Source: Methyloligella sp.
GTDB taxonomy: Bacteria > Pseudomonadota > Alphaproteobacteria > Rhizobiales > HXMU1428-3
Length of the DNA stretch: 47,877 nucleotides
Assembly: GCA_021604645.1 (NCBI GenBank)
Contig: BQJJ01000016.1
Location: 1-47,877 of the forward strand
Direction: 5' to 3'
Each line of letters opens with the position of its first letter. Positions within the stretch are counted from its first letter, which is position 1. A program made the position numbers and the translations under genes. This document shows, in pieces, positions 1 through 47,877 of the stretch. The notes beneath the pieces are model-generated. The model was not told the origin of the DNA, searched no databases, and saw only the letters and a program-made list of their open reading frames with translations.

Positions 1-818
1 GAATGCCCCTTTAACTTTTTATCAAAAGGAAGAGATACACCACATAATATAATTTCATTCCCATCTTCAAAGGCATGAACATCAAATCCATGCCCAACAC
101 GCACATCCATCATGTCATTCAAATAATGTTCTCCCCTTTTAAAATCTTCACTTGTCGTAATTTTTATGTTTCGTTCTTCACCAGTTATAATATCAATAGT
201 GGCACCATGCCACTCAGCTATTGAGCAATCATCAGTAAACTCTATTTCAGGTGCATGAGTGGCTGCTTTATGTGCATTATAAATAGTTTCAAATTTAAAA
301 CATTGAGGTGTCTGAGCACGCCAAAGATTTGAACGATCTACAGTTTTCACTACCTTTTTTTCTTTGGAAAGTTTGAGTGTATCCGTGACAGGAAGGGCAG
401 GTAGCACAGCCTCAGATGTTGAGAGTTGAACAAGGAGCTTGTCTATTAGATCCTGCGAAAAACAGGGACGCGCACCATCATGAATAAGCACTGTTTCAAC
501 GTCTTGAGTTTCAGAGATCTCCTTAAGAGCTTCTAAGCCTTTTAATACTGAAGCTTGCCGCGTTACACCACCAAATACAGGCGGAAGAAGCCTATCTGAA
601 AAGTTTTTGGCAATATCTTGAAAAATATCCACATCTTCAGCATGAATCACTGGTAATATGCCATCAATAGCTTCATTAGAGTGAAATTTAGTCAATACAT
701 GATGCAGAACAGGCTGACCTTTAAGCAAAACATACTGTTTTGGTAGGTCGCAATTTTCTTGTATTGCTCTGGCCCCACGGCCAGCTGCAACAACCAAAAC
801 AAATGTACCCTTTGTCAT
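1..818 (-). CDS. ispDF: Bifunctional IspD/IspF, 3' end cut by window edge
   Basis: Fusion enzyme of the non-mevalonate isoprenoid pathway. The IspD part makes CDP-methylerythritol from CTP and MEP; the IspF part cyclises its phosphorylated product. I translated it by hand from the ATG at 818-816; 272 residues are visible before the window edge. The N-terminus shows the nucleotidyltransferase loop VVAAGRGARA, then the IspD motif HDGARPCF. The IspF domain begins near residue 240 with RVGHGFDVHAFEDG, whose D-x-H is the metal-binding pair. Most of IspF lies outside the window. IspDF fusions are common in Alphaproteobacteria, and placement divergent from dusB-ntrBC is the usual rhizobial arrangement (from memory). 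The start fits, because the protein begins directly at the IspD domain. Confidence 0.95.
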   Translation of the reverse strand, partial: MTKGTFVLVVAAGRGARAIQENCDLPKQYVLLKGQPVLHHVLTKFHSNEAIDGILPVIHAEDVDIFQDIAKNFSDRLLPPVFGGVTRQASVLKGLEALKEISETQDVETVLIHDGARPCFSQDLIDKLLVQLSTSEAVLPALPVTDTLKLSKEKKVVKTVDRSNLWRAQTPQCFKFETIYNAHKAATHAPEIEFTDDCSIAEWHGATIDIITGEERNIKITTSEDFKRGEHYLNDMMDVRVGHGFDVHAFEDGNEIILCGVSLPFDKKLKGH

Positions 819-1194
819 AAATAGTTCCTAGTTGTGAAAAGTTCTCAAAGTTTACGGCATATCGAACAGCTGAGTTTATTAAATGGTCCAAAACACAAAA
901 ATTTTCGTAGAGACCAGTAAGTTGACTAACAAAATTTCACAATAATAGAAATGCCCACCTAAAATTTTTTATGCAAGAAAACACAGCTCAAAAGAGAGAG
1001 ACAAAAATTAAATAAAATTGGCTTCATATTTGCAAAGAACATACTAATATTGACTAAATTATACGCAACAACAAAAAATGCACATATTTTAAACAAAGTG
1101 AAGCCTTTATGCATAATATTTAATCATGAGCGGCCTATTTAAGGGGCATTAACCAAAGTTTTGAGCCTGTATTATTAAAGCAGGTCAGCGTTTC

Positions 1195-1293
1195 GATGAA
1201 TTTATAGGCATTTAAAGAGGTGGTTGTTAATAGGCAAGCTAAAGGACCACTAAAAATTCCAGTTGTTAATAAGCAATCTGAAGGAACACTAAG
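1195..1293 (+). repeat. Three copies of a dispersed ~33-bp element upstream of dusB
   Basis: Two full-length copies lie at 1222-1254 and 1261-1293 (39 bp period, 7 differences over about 40 bp when flanks are included). A degraded copy sits at about 1195-1221. Both full copies contain GTTGTTAATA followed by AGGCAAGCTAAAGG or AAGCAATCTGAAGG and an ACCACTAA/ACACTAA end. They align without gaps to copies at 3600, 3640, 12404 and 30316. The hairpin arms are poor in these copies, so they look like older or diverged members. Confidence 0.75.
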
Positions 1294-1300
1294 AATACCA

Positions 1301-1339
1301 GCCTCCATAGGAGGCATAATATACAAAGGGGGCAGCCCC
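1301..1339 (+). promoter_or_regulatory. Two small hairpins in the dusB leader
   Basis: GCCTCC (1301-1306) pairs perfectly with GGAGGC (1310-1315) across a 3-nt ATA loop, and GGGG (1329-1332) pairs with CCCC (1336-1339) across CAG. Both lie 17-55 nt before the dusB start. The first hairpin buries a strong Shine-Dalgarno-like GGAGG that has no usable start codon at the right distance, since the dusB frame is stopped at 1317. A role in dusB expression is inference only. Confidence 0.4.
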
Positions 1340-1355
1340 AAAATACAAGAAAACG

Positions 1356-2351
1356 GTGGGTATGAACGATAAAGCTATAAAAATTGGTAACTTTAACCTA
1401 AGCGGTAAGGCGATTTTAGCGCCAATGTCTGGGGTTACCGATTTTCCTTTTCGAAAATTAGCCCATCAATGGGGCGCTCCGTTAGTCGTTTCTGAAATGG
1501 TGGCTAGCGAAAGCCTTGTTAATGCAAACAAAGATATGAGCCGCCGTGCCATTGGTGAGCACTTAGCCCCCTTCGTAATCCAGTTAGCTGGCAGAAAAGC
1601 ATTTTGGATGGCAGAAGCTGCCAAAAGAGTGGAAGACCTTGGCGCTGATATAATCGATATCAATATGGGCTGCCCTGCAAAACAAGTTACAAAAGGACTA
1701 TCCGGTTCAGCGCTAATGCGCGACCTTGATCACGCCCTTACCTTAATTGAGGCCGTCGTCAACGCCACAACAAAACCGGTGACCTTGAAAATGCGACTTG
1801 GATGGGATGACAGTACTATCAATTCACCGGAACTTGCCAAAAGGGCCGAAGACGCCGGCGTGCAGGCCTTCACTGTACATGGTCGAACCAGACAACAATT
1901 TTATAAAGGTCAAGCAGACTGGTCAAAAGTAAAAGCCGTCAAAGAAGCCATCTCAAAACCTCTTTTTGTAAATGGAGACATCTGCACACTAGAAGATGCA
2001 AAAGCTGCAATGGCAGCCTCTAAAGCTGATGGCGTAATGATAGGAAGAGGAGCATATGGTGCCCCTTGGCTCCCAGCGCAAATGTCAAGAGAACTGAATG
2101 GCCAAGAACCTTTAAAGCCATCTCTTGTCGAGTATAAAAATTGCGTTCTCGAACATTATGACCACATGCTTAGTCACTACGGCAAAAAGTTTGGCGTCAA
2201 GAGCGCACGCAAACATTTGGTTTGGTATGTCGATCATTTTGAAAAAAACGAAATAGAAGCCAAACAATGGAGACAAAAACTTTGCTCCACAGAGAACATC
2301 ACCGATGTCACTAAACACCTCAATTCATTTTTTGAAGAAAGAGAGTGCTGA
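1356..2351 (+). CDS. dusB: tRNA-dihydrouridine synthase, DusB type
   Basis: FMN-dependent enzyme that reduces uridine to dihydrouridine in the D-loop of tRNA. The TIM-barrel start APMSGVTDFPFRKLA is at residues 22-36. The active-site segment DINMGCPAKQVTK carries the catalytic Cys106. The FMN-phosphate region FVNGDICTLEDA and GRGAYGAPW follow. At 331 residues it has normal family length. The start is uncertain: GTG at 1356 or ATG at 1362, neither with a good ribosome-binding site. It is the first gene of the dusB-ntrBC string and ends 81 bp before ntrB. This position upstream of ntrB resembles the dus-fis and nifR3-ntrB arrangements known in proteobacteria. Confidence 0.95.
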   Translation: MGMNDKAIKIGNFNLSGKAILAPMSGVTDFPFRKLAHQWGAPLVVSEMVASESLVNANKDMSRRAIGEHLAPFVIQLAGRKAFWMAEAAKRVEDLGADIIDINMGCPAKQVTKGLSGSALMRDLDHALTLIEAVVNATTKPVTLKMRLGWDDSTINSPELAKRAEDAGVQAFTVHGRTRQQFYKGQADWSKVKAVKEAISKPLFVNGDICTLEDAKAAMAASKADGVMIGRGAYGAPWLPAQMSRELNGQEPLKPSLVEYKNCVLEHYDHMLSHYGKKFGVKSARKHLVWYVDHFEKNEIEAKQWRQKLCSTENITDVTKHLNSFFEEREC

Positions 2352-2392
2352 GTAAAATTAAAAAATAAAAAAACATCAAAATAAATTTTCAA

Positions 2393-2427
2393 GCAGGACA
2401 CTATAAAACAGGACTTTTAAGCAGGAC
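2393..2427 (+). repeat. Triple GCAGGAC motif before ntrB
   Basis: GCAGGAC occurs at 2393-2399 and 2421-2427, with ACAGGAC at 2408-2414, so the copies are 15 and 13 bp apart. The last copy supplies the AGGA that serves as ntrB's ribosome-binding site, 7 nt before its ATG. The others could be spare translation-initiation sites or remains of a local duplication. No function is shown. Confidence 0.45.
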
Positions 2428-2432
2428 TAGGG

Positions 2433-3578
2433 ATGGATAACAATCAAATACTAAATGCAGTTCCCCACCCCATCATTGTGATCAATGATGAAAACGACAT
2501 TACTTATGCGAATGCAGCAGCTGAGTTGTTCTATCACTCGGGCCTTGAGCTACTAAAGAAAAGCAAAATTGATGACCTTCTTCCTTTTGGCTGTCCCATC
2601 CTGACGGCCATAGATCAAGTGCGACACAAATCCTGCAGCTACAATGAATATGGCATCAATATCGCCACACCAAAATTAAAAGAAAATTACATTGTTGATG
2701 TGTTTTGCGGGCCAATTGGGGAGAGCACAACCAACAAAACAAACAATAACAGCACCGCACGCTCAAATCACATTCTCATTCAATTTCAACTTCGTTCAAT
2801 GGCGCAAATGATTGAGAGACAAATAAGCTATAGAGGGGCTGCTAAAACAGTGAACGGCGTCGCAGCTGTCCTAGCTCACGAAATTAAAAACCCACTATCA
2901 GGCATCCGAGGTGCGGCACAGCTACTAGAAATGGCGGTCACAGAAGATGACCAAATGCTAGCCCGTCTAATTTGCGAAGAAACAGACCGCATAAGAAAAC
3001 TAGTAGACCGTATGGAAATATTTGGTGATGAACGCCCAATTCAATCAATTCCAATTAATATCCACTCAGTCCTCCATCACGTAACCGAGATTGCAAAAAA
3101 TGGTTTTGCCAGCAAAGTACAAATCGAACAAAATTACGATCCAAGTTTGCCAAAAGTCGCTGGTGAGAGAGACTTCCTCATCCAGCTCTATTTAAACTTA
3201 ATAAAAAATGCTGCTGAAGCCTTAGAAGACAGAGACGATGGAGTTATAACACTAGAAACCTCCTTCCGCCCTGGCTTCAGACTGACATTACCAGGCACAA
3301 AAGAACGCGTCATTCTCCCATTAGAAATTGTCGTCAAAGATAATGGACCAGGTGTCAGAGAAGATATCCTACCTCATTTATTTGACCCATTTGTCTCGAG
3401 CAAAGCAAAGGGATCAGGTCTCGGCCTCGCTCTCGTTGCTAAAATGATTGCAGATCATGGCGGAACAATTGAATGCGAGAGCAGTGAAAGCGGAACCATC
3501 TTCCGAACAAGATTACCCATTGCGGAAACAGACGACATAAATGAAACCAAAACGATAGAGCAACACACGCAAGTATGA
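2433..3578 (+). CDS. ntrB: Nitrogen regulation sensor kinase NtrB
   Basis: Cytoplasmic histidine kinase/phosphatase that controls NtrC in response to nitrogen status through PII. There are no membrane segments. A PAS domain occupies about residues 1-115. The dimerisation/phosphoacceptor helix carries AHEIKNPLSGIRGAAQ with phosphorylatable His149. The ATPase domain has N-box LNLIKNAAEAL (N255/N259), G1 box DNGPG (303-307), LFDPFVSSK and G2 box GSGLGL (327-332). Length (381) is normal. A short loop rich in Asn/Thr (99-112) follows the PAS domain. The ATG at 2433 has AGGA 7 nt upstream. It is followed after 109 bp by ntrC, with two copies of the dispersed repeat in the gap. Confidence 0.96.
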   Translation: MDNNQILNAVPHPIIVINDENDITYANAAAELFYHSGLELLKKSKIDDLLPFGCPILTAIDQVRHKSCSYNEYGINIATPKLKENYIVDVFCGPIGESTTNKTNNNSTARSNHILIQFQLRSMAQMIERQISYRGAAKTVNGVAAVLAHEIKNPLSGIRGAAQLLEMAVTEDDQMLARLICEETDRIRKLVDRMEIFGDERPIQSIPINIHSVLHHVTEIAKNGFASKVQIEQNYDPSLPKVAGERDFLIQLYLNLIKNAAEALEDRDDGVITLETSFRPGFRLTLPGTKERVILPLEIVVKDNGPGVREDILPHLFDPFVSSKAKGSGLGLALVAKMIADHGGTIECESSESGTIFRTRLPIAETDDINETKTIEQHTQV

Positions 3579-3599
3579 ATTCGTTTTTGGAAATAGCTC

Positions 3600-3672
3600 G
3601 GTTGGTGGTCGGCAACCTGAAGCGCAACTAAATTAGTGCGGTTGCTTGTGGGCAACCTGGAGCACAACTAAA
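3600..3672 (+). repeat. Pair of dispersed 33-bp elements between ntrB and ntrC
   Basis: Copies at 3600-3632 and 3640-3672 differ at 5 of 33 positions and repeat with a 40-bp period. These are the best-formed members of the family. In the second, GGTTGC (3640-3645) and GCAACC (3652-3657) form a perfect 6-bp stem with a 6-nt loop. In the first, GGTTG and CAACC pair across 8 nt. Both then carry CTGAAGCGCAACTAA or CTGGAGCACAACTAA. The second copy ends 15 nt before the ntrC ATG, so it would sit in the ntrC translation-initiation region of an ntrBC transcript. Confidence 0.8.
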
Positions 3673-3687
3673 ATGAGGAAATAGGCA

Positions 3688-5127
3688 ATGCCCAATAATG
3701 AAATATTAATTGCAGATGATGATGCCGCCATTCGCACCGTACTCACACAAGCGTTAAGCAGAGCCGGCTATTCTCCTCGAGCAACAAGTAACGCAGCAAC
3801 ACTTTGGCGCTGGGCTGAAGCTGGTGATGGTGACCTCATCATAACGGATGTAGTCATGCCAGACGAAAATGCCTTTAATCTCATCCCCCAAATCAAAAAA
3901 CAGCGCCCAGAACTTCCTATCATCGTTATGAGCGCTGAAAACACCATCATGACAGCAATCAAAGCATCAGAAAAAGGTGCCTTTGACTACCTGCCCAAAC
4001 CTTTTGATTTAACCGAATTAATGAATGTCATCGAGCGGGCCCTGGAAGAACCCGCAAAACCAAATATCAAAAATGTCGTTGAAGAAGATAATGAGCAATT
4101 ACCACTGATTGGTCGTTCAATTGCCATGCAAGATATTTATCGCATTATCGCACGCGTAATGAAAACAGATCTTTCAGTTATGATACGAGGTGAAAGTGGG
4201 ACCGGTAAAGAATTGGTAGCAAGAGCCTTACATGACTTTTCCAACCGAGTTGCCGGGCCATTTGTTGCCATCAATATGGCGGCTATCCCAAGAGAGTTAA
4301 TCGAAAGCGAATTATTTGGCCACGAAAAAGGGGCCTTTACCGGGGCCCAGGGCCGCCATATAGGCCGTTTTGAGCAAGCTGAAGGTGGTACATTATTTCT
4401 CGACGAAATAGGCGACATGCCCCTCGAAGCTCAAACTAGATTATTGAGGGTTCTCCAGGAAGGGGAATACACCAGGGTTGGCGGACGCGTCCCTATTAAA
4501 ACAAACGTAAGAATTGTTGCCGCCACTCACAGAGATTTACAAAAACTCATCCTTGCCGGAACGTTCCGAGAAGACCTTTACTACAGATTAAACGTGGTCC
4601 CAATTAAAGTCCCTCCATTAAGATCAAGGCTTGATGATATATCTGACCTAGCTCACCATTTCTTACGCAAAGCTGAAGAGCAGGGCTTGCCAGTTAAACG
4701 TTTTGAAGCTGATGCGATTAAGCGCATGCAAAACTATCAATGGCCTGGCAATGTGCGCGAATTAGAAAACTTTGTACAACGCATTACCGCTCTGCACCCA
4801 GAGGAGGTCATTACAAAAGTCGTGGTGGAAGAAGAACTTTCAAGTTCAATTTCTCCCTCAGAACCAGTAATGAAAGAAGAAAAATCCTTACCCGGGTTTG
4901 TAGCTAACCATCTGCAAAATTATTTTACCACATTTGGCGCAGATCTTCCCCCACCAGGTCTCTATGATCGTGTGATAAAAGAAGTGGAAAAGCCCCTTAT
5001 TCTGGCCGCATTGGCAGCGACAAATGGCAACCAAATTAAAGCTTCTGACCTCCTTGGTATTAATAGAAATACCTTGAGAAAAAAAATCAGAGATCTGGAT
5101 ATACAATTTCATCCAATTCGTCACTAA
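3688..5127 (+). CDS. ntrC: Nitrogen regulator NtrC, sigma-54 activator
   Basis: Response regulator that activates sigma-54 promoters under nitrogen limitation when phosphorylated by NtrB. The receiver domain (1-120) has the acidic pocket ADDD at 9-12 and phospho-acceptor Asp54. The AAA+ domain has Walker A GESGTGKE (168-175), an intact sigma-54-contacting GAFTGA loop (215-220) and Walker [11 protein letters not shown] (234-243). A C-terminal Fis-type helix-turn-helix ends with [12 protein letters not shown]. Length (479) is typical. The ATG at 3688 follows GAGGAAA. A terminator 35 nt after the stop separates it from ntrY. Confidence 0.97.
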
Positions 5128-5162
5128 ACAGTCACATAGCAACGACAAATTACATTTTGTAG

Positions 5163-5205
5163 AAAAAGGGGCTTGTTGGGTAAAAAAATCCCAACTGCCC
5201 TTTTT
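5163..5205 (+). terminator. Rho-independent terminator after ntrC
   Basis: AAAAAGGG (5163-5170) pairs with CCCTTTTT (5198-5205), and inside it TTGGG (5076+100 offset: 5176-5180) pairs with CCCAA (5190-5194), leaving a small internal loop. The stem ends in a T run. It lies 36 nt past the ntrC stop, so ntrBC and ntrYX look like separate transcription units. Confidence 0.8.
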
Positions 5206-5419
5206 GTTGCCATAATATCCCAGTTAGTGTCATGTAAACATCATAGATTTTCTGTTAATCATCTTTCACAAATAAAACTTGTGTTTCATGGGAAAAACTG
5301 TCACTCATTAGCAACAGGAAATTGTGATGCTTTCTGATCACAGTTAGATGAAAATTTCATGAGAAATTATCTAACAAACAAGAGTACACAGGCAGATATC
5401 TGAAGTCAGTATATCCAAT

Positions 5420-7897
5420 GTGAATGTATCTGAATTTATGAACGGTAAAGAGTTTCGGTCTTATAAAATGTCAGAAGAGAAAACAAACATAAATACCGAA
5501 AAGGCGGACCCCAAAAAAGAAAGACCAGAAGAAAACAAAATTCTTCAAAAAGGTCAAAAAGATCTTAAAAAAGATCAGGGCTCCCTAAAAAAAACTGCTC
5601 GCCTTACCAAAGTTAAAGTTCAAAAATCAGCAAAAAAACTCATTAAAGCAAGCAACATTGTCTCTCATGTAGATAGACCTCTTCTATTCAAAGCTGGCCT
5701 GATCACAGTCGTCATGGCTCTTTTATCAGCTGTCGTCACTTTTCTTATTCTCACAGGTCTCACACCAATTGCCCCGTCTAATAACGTAGTCATTACAGTA
5801 CTATTGATAAACTGCGCCTTGATCCTCGCTTTGGTGACAATCGTTCTCTGGCAAATTTATTTGTTATGGCAGGATAGAAAAGGTCAAACGGCAGGAGCAG
5901 AACTTCACATTCGCATTGTGAGTCTCTTTTGTATGATCGCAATGCTACCGGCTATCATCCTTGCTATTTTCGCCAGCTTTTCACTCGACCAACGTTTGGA
6001 TTATTGGTTCTCAAAACGAATTGCTGCCATCATTGATACATCCGGCGATGTTGCTCGATCTTTTCTAGACGAACATGGCCAAGTCATCAGATCAGACATT
6101 GTAGCTATGGCCACAGATTTGGACGAGAGTTGGAATACGGTCAATGGAAATAGAGAAAAATTTGACCAACTTTTAACCTCTCAAACGGCGTTGCGCTCCT
6201 TGCAAATGTCATATGTTTTTGATGCTGATGGAGTGGTCTTGGCAAAAGCAGCCACTGAACCAAACCGTTATTTTTCACAACCCAGTAATGTTGTCATGGC
6301 AACAGTGGATAATAATAAAGTTTCGATCATTCCACCTGGATCAACCAATGAATTAGCCGCTGTTAAAAAGTTAGAAAAAATCCCTGGCGCTTACCTTTAC
6401 GTATATCGCCAAGTAAATCAAAATGTGATTAAGCACCTAAACCGAACCAAAGAACATATCGCCGCTTATAAATCTCTACAGAAAAACAGAGCCGGAATTC
6501 AAGTCGCATTTGGCTTAATGTATGTCCTCATCGCATTAATACTCCTGCTAGCAGCAGTCTGGTTGGGAATTTGGCTAGCTAATCGCATTATCTCACCAAT
6601 TAGAGACCTCATCAGCGCGGCTCAAAAAGTGTCAGCTGGTGACTTGGACGCAGAAGTACCTGTACACAAAAGAGATGGTGACGTCGGTCATCTCACCAAA
6701 ACATTCAATAATATGACCGGGCAATTGCGACAACAACGCGATAACTTAATGGAAGCCAATTTTACCATAGATGAAAGACGGCGGTTCATCGAAGCGGTTC
6801 TCTCAAGTGTTAGCGCTGGGATCATGGGGGCAGACTTAGACGGCAAGATAAACCTGGTTAACAAAAGCGCCGGCGCACTCCTTGTAAAAAATGAAGAAGA
6901 CCTTGTCGGCAATCCATTAAGCACAGCCGTTCCAGAAATTTACGAAATTTGGCGTGACTTAAAACAAGAACAAAAAACAGATTGCGAAAGACAAATCACA
7001 CTGATGGCAGGTGATGTTGAACGCAGCTTTGCCGTTCGCGTAACAGAAGAAAGTTCGGAAGATCAAGATTACGGATATGTCATTACCTTTGATGACATAA
7101 CAGAACTCGTAAGCGCAGAACGAAACAGCGCTTGGTCAGATATCGCTAGACGTATCGCCCATGAAATCAAAAATCCGCTCACACCAATTCAACTTTCAGC
7201 TGAACGCATTCGCCGCAAATATGGTGATAAAATTCAAGATGACCGTGATGTCTTTGACAAATGTACAGACACCATCATCAGACAAGTCGCAGACATCGGC
7301 CGCATGGTAGATGAGTTTTCATCATTCGCAAGATTACCAACACCAACCATGGAGTTTCAAGACATCCGTGAAGTGGTGAAGGAAGCTGTATTTCTATTCC
7401 AGGTCAGCGAATCCAATATAAAAATTAATGTCGATGTACCAAAAGAATCCGTCATAGCTTATTTCGACAGACGGTTAATTAATCAGGCCGTGACGAACCT
7501 GGTGAAAAATGCAAGTGAAGCAATTGAAACCGCGAAAGAAAGTGGCATCGATGTTAAAGGTGAAATAGAAACAACAGTTCGTATCAAAAACGAAACGGTT
7601 TATATCGATGTACTTGATAATGGTTGCGGCTTACCCAAAAACAATCGAAACAGACTAACCGAGCCATACATGACAACAAGAGCCAAAGGAACCGGCCTTG
7701 GGCTTGCAATTGTACAAAGAATTACGGAGCAACATGGAGGCTCATTACGCCTTGCTGATGCACCAACAACTGCCAAAAGAAAACATGGCGCAAAAATTAG
7801 TCTGGTTATTCCGTTAAAAACACCAGCTAATCATAAAAAAGAGAAACCAGAATTAGGTGAGGTTATCTCACAACAACAATCTGGAAACGCTGCTTAA
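5420..7897 (+). CDS. ntrY: Membrane sensor kinase NtrY
   Basis: Sensor kinase partner of NtrX, linked in Alphaproteobacteria to nitrogen, redox and envelope responses. A charged, Lys-rich N-terminal tail (about 1-85) precedes three hydrophobic segments (about 88-112, 120-150 and 163-190), an extracytoplasmic region, and a fourth segment near 360-390 followed by HAMP (about 390-440). A PAS domain follows at about 455-560. The phosphoacceptor motif IARRIAHEIKNPLTPIQLS has His581, and the ATPase domain has N-box NLVKNASEAIE, DNGCGL and GTGLGLAI. The start is uncertain: GTG at 5420 (used here), ATG at 5438 or ATG at 5468; none has a clear ribosome-binding site. It begins about 290 bp after ntrC and is 72 bp from ntrX. 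Confidence 0.95.
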   Translation: MNVSEFMNGKEFRSYKMSEEKTNINTEKADPKKERPEENKILQKGQKDLKKDQGSLKKTARLTKVKVQKSAKKLIKASNIVSHVDRPLLFKAGLITVVMALLSAVVTFLILTGLTPIAPSNNVVITVLLINCALILALVTIVLWQIYLLWQDRKGQTAGAELHIRIVSLFCMIAMLPAIILAIFASFSLDQRLDYWFSKRIAAIIDTSGDVARSFLDEHGQVIRSDIVAMATDLDESWNTVNGNREKFDQLLTSQTALRSLQMSYVFDADGVVLAKAATEPNRYFSQPSNVVMATVDNNKVSIIPPGSTNELAAVKKLEKIPGAYLYVYRQVNQNVIKHLNRTKEHIAAYKSLQKNRAGIQVAFGLMYVLIALILLLAAVWLGIWLANRIISPIRDLISAAQKVSAGDLDAEVPVHKRDGDVGHLTKTFNNMTGQLRQQRDNLMEANFTIDERRRFIEAVLSSVSAGIMGADLDGKINLVNKSAGALLVKNEEDLVGNPLSTAVPEIYEIWRDLKQEQKTDCERQITLMAGDVERSFAVRVTEESSEDQDYGYVITFDDITELVSAERNSAWSDIARRIAHEIKNPLTPIQLSAERIRRKYGDKIQDDRDVFDKCTDTIIRQVADIGRMVDEFSSFARLPTPTMEFQDIREVVKEAVFLFQVSESNIKINVDVPKESVIAYFDRRLINQAVTNLVKNASEAIETAKESGIDVKGEIETTVRIKNETVYIDVLDNGCGLPKNNRNRLTEPYMTTRAKGTGLGLAIVQRITEQHGGSLRLADAPTTAKRKHGAKISLVIPLKTPANHKKEKPELGEVISQQQSGNAA

Positions 7898-7969
7898 AAT
7901 AAAAACGAATTAAATTTTGAATTGTAAACAATAAAACTTTAATACCACTTTTGTTAATAGGGCTATGAC

Positions 7970-9373
7970 ATGATTTCAGACATTCTGATTGTCGACGATG
8001 AAGCAGATATCCGAGACCTCATTTCGGGAATTCTAGAAGATGAGGGGCACAGCACTCGTCTTGCCAAAAACAGCGATGAAGCTTTAGCTGCTGTCGAAGA
8101 AAGAAAACCGCATTTAGTCATTCTAGACATCTGGCTGCAAGGCAGCCGCATGGATGGTCTGGAAGTTCTAAACCAGGTTAAAAAACGTCATCCTGATCTA
8201 CCCATTGTAATCATCTCAGGTCATGGCAATGTTGAAACAGCGGTTACCGCAATTAAACTTGGTGCTTATGATTATGTTGAGAAGCCCTTCAAAGCTGATC
8301 GCCTGCTGCTCATAACAGCAAGAGCTCTAGAAGCATCAAAACTGCGCCGCGAAAACAAAGAACTAAAAGAAAAAAACCCACAAAGCACTGAACTGGTAGG
8401 ACTCTCTGCCCCCATGACGTCGCTAAACCAAAAAATTGAAAAAGTGGCACCAACAAACAGCCGTGTCATGTTCACCGGCCCCTCAGGCTGCGGCAAAGAA
8501 CTCGCAGCCCGTGTAATGCATGAAAAATCGCTACGGCCAACAGGACCATTTGTAGTGATTAATGCGGCTGTCATGGCTCCAGAACGAATGGAAGAAGAAT
8601 TATTTGGTATCGAAGGTGAAGGCGGATTCGCACGCAAAGTCGGCGCACTGGAAGAAGCTCATGGCGGCACTTTATTTGTCGATGAAGTCGCAGACATGCC
8701 AATGGAAACACAGGGGAAAATTCTTCGGGTTTTGGTTGAGCAAAAATTCCAAAGATTGCGCGGAGATAGAAAAGTTGAAGTTGATGTGCGCATCATGTCA
8801 TCAACCAGTAAAGACTTAAACAACGAAATGCAAAGCGGCAATTTCAGGGAAGACCTTTATCATCGTCTATCTGTCGTGCCAATTAAAGTTCCAGGGCTTG
8901 CAGAGCGAAGAGAAGACATCCCCGGCCTGGTTGATTTCTTCATGAACCAAATTTCCATCTCATCTGGTTTGCCAGTGAGGCGTATTGGCGATGACGCAAT
9001 GGCGATTTTACAAACCAATGAATGGCCAGGCAACGTTCGCCAATTGCGCAACATGGTCGAGCGCGTCATGATCCTAACAGATGGTGAAGCAAGCGCAGTT
9101 GTAAGCGCTGACATGCTCCCTGATGATGCCGGAAATTCAGCTGGTTTTGCATCAAGCGGCAATAATGGCGAACATTTCATGTCACTGCCATTAAGAGAAG
9201 CAAGAGAAATTTTCGAACGTGAATATTTAATGGCCCAAATCAATAGATTTGGTGGTAACATTTCAAGAACAGCAGAGTTCGTTGGAATGGAACGCTCAGC
9301 ATTACATAGAAAGCTACGTGCACTTGGCGTGAATTCATCAGAGCGCCAAACAGCAAAAGCAGAAACCAACTAA
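7970..9373 (+). CDS. ntrX: Response regulator NtrX lacking the GAFTGA loop
   Basis: Partner of NtrY. The receiver domain has Asp9/Asp10 and phospho-acceptor Asp53 within LVILDIWLQ. The AAA+ domain has Walker A GPSGCGKE (170-177) and GGTLFVDEVADMP, but where sigma-54 activators have GAFTGA this protein reads ELFGIEGEGGFARKVGALEE. The sigma-54 contact loop is therefore missing, as I recall for other alphaproteobacterial NtrX proteins, and it may act without sigma-54. A Fis-type helix-turn-helix lies at the C-terminus (RTAEFVGMERSALHRKLRAL). Length is 467. trkA starts 18 bp downstream, so ntrY-ntrX-trkA-trkH probably form one operon. Confidence 0.96.
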   Translation: MISDILIVDDEADIRDLISGILEDEGHSTRLAKNSDEALAAVEERKPHLVILDIWLQGSRMDGLEVLNQVKKRHPDLPIVIISGHGNVETAVTAIKLGAYDYVEKPFKADRLLLITARALEASKLRRENKELKEKNPQSTELVGLSAPMTSLNQKIEKVAPTNSRVMFTGPSGCGKELAARVMHEKSLRPTGPFVVINAAVMAPERMEEELFGIEGEGGFARKVGALEEAHGGTLFVDEVADMPMETQGKILRVLVEQKFQRLRGDRKVEVDVRIMSSTSKDLNNEMQSGNFREDLYHRLSVVPIKVPGLAERREDIPGLVDFFMNQISISSGLPVRRIGDDAMAILQTNEWPGNVRQLRNMVERVMILTDGEASAVVSADMLPDDAGNSAGFASSGNNGEHFMSLPLREAREIFEREYLMAQINRFGGNISRTAEFVGMERSALHRKLRALGVNSSERQTAKAETN

Positions 9374-9391
9374 AATAATAACAAGGCCAAA

Positions 9392-10768
9392 ATGAAAGTA
9401 ATAATATGTGGCGCAGGTCAGGTCGGTTACGGCATCGCAGAGCGGTTAGCTGCTGAAAACAACGATGTTGCCGTGATCGATAACTCGCCTGAATTGGTTC
9501 AAAGAGTAAATGACACACTTGATGTGCGCGGTTATTTAGGCCACGGCGCTCACCCTGTCACACTCGATGAAGTTGGTGCCAAAGACGCCGACATGATTAT
9601 TGCTGTCACCCTTTATGATGAAGTGAATATGGTTGCCTGTCAGGTGGCTCATTCACTCTTTGGCATTCCAACAAAAATCGCCCGTATCCGTGCTCAAACA
9701 TACCTAGAACCTCACTGGCAAGATTTGTTCACAAGAAATCATATGCCAATTGATGTTATCATCTCTCCTGAGATCGAAGTTGGTGACATGGTTATGCGCC
9801 GCCTTGGGCTGCCTGGGGCTTTTGAAACTGTAAATTTTGCTGAAGGCGACATAACCTTCATTGGCGTAAATTGCACAGAAGAATGCCCAATCATCAACAC
9901 ACCTTTACGCCAATTAACAGAGCTGTTTCCTGATCTAAAAGCCCTGGTTGTCGCTGGTACGAGAAATGGAAAATTATTTGTCCCTTCAAGTGATGATGCG
10001 CTTCTCCCTGGTGATGATGTTTACCTTGTTGCTAAAACAACAGAAGTACAACGAACATTAAAAATCTTCGGCCATACAGAGAAAACAGCACAGCGTGTCA
10101 TTATCGCTGGTGGCGGTAACATTGGGCTTTATGTTGGTAAAAAACTTGAAGAAAGCACAAGTAACAGACGCGCAAAAATAGTGGAGCTTGAAAGAAGCCG
10201 CGCAATCGAAATTGCTGAGAAGCTCGACAGAACAGTCGTGCTAAATGGCAGCGCGCTCAATGAAGAAATTTTAAAAGAAGCTGATGTTACCTCAGCAGAC
10301 ACGTTAATCGCTGTCACAAATGATGACCAGGTCAATATACTTTCCTCTGTTCTGGCGCGCCGTTTAGGTTGCGAGAGAAACTTATGCCTTGTGAACAACA
10401 TGTCGTATATGCCTCTTGTGCGCTCGCTCAATATCGGAGATAGCATCAATCCAAGAGCCATCACCGTATCGAAAATTTTGCAACACGTAAGAAGAGGGCG
10501 CATCAGGGGTGTTCACTCCGTTCATAATGGTACAGGCGAAGTAATTGAGGCTGAAGCTCTAGAGACATCACCATTAATTGGTGTGCCACTCAAGAAGCTA
10601 CAATTACCGCATGGTATCCGCATTGGCGCCATTCACAGAAAAGGCGAAGTGATCATTCCAAATGGTCAAACAGAAATCATCGCCAATGACAGGATCATTA
10701 TTTTTGCTCTCACAGAAAGTGTTCGACAGGTTGAGCATCTATTCAGAGTTAGTCTTGAATATTTTTAA
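9392..10768 (+). CDS. trkA: Trk potassium uptake regulatory subunit TrkA
   Basis: Peripheral NAD(H)/ATP-binding ring protein that gates the TrkH potassium channel. It contains two RCK modules in tandem. The first starts with the Rossmann motif IICGAGQVGYGIAERL (GxGxxG at 7-12). The second starts near residue 232 with IIAGGGNIGLYVGKKLEE. Each is followed by a TrkA-C domain, with GDDVYLVAKTTEVQRT ending the first half. Length (458) equals the family norm. It lies 18 bp after ntrX and 68 bp before trkH, giving a potassium-uptake pair under probable NtrYX co-transcription. Confidence 0.96.
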   Translation: MKVIICGAGQVGYGIAERLAAENNDVAVIDNSPELVQRVNDTLDVRGYLGHGAHPVTLDEVGAKDADMIIAVTLYDEVNMVACQVAHSLFGIPTKIARIRAQTYLEPHWQDLFTRNHMPIDVIISPEIEVGDMVMRRLGLPGAFETVNFAEGDITFIGVNCTEECPIINTPLRQLTELFPDLKALVVAGTRNGKLFVPSSDDALLPGDDVYLVAKTTEVQRTLKIFGHTEKTAQRVIIAGGGNIGLYVGKKLEESTSNRRAKIVELERSRAIEIAEKLDRTVVLNGSALNEEILKEADVTSADTLIAVTNDDQVNILSSVLARRLGCERNLCLVNNMSYMPLVRSLNIGDSINPRAITVSKILQHVRRGRIRGVHSVHNGTGEVIEAEALETSPLIGVPLKKLQLPHGIRIGAIHRKGEVIIPNGQTEIIANDRIIIFALTESVRQVEHLFRVSLEYF

Positions 10769-10836
10769 AGAAGACAGTCCCATTAGGGCGATGTAAACTG
10801 CAGGTCAAAGATTTCTTAAAACATCATGGATAACAA

Positions 10837-12309
10837 ATGAACGGCCATGCACTAGGATATATATATGGATGGGGCTTAGCACTCTTTTCGTTAACAGTTA
10901 TCCCCCCGCTCATCATAGCGCTTGCAAACAATGAAGCATTACCACTAGCCGCATTTTTAGTAACAGGCCTTGCATCCGGTTTCTTTGGCGGCTCACTCAT
11001 CATCGCCTTAAAAGGGCGTGAGATTGAAGTTTCCCGTAGAGAAAAAATTGTACTGGTAATTGGGCTTTGGACAACCTTTTGCCTGATTAGCGCTATCCCC
11101 TTTGAAGCATCAAACGCCATTCCAAGCCGATTAAACGCTATATTTGAAGCAACCTCAGGCCTCACCACAACAGGGGCCACCCTCATTGAGCAAATATCCA
11201 ATTTGCCGCAATCCATCATCTATTGGCGCGCACAGCTGCAGTGGGTAGGCGGCTTCATGACCCTCTTTACAATCACCTACGCATTGGTCCGTTTCATGGG
11301 CGCTGAGCGTGTAACAAAAGAAATATACAAAACATCAAGTTCACCAAATGATGAAAAGTTACACCTCTTCACAACCCTTAGATTAATCTTACCTATCTAT
11401 TTAGGCTTAACCGTCACCTTGTTACTAGCACTGTTATTGACAGGAATACCCATTTTCGATGCCGTCTGTCTCACTCTCTCAACGGTCTCAACCGGCGGTT
11501 TTATGCCAAGAGATGGTGCGCTCTCCACATATGGAAACATCAACATATTATGGATCATGAGCATCTTTATGTTTCTTGGAAGTGTCAGCATTCTTTGGGT
11601 CAGCTATCTTGTCAAACACGAATGGTCAAACTTAAAAAAATTCAGTGAGCCTTTATGGGTCGGCGGCTCGATGTTGGCCCTAACACTGGTTATGGTCTTG
11701 CTTAAACTAACCTTCGATGACGGACGAGAGTTCTCTGCCATAACCAAAGAAACAACAACAGCGCTTATGAACGCTGTCTCCTTAATTTCTACAACAGGCT
11801 TTGCCGCAAGCACATATAGCTTCGAGCATATCTCTCCAGCCATAGCCATCATCTTAATGTTAATCGGGGGCGGCGTCCTCTCAACAGCTGGTGGTGTTAA
11901 ATTCACACGAATTATAATGATGTTTCGTCAATCAAATAGAGAGCTTCGCTCACTAATCTATCCCCATGAAGTTCGCCCGCTTTATTTAAGCAATGAAAAT
12001 AAAGACCATCTGTTTATCTCAACCGTCTGGGTGACCTTTGGCCTAACCATATTGGTCATCTCTTTGTTAGCTGCCATTCTATCATTTCACGGTATGGGAT
12101 TAGAAGAAGCCTTCTTTGCAGCCACAGGCGTTATATCAAATTGCGGAGCCTGCTATCAACAAATGTCATTTGTTCACCTAACAGAGACCATTCCATTAAT
12201 TGAAATCGCCAAAACAGCAAAAATCGCCATGATCATCGGAATGATTATAGGTAGACTCGAAATACTTATCATAATAAGCCTCTTCAATATCTCCTTCTGG
12301 AGGCATTAA
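10837..12309 (+). CDS. trkH: Trk potassium channel subunit TrkH
   Basis: Integral membrane potassium-uptake channel of the SKT superfamily, working with TrkA. The four pore-loop repeats are all visible: EATSGLTTTGAT (P1), TLSTVSTGGFMP (P2), VSLISTTGFAAS (P3) and AATGVISNCGAC (P4), each with the selectivity-filter glycine. About ten hydrophobic membrane segments surround them. The protein has 490 residues, normal for TrkH. The ATG at 10837 lies in an A-rich context with only a weak ribosome-binding site. The next gene, dat, starts 201 bp downstream after several hairpins, so transcription may end or attenuate there. Confidence 0.95.
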   Translation: MNGHALGYIYGWGLALFSLTVIPPLIIALANNEALPLAAFLVTGLASGFFGGSLIIALKGREIEVSRREKIVLVIGLWTTFCLISAIPFEASNAIPSRLNAIFEATSGLTTTGATLIEQISNLPQSIIYWRAQLQWVGGFMTLFTITYALVRFMGAERVTKEIYKTSSSPNDEKLHLFTTLRLILPIYLGLTVTLLLALLLTGIPIFDAVCLTLSTVSTGGFMPRDGALSTYGNINILWIMSIFMFLGSVSILWVSYLVKHEWSNLKKFSEPLWVGGSMLALTLVMVLLKLTFDDGREFSAITKETTTALMNAVSLISTTGFAASTYSFEHISPAIAIILMLIGGGVLSTAGGVKFTRIIMMFRQSNRELRSLIYPHEVRPLYLSNENKDHLFISTVWVTFGLTILVISLLAAILSFHGMGLEEAFFAATGVISNCGACYQQMSFVHLTETIPLIEIAKTAKIAMIIGMIIGRLEILIIISLFNISFWRH

Positions 12310-12364
12310 TCTAGGACAAGATTAGCAATGAATATTATTTCATACTAACTTTACGAAGAAGGAG

Positions 12365-12386
12365 TTCAGCCCCTTTTCGGGCTGAA
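12365..12386 (+). terminator. Hairpin after trkH (possible terminator/attenuator)
   Basis: TTCAGCCC (12365-12372) and GGGCTGAA (12379-12386) form a perfect 8-bp G+C-rich stem with loop CTTTTC, 56 nt after the trkH stop. No T run follows, so it is not a textbook intrinsic terminator. It may stabilise the trkH mRNA end or take part in an attenuator with the second hairpin at 12472. Confidence 0.45.
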
Positions 12387-12403
12387 GGACATGATGCCAG
12401 CGC

Positions 12404-12436
12404 GGTTTCATGTGGGTAATCTAAAGCGCATATAAA
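12404..12436 (+). repeat. Single copy of the dispersed 33-bp element upstream of dat
   Basis: It aligns without gaps to the copy at 3640-3672 with 24 of 33 identical positions, including the TGTGGG loop and the AAGCGCA tail. Its stem arms are poor (GGTT against AATC with one wobble). It is the only single copy found; the other loci have two or three. Confidence 0.65.
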
Positions 12437-12471
12437 ATAGCGTCCGTTGTTGGCACCGCCCCATCGGAGGC

Positions 12472-12490
12472 CTTTTGCTTTCAGCAAAAG
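12472..12490 (+). other. Hairpin in the dat leader
   Basis: CTTTTGCT (12472-12479) pairs perfectly with AGCAAAAG (12483-12490) across a 3-nt TTC loop, 20 nt before the dat ATG. The stem is upstream of the ribosome-binding AGAAAGAAG and does not cover it. It may be a leader structure for dat. Confidence 0.4.
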
Positions 12491-12510
12491 AATAGCCGTG
12501 AGAAAGAAGA

Positions 12511-13374
12511 ATGACTAGAACAATTTACGTCAATGGTTGCTATCAACCGTATAACAACGCACTGCTTCACGTAGAAGACAGAGCAACCCTCTTCGCAGAC
12601 GCTGTTTATGAAGTTGTTGAAGTAAAAGCAGGCAAACTTGTTGATCAAGACGCGCATCTAGAAAGATTGGAACGCTCTTTAAGTGAAATAAAACTGGTCA
12701 CGGATTTCTCAATTAAAACCATTCCGTTCATCATAAGAGAAAGCATTCGCCGAAACAGAGTGAAAAACGGCTATGTCTATATCCAAGTTTCAAGAGGCTC
12801 TGGTCAAAGAGATTTCATTTTCCCAAGTGCAAATGAAACACCAGCAACCCTCATCATATTTGCACGCTCTAAAAACCCGCTTAAACTTGATGAAAAATCA
12901 AAAAAAGGAATAAAAGTAATCACCCATCCAGATTTGAGATGGAAGCGGCCAGATATTAAAACCACAGGGTTATTGGCTAGTGTGTTAGCTCGTCAAACCG
13001 CCATTGAGCAAGGCGCTGAAGAAGCCTGGTTATACAATGAAGATAAATTCATCACAGAAGGGGCTGCAAGCAATGCATGGATAGTAACAAAGCAAAACGA
13101 ACTAATCACACATCCAGCCAATCAATCCATATTAAAGGGAATAACCCGTGAAGGCGTAATTCGTCTGACAAAAGAGCTAGATCTGACCTATATAGAACGC
13201 CCCTTCACAATTGAAGAAGCAAATGACGCAAAAGAAGCATTCATTACTGCGGCTACAAATTTAGTAATGCCAGTCACCCAAATTGACGAAAAATCTGTGT
13301 ATGATGGCAAATCAGGACCAATTTCTTTGAAATTAAGAGAAATATTCCATGAATTTGCCCAAATATCCTATTAA
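12511..13374 (+). CDS. dat: D-amino acid aminotransferase (class IV)
   Basis: PLP enzyme interconverting D-alanine and 2-oxoglutarate with pyruvate and D-glutamate, relevant to peptidoglycan precursors. Fold type IV signatures are present: N-terminal IYVNGCYQP, EDRATLFADAVYEVV, the PLP-lysine region RWKRPDIKTTGLLA with Lys150, and EEAWLYNEDKFITEGAASNAW, where Glu183 would contact the pyridine nitrogen. The C-terminal part keeps the ITAATNLVMPVTQID segment. Length (287) is as expected for Dat rather than the longer IlvE. The ATG at 12511 follows AGAAAGAAG. A dat-hfq-hflX order is familiar in rhizobia. The alternative is a branched-chain aminotransferase, which I think less likely. Confidence 0.88.
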   Translation: MTRTIYVNGCYQPYNNALLHVEDRATLFADAVYEVVEVKAGKLVDQDAHLERLERSLSEIKLVTDFSIKTIPFIIRESIRRNRVKNGYVYIQVSRGSGQRDFIFPSANETPATLIIFARSKNPLKLDEKSKKGIKVITHPDLRWKRPDIKTTGLLASVLARQTAIEQGAEEAWLYNEDKFITEGAASNAWIVTKQNELITHPANQSILKGITREGVIRLTKELDLTYIERPFTIEEANDAKEAFITAATNLVMPVTQIDEKSVYDGKSGPISLKLREIFHEFAQISY

Positions 13375-13385
13375 GCAAGGCTAAA

Positions 13386-13408
13386 TTCACAGAAAAAATC
13401 ACTGTGAA
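13386..13408 (+). terminator. Possible terminator hairpin after dat
   Basis: TTCACAG (13386-13392) pairs with CTGTGAA (13402-13408) across a 9-nt A-rich loop, 12 nt past the dat stop. It is followed by GGCTTTTC, a short T run. The following 190 bp up to hfq are A+T-rich and contain three imperfect TTTGAATAATAA-like repeats at about 13448-13521, with nothing else recognisable. Confidence 0.45.
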
Positions 13409-13596
13409 GGCTTTTCAAATCTCAAACATCAGAGATACTAAGCTAATGATTTGAATATAAGTTTTGAATAATAAACCTAAAGATATGAGTTTAGACAAAA
13501 GTAGTTTGAATAATAAAAATGGACAAAGAAATTTAAATCAAATTAATATTCTGTGTTCCTAAAGTAAATTGCCACAACAAATAAACGGAAAAAAAC

Positions 13597-13854
13597 ATGG
13601 CTAACGATAAAAATCAAAATCTACAGGACGCATTCTTAAACAATGTGAGAAAAAGCAAAACTCCACTTACAATCTTCTTAGTGAATGGAATAAAACTGCA
13701 AGGTGTGGTCACATGGTTTGACAATTTTTGTGTACTCTTACGCAGAGATGGTCATTCTCAACTGGTCTATAAACATGCCATTTCAACCATAATGCCAGGC
13801 CAGCCTGTTCAAATGTTTGAAGGTGAACCAACAGCTGAAGAAACAAACGAATAG
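13597..13854 (+). CDS. hfq: RNA chaperone Hfq
   Basis: Hexameric Sm-like protein that helps small RNAs pair with mRNAs. All family hallmarks are present: N-terminal [21 protein letters not shown], the Sm1 segment [23 protein letters not shown], and the Sm2 signature [12 protein letters not shown]. The last 12 residues are an acidic tail. At 85 residues it matches rhizobial Hfq proteins. ACGGAAAA lies just ahead of the ATG at 13597. Its neighbour hflX is the classic downstream partner in proteobacteria, here separated by 339 bp to the first canonical start codon. Confidence 0.98.
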
Positions 13855-14193
13855 CTGTTTCGTCGCATTTAAACAGGCGAAAAGACAAATATTCAGACCA
13901 TTAACAAGCCCCATAACTTAAGAAAAGCAACTTAAGTTTTGTGGCTGTGGATTTTATTTGGTCAATCCTCAATCATATGCTTAAATTTAATCTGCACAAA
14001 TACAAACCATTCTTTTATCTGATCAACACCCCCAAAAAAAGGGTAAGGTCCTCACTTATAAGCGAGCAATAAAATAACCAGCACAAGAGAGAACAAAAGT
14101 CCCCAATCTAAGAACCAAGTTTCTAAAAAGAAGGGACAGAACAATCATACCGTTCAATTTCAAATCGAAGAAGAACCAGCTGTACAAACAACG
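13855..14193 (+). other. hfq-hflX intergenic region with an unresolved hflX start
   Basis: It contains the hairpin at 13908-13945, a short ACCC/GGGT stem around 14026-14043, and, from 14062 on, sequence that is open in the hflX frame back to a TAA at 14059-14061. That open stretch (44 codons) includes TVQFQIEEEPAVQTTLLAPYD, which aligns to where HflX proteins begin, yet it has no ATG, GTG or TTG. A good AAGAAGGGA ribosome-binding-like sequence at 14128-14136 has no canonical in-frame start behind it. Confidence 0.6.
13908..13945 (+). terminator. Long hairpin after hfq
   Basis: A 15-bp stem with two mismatches (13908-13922 against 13931-13945; arms GCCCCATAACTTAAG and CTTAAGTTTTGTGGC) closes an 8-nt loop. 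It lies 54 nt after the hfq stop, with the loosely T-rich ATTTTATTTG after it. A smaller stem (CTGTTT/AAACAG, about 13855-13877) overlaps the hfq end. Together they look like the hfq mRNA 3' end, so hflX may have its own promoter in 13946-14060. Confidence 0.6.
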
Positions 14194-15528
14194 TTGCTCG
14201 CCCCTTACGATAATAAAAAATCCAAGTCAAAATCAGCCGAACTAGATCCAAGACCGATCGAAGACCGCATGGAAGAAGCGCTGGGTCTAGCAGAGGCCAT
14301 CGAACTTGAAGTCAATGCGTCGATTGCAGTTCCGTTAGAGACCATCCGTTCAGCAACTCTTTTCGGCCAAGGCAAGGTCGAAGAGCTAAAACAAATCATC
14401 CATGACAATCACTCAGAACTCGTAGTCATTGATCATAGCCTAAGCCCTGGACAGCAAAGAAACCTGGAAAGGGAATGGGATGTAAAAATACTTGATCGTA
14501 CAGGTCTCATTCTTGAAATCTTTGGCCGCCGTGCCGCCACAAGAGAAGGACGTTTACAAGTTGATCTAGCTCACCTTAATTACCAAAAATCTCGCCTTGT
14601 TCGCTCCTGGACACACCTAGAGCGACAAAGAGGTGGTCAAGGCTTCATGGGCGGACCAGGTGAAACGCAGTTAGAAGCTGATAAACGCCAACTTCAAACT
14701 AGAATTATGAGTCTCACAAAAGAGCTGGAGAAGGTCAAAAAAACCAGGGATCTACACCGCAAAAAACGCAAACAAATCCCATATCCAATCATCGCTCTCG
14801 TTGGATATACAAACGCTGGCAAATCAACACTCTTTAACCTCTTAACCGGCGCGGATGTTATGGCAAAAGATCAGCTCTTTGCCACACTAGATCCAACTAT
14901 GCGTTCGATCCTCTTACCATCTGGCGCAAAAGTCATCATGTCTGACACAGTTGGTTTTGTCTCAAACCTGCCAACGCAGCTCGTTGCAGCCTTCAGAGCA
15001 ACCTTGGAAGAAGTTCTTGAGGCCAACATCATTCTTCACGTTCAAGATGCCTCTAACCCCAGCAGAGACCAACAGCGTGTCGATGTCATTAAAATCTTAA
15101 AAGAATTGGGCATCAAAGAAGAAGAAGACAGCGCCCCCATTTTTGAAGTGTGGAATAAAATCGATCAAATCCCTCAAATGAATGAAGAGACTGATAAAGA
15201 GACCCATACAGAGATAGGCCAGGACTTTATACAAGACGCACCATCATCATCCGCTTCAAAATGCGATGACACAACCCCATTTCTTATCTCAGCCAAAACA
15301 GGAGAGGGCATAGATCAACTTCTGGAAGCGCTTGACAAACAACTCGAAGAACATGAGATCAGCTTAGAATTAAAGTTAAAAGCAACTGAAGGCATGATCG
15401 TCAATTGGCTTTACGAAAATGGTCAGGTCACACAAGGCGAGACTAATAATACAGGAGAAACTGAATATTCAGTCACACTCCCCAAACGCCTCGCCGGCCG
15501 CCTAGAAAAAATGCTAAGTACAAACTAA
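14194..15528 (+). CDS. hflX: Ribosome-associated GTPase HflX
   Basis: GTPase that binds and splits stalled or heat-damaged ribosomes. The N-terminal HflX domain has SATLFGQGKVEELK, VVIDHSLSPGQQRNLE, DRTGLILEIFGRRA and the family signature RGGQGFMGGPGETQLEADKR. The G domain has G1 GYTNAGKST (from about residue 204), G3 DTVGF, G4 NKID and G5 SAKTG. Between G4 and G5 there is an unusually acidic insertion of about 40 residues. TTG at 14194 is the first canonical start, but the frame and family-like sequence continue upstream, so the true N-terminus is probably up to about 40 residues longer and may use a rare start codon. Confidence 0.92.
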   Translation: MLAPYDNKKSKSKSAELDPRPIEDRMEEALGLAEAIELEVNASIAVPLETIRSATLFGQGKVEELKQIIHDNHSELVVIDHSLSPGQQRNLEREWDVKILDRTGLILEIFGRRAATREGRLQVDLAHLNYQKSRLVRSWTHLERQRGGQGFMGGPGETQLEADKRQLQTRIMSLTKELEKVKKTRDLHRKKRKQIPYPIIALVGYTNAGKSTLFNLLTGADVMAKDQLFATLDPTMRSILLPSGAKVIMSDTVGFVSNLPTQLVAAFRATLEEVLEANIILHVQDASNPSRDQQRVDVIKILKELGIKEEEDSAPIFEVWNKIDQIPQMNEETDKETHTEIGQDFIQDAPSSSASKCDDTTPFLISAKTGEGIDQLLEALDKQLEEHEISLELKLKATEGMIVNWLYENGQVTQGETNNTGETEYSVTLPKRLAGRLEKMLSTN

Positions 15529-15547
15529 AAACTGGAGCACTAGGTTT

Positions 15548-16435
15548 ATGAAAATGTTAAAGAATAAAACTTGTATTTTTCAAATGTTCATAGCCTGGTT
15601 CTTCTTAAGCAGCGTGTTTATTCTACCCCTAAACGCCAAAGAAATCCTCACAGCAAAAAAATTTAGCAATCGCTATCTAGAGCTTGTAAAAAAACAGCAC
15701 CCAAATATTAAAGTAAAGCGTCTCGATGCTCTTGGTTTTAAATTCACCAGCACCAAAACAGGAGAATTCAAAGCCTTTTTGGATAATGCTTACCGCGAAT
15801 ATAAAAATTCCCCAGATCAAATTACAAGCATCCTTCAACGATATGTAGACATAGCTTTTTCAGCAAACAAATTAACAAAGTTAGTACCTAAACGGGATCA
15901 AATCGTACCGCTCATCAGATCAATCGATTATATAAATCAAATCAAAAAACTAACTAAAAGTGCCAAAAAAGAAAACTCACTCATCTATAAAGAATTTGTC
16001 CCTGGGCTGGTTCTATTATACGCACTAGATAGTCCCAAATCAGTCAGAGCGATGGTAAATTCTGATTTGAACAAACTAAAAATTCACAACAAAGAATTGC
16101 TAGGACAAGCAACTAAAAACTTAAATAGAATTGTTTCTAATGGAATGAAACGTCAAGGAAAAGAAGGACTTTTCGCCGTAACAGCTGGCGGAACATTTGA
16201 ATCATCACTAGTTCTTCTTGATGACATCTGGAATAAAAAAAATTTTCCCGTAAAAGGAGATTTCGTCGTTTATATTCCAGCAAGAGATCAAATAATTGTC
16301 ACCGGGTCTAAAGATAAAAAGGGTTTAGCTGAAGCAGCTAAGTTTGCAAAAAAAGATTACCAAGTTGCACCAAGGCCTTTATTTAATAAGCCGCTCATTC
16401 GGCAAAATGGTAAATGGATAATCTATAAAAAATAA
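15548..16435 (+). CDS. Secreted DUF1444-like protein
   Basis: Protein of 295 residues with a signal peptide (basic start, hydrophobic core at about 10-27, LNAKE at the cut). The body resembles the DUF1444/UPF0354 family: a central LVPGLVLLYALDSPKSVRAMVNSD-like segment, a GGTFESSLVLLDDIW segment and a late DFVVYIPARDQIIVTGSKD segment. I recognise these motifs from memory only and am moderately sure. The biochemical role of the family is unknown to me. It is Lys-rich and starts 20 bp after hflX with a TGGAG ribosome-binding site, so the two are probably co-transcribed. Confidence 0.65.
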   Translation: MKMLKNKTCIFQMFIAWFFLSSVFILPLNAKEILTAKKFSNRYLELVKKQHPNIKVKRLDALGFKFTSTKTGEFKAFLDNAYREYKNSPDQITSILQRYVDIAFSANKLTKLVPKRDQIVPLIRSIDYINQIKKLTKSAKKENSLIYKEFVPGLVLLYALDSPKSVRAMVNSDLNKLKIHNKELLGQATKNLNRIVSNGMKRQGKEGLFAVTAGGTFESSLVLLDDIWNKKNFPVKGDFVVYIPARDQIIVTGSKDKKGLAEAAKFAKKDYQVAPRPLFNKPLIRQNGKWIIYKK

Positions 16436-16533
16436 AAGCATAATATCTCTTCTGCGCTACACTTGCTTCATGCCATTCCTTATCTAAGAAACCAACACTC
16501 TTGTGTTTTTCATAACAGTCATATTTTACAACC

Positions 16534-17427
16534 TTACAAATGCGCTTCCTTTTTCATTGCCCCGGTTAAAAAATCAAGAAAACATTTCAGTTTCGTTGAG
16601 ACAAAACGGTTCTGAACATAAACCGCATGAATAGGCATTTTCTTCTTATAAGCGGGTAGAAGATGCACAAGTTCTCCCGTTTCTATATAAGGCATCACAA
16701 ACCAACGAGGCATCAAAGCAATACCAGCATCAGCTAAGAGCATGTCTAATAATCCAGTTGCATTATCACACTGAAAATTCCCCTGTACTTGTTGAGAAAC
16801 ACCAGGCACTGGCTCTGAAAAAGACCATCTATTCAGATCCGGTGAGAGGCTATAAATCATACAATTATGCCCCTCTAAATCTTTCAATTCGTTCGGCTCT
16901 GAATGCTTAGATAAATACTGAGAAGACGCTACAATAATAAGCTCATCCTGCCCCAGTAATCGGGCAATCATAGAGCTATCACTTAGTTGCCCAATTCGAA
17001 TAGCAACATCAACACCGTCTGCAACCAAATCCACCTTTCTCTCGCTCAGTAATAGTTCAAGAGAAATATCAGGGTATAAATCCAAAAACCTCGGAACAAG
17101 GGGAGATAAAAACAAACTTCCCATCATTAAGGGAGCTGAAACTCTCAAAAAACCCTTGGGAGATTTAACACCGCCAACAGCTTCACTTTCAGCTTCATCA
17201 AGTTCATTTAAGATAAAGCTAGCCCGCTCATAATAGCTCCGGCCAGCTTCAGTCAATTTATGCTCACGGCTTCCTCTAATAAGCAGCTGGGCACCTAAAT
17301 CTCCTTCAAGCGCAGAAACTCGTTTACTTATCGTGGCTTGTGTCGTGTTAAACTCTGCTGCTGTCGCAGAAAAACTGCCCGTCTCAACAACACGTACATA
17401 AGCCTTCATTGATTGTAATTTATCCAA
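16534..17427 (-). CDS. LysR-family transcriptional regulator
   Basis: Regulator of 297 residues. The N-terminal winged helix-turn-helix is canonical: MDKLQSMKAYVRVVETGSFSATA, then ATISKRVSALEGDLGAQLLIRGSREHKLTEAG. The C-terminal substrate-binding domain begins with KGFLRVSAPLMMGSLFLSPLVPRFLDLYPDI and resembles the aromatic/quinone-responsive regulators placed next to pirins. It is transcribed divergently from the pirin gene, the standard position for a LysR protein that controls its neighbour. The 113-bp gap between them contains a LysR-type palindrome. The effector is unknown; an electrophile or quinone is a guess from the neighbours. Confidence 0.93.
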   Translation of the reverse strand: MDKLQSMKAYVRVVETGSFSATAAEFNTTQATISKRVSALEGDLGAQLLIRGSREHKLTEAGRSYYERASFILNELDEAESEAVGGVKSPKGFLRVSAPLMMGSLFLSPLVPRFLDLYPDISLELLLSERKVDLVADGVDVAIRIGQLSDSSMIARLLGQDELIIVASSQYLSKHSEPNELKDLEGHNCMIYSLSPDLNRWSFSEPVPGVSQQVQGNFQCDNATGLLDMLLADAGIALMPRWFVMPYIETGELVHLLPAYKKKMPIHAVYVQNRFVSTKLKCFLDFLTGAMKKEAHL

Positions 17428-17440
17428 AGCATCATTCCTA

Positions 17441-17483
17441 TTTGGAATACATTCTATTCATAATAGACACCTTATATTCCAAA
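17441..17483. promoter_or_regulatory. Nested LysR-type operator between regulator and pirin
   Basis: TCTATTCATAATAGA (17453-17467) is a perfect 6-bp dyad with a 3-bp centre and fits the T-N11-A rule of LysR recognition sites. It sits inside a second perfect inverted repeat with arms TTTGGAATA (17441-17449) and TATTCCAAA (17475-17483). The whole 43 bp lies immediately upstream of the lysR start and 58 bp before the pirin start. Autorepression together with activation of the pirin operon would fit this position. Confidence 0.7.
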
Positions 17484-17540
17484 GTAGCATGAGTTATATC
17501 TTTTGAAAATACTGGAAAACAATCAAAAGAGGAAAACATC

Positions 17541-18227
17541 ATGAGCCAGCAACCATTAAAAATCATAGCAAAATCAGACCTTCCAGAAGGAGGTTTTGCT
17601 GGAATAATAGAAACAAGAATGGTTATGAACCCTGATATGTGGCAAGACGCAACAAACCGCAAAGACATCTCTCATGGCTTTGAAGACTTTCTCTATCTTG
17701 CAAATGGTCATTTCAAGCCAAATGACGGAGCACCAATGCATCCTCATGGCAATGTCGACATTGTTAGTGTCGTTCTAAACGGCAGGATCGGTCACAAAGG
17801 GTCATTAGGTGATGGAACAGTCATTGAAGGGCCAGGAGTTCAAGTTCAAAGAGCTGGCTCTGGTATCGAACATTCAGAGTTTAATTTAGACGACAGCAAA
17901 GCAGAAATCATCCAAATTTGGTTTCGCCCTCCAACCAAGGACCTAACACCTGCCTATCAAGAATTTAAACTCGATGAAAATAACTTAACCACTGTCTTAG
18001 GTGGTAATGATCCCGAACGCTTTGATAGCAATATGACTTGTAAAGTCGGTGGATTGAGTGAAGGGGAGAGCATGTCTCTCAATGGTAAATTCATTGCCCT
18101 CATTACAAACGGCAAAGCACAAGCAAATGGCCTCTCTGTAAAAACAGATGATCTGATCGAAGGAGAACAGCTAGAGCTAACTGCAATAGAAAAAACCAAC
18201 CTCATTATCATTCAGTCAAACAACTAA
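17541..18227 (+). CDS. Pirin-family cupin protein
   Basis: Metal-binding bicupin of the pirin family (some members are quercetin dioxygenases; many have no known substrate). The N-terminal cupin holds the metal ligands: MHPHGNVDIVSVVLNG gives His-x-His, and GSGIEHSEFN gives the further Glu/His. IQIWFRPPTKDLTPAYQE is the familiar segment after the first cupin. Length (228) matches the YhhW-like subgroup. The start is ATG at 17541 after AAAAGAGGAAAA. Only 15 bp separate it from the FMN reductase gene, so they form an operon facing the LysR gene. Confidence 0.9.
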   Translation: MSQQPLKIIAKSDLPEGGFAGIIETRMVMNPDMWQDATNRKDISHGFEDFLYLANGHFKPNDGAPMHPHGNVDIVSVVLNGRIGHKGSLGDGTVIEGPGVQVQRAGSGIEHSEFNLDDSKAEIIQIWFRPPTKDLTPAYQEFKLDENNLTTVLGGNDPERFDSNMTCKVGGLSEGESMSLNGKFIALITNGKAQANGLSVKTDDLIEGEQLELTAIEKTNLIIIQSNN

Positions 18228-18242
18228 GTAGGAGATAAAGCG

Positions 18243-18785
18243 ATGAAAGTCACAGCATTTGGCGCAAGCACAAGTAAAAACTCAATCAATAAAGCCTTAG
18301 CAACTTACGCAGCTAACCTAACCGAAGCAGCAGAAATCAACATTCTAGATTTAAATGATTATGACAATCCCATTTTCAATGAAGATACAGAAAAACAAAT
18401 AGGAAAATCCGAAACCGCTCAAAATTTCATAGATGAAATTGCGTCGAGTGATCTTGTCATCATTTCATTTGCGGAGCATAATGGCACCTATACGGCCGCT
18501 TATAAAAATTTATTTGATTGGGCTTCACGAATTGAGCAAAAATTCTTTCACAACAAACCTATGATTTTTCTCTCTACTTCACCAGGGCCAGGAGGTGCCA
18601 AGAGCGTGCTAAACACAGCTGTAACATCAGCTCCATTCTTTGGAGCAAATCTTCAAGCAAGCCTCTCTATCCCAAGTTTTTATGATAATTTTGATCTAGA
18701 GAAAAACGAGCTCAGCAATCAAGAATTGAAATCAGAACTAAATGAATTAATAAGTAATTACAATTCGTTAACCAAACAAGCATGA
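18243..18785 (+). CDS. NAD(P)H-dependent FMN reductase family protein
   Basis: Flavodoxin-fold oxidoreductase of 180 residues. The N-terminal GASTSKNSINKAL loop would bind the FMN phosphate; AEHNGTYTAAYKNLFDW and STSPGPGGAKSVLN form the flavin-side loops typical of NADPH-dependent FMN or quinone reductases. It is cytoplasmic, with no signal or membrane segment. GTAGGAG precedes the ATG. It is co-transcribed with the pirin gene (15-bp gap). The pair under a LysR regulator suggests quinone or electrophile detoxification, which is inference from context. Confidence 0.88.
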   Translation: MKVTAFGASTSKNSINKALATYAANLTEAAEINILDLNDYDNPIFNEDTEKQIGKSETAQNFIDEIASSDLVIISFAEHNGTYTAAYKNLFDWASRIEQKFFHNKPMIFLSTSPGPGGAKSVLNTAVTSAPFFGANLQASLSIPSFYDNFDLEKNELSNQELKSELNELISNYNSLTKQA

Positions 18786-18845
18786 CTTAGATCAAAGCCA
18801 AAACTCCTAAAATCAGATAAATACAATCCAGTTTACTAGCGATTA

Positions 18846-18884
18846 TTCGAGAAAAGTCAGCTCCCCTGACTGACCTTTCTCGAA
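18846..18884 (+). terminator. Strong hairpin after the pirin/FMN-reductase operon
   Basis: TTCGAGAAA (18846-18854) pairs perfectly with TTTCTCGAA (18876-18884), with GTCAG/CTGAC (18856-18860, 18866-18870) pairing inside. It lies 61 nt past the reductase stop and about 40 nt before the next gene. No T run follows, so it may be a processing or stability element rather than a true intrinsic terminator. Confidence 0.5.
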
Positions 18885-18925
18885 AAAGTAAAACATGAGT
18901 TTCTTTACTAAAAGGATTGTTTCTG

Positions 18926-19873
18926 ATGAATAAGTTAATTGATTTAACACGTGAACAAGGCCAGGATTATGGAACCGGACTGGTTAAATTCAATCATCTC
19001 CTTAAAGAAACAGGGCTTTTTGACGATGATAAATTAGCCGAACTGATAGATAAGACACCCAGAGAATTTTACATGATCACCCACATGAATGTGGAAGGTA
19101 AAAAAATGATCTGGCGCAATGGTGACTTTAATGGCCTTTCTGGCAAAGAGGTTATAGAAGCCATCAAACACGGACAATTGTGGCTATGCTTGCGTGGCAT
19201 AGAAACCTTTTCACCAGAGCATCACGAAGTGATGGAACAAGCCTTTGGAGAAGTCGCAAACGTTACTCCCCATATCAAAACTGATCGCTCACAAACTCAT
19301 ATATTAATTTCTTCGCCCAATGCCAGTGTTCTCTATCACACAGACATTCCAATCATTCATCATTGGCATGTCCGCGGGAAAAAGCGTTTTTACCTTTGGG
19401 ATGAAAAAGACAAAACAGTGCTTCCAGATGAAACATTAGAAGCCGTCATTTTAAGAGAAACAGAAGAAGAAATTCACTATGAAAAAGATTGGGATAAATT
19501 TGCATCCGTAATTGATCTGGAACCTGGTATATCTTGCACATGGCCTCAAAACGGGCCGCATAAAGTCGACAATTTAGATGGTCTAAATGTATCCGTTGTC
19601 GCCGAATATTTCACTCCTCAAGCCAAGAGAAAATACGGCGTGTATTATGCCAATGGTTTTATGAGACGATACCTAGGCTTAAAACCGAGTTCAACTTCAA
19701 CTGAAGGACTAGCAGCATATGCAAAGTGCGCATTAGCACTGCTTCTAAAAAAGATCAAATTCGCCCAAGCCAAAGAACGGGAAATGATGCTTTCATTTTT
19801 GCTAGATCCAAAAAACATCGGCGGGATCATTAATTTAAAACAGAGCGAACACAAACCAATAACTCAGCTTTAA
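18926..19873 (+). CDS. JmjC/cupin-like putative Fe(II) oxygenase
   Basis: Protein of 315 residues from the ATG at 18926, which has AAAGGA 9 nt ahead; a TTG at 18917 is less likely. The central part looks like a JmjC-type cupin: LYHTDIPIIHHWHVRGKKRFYLWDE supplies an HxD pair (His138, Asp140), and GPHKVDNLDGLNVSVVAEYF supplies the distal His212. The iron triad is therefore intact, and the basic RGKKRFYLW strand is characteristic. The C-terminal third is helical. A role as protein or small-molecule hydroxylase is inference; the substrate is unknown. No obvious partner gene is nearby, and mazG converges from the other side. Confidence 0.7.
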   Translation: MNKLIDLTREQGQDYGTGLVKFNHLLKETGLFDDDKLAELIDKTPREFYMITHMNVEGKKMIWRNGDFNGLSGKEVIEAIKHGQLWLCLRGIETFSPEHHEVMEQAFGEVANVTPHIKTDRSQTHILISSPNASVLYHTDIPIIHHWHVRGKKRFYLWDEKDKTVLPDETLEAVILRETEEEIHYEKDWDKFASVIDLEPGISCTWPQNGPHKVDNLDGLNVSVVAEYFTPQAKRKYGVYYANGFMRRYLGLKPSSTSTEGLAAYAKCALALLLKKIKFAQAKEREMMLSFLLDPKNIGGIINLKQSEHKPITQL

Positions 19874-19912
19874 ATATCACAAAAAAAGACAGACACCCCT
19901 GAACATAAAAGA

Positions 19913-20782
19913 TCATTCATGTAGCTTGGCTTCATCCCAAAGTGCGTCCATCTCCTCAAGGCTCGCATCATCAAATGAAACACCGCGCGCTTGAAGTTCT
20001 TTTTCAATATAGAAAAACCGAGAACAAAACTTATTATTCGCACTACGTGCCGCATGCTCTGGCTCGATCTTTAAATGCCGAGCTAAATTTGTGATGACAA
20101 ATAATAAATCACCAATTTCTTCAGTTAATTTTTCTTGAGATTTCGTAGACAGCCCTGCATCTGTCTTGTCCTTCTGTGCTTCATCAAAAGCCTCTTTGAC
20201 TTCATTTAATTCTTCTTCAATTTTATCAAAAACAAACGAGGCATCCGGCCAGTCAAACCCAACTTTTGCAGCTTTATTTTGCAACTTCACAGCACGGCTA
20301 AGTGCTGGTAATCCTACAGGCACGTCATCTAGAATAGAGGAGGAGGCACCACTAATCTTATCCCCCTTCAAAGATTTTTCTTGGAGCTTAATCCGCTCCC
20401 ACATACCCTTTATTTCCAAATCACTCTTAAGGTCATCATCACCAAAAACATGTGGGTGCCGGCGAACTAACTTTTCACAAATAGCCTGGATCACATGCTG
20501 AAATTCAAAACTCTCTTCTTCAGATGCCATCTGAGCATAATAAACTACTTGAAAAAGAAGGTCTCCGAGCTCATCGCAAAGGTCATCCTTATCACCACGA
20601 TCAATTGCATCAACAACTTCATAAGCCTCTTCAATTGTATAGGAAGAGATAGATTTAAAGTCTTGCTTCAAATCCCAAGGACACCCACCATCGGGGTTCC
20701 GCAACTGAGCCATAATGGCAAGAAGGTCATCTAGTTCATAAGTCTCTTTGATGAAAGACTGTTTACTATCAGTATTGTTCAT
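19913..20782 (-). CDS. mazG: Nucleoside triphosphate pyrophosphohydrolase MazG
   Basis: House-cleaning enzyme that hydrolyses (d)NTPs to monophosphates. It has two MazG repeats. The first is at the N-terminus with GGCPWDLKQDFKSISSYTIEEAYE, where EEAYE (51-55) and ELGD (71-74) are the Mg-binding motifs. The second, near 190-270, keeps EEELNEVKEA and EEIGDLLFVITNLA. Length (289) is slightly above the usual 260-280, mainly from the linker. The ATG at 20782 is used. In many rhizobia mazG lies close to hflX; here about 4.4 kb intervene. It converges with the JmjC-like gene. Confidence 0.95.
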   Translation of the reverse strand: MNNTDSKQSFIKETYELDDLLAIMAQLRNPDGGCPWDLKQDFKSISSYTIEEAYEVVDAIDRGDKDDLCDELGDLLFQVVYYAQMASEEESFEFQHVIQAICEKLVRRHPHVFGDDDLKSDLEIKGMWERIKLQEKSLKGDKISGASSSILDDVPVGLPALSRAVKLQNKAAKVGFDWPDASFVFDKIEEELNEVKEAFDEAQKDKTDAGLSTKSQEKLTEEIGDLLFVITNLARHLKIEPEHAARSANNKFCSRFFYIEKELQARGVSFDDASLEEMDALWDEAKLHE

Positions 20783-20811
20783 AGCAACTAACCCATTTCT
20801 GATTTAAACGT

Positions 20812-20844
20812 AAAAAAAGAGGCCATTCATTGAATGACCTCTTT
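20812..20844 (-). terminator. Terminator of the rpsF-rpsR-rplI operon
   Basis: On the minus strand, AAAGAGG and CCTCTTT (20838-20844 and 20816-20822), followed inside by CATTC/GAATG with one mismatch between, form a 13-position stem with a 3-nt loop. It runs straight into seven Ts. It lies 78 nt past the rplI stop and just before the mazG start, so mazG is transcribed separately. Confidence 0.88.
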
Positions 20845-20921
20845 ATAAACGAAAGATTGAAAAGCACCATAATTCCATTTTAAAAAAGAGAAAAATGGCC
20901 CTTATAAATAGGAACTAGCTC

Positions 20922-21560
20922 CTAAGCATCTTTTTCTTCTGTTTCATCAGATGCATCAGCTGAAGCATCTGCAGCTTCACCATCTTCAGAAGCCTCATCT
21001 TCTTCAGTTGGCTCAGCGCCTTCTTCAAATACGTCTTCAGCTGAAAGAACTTCTTCTTCATCTTCTTCAACTTCTAGTGTCACATCTTCGCCGCGAGCCT
21101 GACGTTCAGCTTCTTCTTCTGTGCGGGCAACATTGATGTTAACATTAACTTCAACTTCCGGGTGAAGGCTAACAAGCACTTCGTGCACACCAAGAACTTT
21201 GATAGGGCGGTTCAATAAAATCTGGTTACGATCAACCTGAATACCATTTTCACAAATCGTATCAGCAATATCTCTAGAACTAACAGAGCCATAAAGTTGA
21301 CCAGTGTCACCAGCTTGACGAATAGCAATAAATGTTTCACCAGCAATTTTTTCACCAACCTTGCTAGCTTCACCTTTTAGCTCAAGGTTACGAGCTTCAA
21401 GTTCAGCGCGTTGGTTATCAAAATGAGCTTGGTTTTTTTCATTCGCCCGAAGAGCCTTGCCTTGCGGAAGAAGAAAGTTACGTGCAAAACCGTCTTTAAC
21501 TGTAACAGTTTCACCCATTTGGCCTAATTTACGAATACGTTCAAGAAGAATAACTTTCAT
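20922..21560 (-). CDS. rplI: 50S ribosomal protein L9 with acidic tail
   Basis: Large-subunit protein binding 23S rRNA. The N-terminal domain has the signature [21 protein letters not shown] followed by [14 protein letters not shown], then the long connecting helix and the C-terminal domain with [11 protein letters not shown] and [21 protein letters not shown]. After about residue 155 there is an extra tail of roughly 55 residues, almost only Glu, Asp, Ala and Ser. L9 is normally about 150 residues; acidic extensions occur in Alphaproteobacteria. It is separated from rpsR by 266 bp, unusually long for this operon. Confidence 0.97.
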
Positions 21561-21826
21561 AACAGTCTCTCAATTCACTCACGAGTGAGCTTTGTAAATT
21601 TTTGAATTATGAAAGGGGGAGTAGTGAATGAGAAAAAAGAGCAAGTTAAAACCATTACTCTTACATTCGCTGTCCCGCTTTCGCGGTTAGAGCCAATAAA
21701 TCGGGATGATAAATCCAAAAATGCGGCTCAACTAAACTCTTCAAAAGAAAAGTTTTTAGACTGACCCAACTTATAAAATTGGGTCAGTCAATAATCTATC
21801 TAATCAAGCTGATTAGCTAATTGCAT
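21561..21826 (-). other. Long rpsR-rplI spacer with a perfect hairpin
   Basis: 266 bp with no credible open frame inside the S18-L9 operon. GACTGACCCAA (21759-21769) and TTGGGTCAGTC (21779-21789) make a perfect 11-bp stem with a 9-nt loop, 38 nt after the rpsR stop; only scattered Ts follow on the minus strand. Smaller stems are CCGC/GCGG near 21674-21685 and CACTC/GAGTG near 21576-21587, just before rplI. It may be a partial terminator plus an L9 leader. In many rhizobia a DUF2232 membrane-protein gene fills this place; here it is absent. Confidence 0.6.
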
Positions 21827-22075
21827 TTAGCTGATTACATAAGGAATCAAACCAAGAAAACGCGCACGCTTGATAGCTTTTGCAAGTTCGCGTTGTTTCT
21901 TAGCAGATACAGCTGTAATCCGAGATGGAACAATCTTGCCGCGCTCTGAAATAAAGCGTTGAAGTAATTTCACATCTTTATAATCAATTTTCGGAGCACT
22001 CTCTCCTGAAAATGGGCAAGTTTTACGGCGACGATGAAAAGGACGGCGCACTGGTAATTGAGCTATATTTTGCAT
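21827..22075 (-). CDS. rpsR: 30S ribosomal protein S18
   Basis: Small-subunit protein that pairs with S6 on the 16S rRNA platform. The conserved core reads [50 protein letters not shown] (shown in parts), then FLGLIPYV. At 82 residues it is normal for the family. Its ATG at 22075 lies 3 bp past the rpsF stop, so translation is probably coupled. Confidence 0.98.
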
Positions 22076-22078
22076 CTT

Positions 22079-22474
22079 TTATGACCTTCCTCTGAAATCA
22101 CCACGATCACCGCGATCATCACCACGTCCACGAGGACGGCGGTCATCACGATCATTCTTACGCATCATTGGAGATGGGTTTTCATCATGTTCATCAACAC
22201 GAATGGTCATAAAACGTAGCACATCAGTTGAAATGCTCATTTGACGTTCCATTTCTGCAATAGCAGCTGGTTCAGCATCAATGTTAAGCAATGTGTAGTG
22301 TGCTTTACGGTTTTTCTTAATTTTGTAAGCGATTGGCTTGATGCCCCAATATTCATTCTTGAGGATTTTACCATTACCTTTTTCAAGGATCGTCTTTAAT
22401 TCTTCAATCAACGCATCTACTTGCGCAGTTGAAAGCTCCTGACGACCAAGGAGAACATGCTCATAAAGTGGCAT
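22079..22474 (-). CDS. rpsF: 30S ribosomal protein S6
   Basis: Small-subunit protein, partner of S18. I place the start at the ATG at 22474 ([15 protein letters not shown]), where S6 proteins begin, preceded by AGAAAGG. A longer open frame back to 22657 only reads through the upstream repeat region and has no family similarity. Typical S6 segments are GGI-type [21 protein letters not shown] and FMTIRVDEH. The C-terminus adds a basic/acidic RGD-rich tail (about 30 residues, [17 protein letters not shown]), as in many alphaproteobacterial S6 proteins. It is the first gene of the S6-S18-L9 operon. Confidence 0.96.
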
Positions 22475-22918
22475 GAAAGAGCCTTTCTGTTTTAAATGAC
22501 ATGAACCAGTCCAATGCATAGCCTTCGACGAGCCCTGTGAAAGGCCCCAGCACTTTTTTAAAATTAATATGCTGACGCTTATGGCATCTAAAGCATAAGA
22601 AATATCAATTAAGCACAAATAAATCGTGTGGATGCTTTGTGGGCATCTGAAGCACAATTAAAAAGTCAAACTCGTATGGAGTGAAGACACCTAATAAGAA
22701 AACTTAAAAGTTCAGCCTTCAACTGTACTGATTCAAAAAAGGTTATATATGAGAAAAAAACAGAAAAAGCAAAGGAATTTTGCATAAAGATGACTGATCC
22801 AGGCAGTATTTTAGCTGGATTTCATCAAACAGGCATCAACTATCACTTGCTTTTTAGGTGGAGAGACGATTAATAGAGCAAAATTAAATTTAGTCGAACT
22901 TAAAATGGTAGGAATAAT
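22475..22918. other. Divergent intergenic region rpsF / fabD
   Basis: 444 bp holding the promoters of the ribosomal operon (minus) and of fabD (plus). Besides the repeat pair at 22572-22662, I see only A+T-rich sequence; GGTAGGA at about 22907-22913 is the fabD ribosome-binding site. No credible gene is present: the extension of the rpsF frame across this region encodes unrelated residues. Confidence 0.6.
22572..22662 (+). repeat. Two copies of the dispersed element between rpsF and fabD
   Basis: The full copy at 22630-22662 has a perfect GATGC/GCATC stem (22631-22635, 22643-22647) around TTTGTGG, then CTGAAGCACAATTAA. The shorter copy at about 22573-22602 has GACGC and GCATC arms (one mismatch, which is a G-T wobble on the minus strand) and CTAAAGCATAAG. 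Compared with the copy at 3640, the arm sequence has changed on both sides so pairing is kept. Confidence 0.75.
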
Positions 22919-23881
22919 ATGTCCATAGCATTCACATTTCCAGGGCAAGGAAGCCAACAAGTTGGCATGGGTAAAGATCTAGCTGATGAATTTCAGGTCG
23001 CCCGTGATGTCTTTAACGAAGTCGACGAAGCATTAGGCAAAAGCCTTACAAAAATCATGTGGGAAGGCCCTGCTGACGAGCTAACACTAACTGAAAACGC
23101 CCAACCAGCGCTCATGGCCGTCTCTATTGCCGTCATGCGCTGCCTGGAAAATGAATTTGGTCTGGATTTAGCTTCAAAAGTTAAATATGTAGCCGGTCAC
23201 TCATTGGGAGAATATTCTGCGCTCGCAGCAGCTGGAACCTTCACTTTAACCGATACTGCCCAACTTTTGCGAATTCGCGGTAAATCAATGCAAGCGGCTG
23301 TGCCTGTTAATGAAGGCGCAATGGCAGCGCTCTTAGGTCTTGACCTACCAGACGCGATTAAATTAGCTGAGAAAGCTAGCATAGCAGAAGACGGATCAAC
23401 TGAAGTCTGTAACGCAGCAAATGATAATGCACCTGGACAAGTCGTTTTAAGCGGCCACAGAGCAGCTATCGAACGTGCCGTAGAACTTGCAAGTGAATTT
23501 GGCGCACGACGCGCTGTTCTACTAGATGTAAGCGCACCTTTCCATTGCTCCCTAATGCAACCAGCTGCTGACGCAATGAAAGATGCCCTTTCAAATACAG
23601 AAATGAAAAATCCTGTCGTTCCACTAGTTGCAAACACCTTAGCTACTGCAATCACGGACGCTGATGCAATCCGCGAAGGGCTAGTTAACCAGGTCACTGG
23701 TCAAGTCCGCTGGAGAGAGTCAGTTGAATTTATGGCAGCCAATGGCATTACCACTCTTTATGAAATTGGCTCTGGCCGCGTCTTAACTGGTCTTGCACGC
23801 CGCATTGAGCGAAGTTTAGAAGCCAACTCAATTGGCGCACCAGACGATATAAAAGGCGCAGCTGAAACATTCGGTGCCTAA
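22919..23881 (+). CDS. fabD: Malonyl-CoA:ACP transacylase
   Basis: Transfers malonyl from CoA to acyl carrier protein, supplying the extender unit for fatty-acid synthesis. It shows the N-terminal FPGQGSQQVGMGKDL and the nucleophile elbow GHSLGEYSALAAAG with Ser95. The catalytic His209 is in DVSAPFHCSLMQP. RGKSMQAAVP carries the conserved Arg for malonyl binding. Length (320) is normal. It begins the fab cluster; fabG follows after 82 bp and acpP after another 378 bp. The ATG at 22919 has GGTAGGA upstream. Confidence 0.98.
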   Translation: MSIAFTFPGQGSQQVGMGKDLADEFQVARDVFNEVDEALGKSLTKIMWEGPADELTLTENAQPALMAVSIAVMRCLENEFGLDLASKVKYVAGHSLGEYSALAAAGTFTLTDTAQLLRIRGKSMQAAVPVNEGAMAALLGLDLPDAIKLAEKASIAEDGSTEVCNAANDNAPGQVVLSGHRAAIERAVELASEFGARRAVLLDVSAPFHCSLMQPAADAMKDALSNTEMKNPVVPLVANTLATAITDADAIREGLVNQVTGQVRWRESVEFMAANGITTLYEIGSGRVLTGLARRIERSLEANSIGAPDDIKGAAETFGA

Positions 23882-23889
23882 TTAATATT

Positions 23890-23919
23890 GAAGGTCCAAC
23901 TATCATTTCGTGGACTTTC
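23890..23919 (+). other. Hairpin between fabD and fabG
   Basis: A 9-bp stem (GAAGGTCCA at 23890-23898 with TGGACTTTC at 23911-23919, one G-T wobble) closes a 12-nt loop, 8 nt after the fabD stop. No T run follows, so it probably marks mRNA stability or processing rather than termination. Confidence 0.45.
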
Positions 23920-23963
23920 AAAGCAAAAATGAAAAAGTATTATAATAGTAAAGTGAGAACCAA

Positions 23964-24707
23964 ATGTTCGATTTAACAGGTAAAACGGCTCTGATCACAG
24001 GTGCTTCAGGTGGCATTGGCGCTGCAATTGCTAAAACTTTGCACGATCAAGGCGCAACAATTGCTATTTCCGGCACACGCCGTGAGAAATTAGAAGAAGT
24101 GGCAAACTCACTTAATTCAGATCGCGTCTACATCACACCTTGTAACTTAAGCGATCGTGATGCTGTAAATGCTCTGACCGGTCAAGCAGAAGAAGCTATG
24201 GGTGGAAAGCTGGACATTCTTGTAAATAATGCGGGTATCACCAAAGACAATCTGTTCATGCGTATGAAAGACGAAGAATGGGATGATGTGATTGCCGTTA
24301 ACCTGACAGCCGCATTCACACTAATGCGCGGAGCCCTTAGAGGCATGATGAGAAACCGATCAGGGCGCATTGTAAACATCGCATCAATCAGTGGTGTCAT
24401 TGGTAACCCAGGACAACCTAATTACTCAGCAAGTAAAGCAGGCCTTGTCGGCATGTCAAAGTCACTAGCTAGAGAAATCGCACCGCGCGGTATTACAGTT
24501 AACTGTATTGCACCAGGTTTTATCCAAACACCAATGACAGATGAGTTAAACGAAAAACAAGTTGAACAAATAGCCCAAGCGATCCCAACAGGCACATTTG
24601 GCGACCCAGATGACATTGCAGCAGCTGTCCTATACTTAAGTTCAGATGAAGCAAAGTACATGACAGGCCAAACATTGCACATTAATGGGGGAATGGTGAT
24701 GGTTTAA
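23964..24707 (+). CDS. fabG: 3-oxoacyl-ACP reductase
   Basis: NADPH-dependent short-chain dehydrogenase reducing 3-oxoacyl-ACP in the elongation cycle. The cofactor loop TGASGGIG is at 13-20 and NNAG at 88-91. The catalytic triad is Ser141, Tyr154 and Lys158 (NIASISG and YSASK), with Asn113 region VNLTAAF. The C-terminal GQTLHINGGMVM is characteristic of FabG. Length is 247. It lies 82 bp after fabD. No unusual feature. Confidence 0.97.
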   Translation: MFDLTGKTALITGASGGIGAAIAKTLHDQGATIAISGTRREKLEEVANSLNSDRVYITPCNLSDRDAVNALTGQAEEAMGGKLDILVNNAGITKDNLFMRMKDEEWDDVIAVNLTAAFTLMRGALRGMMRNRSGRIVNIASISGVIGNPGQPNYSASKAGLVGMSKSLAREIAPRGITVNCIAPGFIQTPMTDELNEKQVEQIAQAIPTGTFGDPDDIAAAVLYLSSDEAKYMTGQTLHINGGMVMV

Positions 24708-25085
24708 AACCAATCACCCTCTTGCGCAAAATTTTAAATGGTGCTAGCGAAAGTACCTGAAACAATAAGAAATACTCAAAATATGGCCTAAATAATAAAA
24801 AATGGCACATTCTTTAGGGTGATTTTTGCTTCAAAGGCGAGAAACGTCATTAAATAAATTATTTAAATTGATTTTGGGGGGCCTATAAAGTAGTCAATCT
24901 TTATAGACCAATTAACTGGAATATCTCAAAGACTTCAAACCAACTTAATGTTTCATAAGTTGGAATTTAAAAGTTTTTGAAAATGAGCGAAACCAAAAGG
25001 GTTATCTGAACTTGATTTATTAAATTCAGTTCTCATTTGGTTTTAAAATACAAAGACCTTAAATAAATAATCATGAGGCAGAAAT
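24708..25085 (+). promoter_or_regulatory. acpP leader region with several hairpins
   Basis: 378 bp with no gene but dense in inverted repeats. AATCACCCT (24712-24720) and AGGGTGATT (24816-24824, then Ts) bracket the fabG 3' region. CTATAAAG/CTTTATAG (24883-24890, 24899-24906), CCAACTTA/TAAGTTGG (24940-24947, 24956-24963) and AAACCAAA/TTTGGTTT (24990-24997, 25036-25043) follow; the last encloses GAACT/AGTTC. All loops are 8 nt in the two middle stems. The acpP promoter and a structured 5' untranslated region are probably here. Confidence 0.6.
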
Positions 25086-25322
25086 ATGAGTGACATTGCA
25101 GGACGCGTCAAAAAAATCGTCATCGAGCACCTAGGTGTAGAAGACGAAAAAGTTGTCGAAAATGCGAGCTTTATCGATGATCTTGGCGCTGATAGCTTGG
25201 ATACAGTTGAGCTTGTTATGGCTTTTGAAGAAGAGTTTGGATGTGAAATTCCAGACGATGCAGCTGAAACAATCCAAACTGTTGGTGACGCTGTTAAGTT
25301 TCTAGAACAAGCTTCTGCTTAA
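25086..25322 (+). CDS. acpP: Acyl carrier protein
   Basis: Small acidic carrier that holds growing fatty acyl chains on a 4'-phosphopantetheine arm. The attachment site is Ser37 in [19 protein letters not shown]. At 78 residues it has the usual size. The ATG at 25086 follows ATGAGGCAGAAAT. It has its own strong terminator 20 nt downstream and a long structured leader, consistent with a highly expressed single-gene transcript inside the fab cluster. Confidence 0.99.
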
Positions 25323-25341
25323 GATTTAAGCATGATTGATG

Positions 25342-25379
25342 AAGGCCCGAGCTTTAATAAAAAAGCTCGGCGCCTTTTT
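25342..25379 (+). terminator. Rho-independent terminator after acpP
   Basis: CCGAGCTTT (25347-25355) pairs perfectly with AAAGCTCGG (25362-25370) around a 6-nt loop. AAGGC and GCCTT extend the stem with one bulged C, and five Ts follow. It is a strong intrinsic terminator 20-57 nt after the acpP stop. Confidence 0.93.
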
Positions 25380-25491
25380 CATTTTAGTTCTTAAAACGAA
25401 AAAATTTAAAAACTTTGGGCCTTTATTAAAGACCGCGCCAAACTCTAAGCCTTAGTAAAATTCTAAGTCTTAAAATTTAACTCAGGCGCAT

Positions 25492-25554
25492 AGAGCTTAT
25501 ACCTCTTAGTTATAGAGAGCTTATACCTCTTAATTTAAGAGACTTTGCCTCTTA
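25492..25554 (+). repeat. Three 17-bp tandem hairpin repeats before fabF
   Basis: AGAGCTTATACCTCTTA occurs identically at 25492-25508 and 25516-25532, with a third version at 25538-25554 reading AGAGACTTTGCCTCTTA. Each unit can fold back on itself (AGAG with CTCT). The units are 24 and 22 bp apart. The third differs in its loop but keeps the arms, which suggests the arms matter. The array lies 90-150 bp before fabF in a 321-bp gene-free region whose only other feature is the acpP terminator. Confidence 0.7.
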
Positions 25555-25643
25555 TAGGTGCGCATAAATAGAAATTGCCACCATATTAATGGTCTTAAAT
25601 CATTGCTAAAGGTCAATCTTCAATAATGAGAGGGAGGACAGTC

Positions 25644-26906
25644 ATGCGACGTGTCGTTGTCACAGGGCTTGGAATGGTATCGCCACTAGGTGTCGGTGTT
25701 GATCATTGTTGGGATAGACTAATAAAAGGCGAAAATGGTGCAAAACCCATCGATCAATTCGATGCGTCAGATCTTGCCTGTCAAATTTATTGCCCAATCC
25801 CTAGGGGTGATGGCGAAAACGGCACTTACAATCCCGATAATTATTTATCAGCTAAAGACCAGCGCAAAGTAGACGAATTTATCACCTACGCAATTGCAGC
25901 TGCTGAAGAAGCAATAAAAGACGCTAACTGGCAATCAAATTCAGAAGAAGAAAGTTTCCGCGCAGGAACGTTAATCGGCTCCGGCATTGGTGGTCTACAA
26001 GGCATTGAAACAGCTTCACTGTTATTTGCCGAAAAAGGCCCGCGCCGTCTGAGCCCATTTTTTATACCTGGCCGCTTGATCAATCTTGCCTCAGGTCACG
26101 TTTCTATTCGCCACAATCTCAAAGGCCCAAACAGTTCTGTGGTCACAGCCTGTTCAACAGGCTCACACGCAATCGGTGACGCAGCTCGTCTCATTGCTTT
26201 AGATGACGCAGACATGATGGTCGCTGGTGGCTCTGAGTCTCCACTCTGCCGTCTGGCAATTGCAGGTTTTGCCTCTTGTAAAGCCCTCTCAACACACTTT
26301 AATGATACCCCTGAAAAAGGATCACGCCCTTATGATCAAGACCGTGACGGTTTCGTGATGGGTGAAGGTGCTGGCATTGTCGTTCTTGAAGAATATGAAA
26401 AAGCCAAAGCACGCGGTGCTAAAATTTATGCTGAAGTTATCGGCTATGGTTTATCTGGCGACGCCTATCATATCACAGCCCCATCTGAAGATGGCTCAGG
26501 TGCCTTTAGATGTATGGAAGCTGCCCTTAAACGCTCGGGCGTTCAAGCAAGTGATATTGACTATGTAAACGCTCATGGCACATCAACTCCAATGGGGGAT
26601 GAAATCGAACTACGCGCAGTTGAAAGATTGTTCGAAGGCGCAACAGACAATTTACATATGTCATCAACAAAATCAGCAATTGGCCATCTCCTTGGCGCTG
26701 CTGGCGCTGTTGAAAGCATCTTCTCTGTCAAAGCCATTGAAAAAAACATCGCACCGCCAACATTAAACCTCGACAACCCATCAGTTGAGACAAAGATAAA
26801 CCTTTGTGCTCACGAAGCAGTTGAAAAGGAAATTAATATTGCCTTGAGTAATTCCTTTGGATTTGGTGGAACAAACGCATCACTTATCTTCAAAGACGTG
26901 AATTAA
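25644..26906 (+). CDS. fabF: 3-oxoacyl-ACP synthase II
   Basis: Beta-ketoacyl-ACP synthase that condenses malonyl-ACP with acyl-ACP and sets unsaturated-chain elongation. I choose the ATG at 25644 (MRRVVVTGLGMVSPLG), which has GAGGGAGGA 7 nt ahead, over the ATG at 25626. The catalytic triad is Cys170 in VVTACSTGSHAIG, His311 in NAHGTSTPMGD and His348 in SAIGHLLGAAG. The glycine-rich C-terminus SNSFGFGGTNASLIF is intact. It has 420 residues. A long promoter region and the acpP terminator suggest separate transcription, probably with mltG downstream (238-bp gap). Confidence 0.98.
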   Translation: MRRVVVTGLGMVSPLGVGVDHCWDRLIKGENGAKPIDQFDASDLACQIYCPIPRGDGENGTYNPDNYLSAKDQRKVDEFITYAIAAAEEAIKDANWQSNSEEESFRAGTLIGSGIGGLQGIETASLLFAEKGPRRLSPFFIPGRLINLASGHVSIRHNLKGPNSSVVTACSTGSHAIGDAARLIALDDADMMVAGGSESPLCRLAIAGFASCKALSTHFNDTPEKGSRPYDQDRDGFVMGEGAGIVVLEEYEKAKARGAKIYAEVIGYGLSGDAYHITAPSEDGSGAFRCMEAALKRSGVQASDIDYVNAHGTSTPMGDEIELRAVERLFEGATDNLHMSSTKSAIGHLLGAAGAVESIFSVKAIEKNIAPPTLNLDNPSVETKINLCAHEAVEKEINIALSNSFGFGGTNASLIFKDVN

Positions 26907-27144
26907 TTGCCTCAATATAACCAATTAAAGCCAAAATTTAAAATTGTCGAAAAATAGACTTATTTTTGGTCCTGACTAACAAAATGGGATAGAATATTAC
27001 ATCGGGCAGTTTTAAAAATTAATCACACTAAAATCATTGTTACAAAACAACTGGTATCTGTGCTAAATAAGCTGTCAGAAACATATCTAGAAGGTCATAT
27101 TAAACCTTCAGTCCAATACCCGTTAACAGAGTTAAGAGTAGGTC

Positions 27145-28590
27145 ATGTCTGTAAACAAAGGTTTTGATTGGGATAATTCAGGTGCAAATAATGGTCGTAG
27201 TACGACCAGAAAACAAGGGCGCCGTGGTTATGGAACAATGCCGCGCAGCCCAGCAGAGACCTTGGAACCAATGCGCGCATCAGAACCCCCTGTTATTTCC
27301 CGTAAAAAAAGAGAATACCACCAAACTCTTGTCTTCATGAGTGGAACTTTAACAACGCTTGTGCTGATCTTTGTTGGCTTAGCTGCCTCGTTTGCATTTG
27401 CAAAATACATGTTTGACAAACCGGGACCTCTTCCACACTCAGACGTTATCGCCATTCCGAAAGGTGAAGGCTTAAGTGCCATCGCCAACAGATTAGAGCG
27501 CAAAAATATCATCATTGATAAAAGATTGTTTAAAGCGGCCGTCATGTATTTCGGTGTTCAAAACAAACTAAAAGCTGGTGAGTATGAAATTCCCAAACAA
27601 TCCTCAATGCGCGAAGTTATCGACCGGCTTCTTGAGGGTAAATCAATCCTTCACTCACTTCCATTCCCTGAAGGAATGACCAGTCAACAACTGGTTGACC
27701 GTATGAATGCAAATACAATCCTCACTGGTGAAATAACGGAAATACCAGCTGAAGGCAGCATGCTTCCTGACACATATCGTTTTACTAGAGGCATGGACCG
27801 CACAGAACTCATAAAACGCATGCAAGCAGCCCAAGAAAAATTCATCAATAAAATCTGGAATGACAGGCAAGCAGATCTGCCAATTAAAACGAAAGCTGAA
27901 GCTTTAACACTTGCTTCGATCGTTGAAAAAGAAACAGGCATTGCAGGTGAGCGGCCTCACATTGCTGGTGTCTTTATGAACCGTTTAAATCAAGGCATTC
28001 GCCTTCAATCAGACCCAACGATTATCTACGGAATTGTTGGAGGTGTTGGCAAACTAGGGCGCGGAATTCGCCGTTCTGAAATTGATAGACACACCCCCTA
28101 CAACACCTATCAAATTGATGGACTACCACCCACACCGATCGCAAACCCAGGCCGCGCCGCTATCAAAGCTGTATTAAATCCAAAAGCAACTGATGACATC
28201 TACTTCGTAGCAGATGGAACAGGCGGCCACATTTTTGCTAAAACTCTCAAACAACACCAATCCAATGTACGCAACTGGCGGCAAATTGAAAAAAAGCGAA
28301 AATTGGAAGCTGAAAAGAAGAAAAAAGCAGAAGAAGAAGCCAAAAAACTTGATGCTGATAACAAATCATCTAATAAGCAAAACGACAAATCATCCCTAAA
28401 TAAGCCAGAGCAAGAAACTTCTAAAATCAGTTCCAATGAAAACATCTTCCAAAATTTAGAAGAAAATAAAGAGGAAGCTGTAGCTTTAAGCGTCCAAAAA
28501 ACACAAAATCAGACAGAATCAAATGAGAATTCATCAGAGAACGCCGTTGTCGCCAATCTTGTGAATATTCCTTTGCCTGAAAAAAAGTAA
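27145..28590 (+). CDS. mltG: Endolytic murein transglycosylase MltG
   Basis: Inner-membrane enzyme that cuts nascent peptidoglycan strands, ending glycan synthesis. A cytoplasmic N-terminus of about 60 residues, basic and Pro-rich, precedes one membrane segment (about 61-86). A LysM-like region follows, then the YceG catalytic domain with ALTLASIVEKETGIAGERPH, whose Glu261 matches the catalytic glutamate, then GVFMNRLNQGIRLQSDPTIIYG and YNTYQIDGLPPTPIANPG. After about residue 375 there is an added 105-residue tail, Lys/Glu-rich then Asn/Gln/Ser-rich and probably disordered. The fabF-mltG-yicC-gmk order is typical of rhizobia. Confidence 0.95.
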   Translation: MSVNKGFDWDNSGANNGRSTTRKQGRRGYGTMPRSPAETLEPMRASEPPVISRKKREYHQTLVFMSGTLTTLVLIFVGLAASFAFAKYMFDKPGPLPHSDVIAIPKGEGLSAIANRLERKNIIIDKRLFKAAVMYFGVQNKLKAGEYEIPKQSSMREVIDRLLEGKSILHSLPFPEGMTSQQLVDRMNANTILTGEITEIPAEGSMLPDTYRFTRGMDRTELIKRMQAAQEKFINKIWNDRQADLPIKTKAEALTLASIVEKETGIAGERPHIAGVFMNRLNQGIRLQSDPTIIYGIVGGVGKLGRGIRRSEIDRHTPYNTYQIDGLPPTPIANPGRAAIKAVLNPKATDDIYFVADGTGGHIFAKTLKQHQSNVRNWRQIEKKRKLEAEKKKKAEEEAKKLDADNKSSNKQNDKSSLNKPEQETSKISSNENIFQNLEENKEEAVALSVQKTQNQTESNENSSENAVVANLVNIPLPEKK

Positions 28591-28715
28591 AAAAAATCGC
28601 AAAAAACTAGCCAAAGGTCTACCAATTGCCACCTTTTGACCCACCCAATTTGGGTTGAGTAAGTTCTATTCCAGCGGTACTCTTTAATAATAAAAAAGAG
28701 GGATAGAGATTAATA

Positions 28716-29606
28716 ATGCCGCTTAAAAGTATGACAGGCTTCTCAAGAGCAACCGGCTCTAATGAAGAGGCTCAATGGATAATTGAATTACGTTCGGTCA
28801 ATGGACGCGGCTTAGACATGAGAGTGCGCCTGCCTAATGGCATGGAAGCCCTTGATAGTGAGTTTCGCAAACAAATCTCAAACAAGCTCTCACGCGGCAA
28901 TATCACAGTTAATTTTAACATAAAGAAGCATCAGTCTGAAAGTTCCACAGAACTGAATAAAAATGCCTTTAATGACCTTCTAAAAGCCGCCAAGCAAGCG
29001 TCTGAAATATCTGGTCTCCCCATGCCAGACCTTGGAACCTTACTAACCTCACGTAACATTTTAAAAGAAGCTGAACGCCAAGAATCAGACGCCAAAACAA
29101 GAGAAATGCACACCCGCATTATGAAAAGTTTTAATGCAGCTCTTGATGACCTAGTTAAGGCAAGAAAAGCTGAAGGAATAGAACTGGGGCAAACGATTAA
29201 AGACCGCTTGGCAACCATAAAAAAACTAACTGAAGAAGCTGATAAATTAGAAGAAAGAAAACCTGAGGCTATTAAAGAACGCCTGAAGCAATCCATAAAT
29301 CATCTGATTGATCAACAAATCCAAGAACTCGATGAAAACCGCCTTCACCAAGAAGCTATGCTAATAGCAACCCGCATAGATATCGCGGAAGAACTAGATC
29401 GTATTAAAGCTCATGTTGCTCAGGCTGAAGAATTACTAGAAAAAAATGATCCCGTTGGTCGAAGATTTGACTTCCTTTGTCAAGAATTTAACCGTGAAGC
29501 TAATACTATCTGCTCGAAAGCAAGCGTAAAAAAATTGACTTATATTGGTTTGGAATTAAAAACCATTATAGATCAATTGCGAGAGCAGGTACAAAATATT
29601 GAATAA
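28716..29606 (+). CDS. yicC: YicC-family endoribonuclease
   Basis: Member of the YicC/YloC family; recent work on E. coli YicC describes an endoribonuclease. Family start LKSMTGFSRATG is at residues 3-14 and the C-terminal signature is GRRFDFLCQEFNREANTICSKA followed by the helical end LKTIIDQLREQVQNIE. A long helical middle (about 110-210) joins them. Length (296) is normal. AGAGGGATAGAG lies before the ATG. The stop overlaps the gmk start by 8 bp, so expression is coupled to guanylate kinase, the usual partner. Confidence 0.94.
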   Translation: MPLKSMTGFSRATGSNEEAQWIIELRSVNGRGLDMRVRLPNGMEALDSEFRKQISNKLSRGNITVNFNIKKHQSESSTELNKNAFNDLLKAAKQASEISGLPMPDLGTLLTSRNILKEAERQESDAKTREMHTRIMKSFNAALDDLVKARKAEGIELGQTIKDRLATIKKLTEEADKLEERKPEAIKERLKQSINHLIDQQIQELDENRLHQEAMLIATRIDIAEELDRIKAHVAQAEELLEKNDPVGRRFDFLCQEFNREANTICSKASVKKLTYIGLELKTIIDQLREQVQNIE

Positions 29607-30255
29607 AACATACACCAATTCAAAAGACATCGAACGTAGAGGGTTAATGTATGTACTCTCATCACCCTCAGGCGCTGGAAAAACATCAATTGCCACAAAA
29701 CTAATCGACCAAGATAAAAACATCGATATGTCGATTTCCATGACAACAAGAAAAGCACGTCCTGGCGAGATTGACGGCAAAGACTATATTTTTGTAAACG
29801 AAGACCAATTTAACAAAGCCATTGAAAACAACGAGCTTCTTGAATGGGCCGAAGTGTTTGGCAATTTTTATGGCACTCCAAGAAAAGCTGTTGAGCAAAA
29901 ATTAGAAAATGGACAAGATGTTCTGTTCGACATTGATTGGCAAGGAACGCAGCAACTCCATGAAAAGGTCGGAAAAGACCTTGTGAGGCTTTTTATTCTC
30001 CCTCCATCAGTTAAAGTCCTGGAAGACCGTTTAAAACGGCGGGGCCAAGACGAAGACCATATTGTTGCTGCCCGCATGAAAGAGGCCGCGAACCAAATCA
30101 GTCATTGGGCAGAATATGATTATGTCATCATCAATGAAAACCTGGATGAGAGCCTGGGTGAAGTGCAAAACATACTTAACGCTGAAAGACTAAAACGAGA
30201 AAGACGTGTTGGTCTATCAGCCTTTGTAAGAAACATGACAACCAAAATGGAATAA
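29599..30255 (+). CDS. gmk: Guanylate kinase
   Basis: Phosphorylates GMP to GDP with ATP. The P-loop SSPSGAGKTS follows RRGLMYVL. The GMP-binding region has SMTTRKARPGEIDGKDYIFV, WAEVFGNFYGTP and VLFDIDWQGTQQL, and the lid segment is KRRGQDE. I use the TTG start at 29599 inside yicC, because alphaproteobacterial Gmk proteins often carry an ERRGLM-type extension. An ATG at 29647 would give a protein 16 residues shorter with AGAGGG only 3 nt ahead. Length is 218, or 202 with the later start. Confidence 0.96.
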   Translation: MNKTYTNSKDIERRGLMYVLSSPSGAGKTSIATKLIDQDKNIDMSISMTTRKARPGEIDGKDYIFVNEDQFNKAIENNELLEWAEVFGNFYGTPRKAVEQKLENGQDVLFDIDWQGTQQLHEKVGKDLVRLFILPPSVKVLEDRLKRRGQDEDHIVAARMKEAANQISHWAEYDYVIINENLDESLGEVQNILNAERLKRERRVGLSAFVRNMTTKME

Positions 30256-30315
30256 AAGCCTCAGGCACAATAAACAGTATATAGATGGCGGTTGAGCTTA
30301 TGCGGATGCTCGCTC

Positions 30316-30370
30316 GGTTTCTGGTAGGCAACCTGAAGGGCCACCAAAAGATTGAATATCTGAAGCACAA
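30316..30370 (+). repeat. Dispersed element downstream of gmk
   Basis: A full-length copy at 30316-30348 contains CTGGTAGGCAACCTGAAG and matches the dusB-leader copies in its GGCCACCAAAA end. A right-half-only copy (ATCTGAAGCACAAAA) follows at 30358-30372, offset by 27 bp, the same offset as between the partial and first full copy before dusB. It lies between the convergent gmk and peroxiredoxin genes, so it cannot be a promoter of either. Confidence 0.65.
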
Positions 30371-30427
30371 AAAAGGACCGCCCATTTACATATGAGCAGT
30401 CCTAAAAAACAATCAAATAGATGAAGT

Positions 30428-31021
30428 CTAAGCAGCAGTATCTTTTAAATAGGCAGCTGTTGATTCTCTATTTGCTTCCATGCCTTTTTGTCCTTGTTTC
30501 CAGTTTGCAGGGCAAACTTCGCCATGTTGTTCCGTAAATTGGAGCGCATCCACCATACGGATCATTTCTTCAACATTTCGGCCAAGTGGAAGGTCATTAA
30601 CAACCATATGACGAACAATACCCTCAGCATCAAGCAAATAGCTCGCACGATAAGTAACACCCGCTTCAGCTAAAATACCAAGCTCAGATGAAAGCTCGCG
30701 TTTAATGTCAGCAATCATAGGGAAGTTCACTTCACCAATACCGCCATCATTAATTTCTGTTCTGCGCCAAGCGGCATGACAATGTGCACTGTCAACAGAA
30801 GCAGCGATCACTTTAACATTCCGTTTTTCAAATTCAGACATCAAATGATTGAAAGTAACAATCTCGGTTGGGCAAACAAAGGTAAAATCAAGAGGATAGA
30901 AAAACACAACTGTATGAGATTTCTCAGCATAATCATGTACATTAAACTGGTCAACAATTTCACCATTTGTGAGAACAGCAGGCGTGCTCACTTCAGGGAA
31001 TTTTCGTCCCACCATAACCAT
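30428..31021 (-). CDS. Typical 2-Cys peroxiredoxin (AhpC/Prx1 type)
   Basis: Thiol peroxidase reducing hydrogen peroxide and organic hydroperoxides. I start it at the ATG at 31021 (MVMVGRKFPEVS), which has AAGGA 8 nt ahead; a longer frame reaches 31066 without support. The peroxidatic Cys50 lies in FYPLDFTFVCPTEI and the resolving Cys170 in HGEVCPANW. Arg126 region RASYLLDAEGIVRH is conserved. It has 197 residues with the extended C-terminal YLKDTAA. It is transcribed alone or after ksgA (157-bp gap). No reductase gene such as ahpF is adjacent. Confidence 0.95.
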   Translation of the reverse strand: MVMVGRKFPEVSTPAVLTNGEIVDQFNVHDYAEKSHTVVFFYPLDFTFVCPTEIVTFNHLMSEFEKRNVKVIAASVDSAHCHAAWRRTEINDGGIGEVNFPMIADIKRELSSELGILAEAGVTYRASYLLDAEGIVRHMVVNDLPLGRNVEEMIRMVDALQFTEQHGEVCPANWKQGQKGMEANRESTAAYLKDTAA

Positions 31022-31178
31022 AATAAATTTCCTTTTAATTGAAGAATTTAGCGCAAAATTAGACAAGTTGATTTAAAAAGACAACCACCTTTTTACAAGG
31101 ATAAACAGATCAAAAGTCGCAGCTTATTGCAATAAAATGAGAAGAAATAAGAGAGACTTAATCGTAAATTTTCGTGTC

Positions 31179-32054
31179 TTAGGACAGATCCTCTAGAGCC
31201 ATCGCCAAACGGCAATAGTCTTGCCATTGAAGCGTTTCAGCACGTGCCGTTGGATCAATTTCAAGCTCTGTTAAAATTGAAACAATGTCTTTTGAAAGTG
31301 ATTTTAAACTAGCACGAAGCATCTTGCGTCTTTGTCCAAAAGCGGCCGCTGTCACTTGCCTAAACATTAAAGGTGAGGGCGTATACTCTAGCGTTTCTTT
31401 CGGACGCAATTGAACAATAGCTGAAGAAATTTTAGGAGGTGGAGTAAAAGCATCTCTTGGCAAACGATAAACAATTTCAGTATCACAACGCCAATTCGCC
31501 AAAACACTAAGGCGGCCATAAGCTTTACTACCAGGTTTGGCAACAATACGTTCAGCAACTTCTTCTTGAAACATCAAAGTCATGCATGCAATCGGTAAAG
31601 GCCAATCCATCTCAAGCCAATTCGTCAACAATACAGTCCCAATATTGTAAGGTAAGTTTGAAACCAGCTCGATAGGACCAGAAAGATTTTCTTCTAAAGA
31701 AAACCCCAGATTTTCAGCAGCCCAATCAACCTTAAGGGCATCACCAATCTCTACAGAAACTGTCCCAGGAGAATGCGCTGCGATTTCTTTTAATATAGGA
31801 AGAACACGTACATCCCTCTCAATAACGAGCAAACGATCAACACCTTCCATTAATAGGCCGCGCGTCAATCCGCCAGGCCCAGGTCCAACCTCAACAAAAG
31901 AAGTCCCAGCGCGGGCATTGGCCAAACGAGCTATTTTCCTGGTAATATTCAGATCAAGTAGAAAATTCTGACCAAGGGACTTTTTCGCGCGCAGTTCATG
32001 CTCATGTAAAATATCTTTTAAAGCTGGCAAATCATCTAAAGCCATATCATTCAT
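31179..32054 (-). CDS. rsmA: 16S rRNA dimethyladenosine transferase
   Basis: Also called KsgA. It dimethylates the two adjacent adenosines in the loop of helix 45 of 16S rRNA, late in 30S assembly. It shows KKSLGQNFLLDLNITRKIA, the SAM-binding motif FVEVGPGPGGLTRGLL (53-68) and catalytic motif IV as NLPYNIGT. GRLSVLANW and FTPPPKISSAIVQL follow. Length (291) is slightly above the 270-280 norm. It overlaps pdxA by 4 bp, the same coupling seen in many proteobacteria. Confidence 0.97.
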   Translation of the reverse strand: MNDMALDDLPALKDILHEHELRAKKSLGQNFLLDLNITRKIARLANARAGTSFVEVGPGPGGLTRGLLMEGVDRLLVIERDVRVLPILKEIAAHSPGTVSVEIGDALKVDWAAENLGFSLEENLSGPIELVSNLPYNIGTVLLTNWLEMDWPLPIACMTLMFQEEVAERIVAKPGSKAYGRLSVLANWRCDTEIVYRLPRDAFTPPPKISSAIVQLRPKETLEYTPSPLMFRQVTAAAFGQRRKMLRASLKSLSKDIVSILTELEIDPTARAETLQWQDYCRLAMALEDLS

Positions 32055-33088
32055 CCATTGCCAGCATTTGTAGAATTAATACTCATTTCAGCTGCCATCT
32101 TAAGAGCTGCTATAAAACTATCAGATCGAGCTTCCCCAGTCCCTGCAATCTCAAGTGCAGTGCCATGATCAGGAGACGTACGTATAAAAGGCAGACCTAA
32201 TGTCACGTTCACTCCATCATCAAAACTAAGGGTTTTAATTGGAATTAAGCCTTGGTCATGATACATCGTAACTGCGGCATCATATTGCACTCTCGCTCTT
32301 GGATGAAAACATGTATCAGCTGAAAAAGGGCCTGTTACATTTAAACCAGACGAGCAAAGTTCTTGAACGGCGGGTTCAATCACCTCAATTTCTGTCCGTC
32401 CAATGGTTCCATCTTCTCCAGCATGAGGATTAAGCCCTGTTAGAATAATATTTGGTTTTAATAGGCCAAATCTATCTGTTAAATCCTTGGATAAAATTTC
32501 GACGGTTGTGCAAATCAACTCTTTTGTCAAAAGAGACGGAACATCAGCTAAAGGAACATGGATCGTAACTGGAACCACTCGCAATTCATCCGACGCCAGC
32601 ATCATAACAGGTTGGCATTTAACCTTATAAAATTCGTTGGTTAAAAAACCTAAATATTCCGTATGACCGGGAAATTTAAAACCAGATCCATATAAACTCC
32701 CTTTATGCAAAGGGGCGGTAACCAGTCCACTAGCAGTACCTTCAAAAATATCCTGCACAGAACGTTTAATGGCCTCAATAACAAAAGGTCCATGTTGTTG
32801 CGATAATTTACCAGCACAAACATTTCCTAATGGCAAACTTTGAACAACAGGCAAAGAAGAAGAAAATGTCTCTAATACAGCTTGACTATTCGCACTCCCA
32901 ATATCTTCAATATCTACTTTAAGTCCTAAAGCTTCAGCTCGTTCCCTTAAAACACGTAAACAACCTTGAACATAAAAAGGGGGGAGTGCTCTTTGTTCTC
33001 TCTCAGAAAAAGCTGCTAAAATAATATCTGGGCCAATACCTGCCGGATCACCAAGTGAAACAACAAGGGGCTTTTCTAATTCAGTCAT
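32051..33088 (-). CDS. pdxA: 4-hydroxythreonine-4-phosphate dehydrogenase
   Basis: NAD-dependent, metal-dependent step of pyridoxal 5'-phosphate synthesis. Motifs: SLGDPAGIGPDIIL at the N-terminus, VTAPLHKGSLYGSG, the metal-ligand segment PGHTEYL with His142, GLNPHAGEDGTIG, and the late MYHDQGLIPIKTLSFDDGVNVTLGLPFIRTS (in parts). Length (345) is normal. It is co-transcribed with rsmA (4-bp overlap) and lies 141 bp after the SurA-like gene. Confidence 0.96.
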   Translation of the reverse strand: MTELEKPLVVSLGDPAGIGPDIILAAFSEREQRALPPFYVQGCLRVLRERAEALGLKVDIEDIGSANSQAVLETFSSSLPVVQSLPLGNVCAGKLSQQHGPFVIEAIKRSVQDIFEGTASGLVTAPLHKGSLYGSGFKFPGHTEYLGFLTNEFYKVKCQPVMMLASDELRVVPVTIHVPLADVPSLLTKELICTTVEILSKDLTDRFGLLKPNIILTGLNPHAGEDGTIGRTEIEVIEPAVQELCSSGLNVTGPFSADTCFHPRARVQYDAAVTMYHDQGLIPIKTLSFDDGVNVTLGLPFIRTSPDHGTALEIAGTGEARSDSFIAALKMAAEMSINSTNAGNG

Positions 33089-33229
33089 AAAAGAGTTTCA
33101 TTTCGCGTTGAAAGGAAAACGATAAAGACAGTAAATCCAAGTTCTATAAAGATGTGCTGTAAGTTTCAGTCAAATATCAATGATAAAACAATATAGCAGT
33201 TAGATTTTAATCCACAGCCTCTAATTCAG

Positions 33230-34327
33230 CTAATCTCTATATTCAATATGGGCATCTTGACGCAAATCACTCATATAACGCTTTGCACGAAGTTGAAAAG
33301 CCTTCTGTCTCATTTCACCAAGGGCTTTACGACGTTTAGTATCATCAATCGCTACCGATTTACGTTCACAAACGGCATACATCTCAAGACCTTTAGAGGT
33401 CGGTTGAGGAGGTGTAATCTGTCCAGCTTTCATATCACCTAAAATGATATTAATGGGAGAGGGGAGTTGATCCAGTGTCTTACGTCCCAAATTTACATAA
33501 GTTGCATTTTTATAAGGAGCAACAAGTGATTTCATATTAGAACAACCACTAAAGCGATTTCTAATAGCATCAGCTTCAACATATTGCTTCACCACTTGAG
33601 ATTGATCTTTCTGACTGGCTACAGCTAAAATAATTTGAACAAGTCTTAATTGAATCTTTTTATTCTGTAACTGCTCCTGATTTAAACCAAGTTTCCTCTC
33701 AACATCACGATCTGAGAAAGAAACATCACGTCCAAATTTACGGCGAACCAATTGCTGCCAAGCTAAAGACGCCCGAATTCTTTCTCGAAATGTAGAAGAG
33801 CCAACTCCTCGAGCAGCGAGTGTTGCATAAAATTTTTTCTTAGCTATTTCAGGCTTATCTTTTTTATTATTACGCTGGGCAATCCGTGTAATTTGCCCAT
33901 CTAAAACAGTATCACTAATAATAATATTTTGTCGTTTCGCAACGCTAATCTGTAATCTTTCATTGATTAACTCTTCAAGAGCCTTCTTTTTCAAACCAGA
34001 AGCTAAACCACGTCTAGCTTCATTCTGTAAGCGCTTAACAAAACGTTTTTGCAACTTCACAACTTCAGCTTTGTTTGTAGGGCGAGCTTCTTGAATATAA
34101 GAACGCCAGCGCTTTTGAGTTGATTCCGATTTCATCTTGGCACGCAAACGCTTCGTCAATTCAGGAGACGACATCAAATGAAGATTAACTCTTTGGTTGA
34201 TATGAAAATCGGTAATAGGACTATCTTCTACCAAAACTCTAATCTTATGTGCATTTCCTGCAAAAGACACAGAAGCAAAAAAGAAAAACGTAAACAACGA
34301 TGAAAATAGGAAATTAAGAGTTCTCAT
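33230..34327 (-). CDS. SurA-like periplasmic chaperone / peptidyl-prolyl isomerase
   Basis: I use the ATG at 34327, where a signal peptide begins (MRTLNFLFSSLFTFFFFASVSFAG), rather than one 11 codons upstream. The mature start KIRVLVEDSPITDFHINQRVNL corresponds to the SurA N-domain (VN..PIT..DI..R). The middle is strongly basic and helical, and FGRDVSFSDRDVERKLG resembles the link to a parvulin domain. The C-terminal part is compact and weakly parvulin-like (VQIILAVASQKDQS to VCERKSV). It has 365 residues. Its position between lptD and pdxA is the surA position in proteobacteria, and it would help fold LptD. I leave the gene symbol open because the isomerase domain is divergent. Confidence 0.78.
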   Translation of the reverse strand: MRTLNFLFSSLFTFFFFASVSFAGNAHKIRVLVEDSPITDFHINQRVNLHLMSSPELTKRLRAKMKSESTQKRWRSYIQEARPTNKAEVVKLQKRFVKRLQNEARRGLASGLKKKALEELINERLQISVAKRQNIIISDTVLDGQITRIAQRNNKKDKPEIAKKKFYATLAARGVGSSTFRERIRASLAWQQLVRRKFGRDVSFSDRDVERKLGLNQEQLQNKKIQLRLVQIILAVASQKDQSQVVKQYVEADAIRNRFSGCSNMKSLVAPYKNATYVNLGRKTLDQLPSPINIILGDMKAGQITPPQPTSKGLEMYAVCERKSVAIDDTKRRKALGEMRQKAFQLRAKRYMSDLRQDAHIEYRD

Positions 34328-34472
34328 ATCAATCCAGAAATAAATAGCACATTCAGCCACTAGCTATGCAGATAAAATTAAAAAAATATAAGATAATTTA
34401 TCTACAAAACAATGTCCACACAATGGCAGGCTTACAGTGACAAGCAAAGACTTTTAACTAAACCAATTGATG

Positions 34473-36776
34473 TTAATTGCTAGAGTTTCCAGATTTAGAA
34501 GAGTTGCTAATACCCTGTTGTGTTCCAAATGAACCAAGGTGTTTAAGTGTAAAGAACACTTTTACAGATTGGTCAGGATCAACATCACGATCATCAATAA
34601 ATGATTCATTATATGAGACTGATAGAGAGAAACATTCATCAGAATATTCTAAACCAACATAATCAGAAACTCTAAAGTCATCTTCGATATCATATCTGAT
34701 ACCACCAATAAGAGACCAATATTGCGTTAATTTCAATCGAGCATTCGCCAAAATCTCCTGCTCATCAGAAATTACAGAGGTACTTGTTGTATCACCTTTA
34801 ACAAACGCGTAGTTCAAACCGCCGCTTAACGGACCAGCCCTAAAACTCGCATAAACATCCTGTCTTTGCAGTTCGAATTCTTTATCATCAAAACGGCTTT
34901 GTGCAACAAGAGTTAAATTATCGTTTGGTTTAAGATAAAGACCACCAACAAAATCAGACTCGTCTCTTTGTAAACCTGAACGATTAATTTGTCTATTTGA
35001 ATCAAGAGCATAAGCATTATCACCATCAAGATGGTAACTCTGACCAAAAACAGCTCTCATATAACCGCCAGTATAGTTCTGCAATGTATATTGAATACCA
35101 ATATTAGCACGCGTACCTGTTTCAATACGGTCATACCCAGAAAATTTATCTAAATCAAACAGCAAAGTATCATCAAAAACTAGACTTTGTGCATCTTCAT
35201 TAGAAACATCTAATTGATCTTTCCGGCTAAGGTCAGTTCTTGTCACGACTTGCGCAATAGGCTCAAGCACATGAGATGCCCCTTGAGTATGAGCAACCAA
35301 TGGGAACCGATATTCTAAACCACCAGAAGCAACACCACGTGTTTCCGTGTCATCACTAAAGTTACCAGTTTCAGGGTTCCTATAATTATTCCCAGTGTAA
35401 ATATCACCACGCAATTTAGCAAAAGGCGTAATAACTTGACCAAGACCGTCCACAAACTTACGGCGCCATGAAATATCAGCGCTCAGACGACTACTATCAA
35501 CACCATCATCATCACGAGTTAAGCTTAAAGCATTTGCATTGAAGCTTAATTCTCCACCTAAAACAGGATCAGAATAAATATAATTATAGTCTATAACAGG
35601 ATGAACAATCGACTCAGATTGAGTTGTATCATCAGCTAACAACCCACCGAATGAATAAGCATTCGCAGAGAAATAATTACGGTCTTTTTGTCCAACGAGA
35701 TAAATCTTAGAAACACGATCTTCCCGTTTGATATTATCAAGTTTATAGAAGCGACGGAACGTATCATCGCTTTCATAGGTAACATCCCAACCAAAATCCC
35801 AATCACTTGCAATCTTGAAATCACCTTCAGAGACAATAGAACCTCTAAATTTATCATCCGATGGTGAATCATCCGGACGGTCAGTTTCTGAAATACCAGC
35901 AACCTTGATATTATAGCTACCGTTTTTCAAACGATGACGCCACTCACCTTTAAGTAAGAACCCACGCTTAGAAAGATAACTGGGGCTAAAAGTAAAATCA
36001 TAATTCGGTGCTAAATTGAAAAAATAAGGAGTTTCAATCCCGCCACCAAGATCTTTAGAGTAAATTGGGCGAGGAATTAAGAAGCCGGATTGGCGCTTAG
36101 CTGTTTGATCTGGATGTTTGAAAAAGGGCAAATAAGCAATAGAAGTTCCAAAGATATCAAAAGTAGCATCTTCATAACTAATTGTTTTTTCTTCTTTGTT
36201 ATGAATAACACGCTTCGCTTTGATCCGCCAAAGTGGCGCTTTCTTAGGGCTATCTTCGCAAACCTTACAAGGTGTGAAAACACCATTCTTAAATTCAGTA
36301 ACATTGCCTGGACGACGAATAGCCTGTGTGGCACCAATACGAGTTTCATCAGTCGTCACAACTTGAAGGGATCTAATAAAACCTTCTTTAAAGTCATCAG
36401 TGAGTACTATGCGCTCAGCTTTAACTAAAGCACCATCAGGTTCTTTAATACGCACATTACCATCAGCAACAAGTTTACTTGTGCCGCGGTCATAAATCAC
36501 ATCATTTGCTAGAAGAGTGTAGTTATTATAGTAAATTTCAACATTGCCACGTGCAATCACACGGTTGTTCTTATTATCATAAATAAGATCATCTGCCTGT
36601 ATAAGCATTGGCTTGTTTTTATCAACGCTTGGAATGAGTTTCTCAACAGTCGGGTCATCAGATTCCTGAGCGCCAACAGTCGGAACAGTCGAAATTCCCG
36701 TTAAGGGAGCAGCAAAAGAAAATGCCACGGCCAAAAGACCGCCCTTTACGATATATCTGTTCAATAAAGTCATCAA
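34473..36776 (-). CDS. lptD: LPS-assembly outer membrane protein LptD
   Basis: Beta-barrel translocon that inserts lipopolysaccharide into the outer leaflet. A signal peptide (about 1-37, ending VGAQ) is followed by an OstA/LptA-like jellyroll: PMLIQADDLIYDNKNNRVIARGNVEIYYNNYTLLANDVIYD (in parts). The large domain begins with FTPCKVCEDSPKKAPLWRIKAKRVIH, where two Cys lie close together, and WDFGWDVTYESD marks the barrel. It ends with a short Ser/Asn-rich tail after the last strand. Length (767) is normal for Alphaproteobacteria. It follows lptF-lptG on the same strand (173-bp gap). Confidence 0.95.
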   Translation of the reverse strand: MMTLLNRYIVKGGLLAVAFSFAAPLTGISTVPTVGAQESDDPTVEKLIPSVDKNKPMLIQADDLIYDNKNNRVIARGNVEIYYNNYTLLANDVIYDRGTSKLVADGNVRIKEPDGALVKAERIVLTDDFKEGFIRSLQVVTTDETRIGATQAIRRPGNVTEFKNGVFTPCKVCEDSPKKAPLWRIKAKRVIHNKEEKTISYEDATFDIFGTSIAYLPFFKHPDQTAKRQSGFLIPRPIYSKDLGGGIETPYFFNLAPNYDFTFSPSYLSKRGFLLKGEWRHRLKNGSYNIKVAGISETDRPDDSPSDDKFRGSIVSEGDFKIASDWDFGWDVTYESDDTFRRFYKLDNIKREDRVSKIYLVGQKDRNYFSANAYSFGGLLADDTTQSESIVHPVIDYNYIYSDPVLGGELSFNANALSLTRDDDGVDSSRLSADISWRRKFVDGLGQVITPFAKLRGDIYTGNNYRNPETGNFSDDTETRGVASGGLEYRFPLVAHTQGASHVLEPIAQVVTRTDLSRKDQLDVSNEDAQSLVFDDTLLFDLDKFSGYDRIETGTRANIGIQYTLQNYTGGYMRAVFGQSYHLDGDNAYALDSNRQINRSGLQRDESDFVGGLYLKPNDNLTLVAQSRFDDKEFELQRQDVYASFRAGPLSGGLNYAFVKGDTTSTSVISDEQEILANARLKLTQYWSLIGGIRYDIEDDFRVSDYVGLEYSDECFSLSVSYNESFIDDRDVDPDQSVKVFFTLKHLGSFGTQQGISNSSKSGNSSN

Positions 36777-36949
36777 ACCCCTGATATTAAGAAATAATCA
36801 CACATTTAGCCTAAAAACGTAAAGTGAATCCAAAACTTAAGAAATCACCTCAAATAGGCATAAAACGTCTGATTTTCCCCCTCATCTATAATATTCATCC
36901 CAGTTTCTAAAGAAAGCGAAACATTCACATCCAAAAAACTTAATTGATC

Positions 36950-38038
36950 TTAACCGTCTTCTTGAAACAATAAAACAGTAATAATCAAAAAACTCCACGC
37001 AAAAAGAGGCACCCAAGTAGCTATTTCCGGCGCAACTTTACCTGAAAGTCCAAATTGTCGAGATGTTTCCGCAAAGATAAAAAATCCAATCCCGATACAC
37101 ATCCCTAAAATAATCATGGATTGGATGCGACCTAAACGAAATGTTCTCAACGAACAGGTTGCTGCAATTAGCACCATAATTGCAAGTAAAAAAGGCTTCG
37201 AAAGCAACAATTGATACTGAATCTTATAACGTGTTGCAGGTAAGCCAGCCTTATTCGCAATTTCAATAAAATTAGGCAACGCCCAAAAAGAAACGGTTTC
37301 AACGCTTCCCATACTATCTGTTATCTGAGTCGGTGTTAAATAAGTACTTAATAAGTAATTTTTATGAAATTTAGGCTGTTGACCAATACTAGAGACCCAA
37401 GCATCCCGAAAAACCCAATGTCCCTCTTCAAGATCCGCTCTTTTTGCGTCAACTCGTTCAACAAATTTAGAATTTTTCGAATATTGGAGGGAAGTAACGC
37501 CAACAAGACTATGACCATGATTAGCAGAAGCCCTTGCATTCATAACAGAGGGGCCATCTGTCCCATCCTGGCGAAACCAAATTTGATTATTCGAAGAGCG
37601 CAATTGTGACTTCGATCCACCAAATAATTTCGCATAAACCCGCTCTGATTCAGCTTTAGAATAGGCCGCCAGCGGATTATAGACACACATCGCAAATATT
37701 CCAATGCCTATAGCAACCCCGAGAGGAGGTAATAAAAAACGCCAAACAGAAACACCTGCCGCCCGGATAATTATAAGCTCAGAGCTCCGCCCTAACATTA
37801 AAAACGCACCAATAGTGCCAACAAGAACAGCAAAGGGGATGGTCAGTTCAGCAAAAGAAGGGATACGTAAAAGTGCAATGTACAACACATCATTGAGAGA
37901 GATGTCGCCGGACTTACTGGATTTCCTCAAAAGCTCAATAAAATCAATAAGAAGGATAAGCAAACAAAACAACAAAAATACCATAATTATGGTAACCAAA
38001 AATTTCAGAGACATATAGCGATTGAGGATCTTAATCAC
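36950..38038 (-). CDS. lptG: LPS export permease LptG
   Basis: One of the two inner-membrane permease subunits that extract LPS for the LptB ATPase. The N-terminal RYMSLKFLVTIIMVFLLFCLLILLIDFIELLRK and IPFAVLVGTIGAFLMLGRSSELIIIRAAGVS carry the YjgP/YjgQ signature. A periplasmic beta-jellyroll lies at about 125-255, and three membrane segments with a conserved LSKPFLLAIMVLIAA follow. It has 362 residues and six predicted membrane segments. It overlaps lptF by 4 bp. Confidence 0.94.
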   Translation of the reverse strand: MIKILNRYMSLKFLVTIIMVFLLFCLLILLIDFIELLRKSSKSGDISLNDVLYIALLRIPSFAELTIPFAVLVGTIGAFLMLGRSSELIIIRAAGVSVWRFLLPPLGVAIGIGIFAMCVYNPLAAYSKAESERVYAKLFGGSKSQLRSSNNQIWFRQDGTDGPSVMNARASANHGHSLVGVTSLQYSKNSKFVERVDAKRADLEEGHWVFRDAWVSSIGQQPKFHKNYLLSTYLTPTQITDSMGSVETVSFWALPNFIEIANKAGLPATRYKIQYQLLLSKPFLLAIMVLIAATCSLRTFRLGRIQSMIILGMCIGIGFFIFAETSRQFGLSGKVAPEIATWVPLFAWSFLIITVLLFQEDG

Positions 38039-39192
38039 AGTTGAACCCCGCTGTTCTTCACTTTCCCACCGCTTGATTTTCTTCCACCCGGGAGAAATTT
38101 AGAAAACACTTCAGGAGCCATATTTTTCCAAATATAGAGGATACATAAAAGTATGCCACCAATCGGTATGCCATAAACAAGCCAAACAGCATGCGGATTT
38201 ACCTTCAATATATTAATTGAGGCAAGTCCAAGCATACGGGCGCCCATTCCAACACAAAAACCAATAACCAGTAATTTAGAACTATTTTGCCGCGTTGAAC
38301 GGGCCACCCCAAGGGCCGCAACAGCAATAAAAGCAAATAGAAGAGGGTAAAGGGCACTGGAAAAACGGTTGTGAATTTCGGCACGAATTCGCCCTAAAAT
38401 TTTAGGACGATTAATTTCCGACGCTGGCGGGTTTAATAAACCAGGCAAATACCGCGCACGCGGTTTATAAAGTGCCTTTCCCCCCTTCGCCTTACCAAAG
38501 TCAGTTAAGTCAAAAATATACTGATCAAATTTAACAATCTGAACATCATCTTTGCCTGCTAATTTACGGTGAATATGCCCATTGGTCATTTTCAGATAAA
38601 CGCTACCATCAAGCTTAATCATCTCGCCTTCTTCAGCCAAATAAGTCAGTTGAACTTTAGGATCACGTTCATCACTAACAAGCAGACCAAGTAAATCGCC
38701 ATTCTTTTTTCGGTCACGAATATGAAACGTCATTTGACCCGTTGGGCTCGAAAACTTTCCAGCCTGCAACACATGCGTGATCAAATCAGCTCGAACTTGG
38801 GTAATATAAGCTCTCAATTTCTGCAAGCTAGCCGGTTGTATAAATAGGTTACTGGCCAATACTACAAAACTTACAATGAGCCCCAGTGCAATATAAGGCA
38901 TAATAAAACGCCAAACCGTAGCGCCACTGGCTGTCATAATGATGAGTTCACTATCCAGATTAAGCTTATTGAGAGAATAAAGACATGAAATTAAAAACGC
39001 TATGGGCGCGACAATCGCCATAGCCTGTGGCATAGCCAAAGTCGTCATTTTGATAAAAAGAAAAAAACCACCGGACAAACCTTCAAGCTGTTTGAGAGAT
39101 GTAGCAATCCATACAATCGCGCTCAAAGACCCTACAATCATAATAAGGGCATTTGAAACTTGCATAAAAACGTAGCGACCAAATAAATCCAT
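38035..39192 (-). CDS. lptF: LPS export permease LptF
   Basis: Partner of LptG in the LptB2FG transporter. It shows the YjgP/YjgQ fold: MDLFGRYVFMQVSNALIMIVG, then the motif FLISCLYSLNKLNLDSELIIMTASGATVW and a periplasmic jellyroll at about 130-260 including SPTGQMTFHIRDRKKNGDLLG. C-terminal membrane segments include LYPLLFAFIAVAALGVARSTRQ. It has 385 residues and six predicted membrane segments. It is the first gene of the minus-strand lptF-lptG-lptD-surA-like-pdxA-rsmA run, divergent from pepA. Confidence 0.94.
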   Translation of the reverse strand: MDLFGRYVFMQVSNALIMIVGSLSAIVWIATSLKQLEGLSGGFFLFIKMTTLAMPQAMAIVAPIAFLISCLYSLNKLNLDSELIIMTASGATVWRFIMPYIALGLIVSFVVLASNLFIQPASLQKLRAYITQVRADLITHVLQAGKFSSPTGQMTFHIRDRKKNGDLLGLLVSDERDPKVQLTYLAEEGEMIKLDGSVYLKMTNGHIHRKLAGKDDVQIVKFDQYIFDLTDFGKAKGGKALYKPRARYLPGLLNPPASEINRPKILGRIRAEIHNRFSSALYPLLFAFIAVAALGVARSTRQNSSKLLVIGFCVGMGARMLGLASINILKVNPHAVWLVYGIPIGGILLCILYIWKNMAPEVFSKFLPGGRKSSGGKVKNSGVQL

Positions 39193-39780
39193 AAGAAAAT
39201 CTACAATTTCTAACTCATAAACAACAAGACAGGATTAATGCCATAAACTAAAGGACATGACAAAACGAAAGACAAACTGAAATACCATGTCATATCTTAG
39301 AGAAAATCAAATTCACAAAACCATAAATAGAGACACATGGAAAGAAATTCATAGCAATTCCCACAACACAATCTCTAATCTAAACACCTAAAAACCCAAC
39401 AAGGCTAAATTGAGACTAGGAGTTCATTCAAATTTTATGTTGAGCATAAAAATTCATCATGGCCACATAAGCGCAAACCTTGTGCGAAAGTCTGATATCA
39501 AAGCAATCAATAAGGCTAAGAGAAGGGCTTTAAAGTTAAAATGAAAATCACTAAATAATTACCGTCTACTCTATTGAGGCTCCTTGAGCTTCATATGCGA
39601 ACAGTTTAACTTACAGTACAACCCGACCGAAGCATTGCAAGGATAGGAAAAATTATACACCAATACAAATAACTAGAGCATTCAATCGTTTCCTTTTGAA
39701 TGAATTTTGCTCTAGAGTTGCAACCCAAACAAAAATCTAAAATGAAAAAAGCACATATCAGTTTTTAAAAGAGGCTATGA
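39193..39780. other. Divergent intergenic region lptF / pepA
   Basis: 588 bp without a credible gene, the longest gene-free stretch here. It must carry the promoters of the LPS-export run (minus) and pepA (plus); I cannot pick either with confidence. The only strong structure is the palindrome at 39673-39715, listed separately. GCGCAAACCTTGTGCG at about 39470-39485 is a weak imperfect dyad. Confidence 0.65.
39673..39715. repeat. REP-like palindrome with CTAGAGC arms
   Basis: CTAGAGC (39673-39679) and GCTCTAG (39709-39715) are perfect inverted arms. Inside, ATTCAA (39680-39685) and TTGAAT (39696-39701) pair again, with ATCGTTTCC-like sequence in the loop. Rhizobiales genomes carry many intergenic palindromes beginning CTAGAGCATT and ending with its complement (Bru-RS/RIME-type, from memory), and this looks like one of them. 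Only one copy is in the window, 66 bp before pepA. Confidence 0.6.
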
Positions 39781-41304
39781 ATGAACAAAACCGCAAAAAT
39801 AAATTTTGAAAAAATAAGCTTACCAAATTCAGGCACCATTGTTCTGTTTACGACAAAATCAAACAAGCTCTCTGACCTTGCAAAAGAGCTCGACACAAAC
39901 AACAATAAGTTCATTACTAAAGCCATTAAAGCTGCTGATTTCAAAAGTGCAAAATCTTCAATTCTAGAAATTATCTCACCTACAATAACAGATCCAAAAT
40001 CAGCCAACTATGATCGCGTCATCCTGGTTGGATTAGGTGAAAACAAAGATCTTACTAAAGTTGATTGGCGTCATCTTGGTGGGACAATTTGTGGGCACTT
40101 ACTGTCTAAAAATATCGAGAGCGCAACACTGATCACTGAAACTGAAGAAGACGCGGAGTTAATTGCAAATCTCGGTTTCGGCCTTACATTGCGTCAATAC
40201 AAGTTTGATAAATACAAAACATCAAAAGCAAAAGATGATGCTGAAAAAGAGAGTGAACTACAAAAAGTTTCAATTCAATCAAGTGATGCGTCTGCGGCCA
40301 AAAAACATTTCACTAGCAACTTAAGCCCCATTCAACACGGCGTTTTCGCAGCCCGTGACCTAGTCAACGAACCAGCCAATATTCTGGGTCCCAATGAATA
40401 TGCAAAACGTATAAAAGCACTATCAAGCTTAGGCCTAGAAATCAAAATCCTATCCGACAAAGAGCTAAAGGCTGAAAAAATGCACGCGCTATTAGGTGTC
40501 GGTGAAGGTAGCCGCCAAGGATCGTATCTTGCCATCATGCAATGGAAAGGTGGACCAAAATCAGAAAAACCAGTCGCAATCGTCGGTAAAGGCGTCACCT
40601 TTGATACAGGCGGCATATCCATTAAAGGTGCCGGTGGTATGGAAGATATGAAAGGCGACATGGGCGGCTCAGCAACTGTTGTCGGTCTAATGCAAACACT
40701 CGCCAAAAGAAAAGCCAAGGTCAATGCAATTGGCGTTGTTGGTTTGGTTGAAAACATGCCAGACGGACAAGCCACAAGACCAGGTGATATTCTAACCTCC
40801 AAATCAGGCCAAACCATTGAAGTCATCAATACAGATGCAGAGGGCCGTCTCGTTCTGGCTGACGCTCTTTGGTACACTCAAGAAAAATTCAGCCCCAAAT
40901 ACATGATCAACTTAGCCACTTTAACCGGTGCGATCATGGTGGCATTAGGCAAAGAATATGCAGGACTGTTCTCAAATGATGACGAGCTTGCAGACATGTT
41001 GGTAGCTTCAGGCAAAGATACAGGCGAGCAAGTCTGGCGGATGCCGTTAGGTGAAATTGGTTCATCATATGACAAACTCATCAACAGTACTTTTGCTGAT
41101 ATGAAAAACACAGGCGGCAGATGGGGAGGGGCCATAACAGCTGCTCAATTCTTGCAGCGATACGTAAATGAGACCCCATGGGCCCATATTGACATCGCTG
41201 GTGTCGCCATGGCTTCAAACAAATCTCCTATCAGCCAAAGCTGGGGCTCTGGTTATGGTGTTGATTTGCTCAACAACTGGATCTCAGAAAACTTTGAAAA
41301 ATAA
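39781..41304 (+). CDS. pepA: Leucyl aminopeptidase (M17)
   Basis: Hexameric dizinc cytosolic aminopeptidase that releases N-terminal residues. The C-terminal catalytic domain is unmistakable: KGVTFDTGGISIKGAGGMEDMKGDMGGSA, with metal-binding Lys270 and Asp275, then the M17 signature NTDAEGRL (350-357) with metal ligands Asp352 and Glu354, then LATLTGAIMVALG. The N-terminal macro-like domain (1-170) is less conserved. Length (507) is normal. It converges on the MerR gene with a shared terminator between. holC, which often follows pepA in Alphaproteobacteria, is absent. Confidence 0.97.
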   Translation: MNKTAKINFEKISLPNSGTIVLFTTKSNKLSDLAKELDTNNNKFITKAIKAADFKSAKSSILEIISPTITDPKSANYDRVILVGLGENKDLTKVDWRHLGGTICGHLLSKNIESATLITETEEDAELIANLGFGLTLRQYKFDKYKTSKAKDDAEKESELQKVSIQSSDASAAKKHFTSNLSPIQHGVFAARDLVNEPANILGPNEYAKRIKALSSLGLEIKILSDKELKAEKMHALLGVGEGSRQGSYLAIMQWKGGPKSEKPVAIVGKGVTFDTGGISIKGAGGMEDMKGDMGGSATVVGLMQTLAKRKAKVNAIGVVGLVENMPDGQATRPGDILTSKSGQTIEVINTDAEGRLVLADALWYTQEKFSPKYMINLATLTGAIMVALGKEYAGLFSNDDELADMLVASGKDTGEQVWRMPLGEIGSSYDKLINSTFADMKNTGGRWGGAITAAQFLQRYVNETPWAHIDIAGVAMASNKSPISQSWGSGYGVDLLNNWISENFEK

Positions 41305-41333
41305 GATTGTTTAAAAAACTTCGTAAAAATTTT

Positions 41334-41367
41334 AAAAGCCATCAGTTACTAAACTGATGGCTTTTTT
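41334..41367. terminator. Bidirectional terminator between pepA and merR
   Basis: A perfect 14-bp stem, AAAAGCCATCAGTT (41334-41347) with AACTGATGGCTTTT (41352-41365), closes the 4-nt loop ACTA. T runs follow on both strands. It lies 30 nt past the pepA stop and 22 nt past the end of the convergent merR gene, so it serves both. Confidence 0.94.
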
Positions 41368-41388
41368 AATAATCACTCTTCAAAGTTA

Positions 41389-41787
41389 TTATCTCTTGGA
41401 CCGTCGCTGATTTTTAATCGCAAGCTTCATCAACCGTTGAAACTTCGGACATTCAAAATGAGTGGGAGCAGAGCAGTCTGCAGCATGCTTCAACCCATCG
41501 CGCAAACTTGTTAGTTGCTTAATCGTTTTATCAATTTCATCGGCTTTTCTCATGAGTTGTTGCCTGTCAATTTTAGGACCATGTTCTGTAAAAATTGAAC
41601 CTATCTCATCCAATGAAAAGCCAGCCTGACGACCAAGAGCAATAAGTGCCAAACGTTCTAAAATACCATCATCAAATACACGTCTCAAACCATTCCTACC
41701 AATGGAATGAATAAGGCCTTTCTCCTCATAAAAATGTAAAGTCGAAACGGGCAATCCCGAATGTTTTGCAACAACCCCAATATCCAT
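41389..41787 (-). CDS. MerR-family regulator with C-terminal Cys motif
   Basis: Regulator of 132 residues. The MerR winged helix is clear: MDIGVVAKHSGLPVSTLHFYEEKGLI, then GLRRVFDDGILERLALIALGRQAGFSLDEIG. A dimerisation helix (about 75-100) leads to HAADCSAPTHFECPKF, where Cys105, His110 and Cys113 could bind a metal or sense redox state, as in SoxR-type proteins. It is transcribed away from a thiopurine-methyltransferase-like gene, and the divergent promoter has MerR geometry. The ligand is unknown; thiol-reactive metalloid or redox stress is inferred. Confidence 0.9.
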   Translation of the reverse strand: MDIGVVAKHSGLPVSTLHFYEEKGLIHSIGRNGLRRVFDDGILERLALIALGRQAGFSLDEIGSIFTEHGPKIDRQQLMRKADEIDKTIKQLTSLRDGLKHAADCSAPTHFECPKFQRLMKLAIKNQRRSKR

Positions 41788-41809
41788 AATTACGTCTCCA
41801 ATATTTCTC

Positions 41810-41840
41810 TTGACCTCAAGTTGACTTTAAGTTGCATACT
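41810..41840 (+). promoter_or_regulatory. MerR-type promoter with 19-bp spacer
   Basis: TTGACC (-35, 41810-41815) and CATACT (-10, 41835-41840) are separated by exactly 19 bp, the overlong spacing MerR-family activators correct by twisting DNA. The spacer carries the partial dyad CCTCAAGTT/ACTTTAAGT at its centre. It points at the methyltransferase gene (start 41881) and lies 23 bp upstream of the merR start on the other strand, so the regulator could control both. Confidence 0.75.
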
Positions 41841-41880
41841 AAAGCAATAGAAGAAACAAAGAAATTTTAAAGGCATACCC

Positions 41881-42516
41881 ATGGACGAAAATTTTTGGCA
41901 TGAACGCTGGAAAAACAATGAAATTCCATTTCATGAAAGTGAAGCAAACAAAAACCTGGTCAATAATTTTGATAAACTTCAGATCAAAGAAAAAAGCCGT
42001 ATCTTCATTCCCCTCTGCGGTAAGACACTAGATATCGGTTGGCTCTTATCAAGAAGGTATAGAGTAGTGGGGGCAGAATTAAGTGAATTCGCCATCAATG
42101 AGTTATTCAAACAATTAGAAGTAAAACCAATCATTAAAGATACGGGTTCGCTTAAATGTTACAGCGCCCCCAATATTGATATCTTTGTTGGAAATATCTT
42201 TGAACTCACAATAGAAGATATAGGGCTGGTCGACGCTATATATGATAGAGGAGCCTATGTAGCCTTACCCAAGGAAATCAGGTCCAAATATAGCCAACAT
42301 ATGAAAGACATAACAAAAAATGCGCCACAGCTGCTTATAGCTTATGAGTACAATCAAGATCTCATGAAAGGACCACCATTCTCCATCCCACCAAAAGAGC
42401 TAGAGAACAATTATAATGACGCTTATGAAATTACAAACCTAAACAGTAAAGACGTAGAAGGTGGTTTAAAAGGCATATGCGCAGCTAAGGAAAACGTATG
42501 GCTCTTAAAACCCTAA
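41881..42516 (+). CDS. tpm: Thiopurine S-methyltransferase-like enzyme
   Basis: SAM-dependent methyltransferase of 211 residues. All TPMT family marks are present: FWHERWKNNEIPFHESEANK at the N-terminus, the SAM motif RIFIPLCGKTLDIGWLL, VVGAELSEFAINELF and DAIYDRGAYVALPKEIRSKYSQHM. The C-terminus keeps GPPFSIPPKEL. Bacterial TPMTs methylate tellurite and selenite and other thiol-like compounds, which fits control by the divergent MerR gene. The ATG is at 41881, behind TTTTAAAGG. There are no further genes in the transcript; a 12-bp hairpin lies about 90 nt downstream. Confidence 0.93.
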   Translation: MDENFWHERWKNNEIPFHESEANKNLVNNFDKLQIKEKSRIFIPLCGKTLDIGWLLSRRYRVVGAELSEFAINELFKQLEVKPIIKDTGSLKCYSAPNIDIFVGNIFELTIEDIGLVDAIYDRGAYVALPKEIRSKYSQHMKDITKNAPQLLIAYEYNQDLMKGPPFSIPPKELENNYNDAYEITNLNSKDVEGGLKGICAAKENVWLLKP

Positions 42517-42606
42517 ACTATAATTCCATTATTAAGGCAGTCATCATAGCCAAGCAGAAAGAAAGCGATATAAATACTAACACACTGAATTACCTAGAGT
42601 TTACGA

Positions 42607-42637
42607 TATTATGGAAACAAATATTTTCCATAATATA
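42607..42637 (+). other. A+T-rich hairpin downstream of tpm
   Basis: ATATTATGGAAA (42607-42618) pairs perfectly with TTTCCATAATAT (42626-42637) across a 7-nt loop, 90 nt after the tpm stop and in front of the convergent envelope gene. It lacks a T run but could end transcripts from either side. The rest of the 207-bp gap holds nothing recognisable. Confidence 0.45.
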
Positions 42638-42723
42638 TATTATGCGAATAAATGGGTGTCCAAAAAAACACTCTGACAGCTCACAAAACCATCAAACATA
42701 ACACCAAGAGACGCCCTCTATTT

Positions 42724-43575
42724 CTAACTGCGCCAAGCAATAACAATGGCACAACGAAACGGTTGCAGTAAATTCTCAAAGTTAGAGCCAATCCGTTTGA
42801 TAACCTTATTCGCTTCGGCTCTAATTTTCTTAATATCGTCACTGCTATAGTTTTTTTCCCGCTTTAACTGAAATGAGAGTAATTGAGAAATTTCAGCAGC
42901 TGTATCCCCTGCACCCGTTGCTTTCCAGATTTTGCCATTAGATCGTAGGTTTAAATTATGCATCAAAGGGTCTGGGTCATATTTTTTAATGATCGGCAAT
43001 TGTGAACCAAGAGTACGCCTTACATATTCATTCAAAGCAACTGTTGTATTGTTAGCTCGTGCTAATCCCAAACAGCCATTATTGCGCGGCGATGTAAAAT
43101 CACAATTCTTATGTGTGAAGGCATCTCCAAAATTTTGAATATCAGTGAAACCAACAACCTCTAGTTCAAATGATTTTTGCAATGAGCGGCGCGGCAACAA
43201 ACTCCGCAACATTTTTTTAAATTGCAATTCAGCTGATGATGAAAGCTGAGCACCAGCTGTACCAAATAAGTTCTGAATAACAACAACACGGCTCTTCTCT
43301 AGATCAAACGCAACACCTCTGAGCGGCAAACGCCCAGATCCAGTTAAAACTTCAATCGTCTCAACATACTCAAAAGGCTCTTTCCGATAGACAACATTGA
43401 TGGTGTCATCTTTCGGAATTTTAATGGCTTTAACGCGAGCCTTCATACGGTCCCATTTTTCAATGAAACTTTGAATATCTCCTGCATCTTCTGCTGCGAC
43501 GACGACAACAGAACTAAAATTTAAAACCATGAAGGTACTGAGCAGTAAAACAAGAAACTTATCTCGGCAGTGCAT
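42724..43575 (-). CDS. Periplasmic OmpA-like domain protein
   Basis: Protein of 283 residues with a signal peptide (hydrophobic at about 7-26, ending VVVVAAED). The middle (about 120-195) resembles an OmpA/MotB-type peptidoglycan-binding domain: FELEVVGFTDIQNFGD supplies the strand and conserved Asp, and NNGCLGLARANNTTVALNEYVRR the helix with the conserved Arg. Between them CDFTSPRNNGC may form a disulphide. The similarity is moderate and seen by motif only. It overlaps the upstream coiled-coil gene by 17 bp, so the two are translationally coupled and probably form one envelope structure. Confidence 0.6.
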   Translation of the reverse strand: MHCRDKFLVLLLSTFMVLNFSSVVVVAAEDAGDIQSFIEKWDRMKARVKAIKIPKDDTINVVYRKEPFEYVETIEVLTGSGRLPLRGVAFDLEKSRVVVIQNLFGTAGAQLSSSAELQFKKMLRSLLPRRSLQKSFELEVVGFTDIQNFGDAFTHKNCDFTSPRNNGCLGLARANNTTVALNEYVRRTLGSQLPIIKKYDPDPLMHNLNLRSNGKIWKATGAGDTAAEISQLLSFQLKREKNYSSDDIKKIRAEANKVIKRIGSNFENLLQPFRCAIVIAWRS

Positions 43576-44101
43576 TACTCAATTCCTCAAGCTTGTTAAC
43601 AGTCGCATTAAAGCTATCAGTTTGCCCAAGCATAAGAACGCCGAGTTTTTTCTGGTTTTCTTGCGCCAATGTGAGTTGGCTATCAAGAGCATTCAACGTC
43701 TTTGAAGCTTCGTCAAAACGTTTAATCATTGCCCTATAACGTTCATCAAAAGCTTTATCTCTCTGAATAAAAGCTTGATCACGTTCAATAATGGCTTGGT
43801 TCCTCGAAATAATTGCCTGGTCACGGTCTTTCTTAGCTTGCTCAAGCATGACTTTTCTTTGAGCAACTTCTTGGCTGTACTGATATTTTGCCAGATCACG
43901 CTCTTGAACTATGCGGTCTCGCTCCTGCATAACACGTTGCAAATTATCCCCTCCAGGAATTACTTTCCAAAGGACATAACCAAGAGTAAGGATTAGAACC
44001 AAGTTCAGTAAACTCATAAACCATACCCAGGCAGAAATTCTCCAACTACCACCCATCTGCATATCATCAGATTGATCAATTTGCGCCATTACCATCCCCA
44101 C
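43559..44101 (-). CDS. Membrane-anchored heptad-repeat coiled-coil protein
   Basis: Protein of 180 residues, family not recognised. A short cytoplasmic start is followed by one membrane segment (about 25-48, ISAWVWFMSLLNLVLILTLG) and then a long helix that should project into the periplasm. Residues about 57-130 are a coiled coil with strict seven-residue units starting RDQA, RNQA, RDQA, RDKA, RYRA, preceded by ERD repeats. The start could be the GTG at 44101 or the ATGs at 44095 or 44089. It is coupled to the OmpA-like gene. An inner-membrane tether reaching a peptidoglycan-bound partner is the simplest reading. Confidence 0.6.
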   Translation of the reverse strand: MGMVMAQIDQSDDMQMGGSWRISAWVWFMSLLNLVLILTLGYVLWKVIPGGDNLQRVMQERDRIVQERDLAKYQYSQEVAQRKVMLEQAKKDRDQAIISRNQAIIERDQAFIQRDKAFDERYRAMIKRFDEASKTLNALDSQLTLAQENQKKLGVLMLGQTDSFNATVNKLEELSNALPR

Positions 44102-44548
44102 TCTTAAACCATCAACTAATTATTTTTCATAGTTATACTATACATTTACAATCATATTATAATCTAATTTATAATAGAAATGAGGCATTAAACTGATAAT
44201 CAACAAGAATAAGGAGCTCTATAACTGCCAGGAAAACCAAACCAAAAAACTTGGGAGTACAAAGGGGCAGTGATCTGTAAATTCTTTAACGCTCCTCATA
44301 TTCAAAAAACTATCATTCTAACAGATCTTCCAATATTTAAAAAAAATGATCAAACATACGGTTTTCAGCTAAAATGTAGACATTCTGTCTAAATTCGGTG
44401 TCATAATGTCCAGTTTAAAAAGAGTGCAAAAATTAATCCCTCAAGAGTCCAAAAAAAGACCCCCAAACCACTTGTTTTGTTTTTAATTCCACTTCTATAC
44501 TTTGACTAAAGACTAAGCATGAAGACTAAGCATAGAGGTGAACCATAT
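44102..44548. other. Divergent intergenic region before fdhD
   Basis: About 450 bp, very A+T-rich, no gene. TAGACA-TTC-TGTCTA (44377-44391) is a perfect 15-bp palindrome and a good operator candidate. A 13-bp unit (AAGACTAAGCATG) is directly repeated at 44509-44521 and 44522-44534 just ahead of fdhD; the first copy creates the upstream ATG at 44519. TTGACT at 44502-44507 may be a -35 but I find no matching -10. Confidence 0.55.
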
Positions 44549-45397
44549 ATGAGCCCTAAAATTATTGAACCAAATCCAGAGAATAAAGAGCTCTATCAAG
44601 ACCTCGAAGCATTGGATCACACTGGCTCACTAATCAGCGCTCCTATCATTGAAGAACGTCCCCTCACTGTGTTCCTCAATTCTCGCGAAATCGTCACACT
44701 AATGACCATAGGAGATTATCCAGACCTTCTCGCTGTTGGTTATTTATTCAACCAAAACATGCTGCCAAATGCAGATGAGATCACAGCAATTGACTATGAT
44801 GAAGATATAGAAACAATTGTCATTCGCACAAAAACAGAAACTAATTTCGAGCAGAAATTAAAGCGCAAAATCCAAACTTCAGGCTGCGGCCAAGGTACGA
44901 TTTTTGGCGATTTAATTGAAAACATTGAAGGCATCGAATTAGCCACAGACACCCCCATTCATGTCTCAACACTTTACCCTCTTTTAAAAACCATCAACCA
45001 AACACCAAGACTATACTTAAAAACCGGCGCCATTCATGGCTGTGTCCTTTGTAAAGGAGAAGAGCCTCTCATTTATATGGAAGATGTCGGCCGCCATAAC
45101 GCCGTTGATAAAATTGCCGGCTATATGGTCATGAATAACATCAACCCGGATGATAAATATTTCTACACAACAGGACGTCTAACAAGTGAAATGGTCATCA
45201 AAACCGTGAAGATGAGAATTCCGATTTTAATCTCCAGATCTGGCTTCACAGCGTGGGCTGTAAAATTAGGCAAAGCTGCAAACCTCACCCTGCTTGGCAG
45301 AGCCAGAGGAAAAAGATTTGTCGCCCTCTCGGGTTTTGATCGTCTTTGCTTTGACAATGAAACAGATCAGGTACAATCCAAAAAAGCAGCTGTTTAA
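44549..45397 (+). CDS. fdhD: Formate dehydrogenase accessory sulfurtransferase FdhD
   Basis: Passes sulfur to the bis-MGD molybdenum cofactor, needed for formate dehydrogenase activity. I start it at the ATG at 44549 (AGAGGTG 8 nt ahead); the ATG at 44519 lies in a 13-bp duplication. Family motifs: ERPLTVFLNSREIVTLM, SGCGQGTIFG with a single Cys113, the GAIHGCVLCKGEE segment with Cys165-x-x-Cys168, and the strongly conserved MEDVGRHNAVDKIAGY. SRSGFTAWAVKLGKAANLTLLGRARGKRFVALSG (in parts) ends the protein. The E. coli-type CxxC is not at the usual place. mobA follows after 82 bp; no formate dehydrogenase gene is in the window. Confidence 0.92.
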   Translation: MSPKIIEPNPENKELYQDLEALDHTGSLISAPIIEERPLTVFLNSREIVTLMTIGDYPDLLAVGYLFNQNMLPNADEITAIDYDEDIETIVIRTKTETNFEQKLKRKIQTSGCGQGTIFGDLIENIEGIELATDTPIHVSTLYPLLKTINQTPRLYLKTGAIHGCVLCKGEEPLIYMEDVGRHNAVDKIAGYMVMNNINPDDKYFYTTGRLTSEMVIKTVKMRIPILISRSGFTAWAVKLGKAANLTLLGRARGKRFVALSGFDRLCFDNETDQVQSKKAAV

Positions 45398-45479
45398 CTT
45401 AATTCTCATTTGACACTGTCATTCATTAAGAAAAAGCCTCCAGCAACAAACAACATATCTTAAGAAAGAATACCCCTAC

Positions 45480-46169
45480 ATGAAACGCCCTACACTGAAT
45501 AATAACATGATAACCGGTGTAATTCTGGCCGGTGGTCAATCAACACGAATGGGTGGTGGAGATAAATTCTTAAAGGAAATCAACGGTAAAACGATCTTAA
45601 GCTTAGTCATTGAGAAATTCGAAAAACAATGCAGCTCAGTGCTAATAAGCGCCAACGGTAATCCAGAACGTCTAGAAGCTTACAACAAACCAATTATCAA
45701 AGACCCTATTATAGAAGCAGAGCCCACTACTAACAAAGAGGTCGAAGGCACATTAGCCGGACCGTTAGCTGGCATTCTGGCAGCAATGAATTGGACCAAG
45801 GAAAACCAACCAGGCCATACACATATCCTCTCGGTTGCAGCTGATAGCCCTTTATTCCCAGATGATTTCTCAAAAAAAATGATCCACCACTCCAATGACT
45901 TAAATGAAAACTCCATCATCCTTGCAAAGTCTGGTGGCTGGCATCATCCAATTTTTGGTTTATGGCCAATTGAGCTTGCGTCTGATTTAGAAACACAACT
46001 CAATGCAGGTGTAAGAAAAATAAGAGCCTGGACAAGCACTCATCCAAACAGCGCCATAGAGTTTGAAGAGCAAAACATCAAAGGCACGAAAATAGACCCC
46101 TTCTTTAACATCAACAAACCAGAAGACTTTGACACTTTCACAGCCTTATCTAAAAAGATCAAAAGCTAA
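45480..46169 (+). CDS. mobA: Molybdenum cofactor guanylyltransferase MobA
   Basis: Attaches GMP to molybdopterin to give the MGD cofactor used by enzymes such as formate dehydrogenase. It shows the nucleotidyltransferase motif GVILAGGQSTRMGGGDK (13-29), where MobA usually has RMGxxDK, then VAADSPLFPDDF with the metal-binding Asp, and GGWHHPIFGLWP. Length (229) is slightly above average because of an insertion near 75-95. Start ATG at 45480; a second Met at residue 10 is possible. With fdhD it forms a cofactor-maturation pair. Confidence 0.93.
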   Translation: MKRPTLNNNMITGVILAGGQSTRMGGGDKFLKEINGKTILSLVIEKFEKQCSSVLISANGNPERLEAYNKPIIKDPIIEAEPTTNKEVEGTLAGPLAGILAAMNWTKENQPGHTHILSVAADSPLFPDDFSKKMIHHSNDLNENSIILAKSGGWHHPIFGLWPIELASDLETQLNAGVRKIRAWTSTHPNSAIEFEEQNIKGTKIDPFFNINKPEDFDTFTALSKKIKS

Positions 46170-46210
46170 GCCATAAGGTTGATAATCAAAAATCTCGCTC
46201 AGAAAAAAAC

Positions 46211-46933
46211 TTATTTCGCCTTTTTACCTTGGCGCCGAATATTAAGATACTCAATAAACGCAGCATACCCCATAGCAAAATAAATATACCCTTTAGGGAT
46301 ATGAACATGGAAGCCTTCTGCGATGAGCGCCGCCCCTACCAATAAGAGAAAACTCAGAGCAATAATCTTACTAGACGGGTGCTCTTCAATAAAATCTGAA
46401 ATTTGTTTGGACGCAAAATACATAACAATCACCGCACAAATCACAGCTGTAATCATAATCTCAACATGGTCAGTCATACCAATCGCGGTGATAATCGAGT
46501 CTACAGAAAATACCAAATCGATAAAAATGATTTGAAGAATGATCAATAAAAAGAACCTCGAGGCACCAAAATGATGTTCTCCATCTCCTTCAATATCATT
46601 GTGAATTTCTTGTGTGGCTTTTGCTAACAAAAACAATCCACCGCCAATCAGAATGAGGTCTCTCCAAGAGAAAGAATAATCAGCAAACGAAATCACAGTT
46701 TCTTTCAAGCCAATAACCCAGCTAATCCCAAGTAAGAGAACAATTCTCAAAATCAAAGCCAGGCTAAGACCAATTTTACGAGCCAGTTCACGTTTTTTTC
46801 CATCTATTTTTGCAATAATGAGAGAAATGAAAACAACATTATCAATACCAAGAACAATCTCCATGGCAATCAAAGCCAACAAGCCACCCCATATATTCGG
46901 GTCTAACAGAGAAAAACTTAATCCTAATTCCAT
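46211..46933 (-). CDS. TerC-family integral membrane protein
   Basis: Protein of 240 residues from the ATG at 46933 (MELGLSFSLLDPNIWGGLLALIAMEIVLG, in parts), with GGGGTG 9 nt ahead; longer frames to 47008 have no membrane-protein logic. Seven membrane segments carry the TerC marks: EIVLGIDNVVFISLI and IDLVFSVDSIITAIG, with paired Asp residues inside the membrane. TerC/Alx proteins are linked to tellurite resistance and manganese export coupled to secreted metalloenzymes. The long basic C-terminus RRQGKKAK is typical of the YkoY-like subgroup. It converges with mobA. Confidence 0.92.
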   Translation of the reverse strand: MELGLSFSLLDPNIWGGLLALIAMEIVLGIDNVVFISLIIAKIDGKKRELARKIGLSLALILRIVLLLGISWVIGLKETVISFADYSFSWRDLILIGGGLFLLAKATQEIHNDIEGDGEHHFGASRFFLLIILQIIFIDLVFSVDSIITAIGMTDHVEIMITAVICAVIVMYFASKQISDFIEEHPSSKIIALSFLLLVGAALIAEGFHVHIPKGYIYFAMGYAAFIEYLNIRRQGKKAK

Positions 46934-46970
46934 AACCAAGCACCCCATACAAAAACTGACTAGCGGACAT

Positions 46971-46990
46971 AAAAAAAGGCCTGGCGGCCT
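46971..46990 (-). terminator. Terminator upstream of terC
   Basis: On the minus strand, AGGCC (46990-46986) pairs with GGCCT (46981-46977) across a 4-nt loop and runs into seven Ts. It lies about 120 nt past the small secreted gene and 38 nt before terC, so it ends the upstream transcript and terC needs its own promoter overlapping or just after it. Confidence 0.75.
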
Positions 46991-47108
46991 CATAAAACTA
47001 AAAATCAAATGAAGATTGTCTAATTCTCAAACCTCAAGTCTCAAGCCTTAAGTTAAGCATGGCATAAAACCCAGGCTAATCAATAGACAAATTCTTAAAC
47101 ATCCATAC

Positions 47109-47456
47109 TTAGAACTTGTGCTTCAATGTACCTTTGATTGAAAGGTCATCCGCCTCACTCTGACCAACAATGCCAGTCTCTTCTTCATCCCGATAGAGTA
47201 GCTCTAATCCAAAATTTAACTTTGGCACCGTTCCTACAACACCAAACCCAGGAATACGTATAGACATACGCTCATCCTCACCTGAGACAACAGATTTAGG
47301 CGCATTAAATTCAGATTTGGATTTCTTGATAGAACCACTCACCAAAGGCTGTTCAGTAACAACAATTTCAGTTTCCTGAAAAGCGAATACTTCTGAAACT
47401 CCAAAGGCAGAAGCTGCACTAAACGCAAGTGCACTTATAAATACTAAAGGTTTCAC
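47109..47456 (-). CDS. Small secreted protein, possibly outer-membrane associated
   Basis: Protein of 115 residues from the GTG at 47456, with TGAGGTC 11 nt upstream; a GTG at 47492 would add 12 residues ahead of the signal peptide. The signal peptide is clear (MKPLVFISALAFSAASAFG to VFA). The mature part has a Lys/Ser-rich linker, then RMSIRIPGFGVVG and LNFGLELLYRDEE, and ends in GTLKHKF. A terminal Phe and alternating strands resemble an outer-membrane strand, but it is far too short for a barrel alone. I do not recognise the family. Confidence 0.6.
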   Translation of the reverse strand: MKPLVFISALAFSAASAFGVSEVFAFQETEIVVTEQPLVSGSIKKSKSEFNAPKSVVSGEDERMSIRIPGFGVVGTVPKLNFGLELLYRDEEETGIVGQSEADDLSIKGTLKHKF

Positions 47457-47630
47457 GAACCTGACCTCATTACACAAATTACAGACAATCACCCCAATCC
47501 CCTGTGCCTATAAAATGCGCCTAATTTACCATTTTTGCAAGAAATTAGTTAAACAGCACAAACCATTGAATTACAATTAAAAAACACAATTCAAGAAAAG
47601 ATCCGCCCACAGAGAGTAATAAATTTACAA

Positions 47631-47659
47631 CAGAAACATGTCAGATGGTCATGTTTCTG
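47631..47659. other. 10-bp inverted repeat upstream of the small secreted gene
   Basis: CAGAAACATG (47631-47640) and CATGTTTCTG (47650-47659) are perfect inverted arms around 9 bp. It lies between the porin terminator and the small secreted gene, about 175 bp from the latter. It may be an operator or a second stem at the end of the porin transcript. Confidence 0.5.
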
Positions 47660-47682
47660 CCTTATTTAATTTGCAGCAGAAT

Positions 47683-47713
47683 CAAAAAAGGGTTCCCAAA
47701 GATGGGAACCCTT
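47683..47713 (-). terminator. Rho-independent terminator of the porin gene
   Basis: On the minus strand AAGGGTTCCC (47713-47704) pairs perfectly with GGGAACCCTT (47697-47688) across 6 nt, then six Ts follow. It lies 25 nt past the porin stop. It is strong, as expected for an abundant outer-membrane protein. Confidence 0.93.
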
Positions 47714-47738
47714 CAATCAATTTTATATGTTCTAGTAA

Positions 47739-47877
47739 TTAGAACTTGATGCGAGCACCAGTAACAACAGTTACGAAGTCTTCAGTTGCAACACCATTGT
47801 TTAGGTCAGCTTCATAATGACGGAAGCCTGCATAAAGTTCCATTGCAGCAGCGTCAACTTTTTGAACAACACCAAAA
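47739..47877 (-). CDS. Porin, C-terminal fragment cut by window edge
   Basis: Last 45 residues of an outer-membrane porin; the rest lies beyond the window. I translated the minus strand by hand: QKVDAAAMELYAGFRHYEADL, then an Asn/Gly-rich turn and DFVTVVTGARIKF. The final strand ends in Phe, the signal recognised by the Bam complex, and alternates hydrophobic residues. The sequence resembles general trimeric porins of rhizobia (DLYVGYRYYDADL-like segment). The strong terminator downstream agrees with high expression. Confidence 0.85.
   Translation of the reverse strand, partial: FGVVQKVDAAAMELYAGFRHYEADLNNGVATEDFVTVVTGARIKF

Follow-up and report, generated by a model that had tools for sequence, protein, structure and literature searches.

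The window analysed here, 47,877 nucleotides of a contig from Methyloligella sp. (BQJJ01000016.1), carries a 33-bp unit again and again in the same orientation outside genes, which raises the question of what this unit is and what sets its orientation. An earlier note made from the letters alone had placed seven copies of it at 1222, 1261, 3600, 3640, 12404, 22630 and 30316, all on the plus strand, and our search bore this out, since with a matrix built from all seven the copies of the unit (named E) scored 32.9 to 44.8 bits versus 12.4 bits for the best non-copy. With a matrix of six copies, the left-out E ranked 4th to 7th of ~95,700 positions on both strands (20.6 to 39.4 bits), so that no non-copy stood above any E copy. 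The copies do lie outside genes, no likely gene of the window being overlapped; the only frame reached into is that of rpsF, in its TTG-started extension, which is probably non-coding because the Pfam S6 domain starts only at residue 65 of this frame. The tandem pairs are direct, and the offsets of 39 and 40 bp given for neighbouring copies are correct.

E is a bulged hairpin, GYGC-GGTTGC-loop-GCAACC-TGAA-GCRC-nACTAAAA, which with its A-rich 3' tail spans ~40 bp. Bit scores of E in the window and in the locus comparison come from a covariance model with correct pairing (R2). Of the seven copies, those at 1222 and 1261 have a weak hairpin. By R2, the copy at 3634..3676 is a complete two-stem hairpin, GTGC-GGTTGC...GCAACC-TGGA-GCAC, with zero non-standard pairs, and two positions are marked as non-standard pairs in the copy at 30310..30352. 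That the unit is a defined hairpin, and that the copy at 12404 sits inside a larger element, M (12353-12506), had gone unnoticed. The shorter copies seen earlier at about 1195, 22573 and 30358 gave no R2 match at an E-value of ≤1; to the eye they resemble decayed remnants, without statistical support. The features of the window are as follows.

1216..1258, plus strand: E copy (unit 1222-1254) in the divergent gap ispD/dus; R2 41.0 bits
1259..1297, plus strand: E copy with a weak stem (unit 1261-1293), +39 bp from its tandem partner; R2 22.6 bits, E-value 4e-4
3594..3633, plus strand: E copy (unit 3600-3632) between an ntrB-like kinase and an ntrC-like regulator; R2 41.9 bits
3634..3676, plus strand: E copy (unit 3640-3672), +40 bp from its tandem partner; R2 62.1 bits
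12353..12506, plus strand: M element (mosaic, multi-hairpin) in the trkH/aminotransferase gap, with the layout ACGAAGAAGGAG-hp1-GGACATG-P2-P3-mini hairpin-P4-AATAGCCGTGAGA; pattern match at 12355-12393, consensus fold from 24 other copies
12398..12440, plus strand: E copy (unit 12404-12436) in the P2 apical loop of M, GATGCC[E]GCGTC (loop by eye); R2 48.3 bits
22568..22600, plus strand: possible decayed E remnant, by eye only; absent from R2 matches at an E-value of ≤1
22624..22666, plus strand: E copy of the GATGC/GCATC stem subtype (unit 22630-22662) in the divergent gap rpsF/fabD-like; R2 40.7 bits
30310..30352, plus strand: E copy with the outer stem GCTC/GGGC (unit 30316-30348) in the convergent gap gmk/AhpC-family; R2 50.3 bits
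30353..30380, plus strand: possible decayed E remnant, by eye only; absent from R2 matches at an E-value of ≤1

Genome-wide, the copy number proved to be above chance: an E pattern matched 118 places in the genome of the window (G000) versus none in the reversed control, and across 93 genomes from outside the genus its counts were no higher than in controls. Profile matches numbered at least 161 in G000 and, among seven congeners (including G001 to G007), at least 147 each in G002, G003 and G006, with at least 165 in G002; E was scarce in G001 (3 matches) and G004 (23), and the M pattern gave none in G005 and G007. These E copy numbers are lower bounds, 150 of 2,506 first-look candidates having been scored in G000 and likewise 150 per congener, and the counts made with our first model (copy number, strand tallies of the profile matches, and the E matches of the gene-context count) are in effect sequence-profile searches in which pairing is not scored. 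E, M and a third module, Q, form a genus-specific family of small hairpin repeats of which E is the smallest member, its structured members being 33 to 210 bp long. An M start lies ≤120 bp upstream in 11 of 12 Q.

The structure of M covaries over about a hundred copies in each of two genomes; the pairing tallies use 95 of 96 pattern copies in one set and 100 of 102 in the other, and the sets share orthologous copies. Read on the plus strand, hp1 of M has more G.T than A.C pairs in both sets (21 versus 5 and 21 versus 9), and the folding energy of M shows no strand difference (p = 0.34). The same RNA strand test on E gave 32 G.T versus 25 A.C in the 88 of 100 copies kept, under a rule (at least 6 of 10 pairs, G.T counted as paired) that leans towards G.T; the folding energy of E is slightly lower on the plus strand (32 of 47, p = 4e-4). 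At eight sites shared between genomes, the stem types of M differ by eye at seven; at two of the eight the identity of M is no lower than that of both flanks, and at a third hardly lower.

E is seated in the apical loops of M, and its placements differ at one orthologous M. Among the M copies whose sequence was examined, 20 E insertions were found in 19 of 46 distinct copies, assigned by eye to the P2 loop (3), the P3 loop (3), the mini-hairpin loop (2) and the P4 apical region (12), although the majority of the P4 cases may be one amplified composite and not separate insertions. At the M of the trkH gap, E occupies P2 in the window versus different loops in G002, where a reversed E lies in hp1 (28.4 bits) and an E in P4 (21.1 bits). 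The corresponding M of L035 (L numbers denote the genome stretches examined) has by eye an E-like hairpin at P4, which R2 did not find at an E-value of ≤1; an R2 match at 17226 lies directly behind this M.

Copy number within E arrays also changes between relatives. The ntrB/ntrC gap has two copies in the window versus four in G002, in exact 40-bp steps, and none was found there in L035, L031, L032 and L034. BLAST of the ntrBC loci of five relatives revealed empty sites, with a divergence too high to define a junction. Blocks of 129 to 374 bp were present in one genome and absent from the other, and 14 of 30 well-flanked gaps were flagged as having E- or M-like letters, at least one of them (L129:4399, 18 bp) falsely by eye. 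The proposal of an active or recent family is supported as far as signs of turnover and mobility go, and not supported as regards a linked RAYT-type transposase (see below). Neither the seating of E in M loops, nor the covariation of M with stem types differing between genomes, nor the orientation by replication described next had been noticed earlier.

The common orientation over 29 kb noted at first is real and no local accident, being a replication-polar property of the chromosome. Per contig, 118 of 125 E sites lie on the majority strand, as do all but a few of the profile matches in the stretches examined (88/96 in G000 and 78/83 in G002). Neighbouring copies share a strand in 94 of 106 E pairs and 65 of 68 M pairs in G000 (150 of the 161 E places), and in 43 of 43 E pairs (best 64 of at least 165 copies) and 77 of 80 M pairs in G002, in which contigs with this polarity reach 1.16 Mb. 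The majority strands of E and M coincide on 18/18 contigs of G000, 11/11 of G002 and 16/19 of G006, the E positions of the last being a list merged from pattern and profile matches. All 12 Q follow the polarity.

This majority strand was plus where the third-position GC skew, corrected for gene strand, was negative, and minus where it was positive, in 37 of 41 stretches (this measure replaced the raw GC skew per 20 kb, which was noisy); the skew was near zero or mixed in L127, L128, L129 and L146. The 16S gene is opposite to the majority strand of the elements in both of the genomes, of three, in which it was found. With the G-rich and 16S strand taken as leading, the reverse complement of E and M thus lies on the lagging-strand template. 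The polarity is ~90 to 98%. Eight of 93 site clusters run against it and one more is mixed-strand; among profile matches, the exceptions are 8 of 96 in G000 and 5 of 83 in G002, the latter weaker copies in L164, L165 and L177 that fall outside the 43/43. Strong copies also occur against the polarity, at L145:9083 (62.9 bits) and L134:12771 (58.3 bits), and strong copies in L135 and L138 oppose the contig orientation.

Genes do not account for this orientation. The gene-context count took 114 of 145 E matches (≥29.2 bits) and M by pattern, with a home-made gene caller and L159 to L161 left out; many G000 and G002 stretches are homologous, so sites common to both count twice. Where coding sequence makes up 77.5%, 97 of 100 site clusters were intergenic, a habit like that of mobile elements. 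A family that is dispersed, often paired and mostly intergenic is thus supported. In the 90 of 97 intergenic sites classed by having a gene on both sides, gaps whose genes read along the element held 21 sites over 151 gaps and those reading against it 30 over 223, a near-equal frequency that makes orientation independent of flanking gene direction; convergent gaps held 34 sites over 90 and divergent gaps 5 over 78. E and M are thus strongly oriented by replication, not by genes.

Searches for a mobilising enzyme found no Y1 transposase (PF01797, E-value ≤0.001) in any of the seven congeners, of which G003 is only 78% complete. The genome of the window has two Y1 genes, which lie by eye amid a different repeat, AATTACGGTGACAGT; the closest match resembling E lies 3 kb away and is weak (19.9 bits). 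The RAYT link is therefore not supported. A reverse transcriptase or group II route was rejected as well, with PF00078 absent from G000 and G002 and found once in G006.

The reading that we favour, at about even chances, is that E, M and Q are non-autonomous mobile hairpin modules coupled to the replication fork. They would move or be copied via single-stranded intermediates at the fork, and if donor and target were both exposed on the lagging-strand side, a new copy would take a single polarity. Hairpin loops would be favoured landing places, the tandem arrays of 39 to 40 bp would stem from local slippage, and stems would be shuffled by exchange between dispersed copies. Recombineering, group II introns, Okazaki primers and ssDNA transposition are the background to this argument. 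Several observations count against it: no mobilising enzyme was found, the polarity has exceptions that include strong copies, E lacks a clear G.T preference, M is strand-neutral in energy, and M is no less identical than its flanks at two of eight shared sites. The G.T excess in hp1 of M implies that any ssDNA that folds is the non-template strand, or that RNA acts. Polarity may also be selected and not made at insertion, which counts against it too.

This last alternative, which we consider rather unlikely, holds that E, M and Q are oriented chromosome signals, wrongly oriented copies being purged by selection; candidate roles are translocase loading or steering, replication restart or priming, and barriers to head-on transcription. 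It would fit the strong polarity, the upkeep of M structure through covariation in about a hundred copies in each of two genomes, and the occupation of eight M sites in both genomes despite stem types differing at seven. Against it stand the rarity of E in G001 and G004 and the lack of M pattern matches in G005 and G007. Known polar signals (KOPS, Chi and AIMS), moreover, are sequence motifs of ~8 bp found also within genes; the modules here share their strong replication polarity but are structured, 33 to 210 bp long and mostly intergenic. AIMS is given as 8 bp long (PMC5993296). Enrichment in convergent gaps and avoidance of divergent ones also resemble a tolerated parasite, the same argument being made for BOX in part of PMC3049150.

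Spread without a dedicated transposase is unlikely in our judgement: copies of E, M and Q, made of structured RNA or ssDNA, would be captured on the lagging-strand template exposed at forks, the RNA as accidental Okazaki primers copied later. The sense strand would then be the nascent lagging strand, matching the observed polarity. Such capture would agree with the excess of RNA-type wobble pairs in M, with the hairpin loops of existing copies as preferred landings.

We regard it as decidedly unlikely that these are REP elements belonging to a Y1 HUH (RAYT/IS200-IS605) system, with a transposase that is lost or rare in the genus. Size, bulged hairpins, intergenic habit, clustering and more than 100 copies recall REP, BIME and REPIN, and Y1 enzymes, as a section of PMC6006769 describes for IS200/IS605, act on the lagging-strand template, where the reverse complement of E and M lies; such action, in small derivatives as well, would yield polar insertions. 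However, no Y1 gene was found in any of the seven congeners though G002, G003 and G006 are rich in E, the two Y1 genes of the window's genome have no good E adjoining, the pairs are direct and not inverted doublets, and the modules have variable stem sequences, are nested and follow replication. A GT[AG]G foot, not a constant feature, gives an ambiguous picture: the reverse strand of E has a conserved 5' TTTAGTn, giving GTGG only if n is G and then overlapping the foot, and the plus strand at the hairpin foot is mostly [CT]AG. A partial precedent for replication polarity is Pseudomonas fluorescens SBW25, whose tandem REP arrays are described in an excerpt of PMC3116915 as pointing forward near ~2 Mb but in reverse near ~4 Mb.

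Cis-acting mRNA elements (riboswitch, leader or terminator) in tandem copies are a very improbable explanation. The covarying helices of M and the G.T excess in hp1 favour them, whereas orientation ignores flanking genes, divergent gaps hold few sites, the five E sites of the window adjoin unrelated genes, and the window had no Rfam match at the gathering score or at an E-value of ≤0.5. In an M-rich 5-kb stretch of L129, only sub-threshold sraA and S15-leader matches appeared, off its listed M copies. The common RNA module suggested earlier is thus disfavoured in its gene-tied form, and the RNA-type wobble in M leaves an RNA role open. Genes are often co-oriented with replication, so polarity might be an artefact of gene-strand bias or contig choice, but this is hardly credible given the nearly equal frequency in gaps along and against the element, the same-strand pairs of the second genome on contigs of up to 1.16 Mb, and a polarity opposite to 16S and the G-rich strand.

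Another of the closest known families is BOX of Streptococcus pneumoniae (boxA-boxB(n)-boxC), described in the relevant part of PMC3049150 as a mosaic small repeat whose short central module varies in number. It is predicted to form hairpins in which this central module folds largely on its own. The same part reports BOX as enriched between convergent genes, and BOX, RUP and SPRITE as lying on the leading strand in 60.8, 60.9 and 63.3% of cases, mirroring coding bias. By comparison with that description, the polarity of E and M is far stronger, gene-independent and on the other strand. E does vary in copy number and sit inside M, but it occupies several alternative M loops and occurs outside M as well. 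In the portions of the literature that our search reached, no replication-polar small-repeat family was found described.

The orientation by replication suggests that the replication fork, and not the neighbouring genes, is the route by which E and M spread or are retained. Small interspersed repeats are common in bacteria and mostly unexplained, and their mode of spread is seldom visible. If the polarity is selected, the family would act as a signal that orients the chromosome, and its structure would make it an unusual one. A loop-nested family with hundreds of replication-oriented copies puts the cause at the fork, and fork-coupled spread of single strands could be tested by comparing close strains.

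The seven 33-bp copies of the unit E that the earlier note had placed on one strand in five intergenic regions were all found there, and in leave-one-out scoring each copy left out ranked 4th to 7th of ~95,700 window positions, below other copies only. The three shorter copies claimed alongside them gave no covariance-model match at an E value of ≤1. The E-bearing gaps, all with flanks backed by Pfam, and the larger mosaic multi-hairpin element (M) of the window are listed below:

Gap between IspD and Dus
Gap between a PAS/HisKA kinase and a sigma-54 response regulator (ntrB/ntrC-like)
Gap between TrkH and a class IV aminotransferase
Gap between S6 and an acyl transferase (fabD-like)
Gap between guanylate kinase and an AhpC-family protein
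12353 to 12506, M element

An alignment of 30 copies resolved E as a two-part hairpin with a GYGC/GCRC outer stem, a GGTTGC/GCAACC inner stem, and a 6-nt loop, in which a TGAA bulge separates the two 3' arms and nACTAAAA forms a conserved single-stranded tail. Subtypes differ on both sides of the inner stem (GGTTGC/GCAACC versus GGATGC/GCATCT) and of the outer stem (C-G, T-A, or G-C). The unit that looks mobile measures about 40 bp, from AGYGC through CTAAAA, and tandem arrays likewise have a period of ~40 bp.

Many E copies are surrounded by M, which has the layout ACGAAGAAGGAG-hp1-GGACATG-P2-P3-CCTCGGAGG-P4-AATAGCCGTGAGAGAAA (hp1 to P4 being hairpins) and measures ~110 to 120 bp when empty. 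The consensus fold of 24 empty copies (RNAalifold) has 32 pairs, and for 19 of these one or more copies have both partners changed. Arms of hp1 from the same copy were Watson-Crick at 622 of 665 positions in the own genome (G000) versus 391 with arms dealt among copies (500 shuffles; sd 15, maximum 438), and at 651 of 700 versus 412 (sd 14, maximum 465) in the congener G002. A third hairpin module, Q (AAGATCAGCCYGAACGGAGC...GCTGATCGCAAAAA), had 12 matches in the stretches examined (L128 to L178; e.g., L129:8629 and L175:17866), 11 of them with an M start ≤120 bp upstream. L129 also has, at 18602 to 18711, a match to the ribosomal S15 leader that falls short of the gathering threshold (22.7 bits versus 39.5).

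Nesting took the form of 20 E insertions spread over 19 of 46 distinct M copies in the stretches examined. By eye, their seats were the loops of P2 (3), P3 (3), and the mini-hairpin (2) and the apical region of P4 (12), and the 3' arm of an E-bearing P4 was often absent. At the trkH gap, the M of the window has an E within P2 (48.3 bits); the orthologous M of G002 has a reversed E within hp1 (28.4 bits), an E within P4 (21.1 bits), and, by eye, a Q within P3, and that of another relative (L035) has by eye an E-like hairpin at P4, with no model match. An E-like hairpin, TGGACCGG...AGGTCCATTAAAAA, lies directly behind this M in G002 (L160:16424-16466) and in L035 (17226 to 17268); the window (at 12511 and upstream) is without it.

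The dispersed family suspected from the window extends across the genome well above chance: the pattern GGCAACCTGAAGCNCAACTAAA (≤3 mismatches) occurred at 118 places in the own genome versus 0 for the reversed pattern used as control, and a profile search gave at least 161 matches. Among 101 genomes, 13 had a pattern match and high counts were confined to the genus (own genome, 118; G002, 138; G006, 106; G003, 55; G007, 18; G005, 5; G004, 4; G001, 0); outside it, 6 of 93 genomes had one match each, not above the reversed control there. The M pattern, GAAGAAGGAGN{12,32}GACATG, matched the own genome at 96 places and G002 at 102, whereas the controls gave none; outside the genus (53 genomes examined), no genome had more than one match. 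Within the genus, G001 has 3 profile matches to E and G002 at least 165; numbers are high in G002, G003, and G006 versus low in G001 and G004. Since G005 and G007 have E and no pattern-detected M, E seems to be the older or the more widely distributed of the two. The nearest named records are Hyphomicrobiales MAGs (NtrB 95% identical over the best segment). E/M-type repeats were seen at contig starts or ends (G000:C9:21-61, G000:C11:21-61, and the contig end of L033); assembly may therefore break there, and fragmented assemblies may undercount the copies.

Placement outside genes, also claimed from the window, held for 97 of 100 site clusters in 788 kb of G000 and G002 (partly homologous and so not fully independent; 77.5% coding). 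Element orientation is not a gene effect. Gaps whose genes read along the element (21 sites in 151 gaps) or against it (30 in 223) were occupied at nearly equal rates; convergent gaps held 34 sites in 90, and divergent gaps 5 in 78. Sites opposing the polarity numbered 8 of 93, plus one mixed cluster; judged from the homologous blocks, three pairs of these (L134/L164, L135/L165, and L129/L177) each resemble a single site present in both genomes.

On each contig most E copies share one strand, and this contig-majority strand carried 118 of 125 E sites; when all E matches in the stretches were counted, the shares were 88 of 96 for G000 and 78 of 83 for G002. Strong opposing copies do occur (e.g., in L134, L135, L138, and L145). 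Among the copies listed, neighbors shared a strand in 94 of 106 E and 65 of 68 M pairs in the own genome, 77 of 80 M pairs in G002 (E, 43 of 43 among the best 64 of at least 165 copies), 10 of 11 E and 8 of 9 M pairs in G006, and 5 of 5 E pairs in G007, and E and M had the same majority strand on 18 of 18 (G000), 11 of 11 (G002), and 16 of 19 (G006) contigs. Q followed the replication polarity in 12 of 12 matches. Third-position GC skew, computed separately for genes of each strand, agreed in sign with the expectation set by the contig-majority strand for 37 of 41 stretches, the exceptions (L127, L128, L129, and L146) being near zero or mixed. Its size in G000 and G002 fell into two classes, ~0.3 to 0.4 and ~0.05 to 0.15, which might mean that one part of the chromosome differs in replication or rearrangement. 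The 16S rRNA gene opposes the listed E and M on G002 C1 (except one M and some weaker E) and, at the contig end, on G000 C18; none was found in G004. The rRNA and G-rich strand is usually taken as leading; on this assumption the elements face the replication fork head-on, and the template of the lagging strand carries their reverse complement.

Turnover was judged on homologous G000 and G002 stretches, in blocks 75 to 98% identical. The ntrB/ntrC arrays differ by two exact 40-bp units, and a second array differs by a single 33-bp unit. Between recognizable flanks, E/M blocks (129 to 374 bp) are present or absent, gains and losses pooled. The ntrB/ntrC gap lacks the element in four relatives (L031, L032, L034, and L035); in L033 the contig ends at the gap. 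The two genomes share 8 M sites, and by eye stem types differ at 7 of them; at these seven, M identity is 0.69 to 0.85 and the flanks are mostly at 0.83 to 0.99 (one upstream flank, 0.69). For 6 of the 8 shared sites the identity of M was lower than that of either flank, in one case by just 0.01 to 0.02. We infer exchange among dispersed copies as the simplest account of these differing stems.

We propose polar insertion via single-stranded intermediates at the replication fork, which would explain the orientation, the loop nesting, and the indifference to genes. In hp1 of M, G.T exceeded A.C on the plus strand (21 versus 5, P = 0.0025, in the own genome; 21 versus 9, P = 0.04, in G002), which suggests RNA or the other DNA strand and argues against the simplest single-stranded DNA version; neither E pairs nor M folding energies showed a clear preference of this kind. 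Selection keeping one orientation would also account for the polarity, but leaves the rarity in some congeners and the convergent-gap habit unexplained. The linked RAYT-type transposase gene that the earlier note suggested looking for was not supported, as a Y1 gene was found in 0 of 7 congeners and the two of the own genome are surrounded by another repeat. These Y1/RAYT-type genes (224 and 221 aa; L127, i.e., G000:C1:1-20000, at 11340 to 15720) lie amid the short repeat AATTACGGTGACAGT, behind a large gene (2,410 aa) named adhesin-like by eye. No reverse transcriptase was found in G000 or G002.

Among known repeats, BOX, RUP, and SPRITE of pneumococcus are described as enriched in convergent gaps and as having 60.8 to 63.3% of their copies on the leading strand, a share that parallels the coding bias (PMC3049150). 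REPs are described as linked to RAYTs and as arranged for the most part in inverted doublets (PMC3116915, PMC6006769). Compared with BOX, the E/M/Q family is alike in habit and unlike in polarity and nesting. We file it as a new variety of small interspersed mosaic repeats, outside both BOX and REP.
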